Of a stretch of DNA of 62,178 nucleotides, positions 1 through 62,178 are shown piece after piece. The notes below the pieces were generated by a model that was not told the DNA's origin, did not search any database, and saw only the letters and a list, made by a program, of their open reading frames with translations. How positions within the stretch are numbered: the first letter of the stretch is position 1; every line of letters begins with the position of its first letter. Source of the stretch: Methanothrix sp. (lineage in GTDB: Archaea > Halobacteriota > Methanosarcinia > Methanotrichales > Methanotrichaceae); NCBI GenBank assembly GCA_029907715.1, contig JARYLI010000009.1, positions 1 to 62,178 of the forward strand, given 5' to 3'. The position numbers and the translations under genes are program-made.

Positions 1-750
1 ATCGCGGCCCTCCTTCATCGGGACGTCAAGCCCTGCCCTCTTGACCACAACAACCTTCTCGACGCTCGGGGCGTTCTGGACGGCCTCATCGACGTTCGGC
101 TTGAGCGGGAGCGGCTTGCCACGCCTGTAGAAGCCATCCGTTGTCACAACAACCTTCGATTCCGCATCGAGCACCCTGCTCTGGAGGCCTCCAGCGCTGA
201 ATCCCGAGAAGACCACGCTGTGGATCGCGCCGATCTTTGCGCATGCGAGCATCGCTATCGGCGTCTCCGGGATCATGGGCATGTATATGCTGACCCTGTC
301 GCCCTTCTTCACACCAAGACTCTTCAGGCCGTTTGCGAATTTGTTAACAGCCTTGTACAGATCCAGGTAGGTTATCTTCTGCACCTGCTGATCTGTCGGC
401 TCGGGCACGAAGATATAGGCGACCTTGTCCTTCTTTGCGTCCTTTGCATGTCTGTCCACGGCGTTGTACGCGACGTTGCACTTCCCTCCGACGAACCATC
501 TCGCATACGGAGGCTTCCACTCGAGGATCTGCGCGTATGGCTCAAACCAGTCCGCGTATGTCTTTGCCATTTCGTCCCAGAACTCTATGTAGTGCTGGCC
601 TGTCCAGGCGCGCATCTCCCGCTCGCTGCTGAAACCCTTTTTCTTCATCCACTGCATGACGTTTGAGTTCTCAGCAAGCTCCTTCGGGGGATGGAATACT
701 CTTGTCTCCTCAAGAAGAACCGCAGTTGTAGCAGCTTTTTGCTCAGCCAT
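1..750 (-). CDS. acs: Acetyl-CoA synthetase, N-terminal part (runs off the window)
   Basis: AMP-forming acetate:CoA ligase, which activates acetate for aceticlastic methanogenesis. Only the first 250 codons are present; the C-terminal adenylation and lysine-bearing parts lie beyond base 1. The N-terminus ([15 protein letters not shown]) and the blocks [21 protein letters not shown] and HSVVFSGFS match the complete acs at 1077-3059 very closely, so the two are tandem paralogues. The start is the ATG at 750, preceded by the ribosome site AAGGAG. A TATA-like box and a perfect inverted repeat lie upstream. Certain as to family; whether the gene is complete cannot be seen. Confidence 0.95.
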
Positions 751-875
751 TTTGACACTCCTTAACAGTCATTCTGCCTCCAGCCCCCTCCCCGCTGTGC
801 AAATCTGCCCTCCCACCAGGCAAATCAGGATGAGGAGACTCAGAGGCATTATTACGATTGATAATTATCTCTTTC

Positions 876-949
876 ATTTATAAACTTAACGTTTGAATGA
901 AATTAATGTTTAATAATGATCTTTAACAATCATTAAAGTATTGTTAAAG
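876..949 (-). promoter_or_regulatory. Promoter and possible operator of the partial acs gene
   Basis: Reading leftwards, a TATA-like box (TTTATAAA, about 877-884) lies about 125 bases before the ATG at 750, which implies a leader of roughly 100 bases. Just upstream of that box is a perfect 10-bp inverted repeat, CTTTAACAAT (921-930) and ATTGTTAAAG (940-949), separated by 9 bases. Its place next to the TATA box suits an operator. The whole stretch 751-1076 between the two acs genes is very AT-rich and holds no gene. Confidence 0.5.
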
Positions 950-1076
950 TAAACAATTCTCTTTCCAATATTACATATTGTTGAATCATCATCCAAAGCG
1001 GATCGCCATCATATCATATAAAATTATTTAAGAAATAACAGCAAGAAATTTAATAAAAAAATAAAATGCAGACGCT

Positions 1077-3059
1077 CTACACGATCTTCGGTATAGCGTC
1101 CACTGCTTCTGGATTTGCAAGTGTGGAGATATCTCCGACAGGCTGTCCCATCGCCTTTGCCCTTATGACCCTGCGCATGATCTTTCCGGATCTCGTCTTC
1201 GGGACGTCCTTGACGAAGTATACCGCCTCTGGCATGGCTACAGGTCCAAGGGTCTCTCTTATGTGCTTTGCGATATCTTTCTTCAGCTCCTCGCTCTCAG
1301 GCACGCCCTCTCTGAGAATGGCGAACACTATTATGACCTCGCCCTTGACCGGATCCGGCTTGCCGATGACCGCTGCCTCTGCGACCTTCGGATGTGAAAC
1401 TGCAGCTGACTCGACCTCCGAGTTCCCGATCCTGTGGCCTGCGACCTTGATGACATCATCGATCCTGCCCTGTATCCAGAAGTATCCGTCCTCGTCCCTC
1501 CTGCCCTTGTCGCCTGCCAGGTATGTTCCGGGCCGGACGTTCCAGTATGTCTCCCAGTATGTCCTGAAGTACCTCTGTGGGTCTTTGTAGAAGTCTCTCA
1601 GCATCGACGGATACGGCTCAAGTATGACGATGTTTCCGCCCTCTCCTGGAGGCACAGGCTTTCCAGCCTCGTCCCATACATCCATGCTGTATCCCGGGAG
1701 AGCGAACGTGCAGCTTCCTGGCTTGAGCGGCGTGATCGGGAGCGGAGAGCCTATGAACGTGCCGGTCTCGGTCTGCCACCAGGTGTCCATGATCTGGAGC
1801 TCATCCCTTCCGATGTTCTTCCTGTACCAGACCCAGGCCTCCGGGTTGATCGGCTCGCCCACGGTGCCCAGCAGCCTTAGACTCTTCAGGTTGTACTTGG
1901 CAGGCCACTGCTCACCGGCCCTCATGAACATCCTGATAGCAGTTGGTGCTGTGTAGAGCACGTTGACTCCGAACTCCTCTATGATCGACCACCATCTTCC
2001 GAAGTCCGGGTAATCAGGAGAGCCCTCGTATATTATGCTGGTCGCGCCGAGCGAGAGCGGGCCGTATACTATGTACGAGTGCCCTGTGACCCACCCGATA
2101 TCCGCGGTGCACCACCAGACGTCCTCCTCCTTGAGATCAAACACCCAGTGCAGTGTCTGCGGAACACCCACGCAGTATCCGCCATGCGCATGCTCTATGC
2201 CCTTCGGCTTTCCTGTTGTGCCCGATGTGTACAGAATGTACAGTCTGTGCTCCGGGTCGAGCTGCTCGGTCTCGCATTCAGCAGGCTGATCTTTTACAAG
2301 ATCATGCCACCAGATATCCCTGTCCTTGTTCCACGGAATATCCTGGCCTGTCCTCCTGTATACGATCTGATGCTCTATGGTTGGCGCATCCTGAATACCC
2401 TCGTCAGCCTGCTTCTTGAGCTCCACGATCTTTCCGCGCCTCCAGAAGCCATCCGCGGTGATGGATATCTTCGACTCCGCATCGATAACCCTGTCAGCAT
2501 ATGCCTTCGAGCTGAATCCTGAGAATACCACGCTGTGAATCGCGCCGATTTTCGCACAGGCGAGCATCGCTATCGGCAGCTCCGGTATCATGGGCATGTA
2601 TATGCTGACTCTATCGCCCTTCTTGATTCCCAGGCTCTTCAGGCCGTTTGCGAGCTTGTTGACCTCCCTGTAGAGATCCCCATAGGTGAACTTCCTTACG
2701 TCGCCAAGTGGCTCTCCCACAGCGATGTAGGCTACCTTATTCCTTCTCCAGGACTTCGCATGCCTGTCCACGGCGTTGTAGGCCATGTTACACTTGCCAC
2801 CAACGAACCACTTGGCATACGGGGGCTTCCAGTCGAGGACCTGCTTGTAGGGCTCAAACCAGTCCGCGTATGTCTTGGCCATCTCATCCCAGAACTCGAC
2901 GTAGTTCTTGGAGCACCACTCGCGCATCTCTTTCTCTGTCTTGAAGCCCTTCTTCTTCATCCACTGCATGACATTTGAGTTCTCGACCAAATCCTTCGGG
3001 GGATGGAACAGCCTCCTCTCCTCGAGAAGGACCGCGGTCTTTGCGGTTTCCTCGGCCAT
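1077..3059 (-). CDS. acs: Acetyl-CoA synthetase (AMP-forming)
   Basis: Converts acetate, ATP and CoA to acetyl-CoA, AMP and PPi, the entry step of methanogenesis from acetate in Methanothrix, which uses this enzyme instead of acetate kinase and phosphotransacetylase. The 660-residue length is normal for the family. The adenylation P-loop [11 protein letters not shown] sits near residue 265 and the C-terminal catalytic lysine motif [11 protein letters not shown] near residue 610. The frame extends 60 codons further upstream, but the ATG at 3059 has the strong site AAGGAGG eight bases before it and aligns with the neighbouring paralogue. It is separated from that paralogue by 326 AT-rich bases, so each probably has its own promoter. 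Confidence 0.97.
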
Positions 3060-3142
3060 TTTTATAAACCTCCTTTCATCTCCATCCGCCGCGTGGTCTG
3101 ATGGCAGCTCGGCGGCAGATGTTAATGATAGATTATGTTCAT

Positions 3143-3186
3143 TATTAATAAATCTATTGGTTCGCACCACCATTTGTGCACCATTT
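3143..3186 (-). promoter_or_regulatory. Promoter region of the complete acs, with paired CACCATTT boxes
   Basis: On the minus strand an AT-rich TATA-like stretch (GATTTATTAATA, about 3143-3155) lies about 85 bases before the acs ATG. Immediately upstream on that strand the octamer CACCATTT (plus-strand reading) occurs twice, at 3168-3175 and 3179-3186. The copies are 11 bases apart, one helical turn, as expected for a regulator binding one face of DNA. The role is inferred from position only. The rest of 3060-3423 holds no recognisable gene. Confidence 0.4.
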
Positions 3187-3432
3187 CTACGATAATATAA
3201 TAAATAATAATTATAGTTGTTATGATGGTGCCATAACATGTATTTTTCAATTTAATACGATTTAAGTAAATGGATCGGCTTTTGGCAAATTATACATAAC
3301 ATATTTTTCCTATGGATATTTAAGTGGGCAGACGGAAGGAATGCATCAAGAACCTCGCTTGCAATCCTGCATGGCTGACTCTCCGGAGATGAAGGAAAGC
3401 CTTTAAGCCCACCGGGCGTTCCTGTGACCATC

Positions 3433-4704
3433 ATGGAATCCTCTGCAGGCCTCCTCTCGAAGATCGCATCGCTCATGGATGCCCTGGAGGAGCTGCGCCT
3501 ACATCTCGGAGTTAAAGATCTCTCCATCGGATCCAGAAGGTTCAACGCGCAGCTCATATTCTGCCTGGCCAATGCATGCCTCAGGAACAGGGCCGTTCTA
3601 CTGTACGGGGGCATGGGCGCGAACAAAACAACACTTGTTAACCTCCTTGGAAGCGCCTTCATGAACATGAGCTTTGATGAGGTTGAGAACCTCATGGTTT
3701 CTGGACACCCAGAGCAGACAGAGGAGAAGATCATCGGCTTCATAGATCCAAGACAGTGGATGCAGCCATCCGGCACTGAGATCAGAGTCCTCTGGACGCC
3801 ATGGGCGAGGTCGAGGTGGAAGCTCATCAACGAGATCAACAGGTTTCCCGCTGGAAAGCAGAACCTCTTCCTGGAGATCATCCAGAAGAGAAAGCTGACC
3901 TATGCTGGTCAGGTTCTGGTGCCAGGGGACACATGTTACTTCGCCACGATGAACCCGGAGTTCAGCTCCACGTATCCGGTGGATGAGGCTCTGATGGACA
4001 GAATATCAGCGTGTGTGCCTGCGGTACAGCCCGACTTTCTCGCGGGGCTGAACCTCGCAGAGCGCACTGAGGATCTGAGGGATCTGGCGGAGCAGCTCCC
4101 GAGGTTCTCAGCAGATGGGTTCGATGCGCTGCCTCACGCGGTGGATGCTGTACAGCTCGACCCTCTCTCAGAGCTCTGCATAATCTCACTCATCCGCGAC
4201 TTCACGCTCTGCGAGCGCGCGCCGTGCTTCGACAAGACCCAGCTCTCCGGAAGGGATCCAAGCCACGGGCTGTGCTCCGGATGCCATTACTTCAACAACC
4301 CGGAGGTCTGCTGCTGGCAGATCGATGAGGGGCTCTCGGACAGGGTGCGCCAGGATCTGAGAGCGTTCACGAAGGCGGTCTCGTTCGTATGTGGGAGCAG
4401 CAAAGGATCAAGAATCGAGGTGCTGAGGGCGGTTGCACCCTACATCATATGGCACAGGGTGACGCCGAATCGCTCCATGCTCGAGAGGCCACCGTACTAC
4501 GGCGCAAGGCGGCTGGAGTACATATCCGATCTGGTTCAGAAGAGTATAGACCGTACAGTCAACGAGCGCGGGGAGATGAACATGATATTCTCGAGGGCGA
4601 TCGATGGGGATCTTGCAGTTGACAGAGCGGTAAAGGAGCTCTCCGAATACGATGATCCGATCGCCAGGCTGGATTACATCCCGATGCTCGAGAGGCTGAG
4701 GTAG
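3433..4704 (+). CDS. MoxR/CoxD-like AAA+ ATPase with a cysteine cluster
   Basis: AAA+ ATPase of the MoxR type; relatives act with VWA proteins to remodel or metallate enzymes. About 423 residues. The P-loop reads GGMGANKTT, with Asn where G or A is usual before the Lys. Walker B reads LINEINRFP, with Asn replacing the usual Asp of DEINR but the Glu kept. Sensor 1 is ATMNPEFSSTYPVDEALMDR. Near residues 255-295 a cysteine-rich insert (CERAPCF, then CSGCHYFNNPEVCCW) looks able to bind metal. The ATG at 3433 is taken; an in-frame GTG lies at 3424. A beta-helix protein and a VWA protein follow on the same strand, so the three probably work together. Confidence 0.85.
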   Translation: MESSAGLLSKIASLMDALEELRLHLGVKDLSIGSRRFNAQLIFCLANACLRNRAVLLYGGMGANKTTLVNLLGSAFMNMSFDEVENLMVSGHPEQTEEKIIGFIDPRQWMQPSGTEIRVLWTPWARSRWKLINEINRFPAGKQNLFLEIIQKRKLTYAGQVLVPGDTCYFATMNPEFSSTYPVDEALMDRISACVPAVQPDFLAGLNLAERTEDLRDLAEQLPRFSADGFDALPHAVDAVQLDPLSELCIISLIRDFTLCERAPCFDKTQLSGRDPSHGLCSGCHYFNNPEVCCWQIDEGLSDRVRQDLRAFTKAVSFVCGSSKGSRIEVLRAVAPYIIWHRVTPNRSMLERPPYYGARRLEYISDLVQKSIDRTVNERGEMNMIFSRAIDGDLAVDRAVKELSEYDDPIARLDYIPMLERLR

Positions 4705-4798
4705 TCAGGAAATACACAACATGCAGTGCGTTGTGAATCCAGAGGTGTGCGATGCTAACAAAGGACCTCGCTAGCAGTATTCCCATACCGGGGCTGGT

Positions 4799-5536
4799 AT
4801 GATGGGCCTGAAGGATATGATGGAGAGCGCATACGGTGGAAGGATCCGGCACAGGAGGCTCGAATCCGGTGGAGGGGATAGGGTTATAAGCCTCGAGGAT
4901 CTCGCAGACAGGCTCCCGGATCGTCCGGAGAAGGAGGAGGTCGCGGAGCTCGTGGGCGATGACATACTTCCAAGGCTTCTGTCGACCACGCCTCATGGAA
5001 AGAAGGAATCCTTGATATGGGGGTACGTCACAAGCATCGCAGCGGAGAGATCCGGACAGCCGGTCACGGTGCGCCCGATGGACTTCGCCGGGCTTGGGCT
5101 CTCATCAGGCACACTCATCCTCAGCAGTGATGGGAAGAGCAGACCATCACACGTGGGCGAGAGGATGAGTTCTGGCATGATCAGGCTGGGAGATGCGGGG
5201 GATTACCTCGGTCAGGGCATGACCGGAGGTGGGATAGTCGCATCCTCCTGCGGAACCTATGCGTTCAGGAACATGAGAGGTGGCTGGGGCGTGATCCTGG
5301 GAGATGCGGGGAGCTTCATAGGTGTCAGCAACTCCGGGGGCAGGATACTTGTGAAGGGCAATGCAGGCGAGAGGGCTGGCTGGCTGATGCGCTCCGGGCG
5401 TCTCACGGTGCTTGGCGATGCCGGGGATTACGCCGGGATTCTCGCTAAGGGTGGGGTGATAAGGATCTGCGGCGATGCCGGAAAGAACGCCGGCTGGAGG
5501 TCAGGCGGTGTCAGGATCGAGGTCGGAAGAAGGTGA
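4799..5536 (+). CDS. GXGXG beta-helix protein (FwdC/GltB C-terminal-like)
   Basis: A 245-residue protein whose last 150 residues are tandem glycine turns, with GDAG recurring (GDAGDYLGQGMTGG, GDAGSFIGVSNSGG, GDAGDYAGILAKGG, GDAGKNAGW). This is the right-handed beta-helix known from the C-terminal domain of glutamate synthase and from formylmethanofuran dehydrogenase subunit C. There it is structural and helps shape tunnels or assemble subunits. The N-terminal 90 residues are not recognised. It sits between the ATPase and the VWA gene, with one base separating it from the latter. ATGs at 4799 and 4802 are both possible. Its exact function is unknown; a scaffold in a maturation complex is an inference. 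Confidence 0.8.
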   Translation: MMGLKDMMESAYGGRIRHRRLESGGGDRVISLEDLADRLPDRPEKEEVAELVGDDILPRLLSTTPHGKKESLIWGYVTSIAAERSGQPVTVRPMDFAGLGLSSGTLILSSDGKSRPSHVGERMSSGMIRLGDAGDYLGQGMTGGGIVASSCGTYAFRNMRGGWGVILGDAGSFIGVSNSGGRILVKGNAGERAGWLMRSGRLTVLGDAGDYAGILAKGGVIRICGDAGKNAGWRSGGVRIEVGRR

Positions 5537-5537
5537 G

Positions 5538-6989
5538 ATGCTCAGGATATGGGAGGCGGCACGGAGCGAGTGGCACTACCCACCGCTCCCGCGCCCCGTG
5601 ATCTCCTCTGGTGGCTCTGGCGTCTTCCCCTTCGATAACTACAGGATATCCGTAAGGGAAGAGGATCTGAGCGACCAGCTCTATCTGGAGAGCCTCTTCG
5701 AGCACCTTATCCTCCATTACATTTTCTGCCCCAGGTCGCTTGAGGTGGCCGGTGAACTTGTTCTCTCTGCGATGAAGGGCATCAAAAGAAACGACACGAT
5801 CTTTGCGCGGGCGATCGTGAACATATTCAGCGATATAGTGATCGACTCCTTCAGGCTCGAGAGGAGTGAGCATGATGAGCAGAAGGTGATCCACCTCTGG
5901 AGGCGCACTGCAGAGTCTGCAGAATCAGATCTGGATATGGCAGTTCTATCGTTCCTCGAGAGGTACTGGTCTGCTGAGATCTGTGGCGCGGTCGAGAGAG
6001 CTGAGACAAGACTTCTGCTCCAGATCTTCGCCCCCGGCGTTCGGGACAGGTCCCTCTGGAAGAGACAGTGCCAGCAGATGGCGATGGTTCTCTCTACGCT
6101 CACACCGGGCTCTCTTGGGCGGGATGAGATAAGAACTCTGGAGATCCTCCGGGGGAATGCGAGATCCGCGCCGCTCTCAGGACTCGCCTCTGAGCTCGAG
6201 CCGGAGGAGTATCTGAGGTGTCTTGAGGTGCTTGGCGTCAGGGGGGATCTCAAGCGGTGGTACCGCGACCAGGGGTACAGAATAGAGATCGCGGCGAGCA
6301 GATCAGGCAGGAGAGATACATACCCCACAGGCACGTTGAGGTGGCGCTTCGATGATCCTCCTGATGAGATGGACGTGAACTACTCCCTCAGCATGAGCCC
6401 CAGGCTTGTTCCTGGAGTGACCACTTACAAGAGGGATCATGAATCATGCGGGATGTCTCCGGGCAGGTCAGATGTTCCAGACCTTCTCGTGGTTCTAGAC
6501 AGCAGCAGGTCCATGGATGGCCACAGGAGGGGATCGAGGACATTCTATGCGACGCTGGCCGCATTCAAGGCTGCTCAGTTCGCATATGAGCAGGGTGCTG
6601 AGCTTGCTGCGATAAACTTCAGCGAGGGCTTTCTGGTGCAGCCCTGGTGCAGGGACCTCGATGCTGTGGAGGATGTCCTGGTTGAGTACCTCTGCGGGAG
6701 AACGAACATACCCGGGAGCAGGATCCTGGAGCTTGTGAAGGAGAGGAGGGGATGCCTGATACTCTGCATAACTGACACGGGTATACAGAACCTATACACA
6801 CAGTGGGAGTATCTGAGGAAGGCCGCATCACTCGGCAGTTTTGTCCTCTTCTGCATAGATGAGAAGGGTAAGGACAGATACGTCCTGGAGGCTCTCGGCT
6901 CTCTCGGCAGGGTTTATTACATAAACACACCTGAAGATATCATATCTCTGGTCGTGGAGACCGCAGAGGATGCATATGGGAATGCTTAG
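5538..6989 (+). CDS. VWA-domain (CoxE-like) protein
   Basis: About 483 residues. The C-terminal half is a von Willebrand factor A domain with a complete metal-ion-dependent adhesion site: DSSRS (in PDLLVVLDSSRSM), a threonine in GRTNIP, and the aspartate in ITDTG. The N-terminal half is helical and not recognised. VWA proteins coded beside MoxR-type ATPases usually act as the substrate-binding partner of the ATPase. The ATG at 5538 follows the beta-helix stop by one base with GGTGAG just before it, showing translational coupling. A longer in-frame start at 5475 would overlap the upstream gene and is less likely. Confidence 0.87.
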   Translation: MLRIWEAARSEWHYPPLPRPVISSGGSGVFPFDNYRISVREEDLSDQLYLESLFEHLILHYIFCPRSLEVAGELVLSAMKGIKRNDTIFARAIVNIFSDIVIDSFRLERSEHDEQKVIHLWRRTAESAESDLDMAVLSFLERYWSAEICGAVERAETRLLLQIFAPGVRDRSLWKRQCQQMAMVLSTLTPGSLGRDEIRTLEILRGNARSAPLSGLASELEPEEYLRCLEVLGVRGDLKRWYRDQGYRIEIAASRSGRRDTYPTGTLRWRFDDPPDEMDVNYSLSMSPRLVPGVTTYKRDHESCGMSPGRSDVPDLLVVLDSSRSMDGHRRGSRTFYATLAAFKAAQFAYEQGAELAAINFSEGFLVQPWCRDLDAVEDVLVEYLCGRTNIPGSRILELVKERRGCLILCITDTGIQNLYTQWEYLRKAASLGSFVLFCIDEKGKDRYVLEALGSLGRVYYINTPEDIISLVVETAEDAYGNA

Positions 6990-7206
6990 CAGCCGGTGAA
7001 TTGTGCGCGGCTCTGGCATTCCGATCGTGCCCTCCACACCATCATGTCATTCGATTCTGCAGTTCTCGGTGAGGCTACTAGAGTTCGGGATCGTCCGGGT
7101 CGCTTCAGCGATTCATGCATATGGGGAAATCCACCCAGAACACCAGATATCACCAAAAGAATGAAAGCACTCGACTTTCAATCACATCCCACATGGAGCG
7201 ATGTTG

Positions 7207-8133
7207 ATGGAGCATGTTCGGCAGCTTTCCGTAAGGCCTGAGATGGGCGTGGATGAGCTGGTGAGGGGCATGGAGGGCTGCGGCTTCGGCGCACGCAGGC
7301 TCGCGCATGCCGCTGAGATCTATCAGGAGATGGTGGAGGGTGATTACAGGAAGTTCTTCACCCTGGCAGGTGCGTTGGTGCCTGCTGGCATGAGGGATCT
7401 GATCTCCGATCTTATAAGGAGAGGCATGATAGATGTGCTCGTCACCACCGGTGCGAATCTGGTGCACGATATTGTGGAGTCATTCAGCCATCACCGTCTG
7501 GGATATGTTGAGGCGGACGACCGGGAGCTGAGGAGATCGGGGGTATCGAGGATATATGATGTGTACATAACAGACGAGGACTTCGTCAGGTTCGAGGAGC
7601 TGCTCCAGGATTTGCTTCCTGACAGGGATGACCCCATATCCGGAAGGGAGCTGCTGGCAGAGATCGGGTCGAGGATGGATGACAGGAGATCGATACTCAG
7701 GAGCGCCAGCGATTGCGGTGTGCCTGTCTTCTGCCCCGCGATAACAGACTCCATGATAGGCCTCCAGGCATGGCTACACAGGCAGACGAAAAGGCTGAAC
7801 ATAGATCTTCTCGACGATGTTAGGGAGATCGTCGATATATGCTACGAATCCGAGATGGCCGGAATACTCATTGTCGGTGGAGGGGTGCCAAAGAACTTCG
7901 CCCTGCAGTCGATGCTTGTGACCCCGAACAGCTTCAGGCTTGCGATCCAGCTCACAACAGATCATCCAGAGGCGGGCGGGCTCTCAGGCGCGACGCTATC
8001 AGAGGCGATATCCTGGGGAAAGATAGACCCTGAGGCGAAGCACGTCACGGTCTACGGGGACGCGACCATAACGCTCCCGCTGATTGTTGCATCTGTCCTG
8101 ACCAGGGTCGAGGAGAGGCGTGCACGTGATTAG
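7207..8133 (+). CDS. dys: Deoxyhypusine synthase
   Basis: Transfers the butylamine group of spermidine to a lysine of aIF5A, the first step of hypusine formation. The family signature is clear: GALVPAGMRDLISDLI, TTGANLVHD, VGGGVPKNF for NAD binding, and SEAISWGKIDP carrying the catalytic lysine that forms the enzyme-substrate imine. The 308-residue length is typical. The ATG at 7207 is preferred because GGAG lies eight bases upstream; the ATG at 7201 would be only two bases from it. It stands alone, 217 bases after the VWA gene, with repeat DNA downstream. Confidence 0.96.
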   Translation: MEHVRQLSVRPEMGVDELVRGMEGCGFGARRLAHAAEIYQEMVEGDYRKFFTLAGALVPAGMRDLISDLIRRGMIDVLVTTGANLVHDIVESFSHHRLGYVEADDRELRRSGVSRIYDVYITDEDFVRFEELLQDLLPDRDDPISGRELLAEIGSRMDDRRSILRSASDCGVPVFCPAITDSMIGLQAWLHRQTKRLNIDLLDDVREIVDICYESEMAGILIVGGGVPKNFALQSMLVTPNSFRLAIQLTTDHPEAGGLSGATLSEAISWGKIDPEAKHVTVYGDATITLPLIVASVLTRVEERRARD

Positions 8134-8282
8134 CGAGAGGTTGTCTGTGGAGGGATCACCATTCCTGCTCAGGTCGTGTGTGATGGCCAGTATTTGCTCA
8201 ATACCGTGAGCGTGCTTGAGTTACTGATCAGGTGAGGCCGCCATTGCATAGTCGTTTATCCAGAAATCCGCCAAGAGGGCAA

Positions 8283-8406
8283 CGCTCTCATCCATCTGAT
8301 AACCTGCCCAAAGAGACACCGCTACTGCTCTGCGCTCCTTCTGGGGGAATGATTGCGTTCAGCAATCTCCAGGCATGACCCACAAGTTGTTGATTGCATA
8401 AGAGCG
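8283..8406 (-). mobile_element. R1 MITE-like element, copy a
   Basis: 124 bp in reverse orientation relative to the family. It starts CGCTCTCATCCATCTGATAA and ends GATTGCATAAGAGCG. It is bordered by a perfect 8-bp target duplication, GAGGGCAA at 8275-8282 and 8407-8414. The target is an R2 repeat, so this insertion is younger than the R2 copy. Confidence 0.8.
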
Positions 8407-8422
8407 GAGGGCAATTTACCTT

Positions 8423-8547
8423 CGCTCTTATCCATATGTTAACTTGCCCAATAGAAGCACTGGGCTTGCTACGCATTCCAGGTAAATGAATAAGTGCGTT
8501 CAGCAGCCATATTACACGACCCGCAAGTTGCCAAACACATAAGAGCG
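8423..8547 (-). mobile_element. R1 MITE-like element, copy b
   Basis: 125 bp, reverse orientation, CGCTCTTATCCATATGTTAA to CCAAACACATAAGAGCG. The flanks are TTTACCTT (8415-8422) and TTTACCTC (8548-8555), a target duplication with one mismatch. It lies inside the same R2 repeat as copy a, 16 bases from it. Confidence 0.78.
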
Positions 8548-8593
8548 TTTACCTCAACATATTGAGCATGCTCGAGGGCCATAATCGGCGTGT

Positions 8594-8717
8594 CGCTCTT
8601 CTGTATTTAGCAACTTGGATGTCATGTAGACAGGCTGCTGGAAGCACCTGTTCATTCTTCAGGAGCGAAGAGCATGATCAGTGCCGCTACATGCAAGTTA
8701 TCATATGGATAAGAACG
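8594..8717 (+). mobile_element. R1 MITE-like element, copy c (diverged)
   Basis: 124 bp, forward orientation, CGCTCTTCTGTATTTAGCAA to ATATGGATAAGAACG. The flanks CGGCGTGT (8586-8593) and CTGCGTGT (8718-8725) agree at seven of eight bases, an aged target duplication. With copies a and b it fills most of the 625-base space between the deoxyhypusine synthase and tfx genes, which otherwise holds nothing recognisable. Confidence 0.7.
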
Positions 8718-8758
8718 CTGCGTGTAAAGATGGCAAAACTATCTTCAAGCCTGATAGA

Positions 8759-9199
8759 TCACATTGATCTGGATTCACAGCTCCCATCTGCTTCCTCGAC
8801 ATAGATCTCCCCGTCTTCTGTGACATAGATGTCAAAACTCCTCTCGATGAGCCTTCTTCTGGTGAGATGCGGTGCGATCTCCTTCAATCCAGCCAGGATA
8901 TCTATCGAGTTCACCGGCAGCTTCAACCCCCGCCCGTCGGCCTCTCTGAATATGATCCCTGGCAGGGAGAAGAGGTCCGTGCCCTCAGGGATCCTTACGG
9001 CAACAGGCGCCTGGATCGTCTTCCACTGTTTCAGTGTCTCAAGCGCGCGGTCTATGTTCTGCATCGCCCTCTTCTCCAGGATGCTTACATTAGCTCTGGT
9101 TGTGCCGAGGAGAGCAGCCACCTCCTCCTGTGACATCCCTCTTCTTCTGAGGCGCAGGACCTGGATCTGTCTCTCAGTGAGAAACCCGCGCGAATTCAT
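8759..9199 (-). CDS. tfx: Tfx-family transcriptional regulator
   Basis: A 146-residue DNA-binding protein. The N-terminal helix-turn-helix (LTERQIQVLRLRRRGMSQEEVAALLGTT, then RANVSILEKRA; residues 7-45) is the Tfx signature; the C-terminal part is the conserved Tfx ligand or oligomerisation domain. Tfx of Methanothermobacter binds downstream of the promoter of the molybdenum formylmethanofuran dehydrogenase operon. Here the start overlaps the end of tupC by 26 bases, so it is the last gene of the tungstate-uptake operon. A W/Mo-responsive role is a reasonable inference. Confidence 0.9.
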   Translation of the reverse strand: MNSRGFLTERQIQVLRLRRRGMSQEEVAALLGTTRANVSILEKRAMQNIDRALETLKQWKTIQAPVAVRIPEGTDLFSLPGIIFREADGRGLKLPVNSIDILAGLKEIAPHLTRRRLIERSFDIYVTEDGEIYVEEADGSCESRSM

Positions 9200-9935
9200 G
9201 AATCAACCTCCAGTCAACCGGTCTGAGCATCCCCGCATGCAGGAAGGCCCTCACGTCATCGGAATCAGACCTCATCAGGAGGTCCGCAGATCCGGACGAT
9301 ACCACCCTCCCGTCCATGATGATCACAATTCTGTCGGCCAGACGCACCGCCTGGGGCAGGTCGTGGGTCGATATGACCACTGTCATCCCTCTCATCTTCG
9401 CGCGGGATATCAGATCCTCTATGACATAAGATGTTCTGGGGTCGAGATTGGCGGTCGGCTCATCGAGAAGCAGGAGCTCCGGCGAGATCGCGAGAGCCCT
9501 TGCAAGCGCCACCCTCTGCATCTCCCCTCCTGAGAGCATCCCTGCGGGCCTTCTCTCGTATCCCTCGAGGCCGACATCAGAGAGGGCAGCTTTAACTCTC
9601 CCATCAATCTCATCTTTCGATAAATGGCGTATCCTGAGGCCGTAAGCCACGTTATCGTAAACATTGCCCCTGAGCATGACCGGCCGCTGGAAGACCACTC
9701 CGATCCTGCGTCTGGCTGCCAGCCTCTCGCCCTCGTTCTTCAGAGCTTCACCCCTGAAGAGCACACGACCTTTTGAGGGAACCTCGATGAGATCCATCAC
9801 CCTGAGCAGCGTTGTCTTTCCGGCGCCCGTCGGGCCGATTATACCCAGCGTCTCGCCAGTTCTGACGTCAACGTTGATATCATCCAGTATCTGCCTGCCG
9901 TTTCTCTCAACGCTCACGCCTTCGATCCGGATCAT
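9174..9935 (-). CDS. tupC: Tungstate ABC transporter, ATP-binding protein
   Basis: ATPase of an oxyanion importer, 253 residues. Walker A GPTGAGKTT (about residue 33), Q-loop VVFQRP, signature LSGGEMQRVALARAL, Walker B LLLLDEPTANLD and switch histidine STHD are all intact. The ATG at 9935 (MIRIEGVSVERNG) is used; the longer frame runs through tupB and is spurious. It lies two bases after tupB and overlaps tfx. Tungsten feeds formylmethanofuran dehydrogenase and related enzymes in methanogens. Confidence 0.9.
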   Translation of the reverse strand: MIRIEGVSVERNGRQILDDINVDVRTGETLGIIGPTGAGKTTLLRVMDLIEVPSKGRVLFRGEALKNEGERLAARRRIGVVFQRPVMLRGNVYDNVAYGLRIRHLSKDEIDGRVKAALSDVGLEGYERRPAGMLSGGEMQRVALARALAISPELLLLDEPTANLDPRTSYVIEDLISRAKMRGMTVVISTHDLPQAVRLADRIVIIMDGRVVSSGSADLLMRSDSDDVRAFLHAGMLRPVDWRLIHEFARVSH

Positions 9936-9937
9936 CC

Positions 9938-10624
9938 TCACCACCCCTGGAGCCTGCCGACCACTGTGTTCACCACCAGAGATATCGAGATCAGGATCAT
10001 GCCGAGAGCTATTGATACCTCCAGGTTTCCCATGGATGTCTCGAGAGCTATCGCTGTTGTGAGCACTCTTGTGTACCCTCTTATGTTTCCGCCTATCATC
10101 ATCGCAACGCCCACCTCTGAGAGGGCTCTTCCGAAGCCGAGTAGCACAGCCGCAAGCACAGGTCCTCGCGCCTCCGCTATCACCGTCCACATCGTCTGCA
10201 GTCTGTCAGCGCCAAGCGAGATGGCTGTATCTCTGATATCTTCGCTTACACCGCTCAGAGCTGATATCGTGAGCCCGAGGATGACGGGCGTTATCAGAAC
10301 AGTCTGACCGATGATCATTCCATAAGGAGTGTAGAGAAGCCCGTAGCTGCCGAGCGGACCCGCTCTTGAGATGAGCAGGAAGACGAAGAGCCCGACGGTC
10401 ACTGTGGGTATACTGTAAAGGGTCTGGATGAGATTTATCAAAGCACTCCTTCCCGGGAAGCGATGAAAATGTATCAGGCTTCCAAGAGGTACGTTGATGA
10501 GAGATGCGATGGTGACCGAGGCGAGTGCGATTAAAAACGAGCGGAGCGTGACCTCGATCACCTCCGGATCCAGTTCGATTATCAGCTCAACAGCCCTGAT
10601 GAACCCTCTTGCTATCTCATCCAA
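9938..10624 (-). CDS. tupB: Tungstate ABC transporter, permease
   Basis: Inner-membrane channel protein of 228 residues with about five hydrophobic segments. The EAA-type cytoplasmic loop that docks on the ATPase reads DTAISLGADRLQTMWTVIAEARGPVLAA, a little before GFGRALSEVG. TupB/CysW-type permeases share this layout. Its start overlaps the end of tupA by eight bases. Substrate choice (tungstate rather than molybdate or sulfate) rests on the neighbouring TupA. Confidence 0.9.
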   Translation of the reverse strand: MDEIARGFIRAVELIIELDPEVIEVTLRSFLIALASVTIASLINVPLGSLIHFHRFPGRSALINLIQTLYSIPTVTVGLFVFLLISRAGPLGSYGLLYTPYGMIIGQTVLITPVILGLTISALSGVSEDIRDTAISLGADRLQTMWTVIAEARGPVLAAVLLGFGRALSEVGVAMMIGGNIRGYTRVLTTAIALETSMGNLEVSIALGMILISISLVVNTVVGRLQGW

Positions 10625-11495
10625 AAACGCTCACCATTTCTCCTGGACATTCTGTGGCATTGCATCCGATCTCCATGCAGTGACCAGCGGCTGGATAGAA
10701 CAGCGCCCTCCCGTAGATATCCTTTCCGTAGCCTGCTATGATCTCCTGTCCCTCCCTGGAGACGAGAAACTCCACGAACCTGTCCGCGAGATCCAGATGC
10801 TCTGATGCGGAGACTGGTATTGCAGCGTACACATTGAGCAGCTCATCGCTCTCCGTCACCAGCGGCACGAGGCTCAGGTTGCCCGCGAAGGCCATGTACG
10901 TCGACATATCCGTGAGCGTGTATGCACTCTTCTCATCTGCCATGATAAGTGTCGCGCCCATCCCCTGGCCTGACTCCAGATACCATCTGCCTGCAGGCTC
11001 GATACCGGCGCTCTTCCAGAGCAGCCTCTCGCGTGCATGCGTCCCGGAGTTGTCGCCGCGGGAGACGAACTGCACGTTTGGATTCTTCTCTCCAGCTTCT
11101 GCAATCCTCCTGAACGCCTCGGATGCGTTCCTGCCCTTTATACCTGCGGGGTCCTCGGCAGGGCCGACGATGTAGAAGTAATTGTACGCGAAGCATCTCC
11201 TCTCAGTACCATATCCATCAGCTATGAACTCCCTCTCTCGCTCTTTATCGTGAACGAGAAGCAGATCCACATCCCCGCGCCTCCCCTGCTCAAGCGCGAA
11301 TCCTGTTCCACCTGAGATGATGTCTACCTCTATCCCATACTCCTCCTCAAACCGGCTCTCCAGCGCATTGAGAAGCCCTGTATCATAAAGGCTCGTTGTC
11401 GTCGCAATTCTCAGCCTGTCATCCGTTGTCTCCCCTGCAGAGAGCGTGCTGATCAGGAATGCAACAAAAAGCAGCTGAACATAACGCCTTATCAT
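10617..11495 (-). CDS. tupA: Tungstate-binding protein
   Basis: Extracytoplasmic solute-binding protein of 292 residues with a signal peptide (MIRRYVQLLFVAFLISTLSA). TupA hallmarks are present: RIATTTSLYDTGLLN near the mature N-terminus, and FVSRGDNSGTHARE, which contacts the oxyanion. The ATG at 11495 has GGAGGG seven bases upstream; an earlier in-frame start at 11516 has no such site. It is the first gene of tupA-tupB-tupC-tfx. Confidence 0.93.
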   Translation of the reverse strand: MIRRYVQLLFVAFLISTLSAGETTDDRLRIATTTSLYDTGLLNALESRFEEEYGIEVDIISGGTGFALEQGRRGDVDLLLVHDKEREREFIADGYGTERRCFAYNYFYIVGPAEDPAGIKGRNASEAFRRIAEAGEKNPNVQFVSRGDNSGTHARERLLWKSAGIEPAGRWYLESGQGMGATLIMADEKSAYTLTDMSTYMAFAGNLSLVPLVTESDELLNVYAAIPVSASEHLDLADRFVEFLVSREGQEIIAGYGKDIYGRALFYPAAGHCMEIGCNATECPGEMVSVFG

Positions 11496-11620
11496 ACCAC
11501 ACCCTCCTGTAAACATTACAGCTAACAGTAATACTAATATGTAAGCGTTTTGGTATCAGAACGAGATGTATCTGAACAAGGAAGAAGTGCTCATAACAAT
11601 CAGCATCTGCAAAACTCGAA

Positions 11621-11744
11621 TGCTCTTATGTATTCAGCAACTTGAAGGACAGCCAAGACGGTTGCTGAATGCACTCATTCGCTCGCCACGAGCGCATAGC
11701 GTGACTGGTGCCTCTTCGGTCAAGTTATAAGATGAATAAGAGCG
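11621..11744 (+). mobile_element. R1 MITE-like element, copy d
   Basis: 124 bp, forward orientation, TGCTCTTATGTATTCAGCAA to AGATGAATAAGAGCG. It is flanked by a perfect 8-bp duplication, AACTCGAA, at 11613-11620 and 11745-11752. The interval 11496-12037 contains this copy, the duplication at 11719-11828 and no gene. Confidence 0.85.
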
Positions 11745-11828
11745 AACTCGAATACACGCGGCAGCTGTTGCGCCCCGGGCGGTGTTCACTTGTCAAGTTA
11801 TAAGATGAATAAGAGCGAACTCGAATAC
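11719..11828 (+). repeat. 37-bp direct repeat made from the right end of R1 copy d
   Basis: Bases 11719-11755 recur exactly at 11792-11828. The unit comprises the right end of the R1 element, its 8-bp target duplication and three more bases. The 36 bases between the two units are GC-rich and unrelated. Part of the element end was therefore duplicated after insertion. Confidence 0.85.
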
Positions 11829-12037
11829 CTGGCTCAGAACTCTTATCCGAGCAGGTCCTCAAACGCATCTGGGCTGAGCGATATGACGAACGATGATTGA
11901 GAAAATGAAGATTGGGAGTCAACCCTTGCAGATCACCTAAACAAGGGCAGACCAGAGGATCCGGTGATAGTTCAGTCCCATCGGTCGACTTCGTGTCGCA
12001 CGTGCATGCCGGTATGAAAGTTCCCTGCGGTGCTGAG

Positions 12038-12412
12038 CTATATGCCTGCCATCTGTCCCTTTATCGCATCGACGACAATTCTGAGCTCCTCTTCGCTGAT
12101 CGAGAGGTCCGGAGATTTCTTCACACCCAGCTCCGTTATCACAACACAAAGATCCGGCTGAAATCCGCAGAGCTCCAGGCTCTTGCGGCAGCACTCCAGG
12201 GAGCATCCATCTATGGAGATTATCGCGTCTGCACCCTGCGCAGAGGCTGTTATACCCCTGATGCTGGCTGTTATTCCGGCCAGGCACGAGATCCTGCCAT
12301 ATCCCTGAGCGGTCAGCTCCCTGCCAGCGGCATTTGCGAGCTGGCCGACATTCGAGCCGCCAGCGCATGTGAATATCGCGCGTCTGGCCTCACAGAGGCA
12401 ACTCTCTGCCAT
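12038..12412 (-). CDS. DGC-domain putative zinc-binding protein
   Basis: A 124-residue cysteine-rich protein. Conserved points are FTCAGGSNVGQLAN at the N-terminus, SCLAGI in the middle and the DGC motif itself in SIDGCSLECC, followed by ELGVKKSPDLSISEEEL. The DGC family is thought to bind zinc and is often coded beside small thioredoxins; its biochemical role is unknown. The ATG at 12412 lies three bases after the thioredoxin gene, with a GGGGTAGGT site. Longer in-frame extensions overlap that gene and are rejected. Confidence 0.8.
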   Translation of the reverse strand: MAESCLCEARRAIFTCAGGSNVGQLANAAGRELTAQGYGRISCLAGITASIRGITASAQGADAIISIDGCSLECCRKSLELCGFQPDLCVVITELGVKKSPDLSISEEELRIVVDAIKGQMAGI

Positions 12413-12414
12413 AC

Positions 12415-12654
12415 CTACCCCTTCAGCAGGCCCTTGATCTCCTCCACGCTCAGAACGCGGCCGACAGCTACAGTCTCTCCGTCGATGCAAAGAGCCGGGG
12501 TCATCATCACCCCGCGATCCATGATCTCCATGATGCTGTCCACCTTGACTATCTCTGCGTCTATGCCAAGCTCCTTGACCGCCTGGCGCACATTTTTCTC
12601 CAGACCCTTGCATTTGGCACATCCTGTGCCCAGAACCTCTATCTTCAAGCGCAT
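12415..12654 (-). CDS. Small thioredoxin-like redox protein
   Basis: 79 residues with the active site TGCAKCK and the cis-proline segment MMTPALCIDG, as in the Mt0807/MTH895 class of archaeal mini-thioredoxins. It probably reduces a disulfide or carries sulfur for the DGC protein downstream or the exported rhodanese upstream. It lies 11 bases after the rhodanese stop and two bases before the DGC start, so the three form one operon. Confidence 0.88.
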   Translation of the reverse strand: MRLKIEVLGTGCAKCKGLEKNVRQAVKELGIDAEIVKVDSIMEIMDRGVMMTPALCIDGETVAVGRVLSVEEIKGLLKG

Positions 12655-12665
12655 GACCTCCGTGA

Positions 12666-14054
12666 TCAGAATCTTCCGAGCTTCCTGTACCTCTCAGCCT
12701 GTATCTCAACAGATGTGCGTTTCTCGAAGCGCTTGGTGATCCCCCATGCTGAGAGCTCAACGCTCAGGTTGTATATCCCTGCGGGAACGCCAGACGCGTC
12801 CCAGGTACCTGTGTACACATATGCTGATACTGGATGCAGCATGACCCGTGAGATCTCTTCATCAGAGCTGTCCGTCACAACAGCCACAATATCAACAGCT
12901 TTCTCCGGGCCTGCTGCTCCGGTCTCCGCAGCGCCGATAACGTTCACGACCTTTCTCCCCGGTGATGTGTAGTTTCCGAGCCTCACGCCGGTGCTCTTAT
13001 CCCTGCTGAGACCGCCGGTGTATATCGTTATGGGCTCGCATGTGACGCATCCCATCACGTTCATGCTGTCGTTTTTCGGGCTCTCGGAGAACGTGGCGGT
13101 TATCTTGACCAGTCGCTCCGTGCTCACATCTGCTCTGAGGTCTGAGAGCTCCATTCTGAGCTCTGGCTGGTGATCAAGCCAGTCCAGCCATGTGTAGAGC
13201 CTCGCATCGTATCCAAGGCTCCTGAGGGCGAACCAGACGAGGGATGCCTGTCCGCCGTTCAGGCTGTAAACGACCACCGGTCTCCTGGGGTCGAGATTGA
13301 AAAGGGATGCGAGCTCACTGGCGTTCTTCAGTCTTCCGTTGCTCAGGACAGATGAAGACTCCACATTCACCGCTCCAGGGATGTGTGCAGCCTGAAACTC
13401 AGCTGCGCTTCTCGCGTCCACGACCTGTGCAGCGCCGCTCTTAACATAATCATATGTGGCGAGGAGTTCCGGCCTGAGCTCAGGGGTGTAGTTTGCTGGA
13501 GGTCTGATCGATGGTCTCTCGCTCATGTTAGCTCCAATCCTCTCCATCTCCAGGATTCTGACATCCTCCTGCCCCAGATAGCTCAGCAGCCAGCAGATAT
13601 ACGTTGGATCGCCGCACTCCATGCAGCTCCCGTAGACGACGACAGTATCATTTCTTGTCAGGCCATGTGATCCGAGTATCTCACGGATCTCACGCACAGA
13701 GCGCAGCCTGCCGTCGGCGACGAACTCCGCTCGCGGAACGTGTATCGCGCCCTGGACGTAGTAACGGGGATTGTCGTTGCTAACATACATGATCACATCC
13801 GACTGTGAGATATCACCGACATCAACCACACCCATGGGGTCACGGAGTGGTTGGTGCAGCTGCCCGGTGTCGGACCGTGAGATATTACCGATATCAACCG
13901 CGCCCATGGATGATGCCGCTGATGTGAGGAGGATCAGCAGCACAAATGCGCTCCAAAGCAGGGCGGGAACAGCGTGTGATCTCTCCAGGTGGCGATTTGC
14001 CCTCATGCATGATTGCCAGCCCGGAGGGCACATGAGATTCATTTCAGGTATCAT
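12666..14054 (-). CDS. Exported tandem rhodanese-domain protein
   Basis: 462 residues. A hydrophobic segment (VPALLWSAFVLLILLTSAAS, about residues 29-48) should export or anchor it. Rhodanese domain 1 follows and has a cysteine in its loop (VVVYGSCMECGDPT). In domain 2 the loop reads VVVYSLNGGQAS, with Ser for the catalytic Cys, so it is probably inactive. The last 150 residues look like a beta-sandwich. A TATA-like box (ATTTATAACC, about 14078-14088) lies 25-30 bases before the ATG at 14054, which may therefore be leaderless; the Met at 14006 is an alternative. Confidence 0.82.
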   Translation of the reverse strand: MIPEMNLMCPPGWQSCMRANRHLERSHAVPALLWSAFVLLILLTSAASSMGAVDIGNISRSDTGQLHQPLRDPMGVVDVGDISQSDVIMYVSNDNPRYYVQGAIHVPRAEFVADGRLRSVREIREILGSHGLTRNDTVVVYGSCMECGDPTYICWLLSYLGQEDVRILEMERIGANMSERPSIRPPANYTPELRPELLATYDYVKSGAAQVVDARSAAEFQAAHIPGAVNVESSSVLSNGRLKNASELASLFNLDPRRPVVVYSLNGGQASLVWFALRSLGYDARLYTWLDWLDHQPELRMELSDLRADVSTERLVKITATFSESPKNDSMNVMGCVTCEPITIYTGGLSRDKSTGVRLGNYTSPGRKVVNVIGAAETGAAGPEKAVDIVAVVTDSSDEEISRVMLHPVSAYVYTGTWDASGVPAGIYNLSVELSAWGITKRFEKRTSVEIQAERYRKLGRF

Positions 14055-14119
14055 ATTCTGATTAGCGTGGATTTATTTTGGTTATAAATTTTGTGTTTAA
14101 AGTCTGTGCAAATCGCTGA

Positions 14120-14974
14120 TCAGTGGCGATCCATCAATGTATGTTGATCTGTTTTATCCGAGCGCCTTTTCATCCGCACGCCTGCATTCATGCTTCCGCT
14201 CCTGTATCCCTCCAGATCGAGCGTGATGTATACAAATCCAAGCCTTCTGAGCTCATTCACGATGCTCTCCCTCTGCATCAGAACCTGGTGTATCTCGGAT
14301 TGCAGGACCTCGATCCTGGCGAGGTCGCCGTGTGCTCTCACGCGAACCTGTGATAGCCCCATATCCTTCAACAGATCCTCTGACTGCTCCACTCTTTTAA
14401 GCGTATTCAGATTTATGCGCATGCCGTATGGGATCCTGGATGCGAGGCATGCAGATGATGGCATGTTCCAGAAATCCAGTCCTAGTGATCTTGCAATCTC
14501 CCTGATATCAGATTTCGATATGCCGGCATCGACAAACGGATGGCATATACCCTCTTCATCACATGCCTTTATCCCCGGGCGGTAATCGCTATAGTCTGTC
14601 GTGTTGACGCCATCTGCCACGCAGCCGATGCCGAGAGAGCTCGCGATGCTCCTGAGGACTCTCGCAGAGGATTTCTTGCAGTGGTAACATCTCTCGTGGC
14701 TGTTCTCAACCACGCTCTCGAGATGGAGGATATCATGCTCGACAGCGATGCACTCCATCCCAAGACGTTGAGCAACAGACATCGCATGCTTGATATCCCT
14801 TCTAGGCATCAGCGGGGAGTCAAGGATAACAGCCACCGCCCTCTCTCCGAGAACCTCTCTGGAGATCGCAGCGAGAAGGCTGCTGTCGACACCTCCAGAG
14901 AAAGATACTAGCATGCTCTCTCTGGATGCGATTATCTTCCTGAGCAGATCGAGCTTCTCAGCCACTCCGTACAT
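14120..14974 (-). CDS. larE: LarE-family ATP-dependent sulfur-transfer protein
   Basis: PP-loop enzyme of 284 residues. LarE sacrifices a cysteine sulfur to thiolate the nickel-pincer cofactor precursor. SGGVDSSLLAA near residue 25 is the PP-loop, ERCYHCKK follows, and SSACLASRIPYG holds the sacrificial cysteine. Whether this organism makes the lactate-racemase-type cofactor cannot be told here; LarB and LarC are not in the window. The start overlaps the PUA gene by 17 bases, so the two are co-translated. Confidence 0.88.
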   Translation of the reverse strand: MYGVAEKLDLLRKIIASRESMLVSFSGGVDSSLLAAISREVLGERAVAVILDSPLMPRRDIKHAMSVAQRLGMECIAVEHDILHLESVVENSHERCYHCKKSSARVLRSIASSLGIGCVADGVNTTDYSDYRPGIKACDEEGICHPFVDAGISKSDIREIARSLGLDFWNMPSSACLASRIPYGMRINLNTLKRVEQSEDLLKDMGLSQVRVRAHGDLARIEVLQSEIHQVLMQRESIVNELRRLGFVYITLDLEGYRSGSMNAGVRMKRRSDKTDQHTLMDRH

Positions 14975-15425
14975 GCTCCTCTACTCCGTATCTCACTGAG
15001 ACGGCCACACCCCTTTTTATCTGAAGCATCTCCTCAGGCGCCAGAACTGCCCTCCCGGTTGCGATCAACCTGTCGTTCTCATCAACGACCAGCACCTCAT
15101 CGCCCGCCCTAATCTCAGGATCTGCGTACAGCACATGCCTGGCGAAGAGGTTCTTTCCGGCAGAGACGAACGGCACAGCCTCCTGGGATGCGACAACCCT
15201 CAATCTTGGATGCGGAAACGCCATGTGCAGCCTCTCAGCGCCGAGCATGCTGAGCGTCAGATGTGAGTCCCGGGCGCGCACGGTCGCTATCCTCTCATCC
15301 CCTGAGAGAAGATATCTCAGCCTCTGCGTGCTGGAAAGCTGGAAGGTCGTGCCGTCTGGAAAAAGAGCGGCTCCCGCTCCCCTCCCGAACTGAATGTCTG
15401 CAAGCATCCTGGCAAGATGAATCAT
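14958..15425 (-). CDS. PUA-domain RNA-binding protein
   Basis: 155 residues. The second half is a PUA domain (GKNLFARHVLYADPEIRAGDEVLVVDENDRLIATGRAVL). The first half (ADIQFGRGAGAALFP and GERIATVRARDSHLTLSMLGAERL) matches the small archaeal proteins related to the C-terminal part of archaeosine transglycosylase. A role in tRNA or rRNA modification is likely but not shown. It is read divergently from pycA across an AT-rich promoter region at 15426-15536. Confidence 0.82.
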   Translation of the reverse strand: MIHLARMLADIQFGRGAGAALFPDGTTFQLSSTQRLRYLLSGDERIATVRARDSHLTLSMLGAERLHMAFPHPRLRVVASQEAVPFVSAGKNLFARHVLYADPEIRAGDEVLVVDENDRLIATGRAVLAPEEMLQIKRGVAVSVRYGVEEHVRSG

Positions 15426-15469
15426 GCGATGAGATGGGCAGCTGGGAGTTTAAGCTGTTCCCATCATGT

Positions 15470-15490
15470 TTAATATTTTATTTTATAAAA
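15470..15490 (+). promoter_or_regulatory. AT-rich divergent promoter before pycA
   Basis: The stretch AATATTTTATTTTATAAAAA contains a TATA-like core (TTTTATAAAA) about 50 bases before the pycA ATG. It also reads as a TATA box on the other strand for the PUA-larE pair, so it probably serves both directions. Confidence 0.45.
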
Positions 15491-15536
15491 ATTTTTTCCA
15501 AAAAGGTTTTACCTTTGTAGAGCGTTGGGTTTGGGG

Positions 15537-17036
15537 ATGTTCAAGAAGATCCTGGTCGCAAACCGTGGGGAGATTGCAATCCGTATAATGAGGGCCTGCA
15601 GGGAGCTCGGCGTCCTGAGCGTTGCAGTGTATTCGGATGCGGACAAGAACGCGCTCTTCGCAAAGTACGCGGATGAGGCGGTCTACATCGGGCCATCTCC
15701 ATCATCGGAGAGCTATCTCAACATGGATAAGATCGTAAAGGCAGCGCTCCAGACCGGAGCTGAGGCGATACATCCCGGGTACGGTTTTCTGGCGGAGAAT
15801 CCGGAATTCGCAAGGCTGTGTGAGGAGAACGGAATCGTGTTCATAGGGCCCTCCAGCAGCTCAATCGATGCGATGGGCTCGAAGATAACCGCCAGGCAGA
15901 TGATGAAAAACGCAGGGGTGCCGATAGTGCCGGGCACAGAGCGTGGCATATCCGACCCGGAGGAGATAGCTGATGTCGCGGAGCGAATCGGCTATCCTGT
16001 CATAATAAAGCCAGCAGCTGGAGGCGGTGGGATAGGCATGAAGATCGTCGACAGGCCTGAGGACCTCGCCACTGCTGTGGCATCGGCACAGTCGATAGCG
16101 ACCTCAGCGTTCGGCGATGGAACCGTATATTTGGAGAAGTATCTGACCGAGCCGAGGCATATAGAGTTCCAGATAATGGCGGACAGCAGGGGGAGAACGG
16201 TCTACGTCTCGGAGAGGGAGTGCTCGATCCAGAGGCGCCACCAGAAGCTGATCGAGGAGGCCCCATCCCCGATAATGACCCCGGAGCTCAGGAAGAGAAT
16301 GGGGGAGATAGCGGTGAGGGCTGCGAAGGCCATACGATACAGGAGCGCGGGGACGGTGGAGTTCATGTACTCTCATGGGAACTTCTACTTCCTGGAGATG
16401 AACACCAGGCTCCAGGTGGAGCACCCCATAACAGAGATGATAACAGGGATAGATCTCGCAAAGGAGCAGATCTCGGTGGCAGCAGGCGAGGATCTGAGCT
16501 TTAGCCAGAACGAGATAGAGATACGGGGATGGGCGATAGAGTGCAGGATAAATGCAGAGGATCCCATGAACGATTTCGCTCCATCACCCGGCAGGCTCAA
16601 GAGGTACAGGAGCCCCGGCGGGCCAGGAATCAGGGTCGACAGCGGCGTCTACACAGGCTATGTAATCCCGCCATACTATGACTCGCTGATCTCAAAGCTT
16701 GTGGCGCATGGGAGGGACAGAAACGAGGCGATAGCCAGGATGGAGAGGGCGCTCTACGAGTACATAATAGTGGGAGTCGCAACGAACATACCGTTCCACA
16801 AGGCTGTTCTGAGAAACGAGAGGTTCAGGAGAGGAGATATCAACACGCACTTCATCAGGGAGGAGAACATCCTGGATGATGTGAAGAGGATAGTGACCGA
16901 GGAGAAGGAGAAGCGCGAGAGCTTGGCCTCTGCGCTCGGTGCAGACACGAGAAAGATCGCCGCTGTCTCGGCTGCTGTGGGCGCGTACCTCTCTATATAC
17001 AGATCTGGTGAGGATGAAGGAGAGGCGAAGAGCTGA
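15537..17036 (+). CDS. pycA: Pyruvate carboxylase subunit A (biotin carboxylase)
   Basis: ATP-dependent carboxylation of biotin, the first half-reaction of oxaloacetate formation from pyruvate. 499 residues, typical of the separate archaeal Pyc[14 protein letters not shown] opens the N-domain; the ATP-grasp glycine loop [12 protein letters not shown], the [11 protein letters not shown] segment and the [14 protein letters not shown] catalytic block are all intact. The ATG at 15537 ([12 protein letters not shown]) follows GGGTTTGGGG; the TTG at 15525 is less likely. birA overlaps its end by 23 bases, which fits a biotin-dependent enzyme. The PycB subunit is not in the window. Confidence 0.95.
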
Positions 17037-18012
17037 GGAGATCTCCTGCAGCATCATCCGCAGGCTCAGGGCGGCTTCCGGAGAGTGGGTCTCGGGAAGG
17101 GAGATTGGGGATGCGCTTGGGATGAGCCGTGCAGCCGTATGGAAGCACATCATGCACCTTCGCTCGATGGGCTACAGGATAGAGGCCTCCACACGTCTCG
17201 GCTACAGGCTCCTCGGCCCTGAACCGCTGCATCTTCAGATCCCGGAGGGCATCTGCAGCAGGCTGATAATGCTGGAGAGCATCGGATCGACAAACGAGTT
17301 CGCCAGAGGGATCGCGAACGAATCCGAGAGCTGGACGGTGGTGATCGCCGAGGTCCAGACTGCAGGCCGGGGGCGGCTCGGAAGGGGGTGGCTCTCTCCT
17401 CCAGGGGGCATATGGATGAGCATCATACTGAAGCCGAGAGCCCCTCCATCGGAGGCGTTCAGGTACACGATGGCGGCATCTGTCGCTGTCTGCAGATCCC
17501 TCCGGGATCTCTACGGTCTGAATGCAAGAATAAAGTGGCCCAACGATGTGCTGGTGAATGGGAGAAAGATCTGCGGGATACTGACGGAGATATCGGCTGA
17601 GCTGGATATCATAAACTACGTGATCATCGGGATCGGAATAAACGCGAACATGAGCGCCTCCTCGCTGCCGGAGGAATGGAACGCGACCACAGTATCTGCG
17701 GAGCTTGACAGGGAGATCTCACGGGGCGAACTCATCACAAGAGTGCTTGAGGAGATGCGGGCGCTGCTGGAATCCGCGGATGTGTACAGGGAGTGGGTTG
17801 GGCTCTCTGATACGATCAACCGGCGGGTCCGGATCCAGGGGTTCGGCGATGTGTCCGGAGTTGCTGAGTCGCTGGATCCAGATGGTGCCCTGATCTTGAG
17901 GAGAGATGATGGCGAGCTTGTCAGGGTTCTGGCGGGAGACTGCATCCATCTCAGGTCTGCTGAGCAGAGCACAGGCTCAAGGTCAGAGGTCAGCAGGTAT
18001 GCGCAGGGTTAA
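17014..18012 (+). CDS. birA: Biotin-protein ligase with N-terminal winged helix
   Basis: Attaches biotin to the carrier lysine of pyruvate carboxylase, via biotinyl-AMP. 332 residues: an N-terminal helix-turn-helix ([19 protein letters not shown], residues 25-45), the catalytic domain with STNEFAR and the GRGRLGRGW biotinyl-AMP loop, [17 protein letters not shown], and a C-terminal SH3-like part. The DNA-binding domain suggests it also represses transcription, as E. coli BirA does. The ATG at 17014 has GGTGAGG before it and lies within the end of pycA. Confidence 0.94.
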
Positions 18013-18373
18013 GGGAATAGCAGGGGAAGCTCTGGAGTTCATACTGGAGGCGAGCAGATCCACGATGCCGCGGGAGTTCGCAGGGCTGCTCCAGGCCAGG
18101 GATGGGGTGATATCCGAGATACTGATCCTCCCAGGGACAGATTCCTCCGAATGGATGGCCTGGGTCCCGATGTACATGCTTCCTAGCATGCCGGTTGTCG
18201 GATCGTGCCACAGTCATCCGGTGCCGAATCCTCTTCCATCACAGGAGGACCTGGAGTTCTTCTCTCACACCGGCAGCTACCACATAATCGCATTTCCACC
18301 ATTTGATGAAAGGAGCTGGAGATGCTATGACTCCTCTGGAAGGAGGAGGGATCTGATGGTGATACGGGAGTGA
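17999..18373 (+). CDS. JAMM (Mov34/MPN) metalloprotease-like protein
   Basis: 124 residues with the full JAMM zinc motif: a glutamate in MPREFAGLL and HSHPVPNPLPSQED (His-X-His, then Ser and Asp ten and thirteen residues after the first His). Archaeal relatives remove SAMP/ubiquitin-like modifiers or process sulfur-carrier proteins; the substrate here is unknown. The ATG at 17999 overlaps birA by 14 bases, so it is the third gene of the pycA operon. Confidence 0.85.
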   Translation: MRRVKGIAGEALEFILEASRSTMPREFAGLLQARDGVISEILILPGTDSSEWMAWVPMYMLPSMPVVGSCHSHPVPNPLPSQEDLEFFSHTGSYHIIAFPPFDERSWRCYDSSGRRRDLMVIRE

Positions 18374-18431
18374 GGCATCAGAAGCATCGTGCTGCAGAGC
18401 AGAGTTTCTGCGACACGCAGAGGGAGGTATT

Positions 18432-18851
18432 ATGACAAGAGTGATGGCGACCGGCACTTTCGATATACTGCATCCAGGGCATCTTCTCTACCTCGAGCGC
18501 TCAAGAGCTCTGGGGGATGAGCTTGTGGTGGTTGTTGCAAGGGATATCAATGTGAGGCACAAACCAAAACCTGTGATTCCTGAGGATCAGAGGCTCCGGA
18601 TGGTATCAGCCCTGAAGATGGTTGATATGGCTGTTCTGGGAAGCATGACGGACATCTTCGAGCCAGTCAGGGAGCTGAGACCGGATGTAATCACCCTGGG
18701 CTATGACCAGTACATGGACGAGAGCTGGCTTCAGGGAGAGCTCAGAAGGAGGGGTTTACAGGCGAGGGTCGTGAGGATATCTGAGAGGGAACCATGCGAG
18801 CTCTGCAGCTCGAGGCAGATCGTGGAGAAGATCATCAAGGAAAGATGCTGA
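18432..18851 (+). CDS. ribL: FAD synthetase, archaeal type
   Basis: Adenylates FMN to FAD. 139 residues of the nucleotidyltransferase fold: TGTFDILHPGHLLYLERS carries the HxGH motif. The C-terminal CELCSS pair of cysteines is typical of archaeal RibL, whose activity depends on reduced cysteines. The ATG at 18432 has AGGGAGG seven bases before it. It lies 58 bases after the JAMM gene. Confidence 0.92.
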   Translation: MTRVMATGTFDILHPGHLLYLERSRALGDELVVVVARDINVRHKPKPVIPEDQRLRMVSALKMVDMAVLGSMTDIFEPVRELRPDVITLGYDQYMDESWLQGELRRRGLQARVVRISEREPCELCSSRQIVEKIIKERC

Positions 18852-18904
18852 CGGATTGCGCAAGCGGTAGTTACTTATACCGATCCCTTCCTTCTGGCGC
18901 ACGT

Positions 18905-19369
18905 ATGGCCAGAGTCGCTGTAGGTGGAACATTCGATCCGATTCACGATGGCCATCTCGCTCTCCTTAAAAAAGCGTTCGAGGTCGCCGGAGAGGATGGG
19001 ACGGTGGTGATAGCCCTCACATCAGATGAGATGGCGAGGAGCCAGAGGAAGAGGCCTGTCAGGGATTTCGATACCAGGCTCAAAAATCTCAGGAGGGTTC
19101 TGAGGGAGAAGCTCGGCGTGGAGAGCTTTGAGGTGGAGAAGATCAGCGACATCTTCGGATCAGCCATAGAGAAGGATTACGATTACATCGTCGTCTCCCC
19201 GGAGACCGCGCCTACCGCATACAGGATAAACGAGATAAGGCGGGAGAACGGTCTGAGGCCTTTGAAGATAGTGCAGATCGAGTACAAGATGGCCGAGGAC
19301 AACATAAGGATCAGCTCCACCCGCATCGCAGAGGGGAAGATCGACACACACGGCAGGGTGCTGGTCTAG
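18905..19369 (+). CDS. coaD: Phosphopantetheine adenylyltransferase, archaeal type
   Basis: Converts 4'-phosphopantetheine and ATP to dephospho-CoA in coenzyme A synthesis. 154 residues; VGGTFDPIHDGHLALL has the HxGH motif and NIRISSTRIAEGKID the C-terminal ISSTRI block. The ATG at 18905 lies about 30 bases after a TATA-like TTACTTATACC (about 18870-18880), so the gene may have its own promoter and little or no leader despite sitting close behind ribL. Confidence 0.93.
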   Translation: MARVAVGGTFDPIHDGHLALLKKAFEVAGEDGTVVIALTSDEMARSQRKRPVRDFDTRLKNLRRVLREKLGVESFEVEKISDIFGSAIEKDYDYIVVSPETAPTAYRINEIRRENGLRPLKIVQIEYKMAEDNIRISSTRIAEGKIDTHGRVLV

Positions 19370-19509
19370 CAGGGCTCCTGTCAGGCGCTCGCATTATATT
19401 GCTCTCACGTCTTCGGCAACAAACTCATGCGATCGTTGCCAGTCATATTCATCTGACAGCCTGCCAGCGCAGGTCCGGCCATGGCCCATTGGCGGGCGAA
19501 TCATATGCT

Positions 19510-20151
19510 CTAATGCCTGACCCTCCTGTAGATCTTCCTTGCAAGCCTCTTTGCCACAATCCCGAATGGAGTTCTGCAGCAATCTATCTCTGTTCTGCTC
19601 TTCCTTATCTCCTCCAGCACATCATCCTCGCTCGCTGCGTTCAGGATTGTGATGCCCAGGCCGACCGTCTCTGCGAGATGGGCGTCACTGCCCGCCACCA
19701 TCGGTATGCACTGCCTTCTGGCCTCCAGCTTTGCTCTCAGATTCGATAACCCCAGGATGTACTTTGAGTTGCAGACCTCCACCGCATCCACAGGCGGTAT
19801 CCTTCCTATGGAGTGCCTGAATAGATGGTAGGGATGCGGCAGGACCGCAATCCCCCCGAGATCGTGCGCCTCCTCGATTGTCTCCTCTGGTGTGATGCCA
19901 GGCTCAGGCATCTCATCAACACCGAGCACTATCAGATGGCCCTCAGAGGTATCAAGTTCAACACCTCTCACGACAATCAGCTCCCTGTAGCTCGATCTGC
20001 TGATCTGCAGAGCAGCCCTCGAGCCATCGAGCGTGTTGTGATCGGTCACCGCGATCCCATCGAGCCCCTTTCTCCTCGCGACCCTCAGGATCTCCTCTAC
20101 GCTCGCCCTGCCATCGGAGTATCTGGAGTGGATGTGGAGATCAAACCTCAT
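19510..20151 (-). CDS. PHP-domain metal-dependent phosphoesterase
   Basis: 213 residues. The four PHP metal motifs are visible: [11 protein letters not shown] at the N-terminus, [10 protein letters not shown], the histidine of [11 protein letters not shown] and AGSDAHL near the end. It resembles the YciV/TrpH-type hydrolases of nucleotides or sugar phosphates; the substrate is unknown. The start ATG (20149-20151) overlaps the stop of the LeuC-type gene by four bases, so the two are co-translated. Confidence 0.88.
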
Positions 20152-21386
20152 ATGTCCCTTGGATCTGCGATCTTCCCCGTGATCGCTGTGGCTGCAGCGG
20201 TTGCAGGCGACGCGAGGTAGACCCTTCCGTTTCTGCCCATCCGTCCCGGGAAGTTTCTGTTTGATGTGGATAAACAGACCTCTCCATCTCCCAGAACTCC
20301 CATGTGCGCCCCAAGGCATGGACCGCAACCTGGAGGCCCGATCATCGCGCCTGACTCGACCAGAGTCTCCATTACCCCAGATCTCAGAGCAGCGAGGTAC
20401 ACCTCTCTTGAGGCAGGGATGACAAGAGTCCTGACCTTCACGCTCCTGCCCTTCATGATCCGTGCTGCGACCTCCAGATCCTCCAGCCTGCCGTTTGTGC
20501 ATGTGCCTATGAAGACCTGGTCCACCTCGGTTCCGGCGAGATCTGTGACCGGATGAACGTTGTCAACGCGGTATGGGGCTGCGACCATTGGGGGAAGATC
20601 GCTCACATCGTACTCGATCTCCCTGAGGTATGATCCTGGGTCTGAGTGAACGTGTTTGTATGGACTCCTGGCTCTTCCCATCAGGTATGCGTCAACGCTC
20701 ATATCCGGGGGAACGATCGCGGCCTTTGCCCCCATCTCGACACCCATGTTGCACAGAGTCATCCTGCCTGATATGCTCAGCCTCTCCACAGCTTCGCCGA
20801 CGAACTCCACGGCCATGTAGCTGGCGCCGTCCGCACCCATCTCCTTAACCACGAAGAGCGCGAGGTCTTTTGCAGATACCATATCTCCCGGTGTGCCCAC
20901 AAGGCGCATGCATATCGTCTCAGGCACCCTGAACCAGAGTCTTCCCCTGGAGTAGATCTCGGCCATGTCCGTCGCGCCCACACCCGTTCCGAAGGCACCC
21001 AGGGCGCCGTAGGTGCACGAATGAGAGTCGGCGCCCACGACAAGCGCCCCGGGAAGAGCGAAGCCCATCTCGCAGAGCACCTGATGGCATATGCCATGGC
21101 CGCAGTCGTAGAAGTTCTCGATCCCCTGAGCTCTCGCCCAGCCCCTCACCTCGGCCTGCAGTGTCGCAGCTGTCTCATTGTTCGCGGGCACAATGTGATC
21201 GAATGGTATCACTATCCTGCTTTTATCCCAGACCTTCTCAGACCCCATCTCCCTGAATGCCTTTATTGCAAGAACACTTGTGCCGTCATGCGACATCGCG
21301 TAGTCTATCGCGGCATCGACTATATCTCCTGCCTCTGCCTCTGTTCCCGATGCCCTGCTGAGGATCTTCTCGCTTATTGTCGGCAG
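20148..21386 (-). CDS. 3-isopropylmalate/homoaconitate dehydratase, large subunit
   Basis: Aconitase-family lyase of leucine or coenzyme B synthesis. The [4Fe-4S] cysteines lie in [12 protein letters not shown] and [12 protein letters not shown], and [15 protein letters not shown] is the substrate block. The ATG at 21296 would cut off conserved N-terminal sequence. The frame continues upstream as [14 protein letters not shown] and [17 protein letters not shown], as in all relatives, but contains no ATG, GTG or TTG. A CTG at 21386, seven bases after GGGG, gives 412 residues, the family length. LeuC and HacA cannot be told apart here, and no small subunit lies nearby. Confidence 0.88.
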
Positions 21387-21693
21387 TGGACCACCCCGGT
21401 GATGCTCTGCTGCAAAAGTAAATACGTTTTTGGCATGTATCGCCCCTGAAGATCCGAGACGTATCCTGTGATTTCAACCTCTGAGTTCAAATGCCTCTCA
21501 TGTCATGTTTAGGATCGGCGGATCGCTGATTCTGGATTCAGAATCCTAGATGTATGCAGCATCTGGTCCGCCTTTTTGGCGATGTCTTCATGGTGATGGG
21601 CATTCAATTCCCAGGGGCAGCAATGCACCTGCAGTCTCTATCGGCAATCTCTGCAAAAGATATGCAGGAGCGATGGGCGCCTGCAGATCTACT
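21387..21693. other. Intergenic stretch without a recognised gene
   Basis: Lies upstream of the LeuC-type gene and downstream of the beta-helix gene. A small hairpin (TTCTGGATTCAGAA, about 21529-21542) is visible. A 20-codon ORF on the minus strand (MPKTYLLL and so on) starts at 21437 after AGGGG, overlaps the first codons of the dehydratase in another frame and is unlike any known protein. Confidence 0.5.
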
Positions 21694-23652
21694 TCAGGGT
21701 GCGCTGGTGCTCTCTGTTGTGTGCTCTCCTCGCAGCCTCTGAGCAGCCTCCAGGAGTGCAAGCCCGCTCCTGTAAGATGTGCCGGTTCGGTTGCTCACCG
21801 CATATGCGAGACTCCTTGGATATGGTGGGCTCCCGATGCTCACATTGGTCGAAGATACGTTTGTTGCGGTTATGTTGCCTGGCACCTCTCTGGGCAGCGT
21901 CCACCCGCTGACCTCTCCAAAGGGATGCCGGTCGATCGCATTTGAGCTTATGAGCTTCGCGAACCCTGTGCACGGCCGGCCTGTGCATCTGTGATCGCTC
22001 CAGTAGTTTCCTCCCTCCTCAGGCCCCATGTCCCAGAAGTTACCGAAATCATCAGATGCCTGCTCCTCGTTGTCGATGAGGTTGTTGTGGTATATTCTGT
22101 TCTCATATGAATTCGTCATGAGTATGCCCATCACGTTATTGGTGATATTGTTCCCATAGATGCTGCTCCTGTTGCTGTTGTCGAACCATATGCCTGCCTT
22201 CCTGTTCCCCGAGATTGTGTTGCCGGAGATCTCGTTCTCCTCAGAGTAGTTCGACCTTATCCCGTACTCGGTATTGTTCATTATGAGGTTCCATGCCAGC
22301 GAGTTTCTGTAGGAGAGGATCAGAGCCAGCCCGTTGTTCCCATTCTCATTCAAACTGTTGTTCTGAACCAGATTGTACGCCGTGCCGCGCAGGAACATGC
22401 CGGTATATTTTGTACCCGTTGCTGTGTTGTTCTTCAGCGTGTTGTTTGTCGAATCGATGAGACGGATCCCGCCATATGAGCCCCTGAGCATGTTCCCCTC
22501 AACAGTGCTGTTTGTGATCCCGTAGAGGAAGAGCGCATCATGTGCTATCCTGTTTCTGGAGATATCGCACCTGTCACAGTATGCCACTGTCATGTGTGCC
22601 GCTTCGTGATCCGCTATCCTGACACCACTCTGGTTGAATACGTACACCACAGGCATGCCATCTATGAGGTTTGTATCTGATATGCTGTTGGAATATGCCT
22701 CCCTTGTGCTGCCGTCGACGAAGAGCCCAAGCTCTGCATCTCTGATCTCGTTATCCCTGATGGTGTTGTTGAATGAATCGACCACCATCAGACCGGTTGT
22801 CACGTTCTCGATCGAATTCCTCTCCAGGAGACAGGAACTCGCTCCGACCAGGACGATGCCATCGTTCGATGAGGAGATCACGTTATCGATGGCAGTGCAG
22901 CGGCTCGTCGAGCCGAGAGCGATCGCCGTTCCGGTATTATTCACAACAGATCTGGAGAGCGTGATCCTGCTCGATCCCTCGATCACAATGCCGCTGAGTG
23001 CATCGGAGATGCTGTTCATGGTTGCCTGCGTCTCAGTTGCGTTAATCAGATGCAGACCCTCCCCTGCAGTGGTGATGGTGTTCCTCTCGATGATGCTGTG
23101 GTACGCCTCCTTTGCGATTATCGAGTAGTTGCACCGGCTGATCTCATTACCAGCCACACTGTTGCTTCTCGCTCCCCTGTAAAGGACTATTCCTCCGGTT
23201 GATTCCTCAACCCGGTTGTTCTCTATCCGGTTGGACTCACCGCCCTCGATTATGACACCAGCTCGGTTCTCGCGGAGGGTGTTGCCCTTCACGCTGTTCC
23301 CGCTCGAGGTGAGCAGGATTCCAGCCTCAGAGTATCCGGTGATGGTGAGGCCCTCCACTGTGCATCCACTGGCAGCGACCTTGATTCCCACCGATTTGCC
23401 ATCAGCCCTCAGCACACACTCTCCCCTCTCTCCGAGAAGCGGCTTTATTGTCAGTGTTTTGTCCACAAGAACCTCCTCGCTGTACACACCGGGCTTTATG
23501 TATATTATATCACCATCAGAGGCGGCCCTGACAGCGCCTGCTATGCTCTCTGAATCCGCGAACCCATCGTCATCGACTATGTAGTTTCTGGATGTGCCTG
23601 TGGCTATCAGCAGGAGAATAACCAATGCAGAGATGACCCAAAGCCTGATCAT
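21694..23652 (-). CDS. Exported NosD-like parallel beta-helix protein
   Basis: 652 residues with a signal peptide (MIRLWVISALVILLLIATGT) and then almost entirely right-handed beta-helix (PbH1) repeats, each about 22 residues, with phrases such as SGNSVKGNTLRENRAGVII, NSIEN and NNTIRDN. NosD-type surface proteins are common in methanogens; they are probably cell-surface or carbohydrate-binding. The region near residue 590 loses the repeat. No partner gene is adjacent. Function unknown beyond the fold. Confidence 0.8.
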   Translation of the reverse strand: MIRLWVISALVILLLIATGTSRNYIVDDDGFADSESIAGAVRAASDGDIIYIKPGVYSEEVLVDKTLTIKPLLGERGECVLRADGKSVGIKVAASGCTVEGLTITGYSEAGILLTSSGNSVKGNTLRENRAGVIIEGGESNRIENNRVEESTGGIVLYRGARSNSVAGNEISRCNYSIIAKEAYHSIIERNTITTAGEGLHLINATETQATMNSISDALSGIVIEGSSRITLSRSVVNNTGTAIALGSTSRCTAIDNVISSSNDGIVLVGASSCLLERNSIENVTTGLMVVDSFNNTIRDNEIRDAELGLFVDGSTREAYSNSISDTNLIDGMPVVYVFNQSGVRIADHEAAHMTVAYCDRCDISRNRIAHDALFLYGITNSTVEGNMLRGSYGGIRLIDSTNNTLKNNTATGTKYTGMFLRGTAYNLVQNNSLNENGNNGLALILSYRNSLAWNLIMNNTEYGIRSNYSEENEISGNTISGNRKAGIWFDNSNRSSIYGNNITNNVMGILMTNSYENRIYHNNLIDNEEQASDDFGNFWDMGPEEGGNYWSDHRCTGRPCTGFAKLISSNAIDRHPFGEVSGWTLPREVPGNITATNVSSTNVSIGSPPYPRSLAYAVSNRTGTSYRSGLALLEAAQRLRGEHTTESTSAP

Positions 23653-23748
23653 GGACGAGAGGAGAGCATAAGTTCTTCATATACTTAATGAGCGAGTTGC
23701 TACTCAAAAGACGAAATACTGTGTCCATGGCGAATTCTCTCGGTCATA

Positions 23749-23873
23749 CGCTCTTATGTATTCAGCAACTTGAAGGGCATGCAGGCCGGTTGCTGAATGC
23801 ACTCATACCCTCGGAAGGAACGCATAGCGTGACTGGTGCCTTTTTGGGCCAAGTTATCAGATGGATAAGAGCG
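23749..23873 (+). mobile_element. R1 MITE-like element, copy e (best preserved)
   Basis: 125 bp, forward orientation, CGCTCTTATGTATTCAGCAA to CAGATGGATAAGAGCG. The 8-bp target duplication is perfect, CGGTCATA at 23741-23748 and 23874-23881. The two ends pair for about 23 bases with a few mismatches. Inside, TTCAGCAAC and GTTGCTGAA form a second hairpin. It has no coding capacity. Confidence 0.88.
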
Positions 23874-23950
23874 CGGTCATAAAACCTCCTTCGGAATTCC
23901 GAGCTACTCAAAGGACGAAATACCCATGGCGAAGGCAGCCTTACAGGGGG

Positions 23951-24058
23951 GCAAATTGCCCATAGAAGCACTGATCCTGCTGTGCATTTTTGGTGAATGA
24001 ATAAGTACATTCAGCAACCACATTGCATGACCCACAACTTGCCAAACACATAAAAGCG
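23951..24058 (-). mobile_element. R1 remnant, copy f
   Basis: About 108 bp, closely similar to copy b through GCCCATAGAAGCACTG, GTGAATGAATAAGT and CCAAACACATAAAAGCG, but without the opposite inverted end. A truncated element. Copies e and f fill most of 23653-24137; no gene is seen there. Confidence 0.65.
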
Positions 24059-24137
24059 ATGTTTTTATACAACTTCTTGCAAGATATACGCATGTCTTAG
24101 GTAGACCACCGGTAATCGGGCCGCAGCTGACGCCCAT

Positions 24138-25601
24138 TCAGCTCGAGCAAGCTGTGCGGTCGACGAGCTCCATCAGGTGGCTTATCGCAGACTCGACCCT
24201 GGCGCGCCTCTCTCTGAGCCTGAAAGATGCCGATTTCAGGTACTTCTTCCTGGCATCCAGCATCCTTGAGACCTCAGCCGGCGCAGGGCCGCCCGGCCTG
24301 GCGCGCATCGCGACGTTTGTTCTCGCGTCCAGAGCCCTCTCGAGATCTCCAGCAGTGAACCCCATCATGCTCAGCCTAACGTTTGCCACCTCCATGGCTA
24401 TTCTGTCGAGGTCCTCCAGGCTGGGCTTCCCTGGAAGACGTGCAATCCTCCCCACAATCTGGTGGGCTGTTCTGAATGGAATTCCTGTGATTCTGACAAT
24501 CGAATCTGCAAGCTCGGTGGCGGTTGTGAATCCATCCGTGGATGATCTCTCAAGCCTCTCAAAGTCAAATCTTAGCGTTGACATGCATCCCTTCATGACC
24601 CTCAGTGAGGATCTCGCAGCTCCAATCCCGCGCCATATGTGAGGCGTGAGCTCCTGCAGATCCCTGTTGTAGCTCATCGGAAGCGCCTTGCAGATGCTCA
24701 GCGCTCCCACCATGGATCCGATGACGGTCCCGCTCTTAGCCCTCACGAGCTCAGCCGTGTCCGGGTTCTTCTTCTGCGGCATTATGGAGCTCGTCGAGGC
24801 GAAGAGATCGTCCACCTCCACGTATCCGAACTCAGCGGTCGACCAGAGTATGATCTCCTCTGCGATCCTGCTAAGGTTGATCATCAGTATCGATGTGTCT
24901 GCGAGAACCTCAAGAGCGAAGTCTCTGCCTGACACAGCATCCATGCTGTTCTCCACAATCCCGGAGAAGCCGAGAAGCTCGCATGTCATGTGTCTGTCTA
25001 TCTCGAATCCGGTGGATGCGAATGCAGCCGCGCCCAGCGGGCTCAGGTTGACCCTCTCGTAGGCGTCCTCGAACCTCTCAAGATCTCTTATCAGAGCGTC
25101 TGCATGCGCGAGAAGGTGATGCGCGAGGGTCGTGGGCTGCGCGTGCTGAAGGTGCGTGTACCCAGGAATGATGCGCTCCCGGGTCTCATCCGCGAGTTGT
25201 ACAAGAACATCTATCATCTGCAGAAGTTCGTCCATCAGCCCGAGCATCTGCTCCCTGAGAGCGATCCGGATGCATGTGGCCACCTCATCGTTCCTGGATC
25301 GCGCTGTGTGCATCCTGCCGCCAGCTGGCCCCACGCGCTCTATGACGTAAGCCTCGATCGCCTCGTGGATATCCTCACCCTCGCCGAGCACATCAAAACC
25401 CTCTGCTAGCAGCTCCTTCAGCGCCGTGAGTATCCTGGCGCAGTCCTCCCGCTGTATCAGCCCCCTCTCGTAAAGCATCAGGAGGTGCGCCATGTCCACA
25501 AGAACGTCAGCCTCTGCTATCCACAAATCCGCATCCCTGGAGGAGATGAAATCCAGCACCTCGCTGGAGATATCTCCCAGCCTCGACCCTCTGAGCAGCA
25601 T
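24138..25601 (-). CDS. argH: Argininosuccinate lyase
   Basis: Splits argininosuccinate to arginine and fumarate, the last step of arginine synthesis. 487 residues of the fumarase/aspartase superfamily: TARSRNDEVAT, the catalytic-region YTHLQHAQPTTLAHH, and the family signature STSSIMPQKKNPD near residue 275. The ATG at 25601 (MLLRGSRLGD) matches the usual family start; a GTG at 25634 gives 11 extra residues and has a poorer ribosome site. It stands alone, with mobile repeats downstream. Confidence 0.95.
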   Translation of the reverse strand: MLLRGSRLGDISSEVLDFISSRDADLWIAEADVLVDMAHLLMLYERGLIQREDCARILTALKELLAEGFDVLGEGEDIHEAIEAYVIERVGPAGGRMHTARSRNDEVATCIRIALREQMLGLMDELLQMIDVLVQLADETRERIIPGYTHLQHAQPTTLAHHLLAHADALIRDLERFEDAYERVNLSPLGAAAFASTGFEIDRHMTCELLGFSGIVENSMDAVSGRDFALEVLADTSILMINLSRIAEEIILWSTAEFGYVEVDDLFASTSSIMPQKKNPDTAELVRAKSGTVIGSMVGALSICKALPMSYNRDLQELTPHIWRGIGAARSSLRVMKGCMSTLRFDFERLERSSTDGFTTATELADSIVRITGIPFRTAHQIVGRIARLPGKPSLEDLDRIAMEVANVRLSMMGFTAGDLERALDARTNVAMRARPGGPAPAEVSRMLDARKKYLKSASFRLRERRARVESAISHLMELVDRTACSS

Positions 25602-25738
25602 GTCCCGCTTTTCCTCATCTGCTGTTGAATCCACAGATGCATGATGATATTCCGTTAGTGCGCCACCAGCTCTGCTCCTCGCCCTGATCGCCTGACAGGA
25701 GTCCTGCCGAACTGCCTACCACGCAATCCCGAGTGGAA

Positions 25739-26911
25739 TCATTTGGTTGCCACTATCTTTATAACATCCCCGTCCTTAAGCTCGTACTTCTCCCCGACAC
25801 GCAGCTTCCTGCGTGCATCTATCGCGAAGAGGAAGCTCTCGCCCAGGTCTGTGTGGACCCTGTAGGCGAGATCGCGCGCTGTGGATCCTCTCTTCATGAG
25901 GTATGCATCCGGCAGGACCACTCCGTTTCTGTCAGTGAACTTGTTCTCGTCCTCCACAGGGTAGACGGTGATGTAGTCGAGGAGATCGAAGACCGCGCGG
26001 TTGATGCACTCCTGCACTCCGGTGGAGCCATACTCTTTCAGGAGTGCCCGTATCTTATCCAGGCCGGCCTTCTGAGCCCTGTTCAGCTCGCCCACGATCT
26101 CAAAATCGGGATCTCCCGGGAGGTATCTTATAACGCCTGCCTTATCAGCCATCCGGAGGGCGATCTCCGCAGCCCCGCTCACAGGCACCACGATCTCATC
26201 GAGCTCCATGAGCCTCCTGATGTTCTCCCTGGGCGCGAGATCTATTTTGTTGGCTGCTATGATCATGGGCTTGCTGGACTGCCTGAGAAGCTCTGCGAAC
26301 CTCCTGAGATCATCCCTGCTCCAGCTCGCAGGATCAGAGTCCATTCGGGAGAGGGCCCATCGCACGTCCTTATCGGACACGCCCGCGCCGCCGAGCTGCT
26401 CGTATATGATCTGCTCAGGCTTCGCCTTCTCAGAGGTGTACTGGCGCATCAGCTTCGCCCAGTTCCTCTCCAGGATCCCGAAGAGCCACATGCTTATCTC
26501 GTGTTTGAGAAACTCCACATCTCTCAGAGGATCGTAGTTCCCGACACCGACCGGATTCCCCTCCGCATCTGTGGAGCCTGATGCGTCTAGCACGTGGATC
26601 ACGGCCTCAGCCAGGCGGAGGCTGTCAAGAAACTCATTTCCGAGGCCTCTTCCAAGATGAGCATCTGGGACCAGCCCTGCGACGTCTATGAGCTCCACCG
26701 GCACGAATCTGCTCCCTTTGATGCATCTGCCGCATCCGCCTTCGATGCCTAGATCGACACATGGACACCTCACCCTCACGTATGAGATGCCGTGGTTGGC
26801 ATCGATGGTTGTGAACGGATAGTTCGCTATCTCGACATCTGCAAGAGTTGCAGCCTTGAAGAACGTCGATTTACCGGCGTTCGGCTTTCCAGCAAGCCCT
26901 ATCGAAAGCAT
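25739..26911 (-). CDS. YchF/Obg-type GTPase with TGS domain
   Basis: 390 residues. G1 GKPNAGKST at the N-terminus, G3 DVAGLV, G4 AANKID, and a C-terminal TGS domain (GSTARDLAYRVHTDLGESFLFAIDARRKLRVG) are present. The archaeal insert with cysteines CPCVDLGIEGGCGRC (near residue 49) is kept and may bind zinc. Such proteins associate with ribosomes; the exact role in archaea is unknown. The start MLSIGLAGKPNAGKST leaves no doubt about the N-terminus. Confidence 0.93.
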   Translation of the reverse strand: MLSIGLAGKPNAGKSTFFKAATLADVEIANYPFTTIDANHGISYVRVRCPCVDLGIEGGCGRCIKGSRFVPVELIDVAGLVPDAHLGRGLGNEFLDSLRLAEAVIHVLDASGSTDAEGNPVGVGNYDPLRDVEFLKHEISMWLFGILERNWAKLMRQYTSEKAKPEQIIYEQLGGAGVSDKDVRWALSRMDSDPASWSRDDLRRFAELLRQSSKPMIIAANKIDLAPRENIRRLMELDEIVVPVSGAAEIALRMADKAGVIRYLPGDPDFEIVGELNRAQKAGLDKIRALLKEYGSTGVQECINRAVFDLLDYITVYPVEDENKFTDRNGVVLPDAYLMKRGSTARDLAYRVHTDLGESFLFAIDARRKLRVGEKYELKDGDVIKIVATK

Positions 26912-26966
26912 ACGATCTTCCCATCAACCGATGGCTCTTCCGGCCGGTCGCAAGCACATGGGCTTT

Positions 26967-28055
26967 TCAGATCCTCTTTACATCCAGCCTGCATCTGGAT
27001 GCGTAATCCTCGAATCTGGAGACCTTCTCGGACGCGAGTCTCTTCATGAGAGCCATGCCCTTATCCGTCAGTGGCTTCTCCTCGATCACGCCTGCAGAGA
27101 GAGCGGATCTGTAGATCTTCTCCCCAGCGTCGGTCCTCACGAGCACCGTGGACCATCCGCCCGGGGATCCGACGCTGCCCACAGAGACATCCGCAAGCTC
27201 TGCTGTGAAGTCAAAGCACGGACCGCATCCAGCCCATGTGAACTCATCCGTCTCCTGAAGGGGTACCTCCTTCACACCATCCCTTGAGATGACCCTGAAC
27301 ATGCCTCTCTGTATCTCAAACCTCTCAATATCTGTGGGCTGCAGATTCATCTTGTCCCTCACCAGACCTGTCATGAGCCTCTGGTAATCGAAGTTCTCCA
27401 TGCAGAAGAGACCGATCAGGAGGGCGATCTTATCCTGGCCGAACTGGTATGGCTCCTCAAGCAGCTGGGCCTTGCGAAGCGCCTGTATCTGGCAGGGCGT
27501 CCCCGTGAACCCGATCTTCGTGAACCCCTTGTCTATGGCCATCTGAACTCCAACAACACTTGGGGTTATGGTGTACTTGGTGCCTGCAGCTGCGATGATC
27601 TCCTCCGGGGTGGTAGCGACTTTGGGTATCGTCTGCCACCTTGAGTTTCTATCGGTCACAACTGCGCAGTCGATCACGCCGGTCTCGAGCGCATGGACCA
27701 GAAGAGCGGTTACAACCCCACCATCCTGAACCTTGCCGCGAACTGGCGCTGCCCTGGCGGCCATCGCGCTCCGGTATATTCCCAGGGTCTCCTCAGATCC
27801 CCTGGATCTCCCAAAGAGCTTCCTCTCAAAGAATGGCATGTCGAAGAAGCTCCTCGGGCAGTATGCATAGCATAAACCACAGAGGGGATCGTACTCCATA
27901 AGTGTTGGCTTTCGATTCTGCTGCCCGATCCTGGGACAGAGGGCTATACAGGTGCCGCACAGACAGCAGATCCCCCGCTGGACTACCTTGTAATCCAGAT
28001 CGGCGAACCCGCACTCCAGAAAGGTGGGCTCAGGGTACATCTCCTTAGCAGCCAT
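26967..28055 (-). CDS. Coenzyme F420 dehydrogenase beta subunit (FpoF/FrhB family)
   Basis: 362 residues. N-terminal ferredoxin motifs CCLCGTCIALCP (about 30-41) and CGLCYAYCP (about 59-67) hold iron-sulfur clusters. The FrhB domain follows (QDGGVVTALLVHALE, GTPCQIQALRKA, AGCGPCFDFTAELADVSVGSVG) and binds FAD and F420. It oxidises or reduces F420 for a membrane or soluble partner. FpoF is the electron-input subunit of F420H2 dehydrogenase, but no other fpo or frh gene is here, so this is a stand-alone copy. The ATG at 28055 has GGAG seven bases before it. It is divergent from mfnF, 69 bases away. Confidence 0.88.
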   Translation of the reverse strand: MAAKEMYPEPTFLECGFADLDYKVVQRGICCLCGTCIALCPRIGQQNRKPTLMEYDPLCGLCYAYCPRSFFDMPFFERKLFGRSRGSEETLGIYRSAMAARAAPVRGKVQDGGVVTALLVHALETGVIDCAVVTDRNSRWQTIPKVATTPEEIIAAAGTKYTITPSVVGVQMAIDKGFTKIGFTGTPCQIQALRKAQLLEEPYQFGQDKIALLIGLFCMENFDYQRLMTGLVRDKMNLQPTDIERFEIQRGMFRVISRDGVKEVPLQETDEFTWAGCGPCFDFTAELADVSVGSVGSPGGWSTVLVRTDAGEKIYRSALSAGVIEEKPLTDKGMALMKRLASEKVSRFEDYASRCRLDVKRI

Positions 28056-28090
28056 GATGAATCTCCGGAAACTCCATGGGCTTCATACCT

Positions 28091-28103
28091 AAAGCTTTTA
28101 TGG
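28091..28103 (+). promoter_or_regulatory. TATA-like box of mfnF
   Basis: AAGCTTTTATGG lies about 25-30 bases before the GTG start of mfnF, so transcription should begin almost at the start codon. No ribosome site is seen before the GTG, in keeping with a leaderless or nearly leaderless message. Confidence 0.4.
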
Positions 28104-28124
28104 TAAGGATATGCCTGCAGAAGT

Positions 28125-29132
28125 GTGATTCTCGGAGTCGACATTGGCGGGGCGAATACAAAGGCTGCGAGCTCCGACGGGCGGTTTGCGGAGATCAGGT
28201 ACCTCCCCCTCTGGAAGAGATCCCCACTGGGAGATCATCTCGCCGGGCTGAGCTCCACGCTGAAACCTGATGCTGTTGGCGTGGTCATGACCGGCGAGCT
28301 CGCGGACTGCTTTGAGAGCAGAAGGAAGGGGGTGATGTTCATAGCATCAGAGGTCGAAAGGGCGTTCGATTGCCCGGTGCATTTCTGGGGACTGGGCGGA
28401 TTTCACGAGAGCATTTCAGAAGATAACGCACTGGATGTGGCTGCTGCAAACTGGTCCGCATCTATCACGCTTCTCCTCAAGGATATCGGGAAGTGCATCT
28501 TCGTTGATATGGGTTCGACAACCACTGATATCGTACCGGTGGTTGACCGGTCGCTCTCCGGCTTCACGGATCTGAAGAGGCTGATGCGGGGGGAGCTTGT
28601 ATACACAGGGGTGCTGCGCACAAACCTCGCAGCGTTGCTCCCTTGCGTCTATCTCTCCGGTGGTTCTGCGCCGCTCTCATCCGAGCTCTTCTCGATAACA
28701 GCAGATGCGTACCTCGCGCTGGGGGATATAGAACCTGATGCTTATTCATGCGAGACGCCGGACGGCGGGCCGAAGAGCCGTGAGGGAGCGCTCAGAAGGC
28801 TCGCGAGGACCGTGTGCTCGGATCTGGATGAGCTCGGGGAGGAGGGAGCGCTATCTATCGCGGCGCAGGCGAAATCCCGCCAGATATCGATCATATCCAG
28901 TGGCATATCCAGGATAGCTGAGAGGCACAGCATCCGGAGGGTTGTTGCAGCCGGCGTGGGCGAGTTTATTGTGGAGGCTGCATGCGAGCGCGCCGGCCTT
29001 GAGTGCATCCGTCTCTCAGAGATCTACACTGAAAGGCTGTCAGATGTATTTCCTGCTTTTGCCGTGGCCCGTCTGCTCTCAGAGCGGTATCCCGTGAGCC
29101 AGGTACGGGCCGATAACTGTGAAGATCAGTGA
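28125..29132 (+). CDS. mfnF: MfnF-like methanofuran biosynthesis protein
   Basis: 335 residues of the ASKHA/hydantoinase-like fold: VDIGGANTKAAS at the N-terminus and IFVDMGSTTTDIVPV in the middle are the nucleotide-binding loops. The family is the H4MPT-linked C1-transfer protein in which MfnF joins the furan and tyramine parts of methanofuran. The start is a GTG. The last 54 bases overlap the end of the convergent site-2 protease gene, which is unusual. Confidence 0.85.
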   Translation: MILGVDIGGANTKAASSDGRFAEIRYLPLWKRSPLGDHLAGLSSTLKPDAVGVVMTGELADCFESRRKGVMFIASEVERAFDCPVHFWGLGGFHESISEDNALDVAAANWSASITLLLKDIGKCIFVDMGSTTTDIVPVVDRSLSGFTDLKRLMRGELVYTGVLRTNLAALLPCVYLSGGSAPLSSELFSITADAYLALGDIEPDAYSCETPDGGPKSREGALRRLARTVCSDLDELGEEGALSIAAQAKSRQISIISSGISRIAERHSIRRVVAAGVGEFIVEAACERAGLECIRLSEIYTERLSDVFPAFAVARLLSERYPVSQVRADNCEDQ

Positions 29133-30635
29133 GGAGATCACGAGCCATGAGAGAGCGGCCACAATGCCTCTTGTGAACCGCTCGGCGCTCGTCTCGCTCA
29201 TCACCCTGTCGAGTAGCGTCCGGATCATGTCGCGAACTATGTGGCCTCCGTCGAGCGGTATCGTCGGCAGGCAGTTGAAGAGACCCGCGTACATGTTGAT
29301 CCAGCCTATCCAGAGCAGGAGGTTTGCGATCCAGAATATTTTATCACCCAGTGGCTCCGCCCAGCCGGCCGGCTCGAAGAGGTACAGCATCGGCCCGCTG
29401 AAGCCCTGGAACCCGTCTGATGTGAACCCGCCGATGCCCGCAAACGGCAATCCCATGAGCGTGTTGAACCCCCTCAACCCGCTCGATGGGATCGATCTCA
29501 TGAGCGACAGGAACCTCTCCGCCTGGAACTCCTGGAGGATGACCCCTCTGATGTACAGCGCCGTGCCGGAGATGGCAACCCCCATCATGCCGGTGCCATC
29601 ACCTTTGGGTGCGAGCTTCACGCTGTAAGTTCCCATGGTGGTGCTTATTTTCAGAAACTGTCCGGGAGAGGTGGAGTTCATGTAATCCCTGAAGCTCTCA
29701 AGAGATTCGATTCTGGTGTCATTTATCTCAGTGATCACGAACCTGTCCGGCATTCCGGCTTCCTTCGCCGGCGATCCGTCAAATGTGTCGATCACGAGCA
29801 CCCCCAGAGCCGGCTCTCCGGAGATCGATGCTCTTCCAGCATCGTCGAAGAGCTCAAGGGATCTTCCCTCTGACGCGATCCTGTAAAGCTCCTCGAGGCT
29901 GCAAGAGCCTGATGCAACCATTCCCGCGCGTATATCGCCTGCAAATCCGTTTTCAGGTTCGACGCTCACAACGATGACCCTGTCGACTGGTGATAACGCA
30001 TTTATGACAGGTCCGAAGAACAGAGCCAGTGCCAGCGCAGCTACCAGAAAATTCGCGATGACCCCTGCGGACAGTATTCTCATCCTTGCCTGTCGTGTTG
30101 CCTTTGGTGGGTTCCTCCCGTCCCCGAAGAGCTCGGAATCATCTGGTTCGACGAAGGCGCCTATTGGAAAGAGCAGAAATATCGCACCCATCGATTTTAC
30201 CCGTATCCCCTCCACCCTGCAAAGGATTCCATGTGAGAGCTCATGAATCACTATCGTGACGCAGAGAGCGATCCATCCCCACACAAGTGGTATGTACTGA
30301 TTGACTCCGGGTATGAGAAGAACGTTCCGCGGGGAGCTGTAGCTCCCGGGCTCGGGTGGCGCCCTCCACATCACATACACCATCAGAAGCAGCAGGAGCA
30401 GAAAGTAGATCATTCCCGCAAGGACGAGAGGCATGCAGAGTGTCGTTGTCAAACGCCAGAGGCGCCTCGCACCTGCAAGCCTGTCGAGCAGGCCGAGACC
30501 CCTGGTCGTTCTCACGAATATCACCGGCCCCCAGCTGCTGATCCCCCTCTCACCGCCAATCGCTGTCCCGAGTAGAGAGAGCAGCCCCAGAGCCAGCACG
30601 ATCAGAATGAGCCACTGCTCGCTGCTGAAATCCAT
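29079..30635 (-). CDS. Site-2-type (M50) membrane zinc protease
   Basis: 518 residues with several membrane segments. Zinc motif HELSH in VTIVIHELSHGIL, second ligand motif in CLPTIPLDGGHIV, and a PDZ domain between them (GSPAKEAGMPDRFVITEINDTRIESLESF, about 300-330). Cuts substrates within the membrane, usually in signalling or stress responses; the substrate is unknown. The ATG at 30635 begins one base after the KH gene stop; the longer frame upstream is spurious. It ends inside the mfnF coding region. Confidence 0.92.
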   Translation of the reverse strand: MDFSSEQWLILIVLALGLLSLLGTAIGGERGISSWGPVIFVRTTRGLGLLDRLAGARRLWRLTTTLCMPLVLAGMIYFLLLLLLMVYVMWRAPPEPGSYSSPRNVLLIPGVNQYIPLVWGWIALCVTIVIHELSHGILCRVEGIRVKSMGAIFLLFPIGAFVEPDDSELFGDGRNPPKATRQARMRILSAGVIANFLVAALALALFFGPVINALSPVDRVIVVSVEPENGFAGDIRAGMVASGSCSLEELYRIASEGRSLELFDDAGRASISGEPALGVLVIDTFDGSPAKEAGMPDRFVITEINDTRIESLESFRDYMNSTSPGQFLKISTTMGTYSVKLAPKGDGTGMMGVAISGTALYIRGVILQEFQAERFLSLMRSIPSSGLRGFNTLMGLPFAGIGGFTSDGFQGFSGPMLYLFEPAGWAEPLGDKIFWIANLLLWIGWINMYAGLFNCLPTIPLDGGHIVRDMIRTLLDRVMSETSAERFTRGIVAALSWLVISSLIFTVIGPYLAHGIPL

Positions 30636-30636
30636 T

Positions 30637-31161
30637 TCAGAGCTCCATCTCCAGGAGGTCTCTCCGCTTCCTCTCGAGGAAGCTGTAAACGTTGCCGTGG
30701 GGTGCGCCATCGATCAGCATCTCGAGCGCAGAGCGCACGACCTTTATCTGTTCAGGGTATCCAATTATGGAGACCGTCTTTCCGTAGACTGAGATCCTGG
30801 CTCCTGTCAGGCTCTCCATCAATTCCCTGGTCCTGCCGTCCTTGCCTATGATCCTTCCCTTTATCCGGATCATGTCGTTCTTTGTCGCGGCCAGGCTCGA
30901 GAGATCCATTATGTCAAGCATGAGCATGTCGTCGTCAAGCAGTGCGAATGCCCGCTCTGGCGAGAATCCCCTCGCTATTGCTCTGAGAACATCCATCGCC
31001 TTCATGGCTTCCAGGGCATCCCCCTGAGAGGTCACGGTGACAACACCGCTCTCGCTGTCTATATCAAGCGATATCTTGCACCTCTCCTCCAGGTACCTCT
31101 TCGTCTCGCCATTCGGGCCTATTACCGCGCCGATCCTGTCGCTGGGAATCTTGATATTCAT
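30637..31161 (-). CDS. KH-domain ribosome-assembly protein (Dim2/Pno1-like)
   Basis: 174 residues with two KH domains: IPSDRIGAVIGPNGETKRYLEE at the N-terminus and RIKGRIIGKDGRTRELMESLTG after residue 100. Eukaryotic Pno1/Dim2 works at the 3' end of small-subunit rRNA, and the archaeal form sits beside rio1 and aIF1A as here. The start follows the rio1 stop directly. Confidence 0.92.
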   Translation of the reverse strand: MNIKIPSDRIGAVIGPNGETKRYLEERCKISLDIDSESGVVTVTSQGDALEAMKAMDVLRAIARGFSPERAFALLDDDMLMLDIMDLSSLAATKNDMIRIKGRIIGKDGRTRELMESLTGARISVYGKTVSIIGYPEQIKVVRSALEMLIDGAPHGNVYSFLERKRRDLLEMEL

Positions 31162-31959
31162 CTAAGAACCTCTATCTCCATTTGCAGCTTCATCCTCAGA
31201 TTCAATCCTGCTCCAGATCTCATCCTCAGATCCCAAGCCGTATCGCTCCCTGAAGAACCTCACCAGATTGGATATATCCCTTCTGAGGAACTCCATCGAG
31301 TTCGGGTGGTCGAGCGTCACAGCCTGGCCCATGTCTATCAGCACAGGCTCCCCATCATAGAGTATGTTGAACTCGCTCAGATCCGCATGGACGAGCCCCG
31401 CGCGGTTGTGGAGGGTGACAACATAATCCGCGATCCTCCTGTAGACGCGCTCCGCCTCCTCTTTCTCGAGCTCCACCTCTCTGAGAAGGGGCGCGGCAAC
31501 TCCATCGGTGCCGACCAGATCCATGACCAGGATGTTCTCCCTGACGGCGTAGGGGTGTGGCACACGCACGCCGACCTCCTCTGCCCTGAGCAGGTTCCTG
31601 TACTCCTTTCTGGTCCAGGCGTTCACAAGGCTGCGCTTGTTGCCCTTCACGCTTCTGAACCTCGGATCCCCCAGGATGTAGTCCTGCATCGCCTTGAAGT
31701 CGCTTGTCGCGACCCTGTAGATCTTCAGGGCGAGGTGCCTGCCTCCCCTGCCGAGCGCGTGGAATATGTTTGCCTCCTTCCCGCGGCTGATCGAGCCACC
31801 CAGAGCCTCGACGTAGCCCTTCTTGGACAGATGGTACAGGTTCATGAGGGTGCGCGTATCAAAAACGTCATCCCTTACCTTCAAATCGTTTGCATCCTTG
31901 ATGCGCCTGCGGAAGAGATCGATACGCGCTTCGAACTCCTCCTCGCTCCTTCGCTTCAT
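31162..31959 (-). CDS. rio1: RIO1 serine/threonine kinase/ATPase
   Basis: 265 residues. [16 protein letters not shown] is the P-loop equivalent, LALKIYR holds the ATP lysine, [15 protein letters not shown] the catalytic loop and [14 protein letters not shown] the metal-binding aspartate that is autophosphorylated in RIO kinases. Acts in late maturation of the small ribosomal subunit. Its ATG overlaps the aIF1A stop by four bases. Confidence 0.95.
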
Positions 31960-32267
31960 GGTGTTGATTTGAGGTATCCCTTGCGCTCAAGCCAGTCGAC
32001 CTGAGGGCCGGTGTATCTCCATATCACATCTGCCTTGTCGTCCTGAAACTCCCAAGGGACCACTATTACGACGTCCCCCTCGCGGATCCATATCCGCTTC
32101 TTCATCTTTCCCGGTATCCTGGCGATCCTGGTCTGGCCGTCCATGCATCTCACCTTGATACGGTTCGAGCCCAGAAGGCTCTCCACGTACCCGAATACCT
32201 CCCTGTTCTGCTTGCGAGGGACCCTGACCCTCGTTACAACAGACTCATCAACATCTTTCTGATGCAG
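31956..32267 (-). CDS. Translation initiation factor aIF1A
   Basis: OB-fold factor that binds the A site of the small subunit. The conserved part [30 protein letters not shown], then [17 protein letters not shown] and [15 protein letters not shown], is complete. The GTG at 32186 would leave 76 residues and remove the conserved [17 protein letters not shown] segment. The frame runs on upstream without ATG, GTG or TTG to a TGA. A CTG at 32267, seven bases after GAGG of GAGGTGAT, gives 103 residues, the normal size. It is first in the run aIF1A-rio1-KH-protease. Confidence 0.9.
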
Positions 32268-32302
32268 CCTATCACCTCAACCATTTTTTTATTTGCTGAG
32301 AA

Positions 32303-32312
32303 GATTTATATC
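32303..32312 (-). promoter_or_regulatory. TATA box of the aIF1A-rio1 operon
   Basis: On the minus strand GATATAAATC lies about 25 bases before a short A-run and the GAGGTGAT ribosome site of aIF1A, giving a leader of roughly 15-20 bases. Confidence 0.5.
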
Positions 32313-32585
32313 GTCCATCAGCCTACATCATGTATCGGGATATCCTATATAAATAGTTTAGACGCGCCTGGACTGCGGCCCTGAAAGTCCCAGATTATGC
32401 TTTTAGATTTGTGAGCTGCCTCAAAGGGATGAGGCTTTCAACAGCCCTGAGCATGTTAGAGCATGCTCGGACCTACAGGATGGCTCAAATGCAGCCCCAA
32501 GACGATACCTGCTGTCATATCAGCATATCGGTCTGCTCCAGAAGGAGTGGCCAGGCTGTCGGGCATCACGATGGGATATAAGGTA

Positions 32586-32699
32586 CGCTCATATGTGTTT
32601 GCCAAATTAGAGGTTGTGCGGCTGCTGGAAGCGCTCGTTCACCAGGAACAGAGGCAGAAACAGTGCCGCTTTGGCCAAGTCATCAGACGGGTAAGAGCG
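32586..32699 (+). mobile_element. R1 MITE-like element, copy g (diverged)
   Basis: 114 bp, forward orientation, CGCTCATATGTGTTTGCCAA to CAGACGGGTAAGAGCG. No target duplication can be seen, and internal deletions shorten it, so this is an old copy. The rest of 32313-32804 holds no recognisable gene. Confidence 0.65.
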
Positions 32700-32804
32700 A
32701 ATCGCTTTTGGGGGGCTCATGATGAGATTCTGAGAGATGCCCTTCTTCTGAGGCAGCATCTGAGCCCTATCATCTCGATCTGCCTCTGGATGTACAGCTG
32801 CAGA

Positions 32805-33983
32805 TCATCCCGCGATGAGCAGTCTGATGAGGTCCTTCCCCTCGACACTTCCATAGCTTCCCCTCGACGCTGAGATCTCGTCAAAAACATCGACAGAATC
32901 CGCATCTATTCCAGACCCGGCTATCGCGAATGGGACCGGGTCGGTGGAGTGTGTTCTTATCTTTATGGGCGTGGGATGATCCGGGAGAAGAAGCACACGC
33001 CACGGCTCTCCAGATCTCTTCAGACCACTGATCATCGGGCCAACCACCCTCTCATCGAAGAGCTCTATCGCTCTTATCTTCTGTTCAACATCTCCTGAGT
33101 GCGCGGCTTCGTCCGGTGCCTCTACATGAAGATACACGATGTCCACTGAACCAAGAGCTTTGAGCGCGGCCTCGACCTTGCCAGCGTAGTTGGTATCGAT
33201 CGTGCCCGTCGCCCCAGGAACATCGATCACTCGCCAGCCGGCATAGACCCCCAGTCCCTTCAGAAGATCAACAGCTGAGATCACCGCGCCATCCAAACCG
33301 TAGATGTCATGAAACCCGGGCATCGACGGCGCAGGCCCCTGCCCCCAGAGCCAGATCATGTTTGCGGGCTTCAAACCCATGCTCACGCGCCTGCGATTGA
33401 CAGGATGGCTCTCAAGCAGCGGCCGGGCTCCCTCCATGATCTCCACGAGAATGTGCGCATCATCTCCCCTGGGAAGGTGATCTGATATAGGCCTGCCCAT
33501 TATATCATGTGGCGGGGTGCAGACAGCATCCCTGCATGCTGTTAAAACAACGATGTTCCTGTAGCTCACTCCAGGATATATCCTGCCGCCCGGTATAACC
33601 TTCTTCAGGGATCTCGCTATCTCAGCGCCCTCCTCAGATGTGATATGACCGGCGCTGTAGTCGTCCATGATGCCGTCAATCACAGTGACGAAATTGCATC
33701 TGAACGCGATCTCGTTCTCCCCAAGAGGTATCCGCATCGCAGCAGCCTCAAGGGGGGCCCGCCCTGTGTAGTACCTCCTAGGATCATATCCCATTATGGA
33801 CATATTTGCCACATCGCTTCCAGGGGTCATGCCATCAGGCACCGTCCGGGCGAGACCGCATCTCCCGATGCGGCCAATTAGATCCATGTTCTGCTTGCAT
33901 GCAGCCTGCAGGGGCGTTCTCCCGCCAAGAGCCTCCAGCGGCCAGTCTGCCATTCCATCTCCGAGAAGCACCACGTATTTCAC
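32805..33983 (-). CDS. apgM: Cofactor-independent phosphoglycerate mutase, archaeal type
   Basis: Interconverts 3- and 2-phosphoglycerate in glycolysis/gluconeogenesis. 392 residues of the alkaline-phosphatase superfamily: LLGDGMADWP at the N-terminus, TPGSDVANMSIMGYDP with the catalytic serine, HVEAPDEAAHSGD and LLPDHPTPI with metal ligands. It is followed seven bases upstream by mcrC on the same strand, so the two may share a transcript. Confidence 0.95.
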   Translation of the reverse strand: MKYVVLLGDGMADWPLEALGGRTPLQAACKQNMDLIGRIGRCGLARTVPDGMTPGSDVANMSIMGYDPRRYYTGRAPLEAAAMRIPLGENEIAFRCNFVTVIDGIMDDYSAGHITSEEGAEIARSLKKVIPGGRIYPGVSYRNIVVLTACRDAVCTPPHDIMGRPISDHLPRGDDAHILVEIMEGARPLLESHPVNRRRVSMGLKPANMIWLWGQGPAPSMPGFHDIYGLDGAVISAVDLLKGLGVYAGWRVIDVPGATGTIDTNYAGKVEAALKALGSVDIVYLHVEAPDEAAHSGDVEQKIRAIELFDERVVGPMISGLKRSGEPWRVLLLPDHPTPIKIRTHSTDPVPFAIAGSGIDADSVDVFDEISASRGSYGSVEGKDLIRLLIAG

Positions 33984-33989
33984 GCGCGA

Positions 33990-34619
33990 TCACTCGGTTC
34001 TCTTCGATTCCATCTCAGCGAGGTGTTTGTTCAGAACCTTGGCAAGCGTGTTGAGCTTGCTCCTGCCACATGTCGCGCCTCTTGTCACTCCGGTGACGAT
34101 ATCCACAACAGTGCCCTTTGTGACCTGCCTGCTCTTCGGTGGCATGACGACCCGCGTTTTCACGCCCTCCTTTGCGAAGTCCTCGAAGTCCACCGGACAC
34201 TGCGATACAACAACAGCGGGAATATCCACAAACGCGAGGATGTCTCTCGTCTTGTAGATAACATGAGACTTAACGTTGCCGAGGTGTATCACGGCTATCT
34301 TGTGCCTCTGAATCTGCTCGATCTCCTTTGGGGTCAAACCGAATGTCGGACCGTAGCCCCTCGACGCCTGGGGAAACGACTCGGGAACGCCTGTCCCGGC
34401 CTCCAGAACCAGAACGCTTGTCTGTATGCCCTCCCTTCTCAGCCCATAGGTTATCTCGCAGACGGGTTTTGTGATGTGCCTCCTCCCGGGTGACATCGCA
34501 ATCGCTATGACATCCGGCCTCGCCGCCTCTGATAGCGTGCCCCTCTGCGCGAGCCCACCACCCTTGGCCAGCCCCATGCTCTCCCTGCAGTCCACGACCT
34601 GGGTCTGCCTGCCGATCAT
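33990..34619 (-). CDS. mcrC: Methyl-coenzyme M reductase operon protein C
   Basis: 209 residues beginning [20 protein letters not shown], with [25 protein letters not shown] and [14 protein letters not shown]. McrC belongs to the ATP-dependent complex that reduces the nickel of coenzyme F430 and so activates methyl-CoM reductase. It is outside an mcr operon here. A TATA-like GACTATATC (34644-34652) ends about 25 bases before the ATG, so the message may be nearly leaderless. Confidence 0.95.
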
Positions 34620-34710
34620 GCGTCAGACTCTGAGCTCAATGCTGATATAGTCTTTGCCCTGCAGCGAGAGGTTAATGCCATCTGGATCCGCAAAGCCCAT
34701 CTTTTGCACA

Positions 34711-34824
34711 TGCTCAATACGTTGAGGTAAATTGCCCTCTTGGCGGATTTCTGGATGAACGAGTATGACCGATGATATCGGCTTCACTTGATCAGTAACT
34801 CAAGCAAGCTCGCGATATTGAGCA
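34711..34824 (-). mobile_element. R2 repeat, uninterrupted copy
   Basis: 114 bp with inverted ends TGCTCAATAC and TATTGAGCA. Reverse-complemented, it matches the R2 copy at 8187-8570 after that copy's two insertions are removed, sharing for instance TTGAGTTACTGATCA and ATCCAGAAATCCGCC. It codes for nothing visible. Confidence 0.65.
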
Positions 34825-35009
34825 AATACCATCTTTTTGAGAATTCCAGCACGCTCTTATCCATCTTATAACTTGCCCGAAGAGGCACCAGTCACGCTGT
34901 GCGCTCGTGGCGAGCGAATGAGTGCATTCAGCAACCGGCCTGCATATCCTTCAGGTCGCTGAATACATAAGAGCGTTGAGCAAATACCATCTTTTTGAGA
35001 ATTCCAGCA
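34818..35009 (+). repeat. 34-bp direct repeats flanking R1 copy h
   Basis: Bases 34818-34851 recur exactly at 34976-35009, bordering the R1 element at 34852-34975. The unit starts with the last bases of the R2 repeat (TTGAGCA). The other R1 copies have 8-bp duplications, so a 34-bp one is exceptional. Confidence 0.85.
34852..34975 (-). mobile_element. R1 MITE-like element, copy h
   Basis: 124 bp, reverse orientation, CGCTCTTATCCATCTTATAA to CGCTGAATACATAAGAGCG. Inverted ends are well kept. The region 34620-35349 contains R2, this copy and copy i, and no gene. Confidence 0.82.
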
Positions 35010-35153
35010 TTATAGTATTCCGCATAAGTTGATATAATATAACATATCACATAAAATAATCTATAAAGTATGACATATCCAGTAGCTTTTAAATGGATTT
35101 ACATGAAGTGGCGCGAAGAACTATAGGTACCGACCAGCTCGACGAACAACAGA

Positions 35154-35276
35154 CGCTCTTATGCATTCAACAACTTGTGGGTTATGCTTAGAGGTTGCTG
35201 AACGCAATCGTTCCCCCGGAAGGAGGGCAGAGCAGGGGCGGTTCTCTTTGGGCAAGTCATCAAATGGATAAGAGCG
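35154..35276 (+). mobile_element. R1 MITE-like element, copy i
   Basis: 123 bp, forward orientation, CGCTCTTATGCATTCAACAA to CAAATGGATAAGAGCG, with a perfect 8-bp target duplication, ACAACAGA, at 35146-35153 and 35277-35284. It stands 75 bases after the stop of the DUF460 gene on the opposite strand. Confidence 0.87.
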
Positions 35277-35349
35277 ACAACAGAATGGGTTTCTCCGGAT
35301 CTCCAGGGTATCAAGAGCTGCTGAAGAAGTGACACACTCCACGATCGAA

Positions 35350-37329
35350 TCACGCATCTAAGAGGCTTCTCGATCGCCGCTTGGCCTCGAGCCTCTCCTC
35401 CCTCAGCCTCTCAGCCCTGTACTCCTCGATGATGCTTCTAAGCCGCTCGGCCCTCTTCTCCGCCTCGTATGCCTTTCTCTGCTCCTCCCATCTCTCCTTT
35501 GCGGCCTTCAGCATCTCAGGATCCACGAATGATATTCCGTCTATCGTCTTTATTGAGAGATCATCTGCGCTGAGCACGGGAATGGTTTTCTCCATGAAGT
35601 ACTCCCTCATCCTCTGAGGCATATCCTTCATGACAACCACAGCCTCCACTTCAAGATCTGCGATGAGATCAGCCGTGTTCGGACCACCACCCGACGGATC
35701 CTGGAGCAGGATGAGATCCCCCCTGCCTATGGACCACCTGCTCCTCGCAGAGAGGATGGCCTCCTTTGAGAATACAGGAACAGGCTTCAGCTTTCTGTAT
35801 CCTGCCATCTCCTCTATCCGCTCCGCCTTCCTGATCCTCTGCGCCTCTGCCCGGAAACTCCGCAGGCGTTTGCGCTCGGCCCTCAGCAGATTCCTGAGCC
35901 TCTCGATCTCTTTATCTCTTATCCGGATCTCGTGGTCGCGCTTCATCTCCCTGTAGGCCCTGTCCTGCAGCTTCTCCAGCTCTCTCTTCAGCTCCGAGAT
36001 CTCTTTATCCTTGGAGGATATCTCAGCCCGGAGGTCCTCCACGTACTCCCTGAGGTTTCTGACCTGCTCTGTCAGAAGCCTCAGCTCCTCAGGCCTGGGC
36101 TGCGGGATCTGCGGAGGCTCTTCAGGTGACTGCACAGGCGCCTCATCCGCCTCCAGAAGCTCTGCCATAGCCTTCTCGATGGAGTAACCCCTCACCACAA
36201 GCGCCTTCACCTCGTCCGGGTTCACATCCCTCGAGATCTTCTTCTCCACCTGGCTGAACTTGTTTCTGTACTTTTTGAATGCGCTCATGGCAGCTGCAAG
36301 CGCATCCCTCTCGTGATCGTTCCTGTAATTGAACGGCCTTGCGAGCACAATTTTATCCTCGGCGGGCAGATCCTCTCCGGGAGAGAAGAGAACCGCATTG
36401 AACGCCCGCTTGATCTTCTCCACGGCCCCTGGTGCTGGCGAGACGTCCGTGGCCACTATCAGGGGTCTGCCGCGCGCCGCTATCCACTCGATGACATCCG
36501 AGGACGACATGGTCCTTGCCGAGACGATATCGACGAGCTCTCCCCTGAGATTGAGAGCTGCGAGCCCTGTCGTGGTTCCGGGATCTATGCCAACGATTAT
36601 GTAGTCCCTGCGCTGCTGCAGTGGCACGAACTGCAGATGCTGCCGCGGGATCGGAGCGACCCGTATCTGGACGTCTCCCCTCGAGCTGGAATGCACCGGC
36701 ACCCTGTCCCTGGGCGCCTCGACCATGAACTCGCATCTGATATAGCCGCCAAGCCCCTCCACAGCCTTCATTGTGAACTCCAGCCCGCTCTCCTTGAGAT
36801 GGTGCTCGATCTCTCTGGAGAGAAGCTTCACGTTTCCGTGTATCTTCCTGGAGTACCTGTTCTGGCTCCATCCACCCCTTCCTGGAGAGCGCCTCCGGCT
36901 CACCTTTATCCAGGTCCTGTCCTCAAAGACGGATACTGCACACCCGATGCCCTTTGCGGCAAGGCGTGCACACGCCTCAGCCTCGTGCATCGGATTCAGC
37001 CTGTCAAAGACGATTCCATGCCATCTCGCCACCTTGACAAGCGGCTCTGGACGATCCCCTCCGGTCACCTGGACGATTCTGGTGCCTGAGGGGAACAGCC
37101 TCATGAGGAGCGTGAGCTCGTTCCTGTCCGCGGCGAGTTCGTAGATGTTATCCACAGCTATGATGTCCGGCTTCTTCTCTCTTATAATCCGGATGAGCTT
37201 CTGCCTGCTGACCATCTCATAGCAGTAGCTGCTCTCCCCATCTATCACAAAAAGCGCGTAGCTCGGCTGGCTCCTGCCTCTGGGAGAGCCGCTGGCGATA
37301 TCCACACCGAATATCCTGCTATCCATCAT
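35350..37329 (-). CDS. DUF460 protein: RNase H-like domains with a long coiled coil
   Basis: 659 residues, an archaeal family of unknown function. Residues 1-110 hold a first RNase H-like fold (IFGVDIASG, IIAVDNIYELA). A second follows near 245-345 (IIVGIDPGTTTGLAALN, HERDALAAAMSA), resembling RuvC/Tex-type nuclease folds. From about 415 to 505 there is a charged coiled coil (EISSKDKEISELKRELEKL). The end is highly basic and acidic. A nucleic-acid role is likely. ATGs at 37329 and 37326 are both possible; the start overlaps rio2 by a few bases. Confidence 0.85.
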   Translation of the reverse strand: MMDSRIFGVDIASGSPRGRSQPSYALFVIDGESSYCYEMVSRQKLIRIIREKKPDIIAVDNIYELAADRNELTLLMRLFPSGTRIVQVTGGDRPEPLVKVARWHGIVFDRLNPMHEAEACARLAAKGIGCAVSVFEDRTWIKVSRRRSPGRGGWSQNRYSRKIHGNVKLLSREIEHHLKESGLEFTMKAVEGLGGYIRCEFMVEAPRDRVPVHSSSRGDVQIRVAPIPRQHLQFVPLQQRRDYIIVGIDPGTTTGLAALNLRGELVDIVSARTMSSSDVIEWIAARGRPLIVATDVSPAPGAVEKIKRAFNAVLFSPGEDLPAEDKIVLARPFNYRNDHERDALAAAMSAFKKYRNKFSQVEKKISRDVNPDEVKALVVRGYSIEKAMAELLEADEAPVQSPEEPPQIPQPRPEELRLLTEQVRNLREYVEDLRAEISSKDKEISELKRELEKLQDRAYREMKRDHEIRIRDKEIERLRNLLRAERKRLRSFRAEAQRIRKAERIEEMAGYRKLKPVPVFSKEAILSARSRWSIGRGDLILLQDPSGGGPNTADLIADLEVEAVVVMKDMPQRMREYFMEKTIPVLSADDLSIKTIDGISFVDPEMLKAAKERWEEQRKAYEAEKRAERLRSIIEEYRAERLREERLEAKRRSRSLLDA

Positions 37330-38182
37330 CAACCTTTATCTTTCGGATGACCTCTTCCAGTTCCAGGTCTATTTTGTATCTGCGCTTAAAGTATTTCAGT
37401 ATGTTGGAGACGTCTCTCCAGAGAAGCTCCTCCGCGCTCTCGTGATCCCTGCCAACTGCCTGAGGCCAGTCGATAATGGTTATGTCATCCCCCACAATGA
37501 CGTTGTACTCGCTCAGGTCTGCGTGTATCACCCCGAGCCTGTAAGCCTTTCTTATTTCCTCAAGGATTCTGTTGAGATAGAATGCAGGATCGTCAAGATC
37601 CGCCTTTGTGAGAAGCGCCCCCGCGACTCTCTCCATCACAACGGCATGCCTGCTTCTGGCAACTGGTTTGGGGACAGCCACAGATGGGTAAAGCCTTCTC
37701 ATAACCTCAAACTCAGTTCTGGCCGCAAGAGCTGAAGCATATATCCATGCAACCTTCGGCCTGTCCCTGAGATAGTCCCTGACCCTCCTCACCCTGGAGA
37801 AGCTGGTCCTCCCCTCCCTGTGGAACTTTATAACCAGCGGGATGTCATTCAGGGCCTCATGGACGACAGACTCCTTGCCGACGCCCAGCCTGTCGCCAAG
37901 CGATGCCACGAAGCCTCTCCTGACGAGATCGTGAAGGGCGAGAAGATCGTATGCTGCAAACTCGATCTGGTACCCCTCGTACGGCACACTCGTGTAGGAG
38001 ACGAGCTTTCTGCCTGAAAGCAGCCTGAGATAGTACTCAGCCTTCGAGGCCGGTATGCCGGAGATGGCTGAGATCTCCTCGAGGGGCACCCACTCCCTCC
38101 GGCGCATTCCGGCCTCGATAGCTTTCAGTATGCATACATCCTCGTATCTGAGGCTGAGGAACCGCTCTGCCAGCTGTATCAC
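37319..38182 (-). CDS. rio2: RIO2 serine/threonine kinase/ATPase
   Basis: 287 residues. N-terminal winged helix (LRYEDVCILKAIEAGM and IPASKAEYYLRLLSGRKLV) characteristic of RIO2, then the kinase: GVGKESVVHEAL, LVIKFHREGRTSF, GVIHADLSEYNVIVGD and ITIIDWPQAVGRDH. Works on small-subunit ribosome maturation alongside RIO1, which is also in this window. It overlaps the DUF460 start, suggesting joint translation. Confidence 0.95.
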   Translation of the reverse strand: MIQLAERFLSLRYEDVCILKAIEAGMRRREWVPLEEISAISGIPASKAEYYLRLLSGRKLVSYTSVPYEGYQIEFAAYDLLALHDLVRRGFVASLGDRLGVGKESVVHEALNDIPLVIKFHREGRTSFSRVRRVRDYLRDRPKVAWIYASALAARTEFEVMRRLYPSVAVPKPVARSRHAVVMERVAGALLTKADLDDPAFYLNRILEEIRKAYRLGVIHADLSEYNVIVGDDITIIDWPQAVGRDHESAEELLWRDVSNILKYFKRRYKIDLELEEVIRKIKVDDG

Positions 38183-38205
38183 GCTGATGATCTCGTCCTC
38201 TCAGG

Positions 38206-39414
38206 CTAAATCCCTTTGCCTGTGTAGGAGAGCCATCTGCTCTCAAGATCCTCAGAGTTCATCGTCTCTATAACATAATCCGCAAACTCCCTGCCTGTGG
38301 CTCCTCCCGGCCTGCCGGTCATCACCAGCTTCCTCTCGAACTGGCCGCAGATATCCAGGGCCATCTCGAGCCTCCTCGCCCTGTCAACCATCCCGACGTG
38401 ACGGAGCATCATCGTCGAGGCGCGCATGATGCTCGATGGATCCGCGTACTGCGCCCTTCCCTCCTGGACCATCCTCGGGGCTGAGCCGTGTATCGCCTCG
38501 AACATGGCGTATCTTTTGCCTATGTTCGCGCTTCCCGCTGTCCCAACGCCTCCCTGGAACTCCGCAGCCTCATCAGTGAGTATATCCCCGTAGAGGTTGG
38601 GAAGAACTATGACCCTGAAGTCCCGCCTCCTCTTTGTGTCCACGAGCTTCGCCGCCATTATGTCGACGAACCAGTCATCAAAGGTTATCTCAGGGTACTC
38701 TTTAGCGATGGATCTCGCGATCTCGAGGAACTTCCCGTCTGTTGTTTTCACGACATTTGCCTTTGTCACCACAGATACCCTGTTGATATTGTTCCTCCTG
38801 GCATAATCGAAGGCAAGCCGTATTATCCGCTCCGAGCCCTGTGTGGTTATTACCTTGAAATCGACCGCGAGATCTTCGGTGACGTTGAGACCCTTGCTTC
38901 CGAGGACGTACTCGCCCTCCGTGTTCTCCCTGAAGAAGACCCAGTCTATTCCCTCGGATGGTATTGAGACGGGTCTCACGTTCGCGAAAAGGTCTAGCTC
39001 GCGGCGCATCGCCACGTTTGCGCTCTCCAGGTTTGGCCACGGATCCCCCTTCTTCGGCGTTGTGAGCGGGCCCTTCAGTATCACATGGCACCTCTTCAGG
39101 GCCTCAAGAGCATCATCAGGCAGCGCCTTCATCGCCCTTGCCCTCTCCTCTATGCTGAGCCCCTCGATCTTCCGGAACTCAACATCCCCGCGCTCTATCT
39201 CATCCCTCAGGAGGCTCTGGAGGACCCTTATGGCCTCGCCTGTTATGTAAGGTCCGATTCCATCACCATCGACGTATCCTATGATCAGTGGCTTCAGATT
39301 GCTGTAGTCTATCCACCCGCCGGCAGCCTTCATCTGCTCAACCCTGGCAAGCTGCTCCTCCAGAAGCCTGCCGAAATGCTCCTTCGCCCTCTCTATAGCC
39401 TCTTTATGGTTCAT
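38206..39414 (-). CDS. icd: Isocitrate dehydrogenase
   Basis: 402 residues of the beta-decarboxylating dehydrogenase family. Substrate-site residues follow the isocitrate pattern Ser-X-Asn-X3-Arg (in NLESANVAMRRELDLFANVRP) rather than the isopropylmalate one. FFRENTEGEYV, VTKANVVKTTDGKF, PNLYGDILTDEAAEFQGG and AIHGSAPRM are all kept. It supplies 2-oxoglutarate for amino acid synthesis. The cofactor (NAD or NADP) cannot be settled by eye. The gene precedes rio2 by 23 bases on the same strand. Confidence 0.9.
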   Translation of the reverse strand: MNHKEAIERAKEHFGRLLEEQLARVEQMKAAGGWIDYSNLKPLIIGYVDGDGIGPYITGEAIRVLQSLLRDEIERGDVEFRKIEGLSIEERARAMKALPDDALEALKRCHVILKGPLTTPKKGDPWPNLESANVAMRRELDLFANVRPVSIPSEGIDWVFFRENTEGEYVLGSKGLNVTEDLAVDFKVITTQGSERIIRLAFDYARRNNINRVSVVTKANVVKTTDGKFLEIARSIAKEYPEITFDDWFVDIMAAKLVDTKRRRDFRVIVLPNLYGDILTDEAAEFQGGVGTAGSANIGKRYAMFEAIHGSAPRMVQEGRAQYADPSSIMRASTMMLRHVGMVDRARRLEMALDICGQFERKLVMTGRPGGATGREFADYVIETMNSEDLESRWLSYTGKGI

Positions 39415-39540
39415 ATCAAACCACTACCATGTGATATCAGATCAAGCTTTTTGTCTTTGGTGACTTCCTACTCGAAGGACGGAGTTTCCGCTGCTCTCTC
39501 CATCTCAGAGGATCCTTTGAATCCCGGGCAGATCCTGGAA

Positions 39541-40017
39541 TCAGCTTAATTTAATAATTTCATATCTATCCTTGTTTGGGTTGACCAGGAGCTCCTCTGC
39601 GATCCTCCTGGCCACAGACTCCGGATCATCTCCGTCTATGTAGAGCTTCCAGATGTTGGCCCGCTGCACAGATCGGATCATCTTCAGACCCAGTCTCTTC
39701 ACCAGACGATCTTTTATGGAGATTGCCTCGCCGTCCTCAATCCAGAGGCTCACCTTTACAGGAACACAGCCGTTGCTCAGCTCGAGGGAGCCCACTGAGA
39801 CCGCAAAACTCTCCTTGTTCTCGTTGACAAGCTCTCGGGTGAGCTGTTTTATAAGAGAGTCAGGATCGCTCACATCATCAGACTCTATGCTCAGGAGCCT
39901 TTCGCGCCTGACATCCCTTATGATGCCCTGGTAGCCCATGCGCCTCAGCAGAGTGTTCTTCACAGTGGCTGCCTCTGCGTCGGGTATCTTGAGCCATACT
40001 CTCAGATTGATGATCAT
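39541..40017 (-). CDS. purS: Tandem-duplicated PurS subunit of FGAM synthetase
   Basis: Small bridging subunit between PurQ and PurL in purine synthesis. PurS is normally about 80 residues; this one has 158 and consists of two PurS-like halves. Half 1 (1-79) contains INLRVWLKIPDAEAATVKNTLLRRMG and half 2 (80-158) VKVSLWIEDGEAISIKDRLVKRLG and ELLVNPNKDRYEI. Only the second half keeps the usual NP-x-x-D-x-Y-E-I end. The ATG at 40017 overlaps the purQ stop by four bases. Confidence 0.85.
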   Translation of the reverse strand: MIINLRVWLKIPDAEAATVKNTLLRRMGYQGIIRDVRRERLLSIESDDVSDPDSLIKQLTRELVNENKESFAVSVGSLELSNGCVPVKVSLWIEDGEAISIKDRLVKRLGLKMIRSVQRANIWKLYIDGDDPESVARRIAEELLVNPNKDRYEIIKLS

Positions 40018-40802
40018 AATCGCCTCTCCTCTATGTATCTCCTCATCGATTCGAAGACAATCCTTCCAGGGCCATATCCCTGAACCCTGGGGTGCTTCCA
40101 CGGGAGCTGCCATGCGAAAAACGCCCTCTCCGGATGTGGCATCATCCCCAGGACGTTGCCCTCAGGGTTGCATATGCCGGCGATGTTCTCAGTGGATCCG
40201 TTCACATTCACTGGAAACTCGCTGATTATATCTCCTCGCTCGCTGCAGTACCTGAAAACGATCTGGTCATCCTCGATGAGCCTCTCGATGACCTTTTTAT
40301 CGGATGAGACAAGGTTCCCCTCAGCGTGGGCGATCGGTATGCTCAGGATCTCCCCTCTCCTCAGGATGTATGAGCCGCTGCATCTCCTCTCCTCAGCATC
40401 GTGCCTGAGCATCGTCCAGGCGCAGTAGTAGCCGCGACGCACGATCTCTCCCCCTCTGATCATGACGTTCTGCGCAAGCGCCAGCCTCACCCCATCCCCG
40501 AATGGAAGTATTCCTGACTCCACGAGTATCTGAAAGCCGTTGCATATCCCTATGATCGGCTTTCCATCTGCAGCCTCCTCCCTCAGCGTGGCCATGACAG
40601 GCTCCTTCGATGCTATAACACCAGCGCGCACCCTGTCCTGGTATGAGAAGCCTCCTGGTATCACATACCCATCGAACTCGCAGAGCTCCTGCTCAGGCCG
40701 GTTCCATCTGAAGATCTCCCCCTCCATGCCGCACTCCTTTACAGCCACCAGCGTCTCATGCTCGCAGTTCGTGCCCGGAAACTGTATCACAGCGACCCTC
40801 AT
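40014..40802 (-). CDS. purQ: FGAM synthetase, glutaminase subunit PurQ
   Basis: Class I glutamine amidotransferase, 262 residues, which delivers ammonia to PurL. Catalytic triad pieces: GICNGFQIL with the nucleophilic cysteine, and MMPHPERAFF with the His-X-Glu. FPGTNCEHE opens the domain. It overlaps purL by four bases upstream and purS by four bases downstream. Confidence 0.96.
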   Translation of the reverse strand: MRVAVIQFPGTNCEHETLVAVKECGMEGEIFRWNRPEQELCEFDGYVIPGGFSYQDRVRAGVIASKEPVMATLREEAADGKPIIGICNGFQILVESGILPFGDGVRLALAQNVMIRGGEIVRRGYYCAWTMLRHDAEERRCSGSYILRRGEILSIPIAHAEGNLVSSDKKVIERLIEDDQIVFRYCSERGDIISEFPVNVNGSTENIAGICNPEGNVLGMMPHPERAFFAWQLPWKHPRVQGYGPGRIVFESMRRYIEERRL

Positions 40803-43105
40803 CTCATCGCCTCCCTCAGGCCAGAGCTCCAGGCCTCTCTTGCATCCTCGGGATCGAGCCTCACAAGAATCTTCCCATCCCTCTCGATCTCGATGCCGCC
40901 GGTCGATACTCTGCCGATCCTCAACGGATTGAGATTGTAGCTCCTGGCGATGTTCACGAACTCCTGCTCTGCTCCATCCACAACCTCCACTATGAATCCT
41001 GAGGACTCTGAGAAGAGGAGCCTGTCAGGTCGCATATCGCCAAGCCCGGATATGTCGATGGAGATGCCATGATCGGAGAGCATGCACATCTCAGCCGCTG
41101 TTATCGCCATCCCGCCGTTTGATATGTCGTGGGCTGCCCGCAGAATCTCTCGATCCACAGCATCTATGACTGTGTAGATCATGGATCTCTCCAGCGGGAA
41201 CCTGACAACAGGCACGTTCGCCCCTGTGATGCCCCAGATGACACGGTAGTATTCCGAGCCCCCGAGCTCATCAAACCTGGGCCCGAGGAGGTACACCTCA
41301 TCACCACTTTCCTTCAATGACATGGTGATGGCCTTGCTGATGTCTTTCATTATACCAACACATGCGATGACAGGCGATGGGTCCACAGCCCCCTCAGGGG
41401 ACTCGTTGTAGAAGCTCACGTTTCCGGAGACGATGGGGACAGGCTGGTCTGGATAACCCTTGAGCCAGAGGTTCCTGGCAGCATCAGCGAGACCGCGAAC
41501 CGATTCCCTGAACTCCCAGAAGGCCTCGGGCTTCTCAGGGTTGCCGAAGTTCAGGCAGTCTGTGAGCGTCGATGGGGTCGCGCCTATGGCGGCGACGTTC
41601 CTCATCGCCTCAGCCACTGCCGTAGCCCCTCCCCAGTAGGGGCTGATCCTCCCGTAAAACGGGTTTGAATCCACCGACAGCGCGATCCCGAAGTCCCTTC
41701 CCCTGACCGGAGCGAGGAGGCCTGCATCAGCCTCTCCAGGTCGGATCACTGTGTTCCCCTGGACCTCTGTATCGTAGTACCTGTAGATGTGCTCCCTGGA
41801 GGCGATGTTTGGGGAGGAGAGTAGATCGAGCATCACCCTGTTGAGATCCTCGGGCATACTCACATCTGGCTCTAGGAGGTTTCTGATCCTGGGGCGCCAC
41901 GCCCTCTCGTATCTTATCCCGCCGGTCAGATGCTTTATGGGGACGTTCACAACCTCATCGCCTCTGTGACGGACTATGTATCTGTCGTGTGTTGTCATCC
42001 TGCCTATCACGCTAGCCCTTGCGCCCTCGTAGACGTTCGGCAGATCCCAGTCCTCGTTGTATATCCTGAGAATCCTCTCGCGGAGCTCTCCCGGAGCAAT
42101 AATCAGAAACCTCTCCTGGGTCTCGGCTATGCACAGAACCTCAGGCGGAAACTCGCCCGCTACGTGGAGCATGTCGAGATCGATCTCCATGCCATATCCC
42201 CCGGCTGCCCCCATCTCAGAGGTTGCACATGTGAGCCCTCCACCACCCAGATCCTTGAACCCTATCTCGACGCCCTCCTCGCGCACGAGCCTGAAGAGAT
42301 CCTCGTTGGCCTTGAAGAGAACGTTCTTGAGGAACGGATCCGGGATCTGGACCGCGCCGCGGTTCGCCTCCTCCTCTTCCTCCCTGAGCGTGTCGGATGC
42401 GAAGATCACGCCACCGAAACCTGAGGAGTCGGTTGGTTTTCCAACGAGTATGACATCGTATCCCTTCTCGCCAGAGCCTGGAGGCGCGCGCGACCTTATG
42501 ATCTCATCTCTTCTCACCACACCGATCGCAACCACGTTGACAAGGCAGTTGTAGTCAAAGCATCTGCTGAAAACCACATCCCCGGCGATGACAGGCACAC
42601 CCAGGGCATTGCCATACTGCCAGATCCCATCGACCACACCCTCCGCAACCCAGCGCACCCTGCTTGACTCCCGTCCATACGGATCTCCAAAGCGGAGGGG
42701 ATCTGCGGTCGCGACGACCCTTGCGCCCATGCAGTTCACATCGCGCACGATCCCGCCAATCCCGGTTGCAGCCCCCTCGTTCGGGAGTATCTGGCTCGGG
42801 TGGTTGTGGCTCTCGTGGGAGATGACCACACACCATTCATCGTCTATGCTCACAATACCGGAGTCCTCAACAGGGCCGAGAACAACATTAGGACCATCTG
42901 TTGGCAGGAACTCCCTGAGCACCGCCCTGCTGCTCTTGTATGAGCAGTGCTCGGACCACATGGCATCGTAGCAGAAAAGCTCGGCGCGCGTCGGATCCCT
43001 TCCCAGGATTGCGGCTATGGACCGCGCCTCTGATACAGACATGCCGATCCCCGCTTTCCTCAAGCTGGATTCAAGCTCGCTATCGGCAAGACCGATTACC
43101 TTCAA
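40799..43105 (-). CDS. purL: FGAM synthetase, large subunit PurL
   Basis: Converts FGAR, glutamine-derived ammonia and ATP to FGAM. 768 residues, the small-form PurL: MWSEHCSYKSSRAVL, VVISHESHNHPSQ, GVGGIVRDVN-like GIGGIVRDVNCMGARVVATADPLRFGDP split over two ATP-binding halves, and FKDLGGGGLTCATSEM. The start is a TTG at 43105 with GAGGTG before it. It leads the purL-purQ-purS operon. The region 43106-43431 upstream shows no other gene. Confidence 0.95.
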   Translation of the reverse strand: MKVIGLADSELESSLRKAGIGMSVSEARSIAAILGRDPTRAELFCYDAMWSEHCSYKSSRAVLREFLPTDGPNVVLGPVEDSGIVSIDDEWCVVISHESHNHPSQILPNEGAATGIGGIVRDVNCMGARVVATADPLRFGDPYGRESSRVRWVAEGVVDGIWQYGNALGVPVIAGDVVFSRCFDYNCLVNVVAIGVVRRDEIIRSRAPPGSGEKGYDVILVGKPTDSSGFGGVIFASDTLREEEEEANRGAVQIPDPFLKNVLFKANEDLFRLVREEGVEIGFKDLGGGGLTCATSEMGAAGGYGMEIDLDMLHVAGEFPPEVLCIAETQERFLIIAPGELRERILRIYNEDWDLPNVYEGARASVIGRMTTHDRYIVRHRGDEVVNVPIKHLTGGIRYERAWRPRIRNLLEPDVSMPEDLNRVMLDLLSSPNIASREHIYRYYDTEVQGNTVIRPGEADAGLLAPVRGRDFGIALSVDSNPFYGRISPYWGGATAVAEAMRNVAAIGATPSTLTDCLNFGNPEKPEAFWEFRESVRGLADAARNLWLKGYPDQPVPIVSGNVSFYNESPEGAVDPSPVIACVGIMKDISKAITMSLKESGDEVYLLGPRFDELGGSEYYRVIWGITGANVPVVRFPLERSMIYTVIDAVDREILRAAHDISNGGMAITAAEMCMLSDHGISIDISGLGDMRPDRLLFSESSGFIVEVVDGAEQEFVNIARSYNLNPLRIGRVSTGGIEIERDGKILVRLDPEDAREAWSSGLREAMR

Positions 43106-43431
43106 TGGACCACACCTCGGATGTGAGCTCTCGGGTCAGGGCCGCTTATGAAGATATCGATGCAAGGAGAGGATGCCAGGGATGCAGGAGTGTATGAGCG
43201 GTCACCTGCCTTAAAATCGGAGCCTGCAGTCCCATCTGTTGAAGCAGGCACAATAACCCAAACGAGAGTCCAGCTCTGAGAGAGTCGATGGAGACGGCAC
43301 TTCAGCGCATGCGCTTACAGAGTTCGGACAAGGGGCTGTTGGATGCGCCAAAATGAAAAGAGCGGGCCTGCAGCCTGAGCTGACCGCAGAGCCAGTCAGT
43401 ATCAAAAATATGCCGCATGTGAATGCGGCCT

Positions 43432-43845
43432 TCAGTTCATCTGATGGAGCTTGTAGAGCCCGGTCTGGACGATCGGGACGGGACTCCCTGGGGTCCAGTC
43501 CTCTCTGAGGAAGTCGTAGATGGCGTATCCAGAGGCGAGAAGCTGCTTGTCCTTGTTCTGCCAAACAGCGTAATCGACAGGGGGCTCGAACTTGCTTGGC
43601 GTCCAGTCGCCCTTCAGAACACCGTATATGTCAGCTGTGCTGTTTGCAAGTGTCTTGTTCTTATCCGGCCATACCGCTGTATCGTTTATGGGCATGAATG
43701 TGCTTGGGGTCCAGCTGTCATTGAGAAACGCTGCCATCGACTCTGTGGTCACGATCTCTGACTCGGGGGATAGATAGCTCACATCAACCCCCATAACCGG
43801 GATCAGCATCAACAAAGCAACTGTGAGTGCTATGATCTCTCTCAT
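43432..43845 (-). CDS. Small exported protein with three repeats
   Basis: 137 residues, not recognised. A signal peptide (MREIIALTVALLMLIPVMG) is followed by a unit of about 34 residues present two and a half times: FLNDSWTPSTFMPINDTAVW, VLKGDWTPSKFEPPVDYAVW, then FLREDWTPGSPVPIVQTGLY. The core is DWTP-x-x-F-x-P-x-x-D-x-AVW followed by DKNK or NKDK and Leu-Ala. The conserved Trp suggests a surface or binding module. The longer frame upstream to 44028 lacks a signal peptide and is unlikely. Confidence 0.6.
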   Translation of the reverse strand: MREIIALTVALLMLIPVMGVDVSYLSPESEIVTTESMAAFLNDSWTPSTFMPINDTAVWPDKNKTLANSTADIYGVLKGDWTPSKFEPPVDYAVWQNKDKQLLASGYAIYDFLREDWTPGSPVPIVQTGLYKLHQMN

Positions 43846-44184
43846 GATTCCCGCGATACTACGGTAATGCGGATAAAGCTTTCTGTCGTCGACCGACAAA
43901 GATGCGCATAACACCATCTCATGGCGCAGAAGCCCATGTGTTCTGTATGACCCATCTCCGCGCATCATCGGAGATCCGGACCGAGAAGATCCTTTCCGGG
44001 ATCGATGGACATCGGGTCGGGTACCCAATTCATTGAACGCCTTTCAGGAATCGCCTATCAACAGCACTGTACCTCATAAATCCTGCGGTGCCATATGATG
44101 TTGATTTCAATGATACGAGTACACGACCGGACATCGTTCAGCGTTTGTATGCTATGCTGTTGCTCCAATAATGGGATCGGCTGA
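43846..44184. other. Intergenic stretch without a recognised gene
   Basis: Lies between the convergently placed ends and starts of two minus-strand genes; no RNA gene, repeat copy or credible ORF was seen. Confidence 0.5.
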
Positions 44185-45174
44185 TCACCTGGTCATTTCG
44201 CCAGCATGTTTTGCCCTGCGAAAGCACCCTCTCCCGGTGGTCCCGAGAAATCTCTTTAGCTCCTCGGTTCCAGCATCCGGTCTCTCCTCGAGATACCTCG
44301 CGACCTCTGGTATGTGGACCAGCACGCAGTCGATGCACGACCAGAACCTCTTGCCTCTTTTTGTTCTCACAAACCTGCCAAGCTCCGGGTCCTTGCAGGG
44401 GTAGAGGGGACAGAAACAGTGGGTGCAGTCCTGCCCCTCGAAGTGATGACATGGATAGTACCTGCAGTTCTCCCGGCCGGTGTTTACTGGAGCTTCTTTA
44501 AGCACATCCCTTATCGCGCAGGGGTTGTCGGTGACCAGACCATCCGCCCCGAGCCTGAGCAGCCACGCCGCCCTCTCAGGGCTGTTGACCGTCCAGGGGT
44601 AAACTTTCAAACCCCTTTTGTGTGCGACCTTGAAGATGTTCGGGCTCACCCTCTTTGGGAATATCGCATCCGCATGCACATCCAGGGCTAAATCCACCGG
44701 GTTCACGGGCAGGGACGATATGATGATGCCCGTTCTTATATCCTCCACGCCCTTCCTCCCCCTGAGAAGGTCGCCGAACTCAAGCACGCTAGTGTGGTAA
44801 AAAGATGTCACTATGGCTTTAGATCCAAGCAGCTCCTCAAGAACGATCTCCTCCAATCCCTCCTCCTTCATCTCAACGACCGGCTGGACTCCGAGAATTT
44901 CCGCGAGCCTCAGCGCCTCCCTCAGCATCGGCACAGGCTCTCCGCCTGCATCCAGGCACCTGAGCTCCTGGATGCTCAGATCCTCAACCCTGCCGGAGCC
45001 GTTTGTTGTTCTGTCAACAGTCTCATCGTGCATCAGAACCAGAACTCCGTCGGAGGAGAGGCGCACGTCCATCTCGACCATATCGGCTCCGCATGAATGC
45101 GCCTTCCTTATTCCCTGCAGCGTGTTCTCGGGAGCCAGAGCTGGAGCACCACGATGTCCAATCAGTGAGACCAT
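44185..45174 (-). CDS. Glycerophosphodiester phosphodiesterase fused to a cysteine-rich domain
   Basis: 329 residues. Residues 1-225 are a GDPD barrel: LIGHRGAPALAPENT, ADMVEMDVRLSSDGVLVLMHDE with the metal Glu/Asp and general-acid His, VVEMKEEG, and YPWTVNSPERAAWLLRLGADGLVTDNP. From about 240 a compact domain carries eight or more cysteines (CRYYPCHHFEGQDCTHCFCP, then WSCIDC), like the stand-alone cysteine-rich small-domain proteins of methanogens. It probably binds zinc or an iron-sulfur cluster. The ATG at 45174 is taken; an upstream ATG at 45207 adds 11 residues. Confidence 0.85.
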   Translation of the reverse strand: MVSLIGHRGAPALAPENTLQGIRKAHSCGADMVEMDVRLSSDGVLVLMHDETVDRTTNGSGRVEDLSIQELRCLDAGGEPVPMLREALRLAEILGVQPVVEMKEEGLEEIVLEELLGSKAIVTSFYHTSVLEFGDLLRGRKGVEDIRTGIIISSLPVNPVDLALDVHADAIFPKRVSPNIFKVAHKRGLKVYPWTVNSPERAAWLLRLGADGLVTDNPCAIRDVLKEAPVNTGRENCRYYPCHHFEGQDCTHCFCPLYPCKDPELGRFVRTKRGKRFWSCIDCVLVHIPEVARYLEERPDAGTEELKRFLGTTGRGCFRRAKHAGEMTR

Positions 45175-45244
45175 CGATCGAGTATGGTGGAGCCATGTAT
45201 ATTCCATTTTTGGAGATGAACACGCTCAGCACGCCATAACATGA

Positions 45245-46480
<1,236 letters not shown>

Positions 46481-46494
46481 AGCGAAGACGGCGC

Positions 46495-46761
46495 TCATGC
46501 ACACCTCTCCCTGATCTCGGCGAGCTCGATGAGCGGCTCAAGCACCTCTCTCGGTATGAATATGCTCCCGCCGGTTCTGTTCATGGCGACCCATGTGTTG
46601 AGCGATGTGCATATTGTAAGGACAGATCTCTCATCTGAGACCCTGGATGCTATCTCTGAGACGATCTCGCTCTTGTTTGTGATCGTCAAACCATGAGCGC
46701 ACTCGATCGCCTTCAGGTGCATCAGCGCCCTTCCGGCGACCCTGGATCCGGATTCCCCCAT
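46495..46761 (-). CDS. Small protein of unknown function
   Basis: 88 residues, no family recognised. The composition is ordinary for the genome: a soluble alpha/beta protein with VLTICTSLNTWVAMNRTGGSIFIPREVL in the middle and an acidic end. It converges on pscS (14 bases apart) and is divergent from cfbA. No clear ribosome site precedes the ATG, so it might be leaderless. It could be a real conserved methanogen gene or a chance frame. Confidence 0.55.
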   Translation of the reverse strand: MGESGSRVAGRALMHLKAIECAHGLTITNKSEIVSEIASRVSDERSVLTICTSLNTWVAMNRTGGSIFIPREVLEPLIELAEIRERCA

Positions 46762-46816
46762 AACACATTCTCAATTAACCTCACAGACCATAATTTTTCC
46801 GGTGGATCTCCATGGG

Positions 46817-46827
46817 GTAGATTTATT
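46817..46827 (+). promoter_or_regulatory. TATA-like box before cfbA
   Basis: GATTTATTAC lies about 65 bases before the cfbA ATG, implying a leader of some 35-40 bases. That leader contains a four-codon ORF (ATG at 46861, stop TAG), too short to judge. Confidence 0.4.
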
Positions 46828-46889
46828 ACACATGAGATCGAGCTGCATTAACACTGAAATATGAAAAAGTAGCAAATGGAGCTTTGAAG

Positions 46890-47279
46890 ATGGAGGACAT
46901 AGGACTTCTTGTGCTCGGGCATGGCAGCACGCTGCCTTACAACAAGGCGCTGGTGGAGGAGCTGGCAGGGATGATAAAAAGAAAGCATCCAGGGCCGGTC
47001 AGGACCGCTTATCTCAATGCCAATGATCCGAAGATACCAGAGGGTCTCATGAGCTTTGCCGGCACCAATGTGAGGAAGATCGTGGCCATTCCGCTCTTCC
47101 TCGCAGCCGGGGTGCACACACTGGAGGACATCCCAAGGGAGCTGGGAATACCGAAGGGCAAGCACGTTGGTGTTGTTAAAATAGATGGCAGGGATGTGGA
47201 GGTGACATGCGCCGAGCCGCTCGGCGTCGATGAATGCATTGCGGATCTCGCCTATCGGAGGGCCAGAGAGAGCTTCTAG
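46890..47279 (+). CDS. cfbA: Sirohydrochlorin cobalto/nickelchelatase CfbA
   Basis: Short CbiX-type chelatase of 129 residues. It inserts nickel into sirohydrochlorin, the first dedicated step to coenzyme F430, and can use cobalt for cobamides. VLGHGSTLPYN holds a metal-binding His and IPLFLAAGVHTLEDIP the second His. The ATG at 46890 follows GGAG by ten bases; the TTG at 46884 is less likely. First gene of the run cfbA-cfbE-cfbD. Confidence 0.92.
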   Translation: MEDIGLLVLGHGSTLPYNKALVEELAGMIKRKHPGPVRTAYLNANDPKIPEGLMSFAGTNVRKIVAIPLFLAAGVHTLEDIPRELGIPKGKHVGVVKIDGRDVEVTCAEPLGVDECIADLAYRRARESF

Positions 47280-47284
47280 GGCCG

Positions 47285-48493
47285 GTGGCCGTCCTCGACT
47301 CGATACATGGCGCAGGGATCATAGCATCGAGACTCAGAGAGCTCGGCATAGATGCAGAGGCGCTAGAGGTATACCACAGCAATCACAGCGTGGAGAGGTT
47401 CTCGCTCGTTGTTGCTCCCGTGCACCTCTCCCCTCAGAACAGCTCACTGTCAGAGGCCAGACGGCTTCGAAAGAGGATCATATCGCACCACAGGGCAGTG
47501 GGGATGATCCTGGGCGAGCGGGACTTCAGGGCTGTTGAGATAACGGGGACGAGGGGGAAGACAACCACCGCCCTCCTGCTGGCGCTTATGCTCTCGCACG
47601 ATATGCGCGTCGTCTCGCACACCACCAGCGGAATCGAGCTCTGGAACCGCGGGAGAAGATCGCTCATCAGATCCGGCCTGAGCATAACCCCCGGGAATCT
47701 CATAGCAGCTCATCAGATCGCATCAGAGGAGAGAGCTGATTTTCTGATCTCAGAGGTATCACTCGGTGGCACCGGAGCATTTGATGTGGGGATTATAACA
47801 AGCCTCGCAGGAGACTACCTCATAGCAGGCGGGTCGATGTGGGCGAGCACCGCCAAGCTCCAGATGCTCTCTCTCTCAGATCCGGATGCGAGGATCGTGG
47901 CGAACACGGATGCGAAGCTCTCTGCTGATATCACATTTGGCCATGGCGGTGATGTGAGGATCTGCAGGAGATCTGCTGAGATCAGGGGGAGATCGCTTCC
48001 CCTGTCGCTGGACGAAGCGCTGGATCTTCCCGCATATTCCGATGGGATCGCCGGTGCGCTGGCAGCCGCCATCTCGATTGGAGTGGATGTAAAGGATGCG
48101 GCGGATGCCCTTGAGGGCTTCCAGGGCTTCGAGGGCCGGATGGCGCGGTATCAGCTCGATGGTGTCAGCTTCATCGATAACTCGAACTCCGGGCTGAAGG
48201 TCTCAGGCATCGAAAGGGCGCTCGATCTCGCCTCTGGTGGTCGCACATGTCTCGTTGCGGGAGAGGATGCAGAGAGCGTCTGCGAGGGTCTGGATATTGA
48301 TGCTCTTGTGAAGATGATCAAGTCGAGAAGGAATGAGATAGACGAGCTCGTGCTGGTCGGAAGGAGGCTTGAGCCGTACGCCCAACAGCTCGGAGGATGC
48401 ACGGCACGCAACTTCCAGGAGGGGCTCGAGGTCGCTCGCAGACTCGTCTCCGCGGGGGACCATCTGGTTTTATGTGTTAAATGCTTCAGGTGA
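47285..48493 (+). CDS. cfbE: Coenzyme F430 synthetase CfbE (Mur-ligase-like)
   Basis: Closes the last ring of F430 by activating the propionate side chain with ATP. 402 residues of the Mur ligase fold: P-loop [19 protein letters not shown] near residue 93, the [19 protein letters not shown] segment and the [18 protein letters not shown] block. The GTG at 47285 lies five bases after the cfbA stop and opens [11 protein letters not shown]; an ATG at 47234 would overlap cfbA. It ends five bases before cfbD begins. Confidence 0.88.
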
Positions 48494-48498
48494 TATCG

Positions 48499-49620
48499 AT
48501 GAGTACAGAAGTTCAGGTTATTCACCCACGCCCCAGCTCGATAGTGGCGGCCCTTTACACCCTGCGTGATCTCGGCGTGGATGTGATCATACTCCACGGC
48601 CCCAGCGGATGCTGCTTCAAGCACGCGAGGTTGCTGGAGGAGGATGGTGTCAGGGTTCTGACCACAGGCCTCGATGAGAAGGGCTTCGTCTTCGGAGGGC
48701 AGGAGCAGCTTGTGAGGCTGCTGAGAAGAGCTGTGGAGCTGTTCCATCCGAAGATCTTAGCTGTCGCTGGAACATGCAGCAGCATGATCATAGGCGAGGA
48801 TCTGCACAAGGCTGTGGTGGATGCGAATATCGGTCTCCCGGTAATAGAGGCTGAGGTTCACGCTGGATACAGGGACAACACAAAGGGTGTGATCATAACA
48901 CTTGAGGCTGCGAGGGATGCTGGCATAATAGATGATCAGGAGCTCCAGCGCCAGAAGAGGCTACTGGAAAAGGCGACAGAGATAGAGCGGCTCTACGGCG
49001 CTGCGAGCAGCGAGTACCTGCCGCCGGAGAGGGGTGACGTCAAGTTCGTCGTTGCCTCCAGACTCCTGGAGCTTCTCATGGATGGCAAAAGGGGGCTCAA
49101 CATACTGAACGCGAAGAAGGAGACCGCATACATGTTCGCGGACATCAATCTCTCACTCATAGAGATTGCCAGGGCTCTTGGGTGTGAGGAGAGGATAAGA
49201 ACGCTTGCGAACCTCGACTCTGATGTGGGACTGCCAAAGGTCAGAGGGGATGCGAGGAACATAGCAGATGCTCTGAAAGATAAAGGCGTGAATTTCGAGA
49301 TCACAGGAGGTCTTGATGAGTATCCAGTTGCGGGAGAGCGTGTGGCGGATATGATCGAGGGAGAGGAGTACGACTTCGCCTTGATATCCGGGGTTCCGCA
49401 TGCGATACCGATCTCTGCACTGGATAAAATGGAGATCTTCTCGGTAACCAACGGGCCCCGGCAGGTCAGGCCCCTGAGGGATCTGGGCCATCATCATGTT
49501 GTTGTGGAGATAGATCTCCACCCCAAGACCATGGGCGTCAGCACGCTCGTCGAGTCTGAGTTCGGCGCCACCCTCAGGGAGGTCGCCAGGCGAAGGGGCA
49601 TCCTTCAAAAACAGATCTGA
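48499..49620 (+). CDS. cfbD: Ni-sirohydrochlorin a,c-diamide reductive cyclase subunit CfbD
   Basis: NifD-like protein, 373 residues, which with CfbC (NifH-like) reduces the Ni-tetrapyrrole ring system. [29 protein letters not shown] and [14 protein letters not shown] carry the conserved cysteines. The ATG at 48499 has GGTGAT before it. cfbB and cfbC are not adjacent, so the F430 genes are split in this genome. Confidence 0.92.
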
Positions 49621-49764
49621 GCCGCATCCCGCCAGGCGGAGCAGTCAGCATCTCTCCATAAGCTTTCGATATGCTCAGAGGATCCGGCTTGTGGCAACCT
49701 CGCCGTTCATGGGCCAGGGTCGTACGTGCGTGATCCAGCGCACTTTTGAGGGCCGGAGCATCCG

Positions 49765-50064
49765 CTACAGCAGCTCAAGCGCCTCGCGCCCTGACATCCC
49801 CTCTTTTATGCCGAGCTTTCTGGCCGCGCTGTTCGCCTCGAATACCTCCCCTCTCAGGAGATCATCCACTGTTGCCATCAGCCCGCCGGTGCTGGACCTC
49901 ACTCTCGCTGCCGGATAGCCATGCCGATCAAGGGCGCTGACATCATATGCTCCACATCCCACCATTCCACGGTCGGTGACCGCGCAAACCAGCTTTAGAT
50001 AGCCGAGATTTATCACGTAGCCATCCGCGACCTTCCTGCTCAGCTGGATTATCTCATGAATCAA
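49765..50064 (-). CDS. DUF1805 (YunC-like) protein
   Basis: 99 residues. GYVINLGYLKLVCAVTDRGMVGCGAYDVSALDRHGYPAARV is the DUF1805 core. The family is widespread in methanogens and firmicutes and has no known function. It stands alone between cfbD (convergent) and a radical SAM gene. Confidence 0.8.
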   Translation of the reverse strand: MIHEIIQLSRKVADGYVINLGYLKLVCAVTDRGMVGCGAYDVSALDRHGYPAARVRSSTGGLMATVDDLLRGEVFEANSAARKLGIKEGMSGREALELL

Positions 50065-50204
50065 TCGATCATACCTCCTTCATCATTTTGAGTCGAGTGG
50101 TGCACTCGTATTTTAGATCGATAATATGTGACCTGCAGAACTCATGAGGGTCTGTATCAGATGCCGATCGTTACATCCTCTTCGGTGATCCGAGCCGCCT
50201 GCCT

Positions 50205-51092
50205 CTAACACGTCTGGAAGTATATCTTCCCGTCGCGGATGCTGCGGGATATCCTCCCTGCATCCTCGAGTATCTTCATGTACTTCACCGCATCCTCATA
50301 GATCAAACCAGATTCTCTCTGAAGATCCTCCAGTGTCATGGGCTCACGAAGGAGCTCTGCGATCCTCCCCTCCACCCCCTCAGGCACACTCCAGTCCCAG
50401 TCCGGTATCAGCTCAGCACCTCTGAAGATACGGAGCATGCTGAGCATCTCATCTCTCCTCAGCGGCAGGACAGGCTCGGCTGGCGGCCTGACCACAGTGT
50501 TGAGCTGTATCCTGTCCGGCTCGATCTCCTCCGCAGCCCTGGCGATCATCGGTGCATCAACCTCGTTTACGTCCCGGACAAGCATCACCTCGAGCCATAT
50601 CTCTCCGCCGAATTCAGATCTGAAGGCCCGCAGACCCTCGATGATGTTCTCTATTCTCAAACCCGCAGCCGGCCTGTTTATCCTCTCGAAGGTCTCCTGG
50701 GTCGCCGCATCCAGTGAGGGGAGAACGAGATCTGCTTTGGCCACCTCCTCTCTGACATGTCTGTCAATGAGAAGGCTGCTGTTCGTTATGACCGCAATCG
50801 GCCTGTCGATCTGCTTCTTCGCAGCCCGTATGATCTCCCCCAGGCCTGAGTGGAGCGTAGGCTCCCCCGATCCTGCGAACGTCAGGTAGTCAAAATCGAT
50901 ATCTGACACCCTGGAGATCTCCCTGATAACTGCCTCCTCAGGAACGTAGCGATCCCTCTTCATTGTCAGACATGTTGTGGCGCCTATCTCACAGTAGCAG
51001 CAGTCCATGCTGCACGTCTTGAGCGGCAGAAGATCCACGCCCATAGAGAGACCGAGCCTCCTTGAGAGAACAGGCCCGAAGATGTACCGCAT
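50205..51092 (-). CDS. Radical SAM protein with C-terminal winged helix
   Basis: 295 residues. The cluster motif CSMDCCYC (CxxxCxxC) near residue 27, LTFAGSGEPTLHSGLGEII and AVITNSSLLID are typical of the COG0731 type of radical SAM proteins. The last 60 residues (REPMTLEDLQRESGLIYEDAVKYMKILEDAGRI) form a winged helix. The substrate is unknown; relatives touch tRNA wyosine or cofactors. Start MRYIFGPVLSRRLGLSMGVDLLP is the family norm. Confidence 0.87.
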   Translation of the reverse strand: MRYIFGPVLSRRLGLSMGVDLLPLKTCSMDCCYCEIGATTCLTMKRDRYVPEEAVIREISRVSDIDFDYLTFAGSGEPTLHSGLGEIIRAAKKQIDRPIAVITNSSLLIDRHVREEVAKADLVLPSLDAATQETFERINRPAAGLRIENIIEGLRAFRSEFGGEIWLEVMLVRDVNEVDAPMIARAAEEIEPDRIQLNTVVRPPAEPVLPLRRDEMLSMLRIFRGAELIPDWDWSVPEGVEGRIAELLREPMTLEDLQRESGLIYEDAVKYMKILEDAGRISRSIRDGKIYFQTC

Positions 51093-51308
51093 TCCGTAAC
51101 ACAGATGCTTATCTCATTATATCTAAGTTTTGAGGGGATATCCTCTCATCAGTCTCACTGCAGCTCTGCCCACAGTTTCTCAGGAGCCATCCGATTGATC
51201 ATCCATCGATGCGCTCGGACCGCATATCCTGAGGTCCAGATGCCCAAACCGTCAGATTTATCAATGTGCATCATCAACGTAGCTGAACCACATTTGAGGG
51301 TGAAAGAG

Positions 51309-51338
51309 ATGAACGCGTGGGATCGCTTTATCGGGTGA
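51309..51338 (+). CDS. Nine-codon ORF at the head of the synthase gene
   Basis: ATG AAC GCG TGG GAT CGC TTT ATC GGG TGA. The ATG has the best ribosome site in the area (GGGTGA, five bases before it). It ends at TGA directly ahead of the conserved frame of the synthase, which lies in the +1 frame. It is either a leader peptide or, more likely, the true N-terminus of that enzyme, joined by a +1 frameshift or a sequence error. Confidence 0.5.
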   Translation: MNAWDRFIG

Positions 51339-51339
51339 G

Positions 51340-52812
51340 ATAAGATTTCTCGATACCACACTGCGTGATGGCGAACAGACACCAGGGGTCTCCCTGAGCG
51401 CGGATGACAAGCTTCACATCGCGCAGCTTTTGGATGAACTGGGCGTCGATGTGATCGAGGCCGGATCCGCAATAACATCTGATGGTGAGCGCGAATCGAT
51501 CCGTGCCATCGCTTCTGCAGGGCTGAGGGCCGAGATCTGCTCTTTTGCGCGTGCCAGTCGGAAGGACATCGACGCTGCGCTTGATTGCGATGTCGATTCC
51601 CTGCACCTCGTCGTTCCGGTCTCAGATCTCCACATCGAGAGGAAGCTGAGATCTGACAGGGAATCCGTGCTCAGAAAGGCTGTTGATGCCACTGAGTACG
51701 CTAAGGCTCATGGCCTGATCGTTGAGCTCAGCGGCGAGGACGCGAGCAGAGCCGATCTCGATTATCTGGAATCAATTTACCGAGCCACAATCGAGGCGGG
51801 CGCGGACAGACTCTGCTTCTGCGATACTGTGGGCGTGCTTCTTCCTGAGAGGACTGCGGAGATATTTCAGCGCCTGAGCTCTCTGGGCAGACCCGTGAGC
51901 ATCCACTGCCACGACGACTTCGGGATGGCCACCGCGAACACTGTGGCCGCCCTCAGAAATGGCGCTGCACAGGCGCATGTCACCATCAACGGCATCGGCG
52001 AGCGTGCAGGCAACACCAGCCTGGAAGAGGTTGTGATGTGCCTGGAGAACCTTTATGGTATCAGGACAGGCATAAAGTGCAATCTTTTATATCAGATCTC
52101 CAGAGTTGTCTCAAAGAAGACCGGCATACCTGTGGCGCCGAACAAGGCGATCGTCGGGGAGAACGCATTCACGCATGAGGCGGGTATACACGTCCATGGC
52201 CTGATCGCAGACACATCCACATACGAGCCGATGCGCCCGGAGCAGGTCGGCAGGAAGAGGCGTATCGTCCTCGGGAAGATGTCGGGGAGAGCTGCGGTCG
52301 AGCTTGCCCTGCGTGAGTTCGGGATCACAGTAAACGAGGAACAGCTGAACGAGATAGTGAGCAGGGTCAAGGAGCTGGGCGATAAGGGCAAGCGGGTCTC
52401 GGATGCAGATCTCCAGTCGATAGCGGACACGGTGCTCGCAAGGGAGCTGAAGCCCAGGGTACTTCTGGAGGAGCTCACCGTGGTCAGCGGGAACAGGGTG
52501 ACGCCCACCGCTAGCGTGAAGCTGATCCTGGACGGAAGAGAGACTCTGGAGGCTGGCGCAGGGGTGGGCCCTGTGGACGCTGCTGTGAATGCCGTCAGAA
52601 GGGCGATCTCGGGCGTAACAGATATTCGGCTTGAGGAGTACCATGTGGATGCCATAACGGGTGGAACAAATGCCCTGGTCGAGGTATGGGTGACGATGGC
52701 TATAGGAGACAGAAGCATAACAGCCAGGGGCGCAGGGGCTGATATCATAATGGCCTCCGTCGAGGCTGTTCTGGAAGGTATAAACAGGCTGATGCTTTTG
52801 GAGGATAGATGA
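51340..52812 (+). CDS. 2-Isopropylmalate or (R)-citramalate synthase; start unresolved
   Basis: Acetyl-CoA-dependent aldol synthase of the LeuA/CimA/AksA family. [18 protein letters not shown] holds the metal and catalytic residues, [12 protein letters not shown] the metal histidines, [13 protein letters not shown] follows, and the last 110 residues are the regulatory LeuA dimer domain. About 490 residues. The conserved frame has no ATG, GTG or TTG until 51430, which would delete the catalytic start. The stop-free frame opens at 51313. Its place before ilvBNC (four-base overlap with ilvB) suits either leucine or isoleucine supply. Confidence 0.88.
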
Positions 52813-54482
52813 TGGTCAGGATGACAGGAGCAGAGGCGATTATAGAGTGTCTCAGGCGGGAGGGAGTAGAGGTGATATTCGGCCTTCCTGGCGGAGTTCT
52901 GCTTCCGCTGTACGATGCGCTGTACAGCTCTGAGCTGAGACACATACTGGTCAGGCATGAGCAGGCGGCTGCGCATGCAGCTGATGGATACGCTAGGGCT
53001 ACTGGCAGAGTAGGTGTATGCCTGGCCACCTCTGGTCCTGGCGCGACCAACCTGGTCACAGGCATAGCCACAGCCTACATGGATTCAGTGCCAATCGTCG
53101 CAATGACCGGCCAGGTGAACACAGGCCTTATCGGAAAGGATGCGTTCCAGGAGGCAGATATCACCGGCATAACCATGCCGATAACAAAGCACAACTACCT
53201 GATCAAGAGCTCCAGGGATATACCCAGGGTCTTCAGGGAGGCATTCTACATAGCGAGAACCGGCAGGCCAGGACCGGTGCTGATAGATCTGCCAAGAGAC
53301 ATAACAGTGGACGAGCTCGAGTTCGATTATCCGGAGATAAACCTCCCAGGCTACAATCCATCAACTAAAGTCCACCAGCTCCAGATAAGAAGAGCCGCAG
53401 AGGCGCTGATGACTGCGGAGCGGCCTGTGATATACGCCGGAGGGGGCGTGAGGTATGCGAACGCGCACGAGGAGCTGTTCCAGCTAGCAACGCGACTGAA
53501 CGCTCCTGTGACGACAACGCTGATGGGGATGGGGTGCTTCCCGACAGACCACCCACTCTCCCTTGGAATGCTCGGGATGCACGGGACCAAGTACGCGAAC
53601 CTCGCAGTCCAGGAGGCGGACGTGCTTCTGGCAGTTGGAGCACGGTTCGATGATCGCGTCACAGGGAAGATCGCGAGCTTCGCACCAAAGGCCAGGATAA
53701 TACACATCGATGTGGATGCGGCTGAGATCGGCAAGAACGTGAGGGTGGACATCCCCGTTGTCGGCGATGCCAAGATCGCGCTCACGGAGCTGCTGAAACA
53801 TGTTCAGCAGAGGCCCTGGACAGAATGGAACGAAAAGATACTCTCCTGGAAGAGGGAGTACCCGCTGCGGTACACCAGGGATGAGAACGTGATAAAGCCG
53901 CAGTTTGTCATCGAGAAGATATGCGAGCTCTGCCCGGATGCGATAATAGTCACGGAGGTCGGACAGAACCAGATGTGGGCAGCGCAGTTCTTCAAACACA
54001 GAGATCCCAGAAAGTTCATAACCTCCGGCGGCCTGGGCACGATGGGTTATGGATTCCCGGCTGCGATCGGCGCGAAGATCGGGAGGCCAGAGTGCGAGGT
54101 GATCGACATCGCCGGAGACGGGAGCTTCCAGATGAACATCCAGGAGCTCGCAACCGCTGTTGTCAATGATATCCCTGTGAAGATCGCGATACTGAACAAC
54201 GGGGTGCTGGGCATGGTCAGGCAGTGGCAGACCCTCTTCTTCGGAAAGAGGTACTCGCACACGACTCTCGGCGACGTGCCTGATTTCGTCAAGGTCGCTG
54301 AGGCATACGGCGCCCTCGGTCTCAGAGCCACAAAGCCCTCAGAGGTCGAGGATGTGCTCAAAGAGGGGCTTGCGTCAGACAGGCCCACGGTCATGGACTT
54401 CATAATTCACAGGGACGAGAAGGTATCGCCGATGGTGCCGGCGGGAGCATCACTTAGCGAGATACTGGAGCTGGATTCATGA
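52809..54482 (+). CDS. ilvB: Acetolactate synthase, large subunit
   Basis: TPP enzyme forming acetolactate or acetohydroxybutyrate. 557 residues. [15 protein letters not shown] and [15 protein letters not shown] (catalytic Glu) open the pyrimidine domain; [15 protein letters not shown] is the FAD/substrate part; [15 protein letters not shown] through ILNNGVLGM is the diphosphate-Mg domain. The ATG overlaps the stop of the upstream synthase by four bases and its stop overlaps ilvN similarly. Confidence 0.97.
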
Positions 54483-54976
54483 AGCACACCATCGCAGTCA
54501 TCGTCGAGAACAAGCCCGGGGTCCTCACGAGGATTTCCGGGCTGTTCAGCAGGAGGGGCTTCAATATAGAGAGCCTCTCTGTGGGAGCCACTGACAATCC
54601 CGCCTACTCCAGGATGACCATCTCCGTCGAGGGCGATGATGTCGTTCTGGAGCAGGTCGTGAAGCAGCTCAGCAAGCTGATCAATGTCATAAGGGTGAGC
54701 AGGCTCGATCCGGAGGAGTCGGTGGAGCGCGAGCTTGCGATCATAAAGGTCAGCGCGAACAAGGATACGCGATCTGAGATCATGCAGATCGTCTCTGTCT
54801 TCAGAGCCAGAATAATCGACGTATCCCCCAGATCTCTCATCATAGAGGTCACGGGGGATGAGAAGAAGGTCGATGCGCTGCAGCACATGCTCCGCCAGTT
54901 CGGGATCAAGGAGATGGCCAGGACAGGCAAGGTCTCCATGGTCAGAGGAAGCAAGGTGGTCCAGGCTGGACCATGA
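54479..54976 (+). CDS. ilvN: Acetolactate synthase, small regulatory subunit
   Basis: 165 residues with an N-terminal ACT domain ([29 protein letters not shown]) that binds valine for feedback inhibition, and the standard C-terminal half ([20 protein letters not shown]). Starts four bases inside ilvB. ilvC follows 12 bases on. Confidence 0.96.
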
Positions 54977-54988
54977 GGAGGAGTTGTT

Positions 54989-55987
54989 TTGGCAACAATA
55001 TATCGTGATAAGGATGCGGATCTTAGGGTGTTGAAGGACAAGACGATAGCCATAATAGGCTACGGCAATCAGGGGCATGCGCAGGGTGCGAACCTCAAGG
55101 ACTCCGGGCTAGATGTCATAGCCGCAGATCTGAAGGACTCTCCTGCGTGGAAGAGAGCTGAGAAGGATGGCATCAGGGTCATGACCGTGCCAGAGGCCTC
55201 AAAGGAGGCGGATTTCATACAGATACTGCTCCCCGATGAGCTGCAGCCGAAGATCTACAGGGAGCAGATAGCTCCATACCTCGAGGAGGGAAACATACTG
55301 GGATTCTCGCACGGGTTCAACATACACTTCAACCAGATCATACCCCCTGAGTATGTGGATGTCGTGATGGTCGCGCCCAAGGGCCCGGGCGATCTTGTGC
55401 GCCGCCAGTTCCTGGAGGGCAAGGGTGTTCCGTGTCTCGTCGCTGTGAAGCAGGATTATTCCAAGAGCGCGAAGAGAATCGCGCTGGCATATGCAAAGGG
55501 CATCGGCGGGACACGCGCCGGGGTCCTTGAGACCACATTCGCAGAGGAGACCGAGACGGATCTCTTCGGGGAGCAGGTCGATCTCTGTGGAGGAGTTACA
55601 GCGATGATAAAGGCTGCATTCGAGACCATGGTGCAGGCCGGGTACCAGCCTGAGATCGCGTACTTCGAGGCATGCCATGAGCTCAAGCTGATAACAGATC
55701 TCATTCATGAGGGCGGCCTGATGAAGATGTGGAACTCTGTATCGAACACAGCAGAGTACGGTGGTCTCACCAGGGGCGAGAGGATAATAAACGAGCAGTC
55801 CAGGGAGGCGATGTGGGAGATACTCGAGGAGATTAGGTCTGGAGAGTTCGCCAGGGAGTGGATACTTGAGTCTCAGGCAGGACTGCCGGTGAAGAAGGCC
55901 CTGGAGCAGCAGGAATCGGAGCATCTGATCGAGAAGGTCGGAGCAGAGCTCAGAGCGATGATGCCCTGGCTGGGCGAGAAGAAGTGA
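54989..55987 (+). CDS. ilvC: Ketol-acid reductoisomerase
   Basis: Second enzyme of valine/isoleucine synthesis. 332 residues, class I: Rossmann loop [41 protein letters not shown], and Mg ligands in [13 protein letters not shown] and EACHELKLI. The start is a TTG at 54989 after GAGGAG. Downstream, AAATTTTTTATAATAAAA (56005-56022) looks like a T-rich archaeal terminator closing the operon. Confidence 0.96.
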
Positions 55988-56004
55988 TACCACCAGCTCC
56001 ACCA

Positions 56005-56022
56005 AATTTTTTATAATAAAAC
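56005..56022 (+). terminator. T-rich terminator after ilvC
   Basis: A run of six T residues within an AT-only stretch 18 bases after the ilvC stop. Archaeal RNA polymerase ends at such T-runs without needing a hairpin. Confidence 0.45.
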
Positions 56023-56082
56023 AGGCCTTGCCCGCAGGTTGTGCTGAGACATCTGGCAGCCACAGCTGCGGGCTCTCAGACC

Positions 56083-56403
56083 TCAATCGGATCTGCCGGC
56101 AGTGAGCTTTTTGCCGATTATGTAGAGAAGCCCTGCGCAGATCGCAACGCCTATTATCGCGGATGCTATGTACGCCAGTGCAGACTCTGCGAACGTCTCA
56201 GCGCCCGGGAAGGAGTAGTCAGGTATCGGCGCAGACCAGAGAGAACCCAGCGACTCGATGCCACGCGGGACATATCCGAGCTTCTCCTTGACCTCCTCCG
56301 CACCCCACTCGCCGAAGGTCTCACCGGTCGCGAGCAGCCCCAGCGGCACCAGCACTGTGAGAACTGCAAGCGCTGCTATCATCTTTTTAGTGGTTCTGTC
56401 CAT
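56083..56403 (-). CDS. CbiN/PDGLE-type membrane protein
   Basis: 106 residues with two membrane spans (IAALAVLTVLVPLGLLA and ALAYIASAIIGVAICAGLLYIIG) around an outer loop containing TGETFGEWGAEEVKEKLGYVP. The type is the PDGLE/CbiN small subunit that works with CbiM in Ni/Co import. Starts 11 bases after the cbiM stop. Two-span layout and position make the assignment good. Confidence 0.82.
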   Translation of the reverse strand: MDRTTKKMIAALAVLTVLVPLGLLATGETFGEWGAEEVKEKLGYVPRGIESLGSLWSAPIPDYSFPGAETFAESALAYIASAIIGVAICAGLLYIIGKKLTAGRSD

Positions 56404-56414
56404 ATCATCTCCTC

Positions 56415-57104
56415 CTATGCCCTTGAGGGCCTGCCATACGAGAGCAGGGATGGGTCTGCCCTCTGGACGTAAGCAAAGATCAGTGCAGTCACAATCGCCT
56501 CGAGGAAGCTGAAACCGAGCGCGTGCTCAATGATCATTGCAGGAAGCGTCACATCGAGCCCGTATGGCATGTAGAGCGGATATCCTGCAGCGTCCCTGTG
56601 CAGGAGCGGCTGTATCCCGAACATGAATCCGGTCATCGCAGCCGCCAGCGTCAGCGAGACGTACCCCGCGATTGCCGCAGCTATCGTCCTTCTGCCGGAT
56701 GTCACTTCAGAGCTGCCGCTTATTATCTTATAAACATAATACGCTGAGAATGGCATCAGTACAGCCATGTTGAAGCAGTTCGCAGCTATCGCTGTTATCC
56801 CACCATCCCCGAACATCAGGGCCTGGAGCACAAGTGCGACAGATATTGATATCACAGCAGCCCACGGCCCGAGGACTATGCCGATTATCGCACCACCAAC
56901 AGCATGTCCGGTGCTGCCTCCGGGTATGGGGACATTGAACATCATTATCACAAAAGAGAATGCAGCGGAGAGCGCAAGCAACGGGACCTGTCTGGATCTC
57001 AGCTCCCTGCCAAGCCGCCTTGCAGAGTAGACCCAGATGGGGATCATTATGAGCCATGTGGCCACGATCGTGTATGGCCCTAGGTATCCATCCGGTATGT
57101 GCAT
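56415..57104 (-). CDS. cbiM: Ni/Co energy-coupling-factor substrate-binding protein CbiM/NikM
   Basis: 229 residues, seven hydrophobic stretches. MHIPDGYLGPY at the N-terminus is the metal-binding sequence in which the second-residue His coordinates Ni or Co; GGSTGHAVGGAIIG and GDGGITAIAANCFNMA are the other conserved loops. The transmembrane CbiQ and ATPase CbiO subunits are not next to it. The leader contains AATTTATAACC (TATA) and GGTGAT before the ATG. Nickel is needed for F430 and CO dehydrogenase. Confidence 0.92.
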   Translation of the reverse strand: MHIPDGYLGPYTIVATWLIMIPIWVYSARRLGRELRSRQVPLLALSAAFSFVIMMFNVPIPGGSTGHAVGGAIIGIVLGPWAAVISISVALVLQALMFGDGGITAIAANCFNMAVLMPFSAYYVYKIISGSSEVTSGRRTIAAAIAGYVSLTLAAAMTGFMFGIQPLLHRDAAGYPLYMPYGLDVTLPAMIIEHALGFSFLEAIVTALIFAYVQRADPSLLSYGRPSRA

Positions 57105-57174
57105 ATAATCACCAGATGCCCATATCGCCTTTGGTTATAAATTGATTTCGCATGGATATACTAACTAATATGAA

Positions 57175-57190
57175 AATATTTTATAATATT
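57175..57190. promoter_or_regulatory. Palindrome AATATT-TTAT-AATATT upstream of cbiM
   Basis: A perfect six-base inverted repeat with a four-base spacer between the regulator gene stop (57200) and the cbiM promoter, about 40 bases upstream of the TATA box. It could be an operator for the metal-uptake genes or, given its T-run, part of the terminator of the regulator gene. Confidence 0.35.
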
Positions 57191-57199
57191 ACTAAGATC

Positions 57200-57658
57200 C
57201 TAGCGCGCTTGCCTGGAGAGGATCCTGCGTATCCTTGATTCGAGGAGATCAATCTCAGCAGTACCTGACCTGGACCTGAGCAGAGCGAGATCGCGACGCA
57301 GAGGGCCGGCGAGGAGCTCTCTGTCCCCCTGAGCCCGCTCAGCTGCATCTATGAGCTCATGTATCCTTTTGATGCGTTTCTTCACATCTGCAGCGTCCTC
57401 TACCGCCTCCCTGAGCATCCTGAGCGCCTCAGCTGCCCTTCTTCCAGGGCTGGTCAGCTCCGCATACCTCACCCTTCCCTCAGTCCGGGTGGAGACCAGC
57501 CCCGCCTGCTCAAGCTGCGAGAGTATCCGCAGCGTGTGGGCGAACGTCGAGTCGATTTTTTTGGAGATGAGAGATGCATAGGCATGATCGAGCTCGAGGA
57601 TCGCCAGGAGAGCCTGGCAGGGCTTCTCCTTGAGGAGAAGCCTCTCCATCTCATCCAT
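57200..57658 (-). CDS. Winged-helix transcriptional regulator
   Basis: 152 residues. Helix-turn-helix in LISKKIDSTFAHTLRILSQLEQAGLVSTRTEGRVRYAELTSPGRRAAE (about 34-80), then a long helical end (ADVKKRIKRIHELIDAAERAQG). It resembles MarR/ArsR-type regulators; no metal-binding cysteine motif stands out. It lies between a lipoprotein gene (eight-base overlap) and cbiM, so it may control either. The ATG at 57658 is used; a GTG at 57667 adds three residues. Confidence 0.78.
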   Translation of the reverse strand: MDEMERLLLKEKPCQALLAILELDHAYASLISKKIDSTFAHTLRILSQLEQAGLVSTRTEGRVRYAELTSPGRRAAEALRMLREAVEDAADVKKRIKRIHELIDAAERAQGDRELLAGPLRRDLALLRSRSGTAEIDLLESRIRRILSRQAR

Positions 57659-58574
57659 TCGAGACACCGGATGTGTTGATCACAGGTATCAGCATCACCG
57701 CGCTCCTCGCCTCATCTGGCAGCTCTATCTCAATGGGTCTGTCGTAATCGAAGAACCTCATGCTCTCCTCCACATTGACATTTATCAGGAACCTGACGCC
57801 AGGGGACGATATCCCCAGCACCTCAGGGGTGATGCTGGCCCTCACAGTGCCATCTCTTTTAACAAGACGTTTATCCTCCTTCGAGACCCATGCGGTCCAG
57901 TCTATGCTGCTGTTCCTCTCCAGCTCGGTGGTGTTGAACATCGCCAGAAGGATCTGAGCAGGAAGCCCCAGGACCTCGCTGACCTCAAGAGCGATCACAG
58001 CAGCACGTATCGTGCTGTTCTCAGGCGACACCTTCAGCTTCCAGCAGTCTGTGCCGTCCAGTGTCTCAGAACCGATGATCTCTTGAGTTGATCTGTTGAG
58101 GATATCCAGCTGGAGGTACAGCCTGTTCTCCCGCAGCAGCTCATACTCCGGGTACGGCATGAACAGGCGCGTCCAGTTGCCGTTATTCTTCTCGTACCGC
58201 GTGCTGTTTATTATGTAGTACTCCCTGGATGCGGACATGCTCAGGTTCCGGTACTTCTCAGAGGTCATCGAACTCTCCTGCGATACCCTGAGCATGCTCT
58301 GTGAGACGTTCCTCGCGATCGATATCTCGCCGTTCTCTCTCAGATTATAAGATAGCCTGTCCTCCAGAGAATACCCCTCTGTCAGGTTCAGAAACTCCGC
58401 CGTGGTCATCTTCGACGACTCAAACCTGTACGAGGTGATGTTTCCAGATGCCCTGAGGAGATCTTCCATCAATGCAGTCGAATTCGGAGCTGCTCCAGGC
58501 CCACCAGATGGGCCGATGCAGCCTGAAAGAGCCACAAGCGTGAAAGCCAGAAGTATCTTGGTGATGATCTTCAT
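57651..58574 (-). CDS. Exported lipoprotein, LolA-like
   Basis: 307 residues. The signal peptide ends in a lipobox, TLVALSGCIG, so the Cys would be lipid-modified. The body has alternating beta-strands and many N-x-S/T sites (for example NLTEG, NVSQS, NSTRYEKNNGNWT), as in methanogen surface proteins related to LolA/outer-membrane lipoprotein sorting folds. Function unknown. The ATG at 58574 has GGG seven bases upstream; a GTG at 58580 is an alternative. Overlaps the regulator gene by eight bases. Confidence 0.72.
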   Translation of the reverse strand: MKIITKILLAFTLVALSGCIGPSGGPGAAPNSTALMEDLLRASGNITSYRFESSKMTTAEFLNLTEGYSLEDRLSYNLRENGEISIARNVSQSMLRVSQESSMTSEKYRNLSMSASREYYIINSTRYEKNNGNWTRLFMPYPEYELLRENRLYLQLDILNRSTQEIIGSETLDGTDCWKLKVSPENSTIRAAVIALEVSEVLGLPAQILLAMFNTTELERNSSIDWTAWVSKEDKRLVKRDGTVRASITPEVLGISSPGVRFLINVNVEESMRFFDYDRPIEIELPDEARSAVMLIPVINTSGVSNG

Positions 58575-59361
58575 GCGCACACCCTTTTATTTTAGCAGCG
58601 CAGGACGTCTGCTGTAAACTGGATGGCACCGCTCTGCATGCTCTGCAAATGCCATCGATCTCCAGCGCTCTTCAGCGCAGTTGATACCACAATGACCCGC
58701 GCAGCTGGAGTCAATCTGAAACGTCTGAAGATAAACACATTGTGATCGATGGTCCGCGAGCAGGACCCCGAATGGGACTGCTGAACCTGCTGACCATAAC
58801 AAATCTTCTGTGAGATCCTGAGTTTTTTAGGGGTTGAAAATGGAGTACAGGTTAACCTGCTCGCTCTTATGTATTCAGCAACTTGAAGGACATGCACGGT
58901 TGCTGAATGCAATCATACTCTCGGAGGGAACGCATAGCGTGACTGGTGCCTCTTTGGGCCAAGTTATCAGATGGATAAGAGCGAACCTGCTTACCATGAG
59001 AGATCTTCTGTGGGATCGAGAGGGCTGCGAATCTCTCCGATTCATGCACGCGCTTCATCGGTGCACCAAAACTCATCTTGTAACAAAATATGTGCCAAGA
59101 ATTGGTCCATTGGGAGGTATAGTGCAATTATTTGTAAAAATCATGATGGCAATATATCTCTTTACGGTAAGAGCTGCGATACACGGTCTTGTGTATTTTG
59201 CGCCCTGACCCACGCAAGCGAAGCAGACAATCATCTGCACATATGGTCCAACCAGCACCCATGCTGGCGATCAGATGAATGAGATCGACGCCCATCTGTT
59301 ATTCATAGCTTCCGGAAACCACAAATAGTTTGCATGCATTGAAATTCGTGGAGGTATTGTT
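58575..59361. other. Gene-free stretch with repeats
   Basis: Contains R1 copy j (58862-58983) and an imperfect direct repeat of about 37 bases. Its first copy is at 58783-58819 (AACCTGCTGACCATAACAAA and on) and its second begins at 58984 (AACCTGCTTACCATGAGAGA and on), right after the R1 element. No credible ORF is seen. Confidence 0.6.
58862..58983 (+). mobile_element. R1 MITE-like element, copy j
   Basis: 122 bp, forward orientation, CGCTCTTATGTATTCAGCAA to CAGATGGATAAGAGCG. It is bounded by a perfect 8-bp duplication, AACCTGCT, at 58854-58861 and 58984-58991. Nearly identical to copy e, so one of the younger copies. Confidence 0.88.
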
Positions 59362-59520
59362 TTGGACAGATACAAATGCACAATCTGCGGGTACATCTAC
59401 GATCCGGAGAAGGGTGATCCGGAAAACGGTGTGGAGCCTGGAACGCCTTTTGAGAGGCTGCCTGACGACTGGGTCTGCCCGGAGTGCGGTGCTACAAAGG
59501 ATGCATTTGAGAGGGTGTGA
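59362..59520 (+). CDS. Rubredoxin
   Basis: 52 residues: the cysteine pairs CTICGY near the N-terminus and CPECGA near the C-terminus bind a single iron. The rubredoxin core [31 protein letters not shown] is complete. The start is a TTG at 59362 with GGAGGT seven bases before it. It is followed directly by ferritin, suggesting a shared role in oxygen or peroxide defence or iron handling. Confidence 0.95.
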
Positions 59521-59522
59521 TC

Positions 59523-60041
59523 ATGATCGACGGGAGATTGCTCGATGCGCTTAACAGGCAGGTCAACTGGGAGCTGTACTCATCGTACTTCTACCTCTCG
59601 ATGTCGGGCTACTTCGAGTCAACAGGGCTGAAGGGGTTTGCGAGCTGGATGAGAGCACAGGCCCAGGAGGAGCTCTTCCATGCGATGAAGTTCTACGACT
59701 ACATAATCAGCAGGGGCGGCAGGGTTAAGCTGATGAGGATAGAGGAGCCGCCAGGCGAATGGGAGTCGCCGCTGAATGTCTTTGAGGATGTACATGTGCA
59801 TGAGCAGAAGGTCACAGGTCTCATCCACGCGCTCCTGGACCTCGCGATCGAGGTGAAGGATTATCCGACACAGAGCATGCTCCAGTGGTTCGTGAACGAG
59901 CAGGTGGAGGAGGAGGCAAACGCGGAGGAGATCGTTCAGAAGCTGAGGCTCATCCAGGGCGAGAGGGGGGTGGGGCTGCTTTACATGCTCGATAAGGAGC
60001 TGGGACAGAGGGTCTTCACACCACCTGCAGAGAAGGAGTGA
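59523..60041 (+). CDS. ftn: Ferritin
   Basis: Iron-storage four-helix-bundle protein, 172 residues. Ferroxidase ligands lie in NWELYSSYFYLSM, AQAQEELFHAMKFYDYI and EQVEEEANAEEIV. The ATG at 59523 lies two bases after the rubredoxin stop. A hairpin with a T-run follows. Confidence 0.95.
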   Translation: MIDGRLLDALNRQVNWELYSSYFYLSMSGYFESTGLKGFASWMRAQAQEELFHAMKFYDYIISRGGRVKLMRIEEPPGEWESPLNVFEDVHVHEQKVTGLIHALLDLAIEVKDYPTQSMLQWFVNEQVEEEANAEEIVQKLRLIQGERGVGLLYMLDKELGQRVFTPPAEKE

Positions 60042-60116
60042 TTCTGGGCTCACTCAGAAGCAGCAGATCAGGAATGTTCCGCAGTTCTCCGCAGAAAAGA
60101 AAGATGGAAAAAGCCA

Positions 60117-60147
60117 CGACCCCGCGATGGTGCGGGATCTTTTTTTT
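60117..60147 (+). terminator. Hairpin and T-run after ferritin
   Basis: CCCGC (60121-60125), six-base loop, GCGGG (60132-60136), then eight T residues (60140-60147). On the other strand a run of five T follows the same stem at a short distance, so it may end transcription from both sides, between convergent genes. Confidence 0.75.
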
Positions 60148-60153
60148 GTCATC

Positions 60154-60900
60154 TTATATGCAAGGCAGCCAGTCAACGCTTATCGCGCCGCATGTCGAGT
60201 TGCCCCAGAGCTGGATGAACTTCTCTATTGAGAAAACACCTGTTAGATCCTCAATGCTCCGGCCGTACTCGACGTGCCTGCCCTTGACTATATCCTGTGC
60301 CTCTGGCTCTCTTGACATCCATCCGATGTGAGCGACACCGATCACGTTGCTGTTGATGTTGGCCTCAAGCACTCCTGTGCAGCAGCTGTTCACATTATCG
60401 GCGTATCCATTATCGAATCCGTATGCTCTCGTCTTGATCTCCGTGCTCTTCTGAAGATGCTCAGCGTGTGTGTACATCTCTGTCACAACTGCACCGATCC
60501 TGTAGTTCTGGACGCACAGCTTGTCTATCCACTTCTGATCGTATGTGCCCGTCTGGTAGCTCACAGGCATGTACTCGAGATCCTGCTCCGATGTGAAGTT
60601 GATGTAGTCCATTGGGTAATCGCTGCCGGTCGGGTAGTCACAGGACGTGTAGAGCGGATCGTAGCCACTGCTCAGCTGCCTCTCTGCCTCGAGCTCTATT
60701 CTCGAGTTCACGTTGCCGCTTCCCGACTGCTTCTCGACGAGCTTTGCTCCGCTGTACCCGTACTGCGTGGATATCACGATCTCCAGGTTTCTGTATCCAA
60801 CGCCCTTCACCACTGACTTCTCGTACATGTAGTTTGCAGCGCTGCAGAGTCCGGTGAATATCACAAGAAGCAGCAACATGGATACCAGCTTTTTTCTCAT
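60154..60900 (-). CDS. Exported protein of unknown function
   Basis: 248 residues with a signal peptide (MRKKLVSMLLLLVIFTGLCSAAN). The mature part is polar, rich in Tyr, Ser and Asn, with a few cysteines (TSCDYPTG, SCCTGVLEA, STCGAI) and no known domain; it looks like a beta-rich secreted or surface protein. It ends seven bases past the ferritin terminator. The frame continues upstream to 60999 without a signal sequence, so the ATG at 60900 is preferred. Confidence 0.68.
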   Translation of the reverse strand: MRKKLVSMLLLLVIFTGLCSAANYMYEKSVVKGVGYRNLEIVISTQYGYSGAKLVEKQSGSGNVNSRIELEAERQLSSGYDPLYTSCDYPTGSDYPMDYINFTSEQDLEYMPVSYQTGTYDQKWIDKLCVQNYRIGAVVTEMYTHAEHLQKSTEIKTRAYGFDNGYADNVNSCCTGVLEANINSNVIGVAHIGWMSREPEAQDIVKGRHVEYGRSIEDLTGVFSIEKFIQLWGNSTCGAISVDWLPCI

Positions 60901-61409
60901 CTCTATACCGATCCTTTCGCTTTTAGGCCTGATCACACGACCTCCTACATCCTGAACATCTCCCAGCAGGCCAGGCCAAGCCATCCTTTCCCCCACCATC
61001 CACGATGCCTGGTAGAACTGATCCTTATTTTAAGCTTGTGCCCGGCTGGATCTCGTGTTCATTACCGAAATCGCTCTCTCCGGTCTGCGGTTCACACCAT
61101 CCGCAGGCCTCTTATCCAGAGGGCGGTGTGCATAACAAGGGTCCATCGTCCGAACTCGATGATTCCCCTGGTTATGCGTAATCCTTTTATTCTTTGATCG
61201 TGAGTCAACTTCGCTGTCAGGGCAGGGAAGCGCTCCAAGGAGATGCTCCTCTGGCCAGATGCTCCCGGCAGGGAGGAGCGGGGTCGGAGCGGTCTGAACT
61301 GCATGTCCTTTGAGATGTGTGGGACATCCCACAGCGGATGACGGCGCCTGACAGAAATGAATTCGAGACCCGCGCTTCGTGTGCGGGATGTGATCGCATA
61401 CATCGTGAT
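60901..61409. other. Intergenic stretch without a recognised gene
   Basis: Lies before the tRNA gene. A GC-rich hairpin (CCCGC at 61369-61373, GCGGG at 61383-61387) is seen; the frames on the minus strand are not protein-like. No repeat copy found. Confidence 0.45.
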
Positions 61410-61494
61410 GCGGGGGTTGCCAAGTCAGGTCAAAGGCGCTGGATTCAGGGTCCAGTCTCGCAGGAGTTCGTGGGTTCGAATCCCATCCCCCGCA
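61410..61494 (+). tRNA. tRNA-Leu (anticodon CAG)
   Basis: 85 bases, class II. Acceptor stem GCGGGGG with CCCCCGC and discriminator A; anticodon stem CTGGA/TCCAG around loop TTCAGGG gives CAG (61446-61448). A long variable arm precedes the T arm GTGGGTTCGAATCCCAT. CCA is not encoded. No intron. An integrase gene follows within 95 bases, so its 3' half is a likely attachment site. Confidence 0.95.
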
Positions 61495-61588
61495 TTTGGG
61501 CATATCGATTTTTGATTTATGACTTCATCAGAATTATTCTATCAGATGCTGGATTCTTTTTCACGCGCTGCTTCGAGGAGGGTATGTG

Positions 61589-62178
61589 ATGCCAAAGAAG
61601 CGGCTGGATGTGAACTGGAAGAGAGAAGTACATACCGAGGACTTCAAACCAGCATTGAGGAGGTATACCCGATATCTCGAGGAGAACGGTCTCAGGGAGT
61701 CAACAATATCCTCGTATGTCTTCCGGGTCGGGAAGTTCCTGGAGTTTGCACAAACTGATGAGCCAGATGCCGACGATTTTGCAGCGTTCCAGGAAACACT
61801 CTATGATAAGAGGCTGTCGCGAAGCTCAATCAACAACTACTGTTTGCCATCCAGCGGTATTATAAGATGCGTGGGAAATCCATAAGTTTCAATTTCCTCA
61901 GACCGGTGAACACGATACCGCATTTCTTTGACGAAAACGATATTGCCAGGCTGTTTGCTGTCTGCTCCAACGAAACCATCTTGCAATGCTCAAGACGCTG
62001 TTCTATGGATGCCTGCGTGCAAGTGAGCTATGCAACCTGGACGACTGCGACCTGGATTTGAAGACCTTAACACTCCGTGTGGAGGGCAAAGGTGGGAAAG
62101 AGGGGATAGTCTACATCACCGATGACTGCGCGAGGACCCTCAGGCGTTACCTTGAGGTCCGGCCTCCGCTCATGATTG
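61589..62178 (+). pseudogene. Tyrosine recombinase (integrase), frameshifted and running off the window
   Basis: XerC/D-type integrase. The N-terminal SAM-like domain (FKPALRRYTRYLEENGLRESTISSY) is read to about 61843, where one missing base shifts the frame. MRGKSISFNFLRPVNTIPHFFDENDIARLF follows in a second frame, and after about 61976 HLAMLKTLFYGCLRASELCN and EGKGGKEGIVYITDDCARTLRRYL in a third. The Arg of LRASEL is the first catalytic residue. Both shifts are one-base losses, so it is a decayed gene (or two sequence errors). The ATG at 61589 has GGAGGG before it. Confidence 0.85.

Follow-up and report, generated by a model that had tools for sequence, protein, structure and literature searches.

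R1, a probable MITE family with 8-bp target duplications in Methanothrix

The dispersed repeat R1 is a discrete unit that has entered many new sites, mostly with an 8-bp and rarely with a 9-bp duplication of the target. Its duplications, its empty sites, the lack of compensatory base changes and the apparent confinement of its copies to one genus argue that R1 is a MITE, i.e. a unit transposed with 8-bp target duplication by a transposase encoded elsewhere; the probability of this whole explanation is put at roughly 0.93. The family is real, abundant and recently active, and it constitutes a new MITE family of a kind already known. The ends and stagger of R1 agree with those handled by DDE transposases in general insertion sequence biology. 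A DDE-type transposase encoded elsewhere would bind the conserved R1 ends, move the element and join it across an 8-bp stagger, and repair would fill this stagger to yield the target duplication.

R1 copies in the window

The stretch analysed, hereafter the window (62,178 nt), is contig 9 of a 2,006,954-base genome in 55 contigs. All ten R1 copies claimed in the earlier note are present, one of them truncated (Table 1), and its counts of five perfect 8-bp duplications and two with seven of eight positions were recovered as well. A 24-nt end motif with at most three mismatches matched the window 19 times, versus 0.05 expected from shuffles. The unit comprises 124 bases with imperfect inverted ends of roughly 24 nt, the outer CGCTCTTAT being nearly constant.

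Table 1. Positions, strands and flanks of the ten R1 copies in the window.
Copy	Coordinates	Strand	Flanks and context
1	8283..8406	-	Within an R3 repeat; perfect 8-bp duplication GAGGGCAA
2	8423..8547	-	Within the same R3 as copy 1; TTTACCTT/TTTACCTC, 7/8
3	8594..8717	+	Flanks CGGCGTGT/CTGCGTGT, 7/8
4	11621..11744	+	Perfect 8-bp duplication AACTCGAA; empty orthologous site in L051
5	23749..23873	+	Perfect 8-bp duplication CGGTCATA
6	23950..24058	-	One end lost; without duplication; common to L051
7	32586..32699	+	114 bp, diverged; without duplication
8	34852..34975	-	Flanked by a 34-bp direct repeat (34818-34851, 34976-35009)
9	35154..35276	+	Perfect 8-bp duplication ACAACAGA
10	58862..58983	+	Perfect 8-bp duplication AACCTGCT

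Copies 1 and 2 lie 16 bp apart inside a single R3 repeat, and uninterrupted R3 has TTTACCTC at the site of copy 2. Next to copy 4, a partial extra right end (11794-11817) is followed by a third AACTCGAA. Copy 6 keeps 109 of the 124 model positions. The direct repeat at copy 8, which is without 8-bp duplication, is perfect and abuts both ends; it is made of 13 nt of an R3 end joined to 21 nt of other DNA.

Like MITEs, the window copies (109-125 bp) are short and without coding capacity: a stop is present in 51 of the 60 frames of the ten copies, in line with their description as non-coding. As to their placement between genes, the long neighbouring ORFs are mostly recognisable genes, with Pfam domains of deoxyhypusine synthase, PBP-like, rhodanese, NosD, argininosuccinate lyase, RIO, phosphoglycerate mutase, MCR_C, DUF460, ABC transporter and ferritin, and several other neighbours gave no Pfam domain on testing. 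Four small ORFs overlap copies (8562-8804, 32463-32873, 58592-58912, 58834-59208; no Pfam match), and further small ORFs also overlap copies, e.g. 23762-24010 and 58867-59127.

Target-site duplications

Duplications were scored on 147 non-overlapping R1 units with flanks, 108 from the window's genome and 39 from others (length 100-205, at most seven end mismatches in all, 45 nt of flank). In this set, which was chosen from the window, the best matches and selected ends and is not a random sample, the 108 units display the fixed-size duplication characteristic of MITEs: 53 are perfect over 8 bp and 18 match at seven of eight positions, the remainder being three units with 9 bp, one with 7 bp, one with 34 bp and 32 without duplication. 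Mispaired flanks gave 0.029 perfect and 0.162 seven-of-eight matches per 108 units. The 39 units from other genomes comprised 14 perfect duplications, seven of seven in eight, one and one of other kinds, and 16 without. The 67 perfect 8-mers are A/T-rich on the outside, with A or T at positions 1, 2, 7 and 8 in 53, 47, 47 and 59 of them, respectively.

That R1 owes its spread chiefly to recombination or to the copying of segments, and not to transposition, is highly improbable. Such a spread would account for the 32 of 108 copies without duplication, for one shared copy (L093/L164) located where two species have almost the same sequence and for the 34-bp repeat around one copy, but it is contradicted for most copies examined by precise ends with 8-bp duplications in 71 of 108. 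The only identical R1 pair (L002, L003) belongs to the copies without duplication.

Empty sites and interrupted repeats

Transposition with 8-bp target duplication, as claimed from the window, is supported not only by the counts against mispaired flanks but also by empty sites and by interrupted R2 and R3 repeats. The empty sites hold one 8-mer and the occupied sites two. The locus L051 is colinear with the window and 90-94% identical across long aligned stretches. Among the R1 sites comparable between them, two differ cleanly by presence or absence, which speaks against vertical conservation of all copies as RNA genes, one is common (23950-24058) and two are too rearranged to score. At the position of the 11621 copy, which two 8-mers flank in the window, L051 carries a single ACCTCGAA; reciprocally, the window carries a single site AAGATATGCAGG where L051 has an R1 copy between two AAGATCCG. 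In the G046 stretches examined for further empty sites, two alignments were unclean and one copy (L093/L164) was common to both genomes.

Two other dispersed repeats accompany R1. R3 (about 120 bp, GGAACATGCTCAATACGTTGAG .. ATATTGAGCAAATACC) has copies up to 99% alike and is found in the window at 34708-34830 and at 8190-8282 with 8548-8573, and in 25 of the examined loci. R2 (about 300 bp, CATTGGTCATC .. GATGACGCATGG) is found in the window at 35008-35125 and in L031, L112 and L114.

Both repeats are known in uninterrupted form. R3 reads GAGGGCAATTTACCTC, including the window copy 34708-34830, and R2 reads GACTATTAAGTCCAA in six loci (L031, L042, L045, L112, L114, L160). R1 has split R2 in four loci: the duplicated sequence is AGACTATT in L004 (at the same position as in L102) and in L020, and AAGTCCAA in L006 and L033. 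An IS256-type gene is also interrupted by R1, with TAAGGGTA duplicated. R1 itself is interrupted by an IS5-like element, by IS630-like elements and by R2; in L031, R2 lies inside R1 between two AAGGATATCC. In L227, one R1 seems to have gone into another, older one. R1 copies of opposite orientation occupy one R2 site in both L004 (C23:100-224) and L020 (C12:170-293), which lie on different contigs, and both copies have the AGACTATT duplication; either this target was hit more than once or the pattern arises from the assembly near the ends of contigs.

Paired ends and RNA folding

The pairing of the R1 ends was upheld: across 35 diverse copies, pairing is seen in 88.5% of the cells of the 17 end pairs, versus 27-49% in slid controls, so that R1 possesses the terminal inverted repeats of a MITE. 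The inner hairpin TTCAGCAAC/GTTGCTGAA, presented in the earlier note as a common feature, proved not to be constant. In the same copies pairing holds for 78.2% of the hairpin cells, and several hairpin pairs are broken in at least a third of the copies. It is a subfamily trait, to which no function is assigned here. Longer variants of 147-201 bp (e.g. L034 528-702, L091 137-336) have in common a central TTCGAC..GTCGAA hairpin insert.

R1 copies might alternatively be structured RNA genes or transcript-end hairpins held by selection, being palindromic, located between genes and, in three of seven copies, folding better as single strands than shuffles (z -3.3 to -3.8). This origin is largely refuted and very unlikely: folding is weak in the other four copies (z -1.0 to -1.6), presence/absence differences and empty sites are found among the R1 sites, and Rfam detected in the window only a tRNA away from the R1 copies and gave no R1 match. 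The compensatory base changes of a structured RNA do not rise above shuffles, with one of 17 end pairs (shuffled mean 1.2) and two of 13 inner-hairpin pairs (shuffled mean 3.3). It is therefore the DNA ends that are conserved and not an RNA fold. Single copies may be in secondary use as RNA or terminators.

Distribution and age

The whole-genome search proposed in the earlier note found R1 ends to be abundant. The end motif CGCTCTTATNNATNNNNNAACTTG with at most two mismatches gave 164 + 146 = 310 matches in the 2.0 Mb, versus 0 for the reversed-pattern control, i.e. the high dispersed copy number of a MITE. As 17 such matches represent the ten copies of the window, scaling by this ratio leads to an estimate of about 180 copies genome-wide, or roughly 1% of the genome.

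The survey was extended to 50 genomes at the family level, six of them of the same genus as the window's organism. The six genomes have 310, 6, 83, 235, 28 and 90 end matches; among the other 44, 33 have no match and 11 have 1-6 chance-like matches (controls up to 2). With all six genus genomes positive, R1 appears confined to one genus as far as searched. G016, which has six matches, the most outside the genus, was rejected as a carrier, its repeat being a different one that continues beyond the motif. No R1 match was found in plasmid and phage collections, and three IMG/VR contigs each have a single R1 end whose mate is absent. In G046, a single contig of 1,879,471 bases, R1 ends near 1641513, 1648398 and 1655283 of C1 follow one another at intervals of exactly 6,885 bp and may therefore belong to tandemly repeated units of this size.

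Among 86 copies of 110-130 bp in the window's genome, 24 have a neighbour of at least 98% identity and one pair is identical; for 27 copies of G046 the best pair reaches 96.8%. Copies of G046 are up to 99.2% identical to copies of the window's genome located at different sites, whereas aligned flanks of at least 300 bp between the two genomes are mostly 80-89% identical, and some 93-99%. Since the cross-species identity of R1 exceeds that of the flanks, these comparisons suggest, on the basis of few copies, that R1 may be exchanged between species.

The search for a mover

A full-length insertion sequence with R1 ends, recommended in the earlier note as a check, was not found. From its statement that R1 was moved by a transposase supplied elsewhere, transposition itself is supported, and we infer the outside supply, no full-length R1-ended element having been found. 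Neither the following of ends nor four transposase profiles revealed an autonomous partner in the window's genome, and since this assembly is in 55 contigs the absence of such a partner is not proven. An autonomous partner is not demanded of MITEs by all authors.

With at most one mismatch, the main subfamily has 73 left and 81 right ends in the window's genome. Fifty-one of the left ends have a facing right end of this subfamily no more than 3 kb away; for 47 of these the distance is 100-210 bp. The four wider spans (410, 455, 2042 and 2190 bp) were rejected as autonomous elements, as they have nearer diverged mates or nested repeats inside. The ends without such a mate within 210 bp (26 left, 34 right) were all followed; these 60 led to diverged mates, truncations, contig ends and foreign elements but to no autonomous partner, and the foreign insertion sequences are nested in R1. 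Nor was an autonomous element seen in 40 stretches read at R1 ends of G046, G042 and G045, those of G046 being among the matches listed. Three profiles gave candidates that were discarded: the PF01609 match in L064, where R1 ends bound a 1,269-bp span, represents an IS5-like element that carries ends GAGGATTCCTA of its own and has gone into an R1; R1 sits within the IS256-type gene matched by PF00872; and the PF12762 matches are without R1 ends.

An ISH1-like IS5-family transposase is the likeliest candidate mover, though a tentative one. Elements of this type have ends TGCTGTGTTG or TGCTCTGTTG (pattern xGCTsT) and, like R1, an 8-bp duplication, exact in four of the five G046 copies displayed and in eight of 30 loci (7 places) in a separate count. 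Their ends diverge from those of R1 after the first five bases; as a possible IS5-derived MITE, R1 has in common with them xGCTsT and the duplication but not the rest of the ends. The transposase (NCBIfam NF033579, the ISH1 group) is present in G042, G044 and G046, and was not detected in G043, G045 or the window's genome, although R1 ends are most numerous there.

Two further possibilities are each somewhat doubtful. The second candidate mover would be an ISL3-type transposase, lost or unsampled. According to Table 3 of PMC6305408, a published ISL3 element is bounded by 24-nt ends GGCTCTT.. and has an 8-bp repeat, and bases 2-7 of these ends (GCTCTT) are identical in R1, whereas the ISL3 transposase profile PF01610 is missing from all six genomes of the genus. 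Alternatively, R1 might be a long-lived orphan lineage served by one end-recognising transposase or domesticated protein outside the families examined here. Its subfamilies are diverged, with a median pairwise identity of about 77% in the window's genome, and their length and end blocks are kept alike in each of the six genus genomes, which would point to one end-recognising activity long in service.

Least probable of all is mobilisation by the IS630-like element adjoining R1 ends in L105 and L109, where the same transposase start is reached from two R1 right ends, since elsewhere this element is bounded by ends of its own, CTAGTGCTC..GAGCACTAG, and it has two distinct entry points in R1, and the 8-bp duplications of R1 are unlike the 2-bp TA target of IS630, so that neither the TA target nor the common ends of an IS630-derived MITE are found. 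The IS630-like element is also located at the ends of contigs C1, C14, C19 and C27 of G000 and thus probably breaks that assembly.

Comparison with known elements and significance

ERIC elements of enterobacteria are close to R1 in length, near 127 bp, but have a TA target, unlike R1, which makes 8-bp duplications. They also resemble R1 in being palindromic and in having many copies (30-711; PMC10969869). Archaeal MITEs, such as Sulfolobus SM1-SM4 and the families in Kamoun et al. 2013 (PMC3852290), are likewise short, ORF-less, bounded by inverted ends and present in many copies, many of them with target repeats. The same article already lists 19 MITE-like families of archaea for which no partner was known, and its Table 4 does not include the host genus of R1. 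No literature joining Methanothrix with miniature inverted-repeat elements was found.

What is unusual in R1 is its copy load for an archaeon, together with a mover that was not found. The estimated 180 or so copies exceed the archaeal MITE copy numbers given in these two sources, namely 2-34 in Table 4 of PMC3852290 and 25-44 for SM2-SM3 in PMC10969869. The family is young, varies from one close relative to the next and apparently crosses species boundaries. Being young, variable and apparently exchanged, R1 copies could serve as strain markers and provide a methanogen system in which trans-mobilisation can be tested cleanly.
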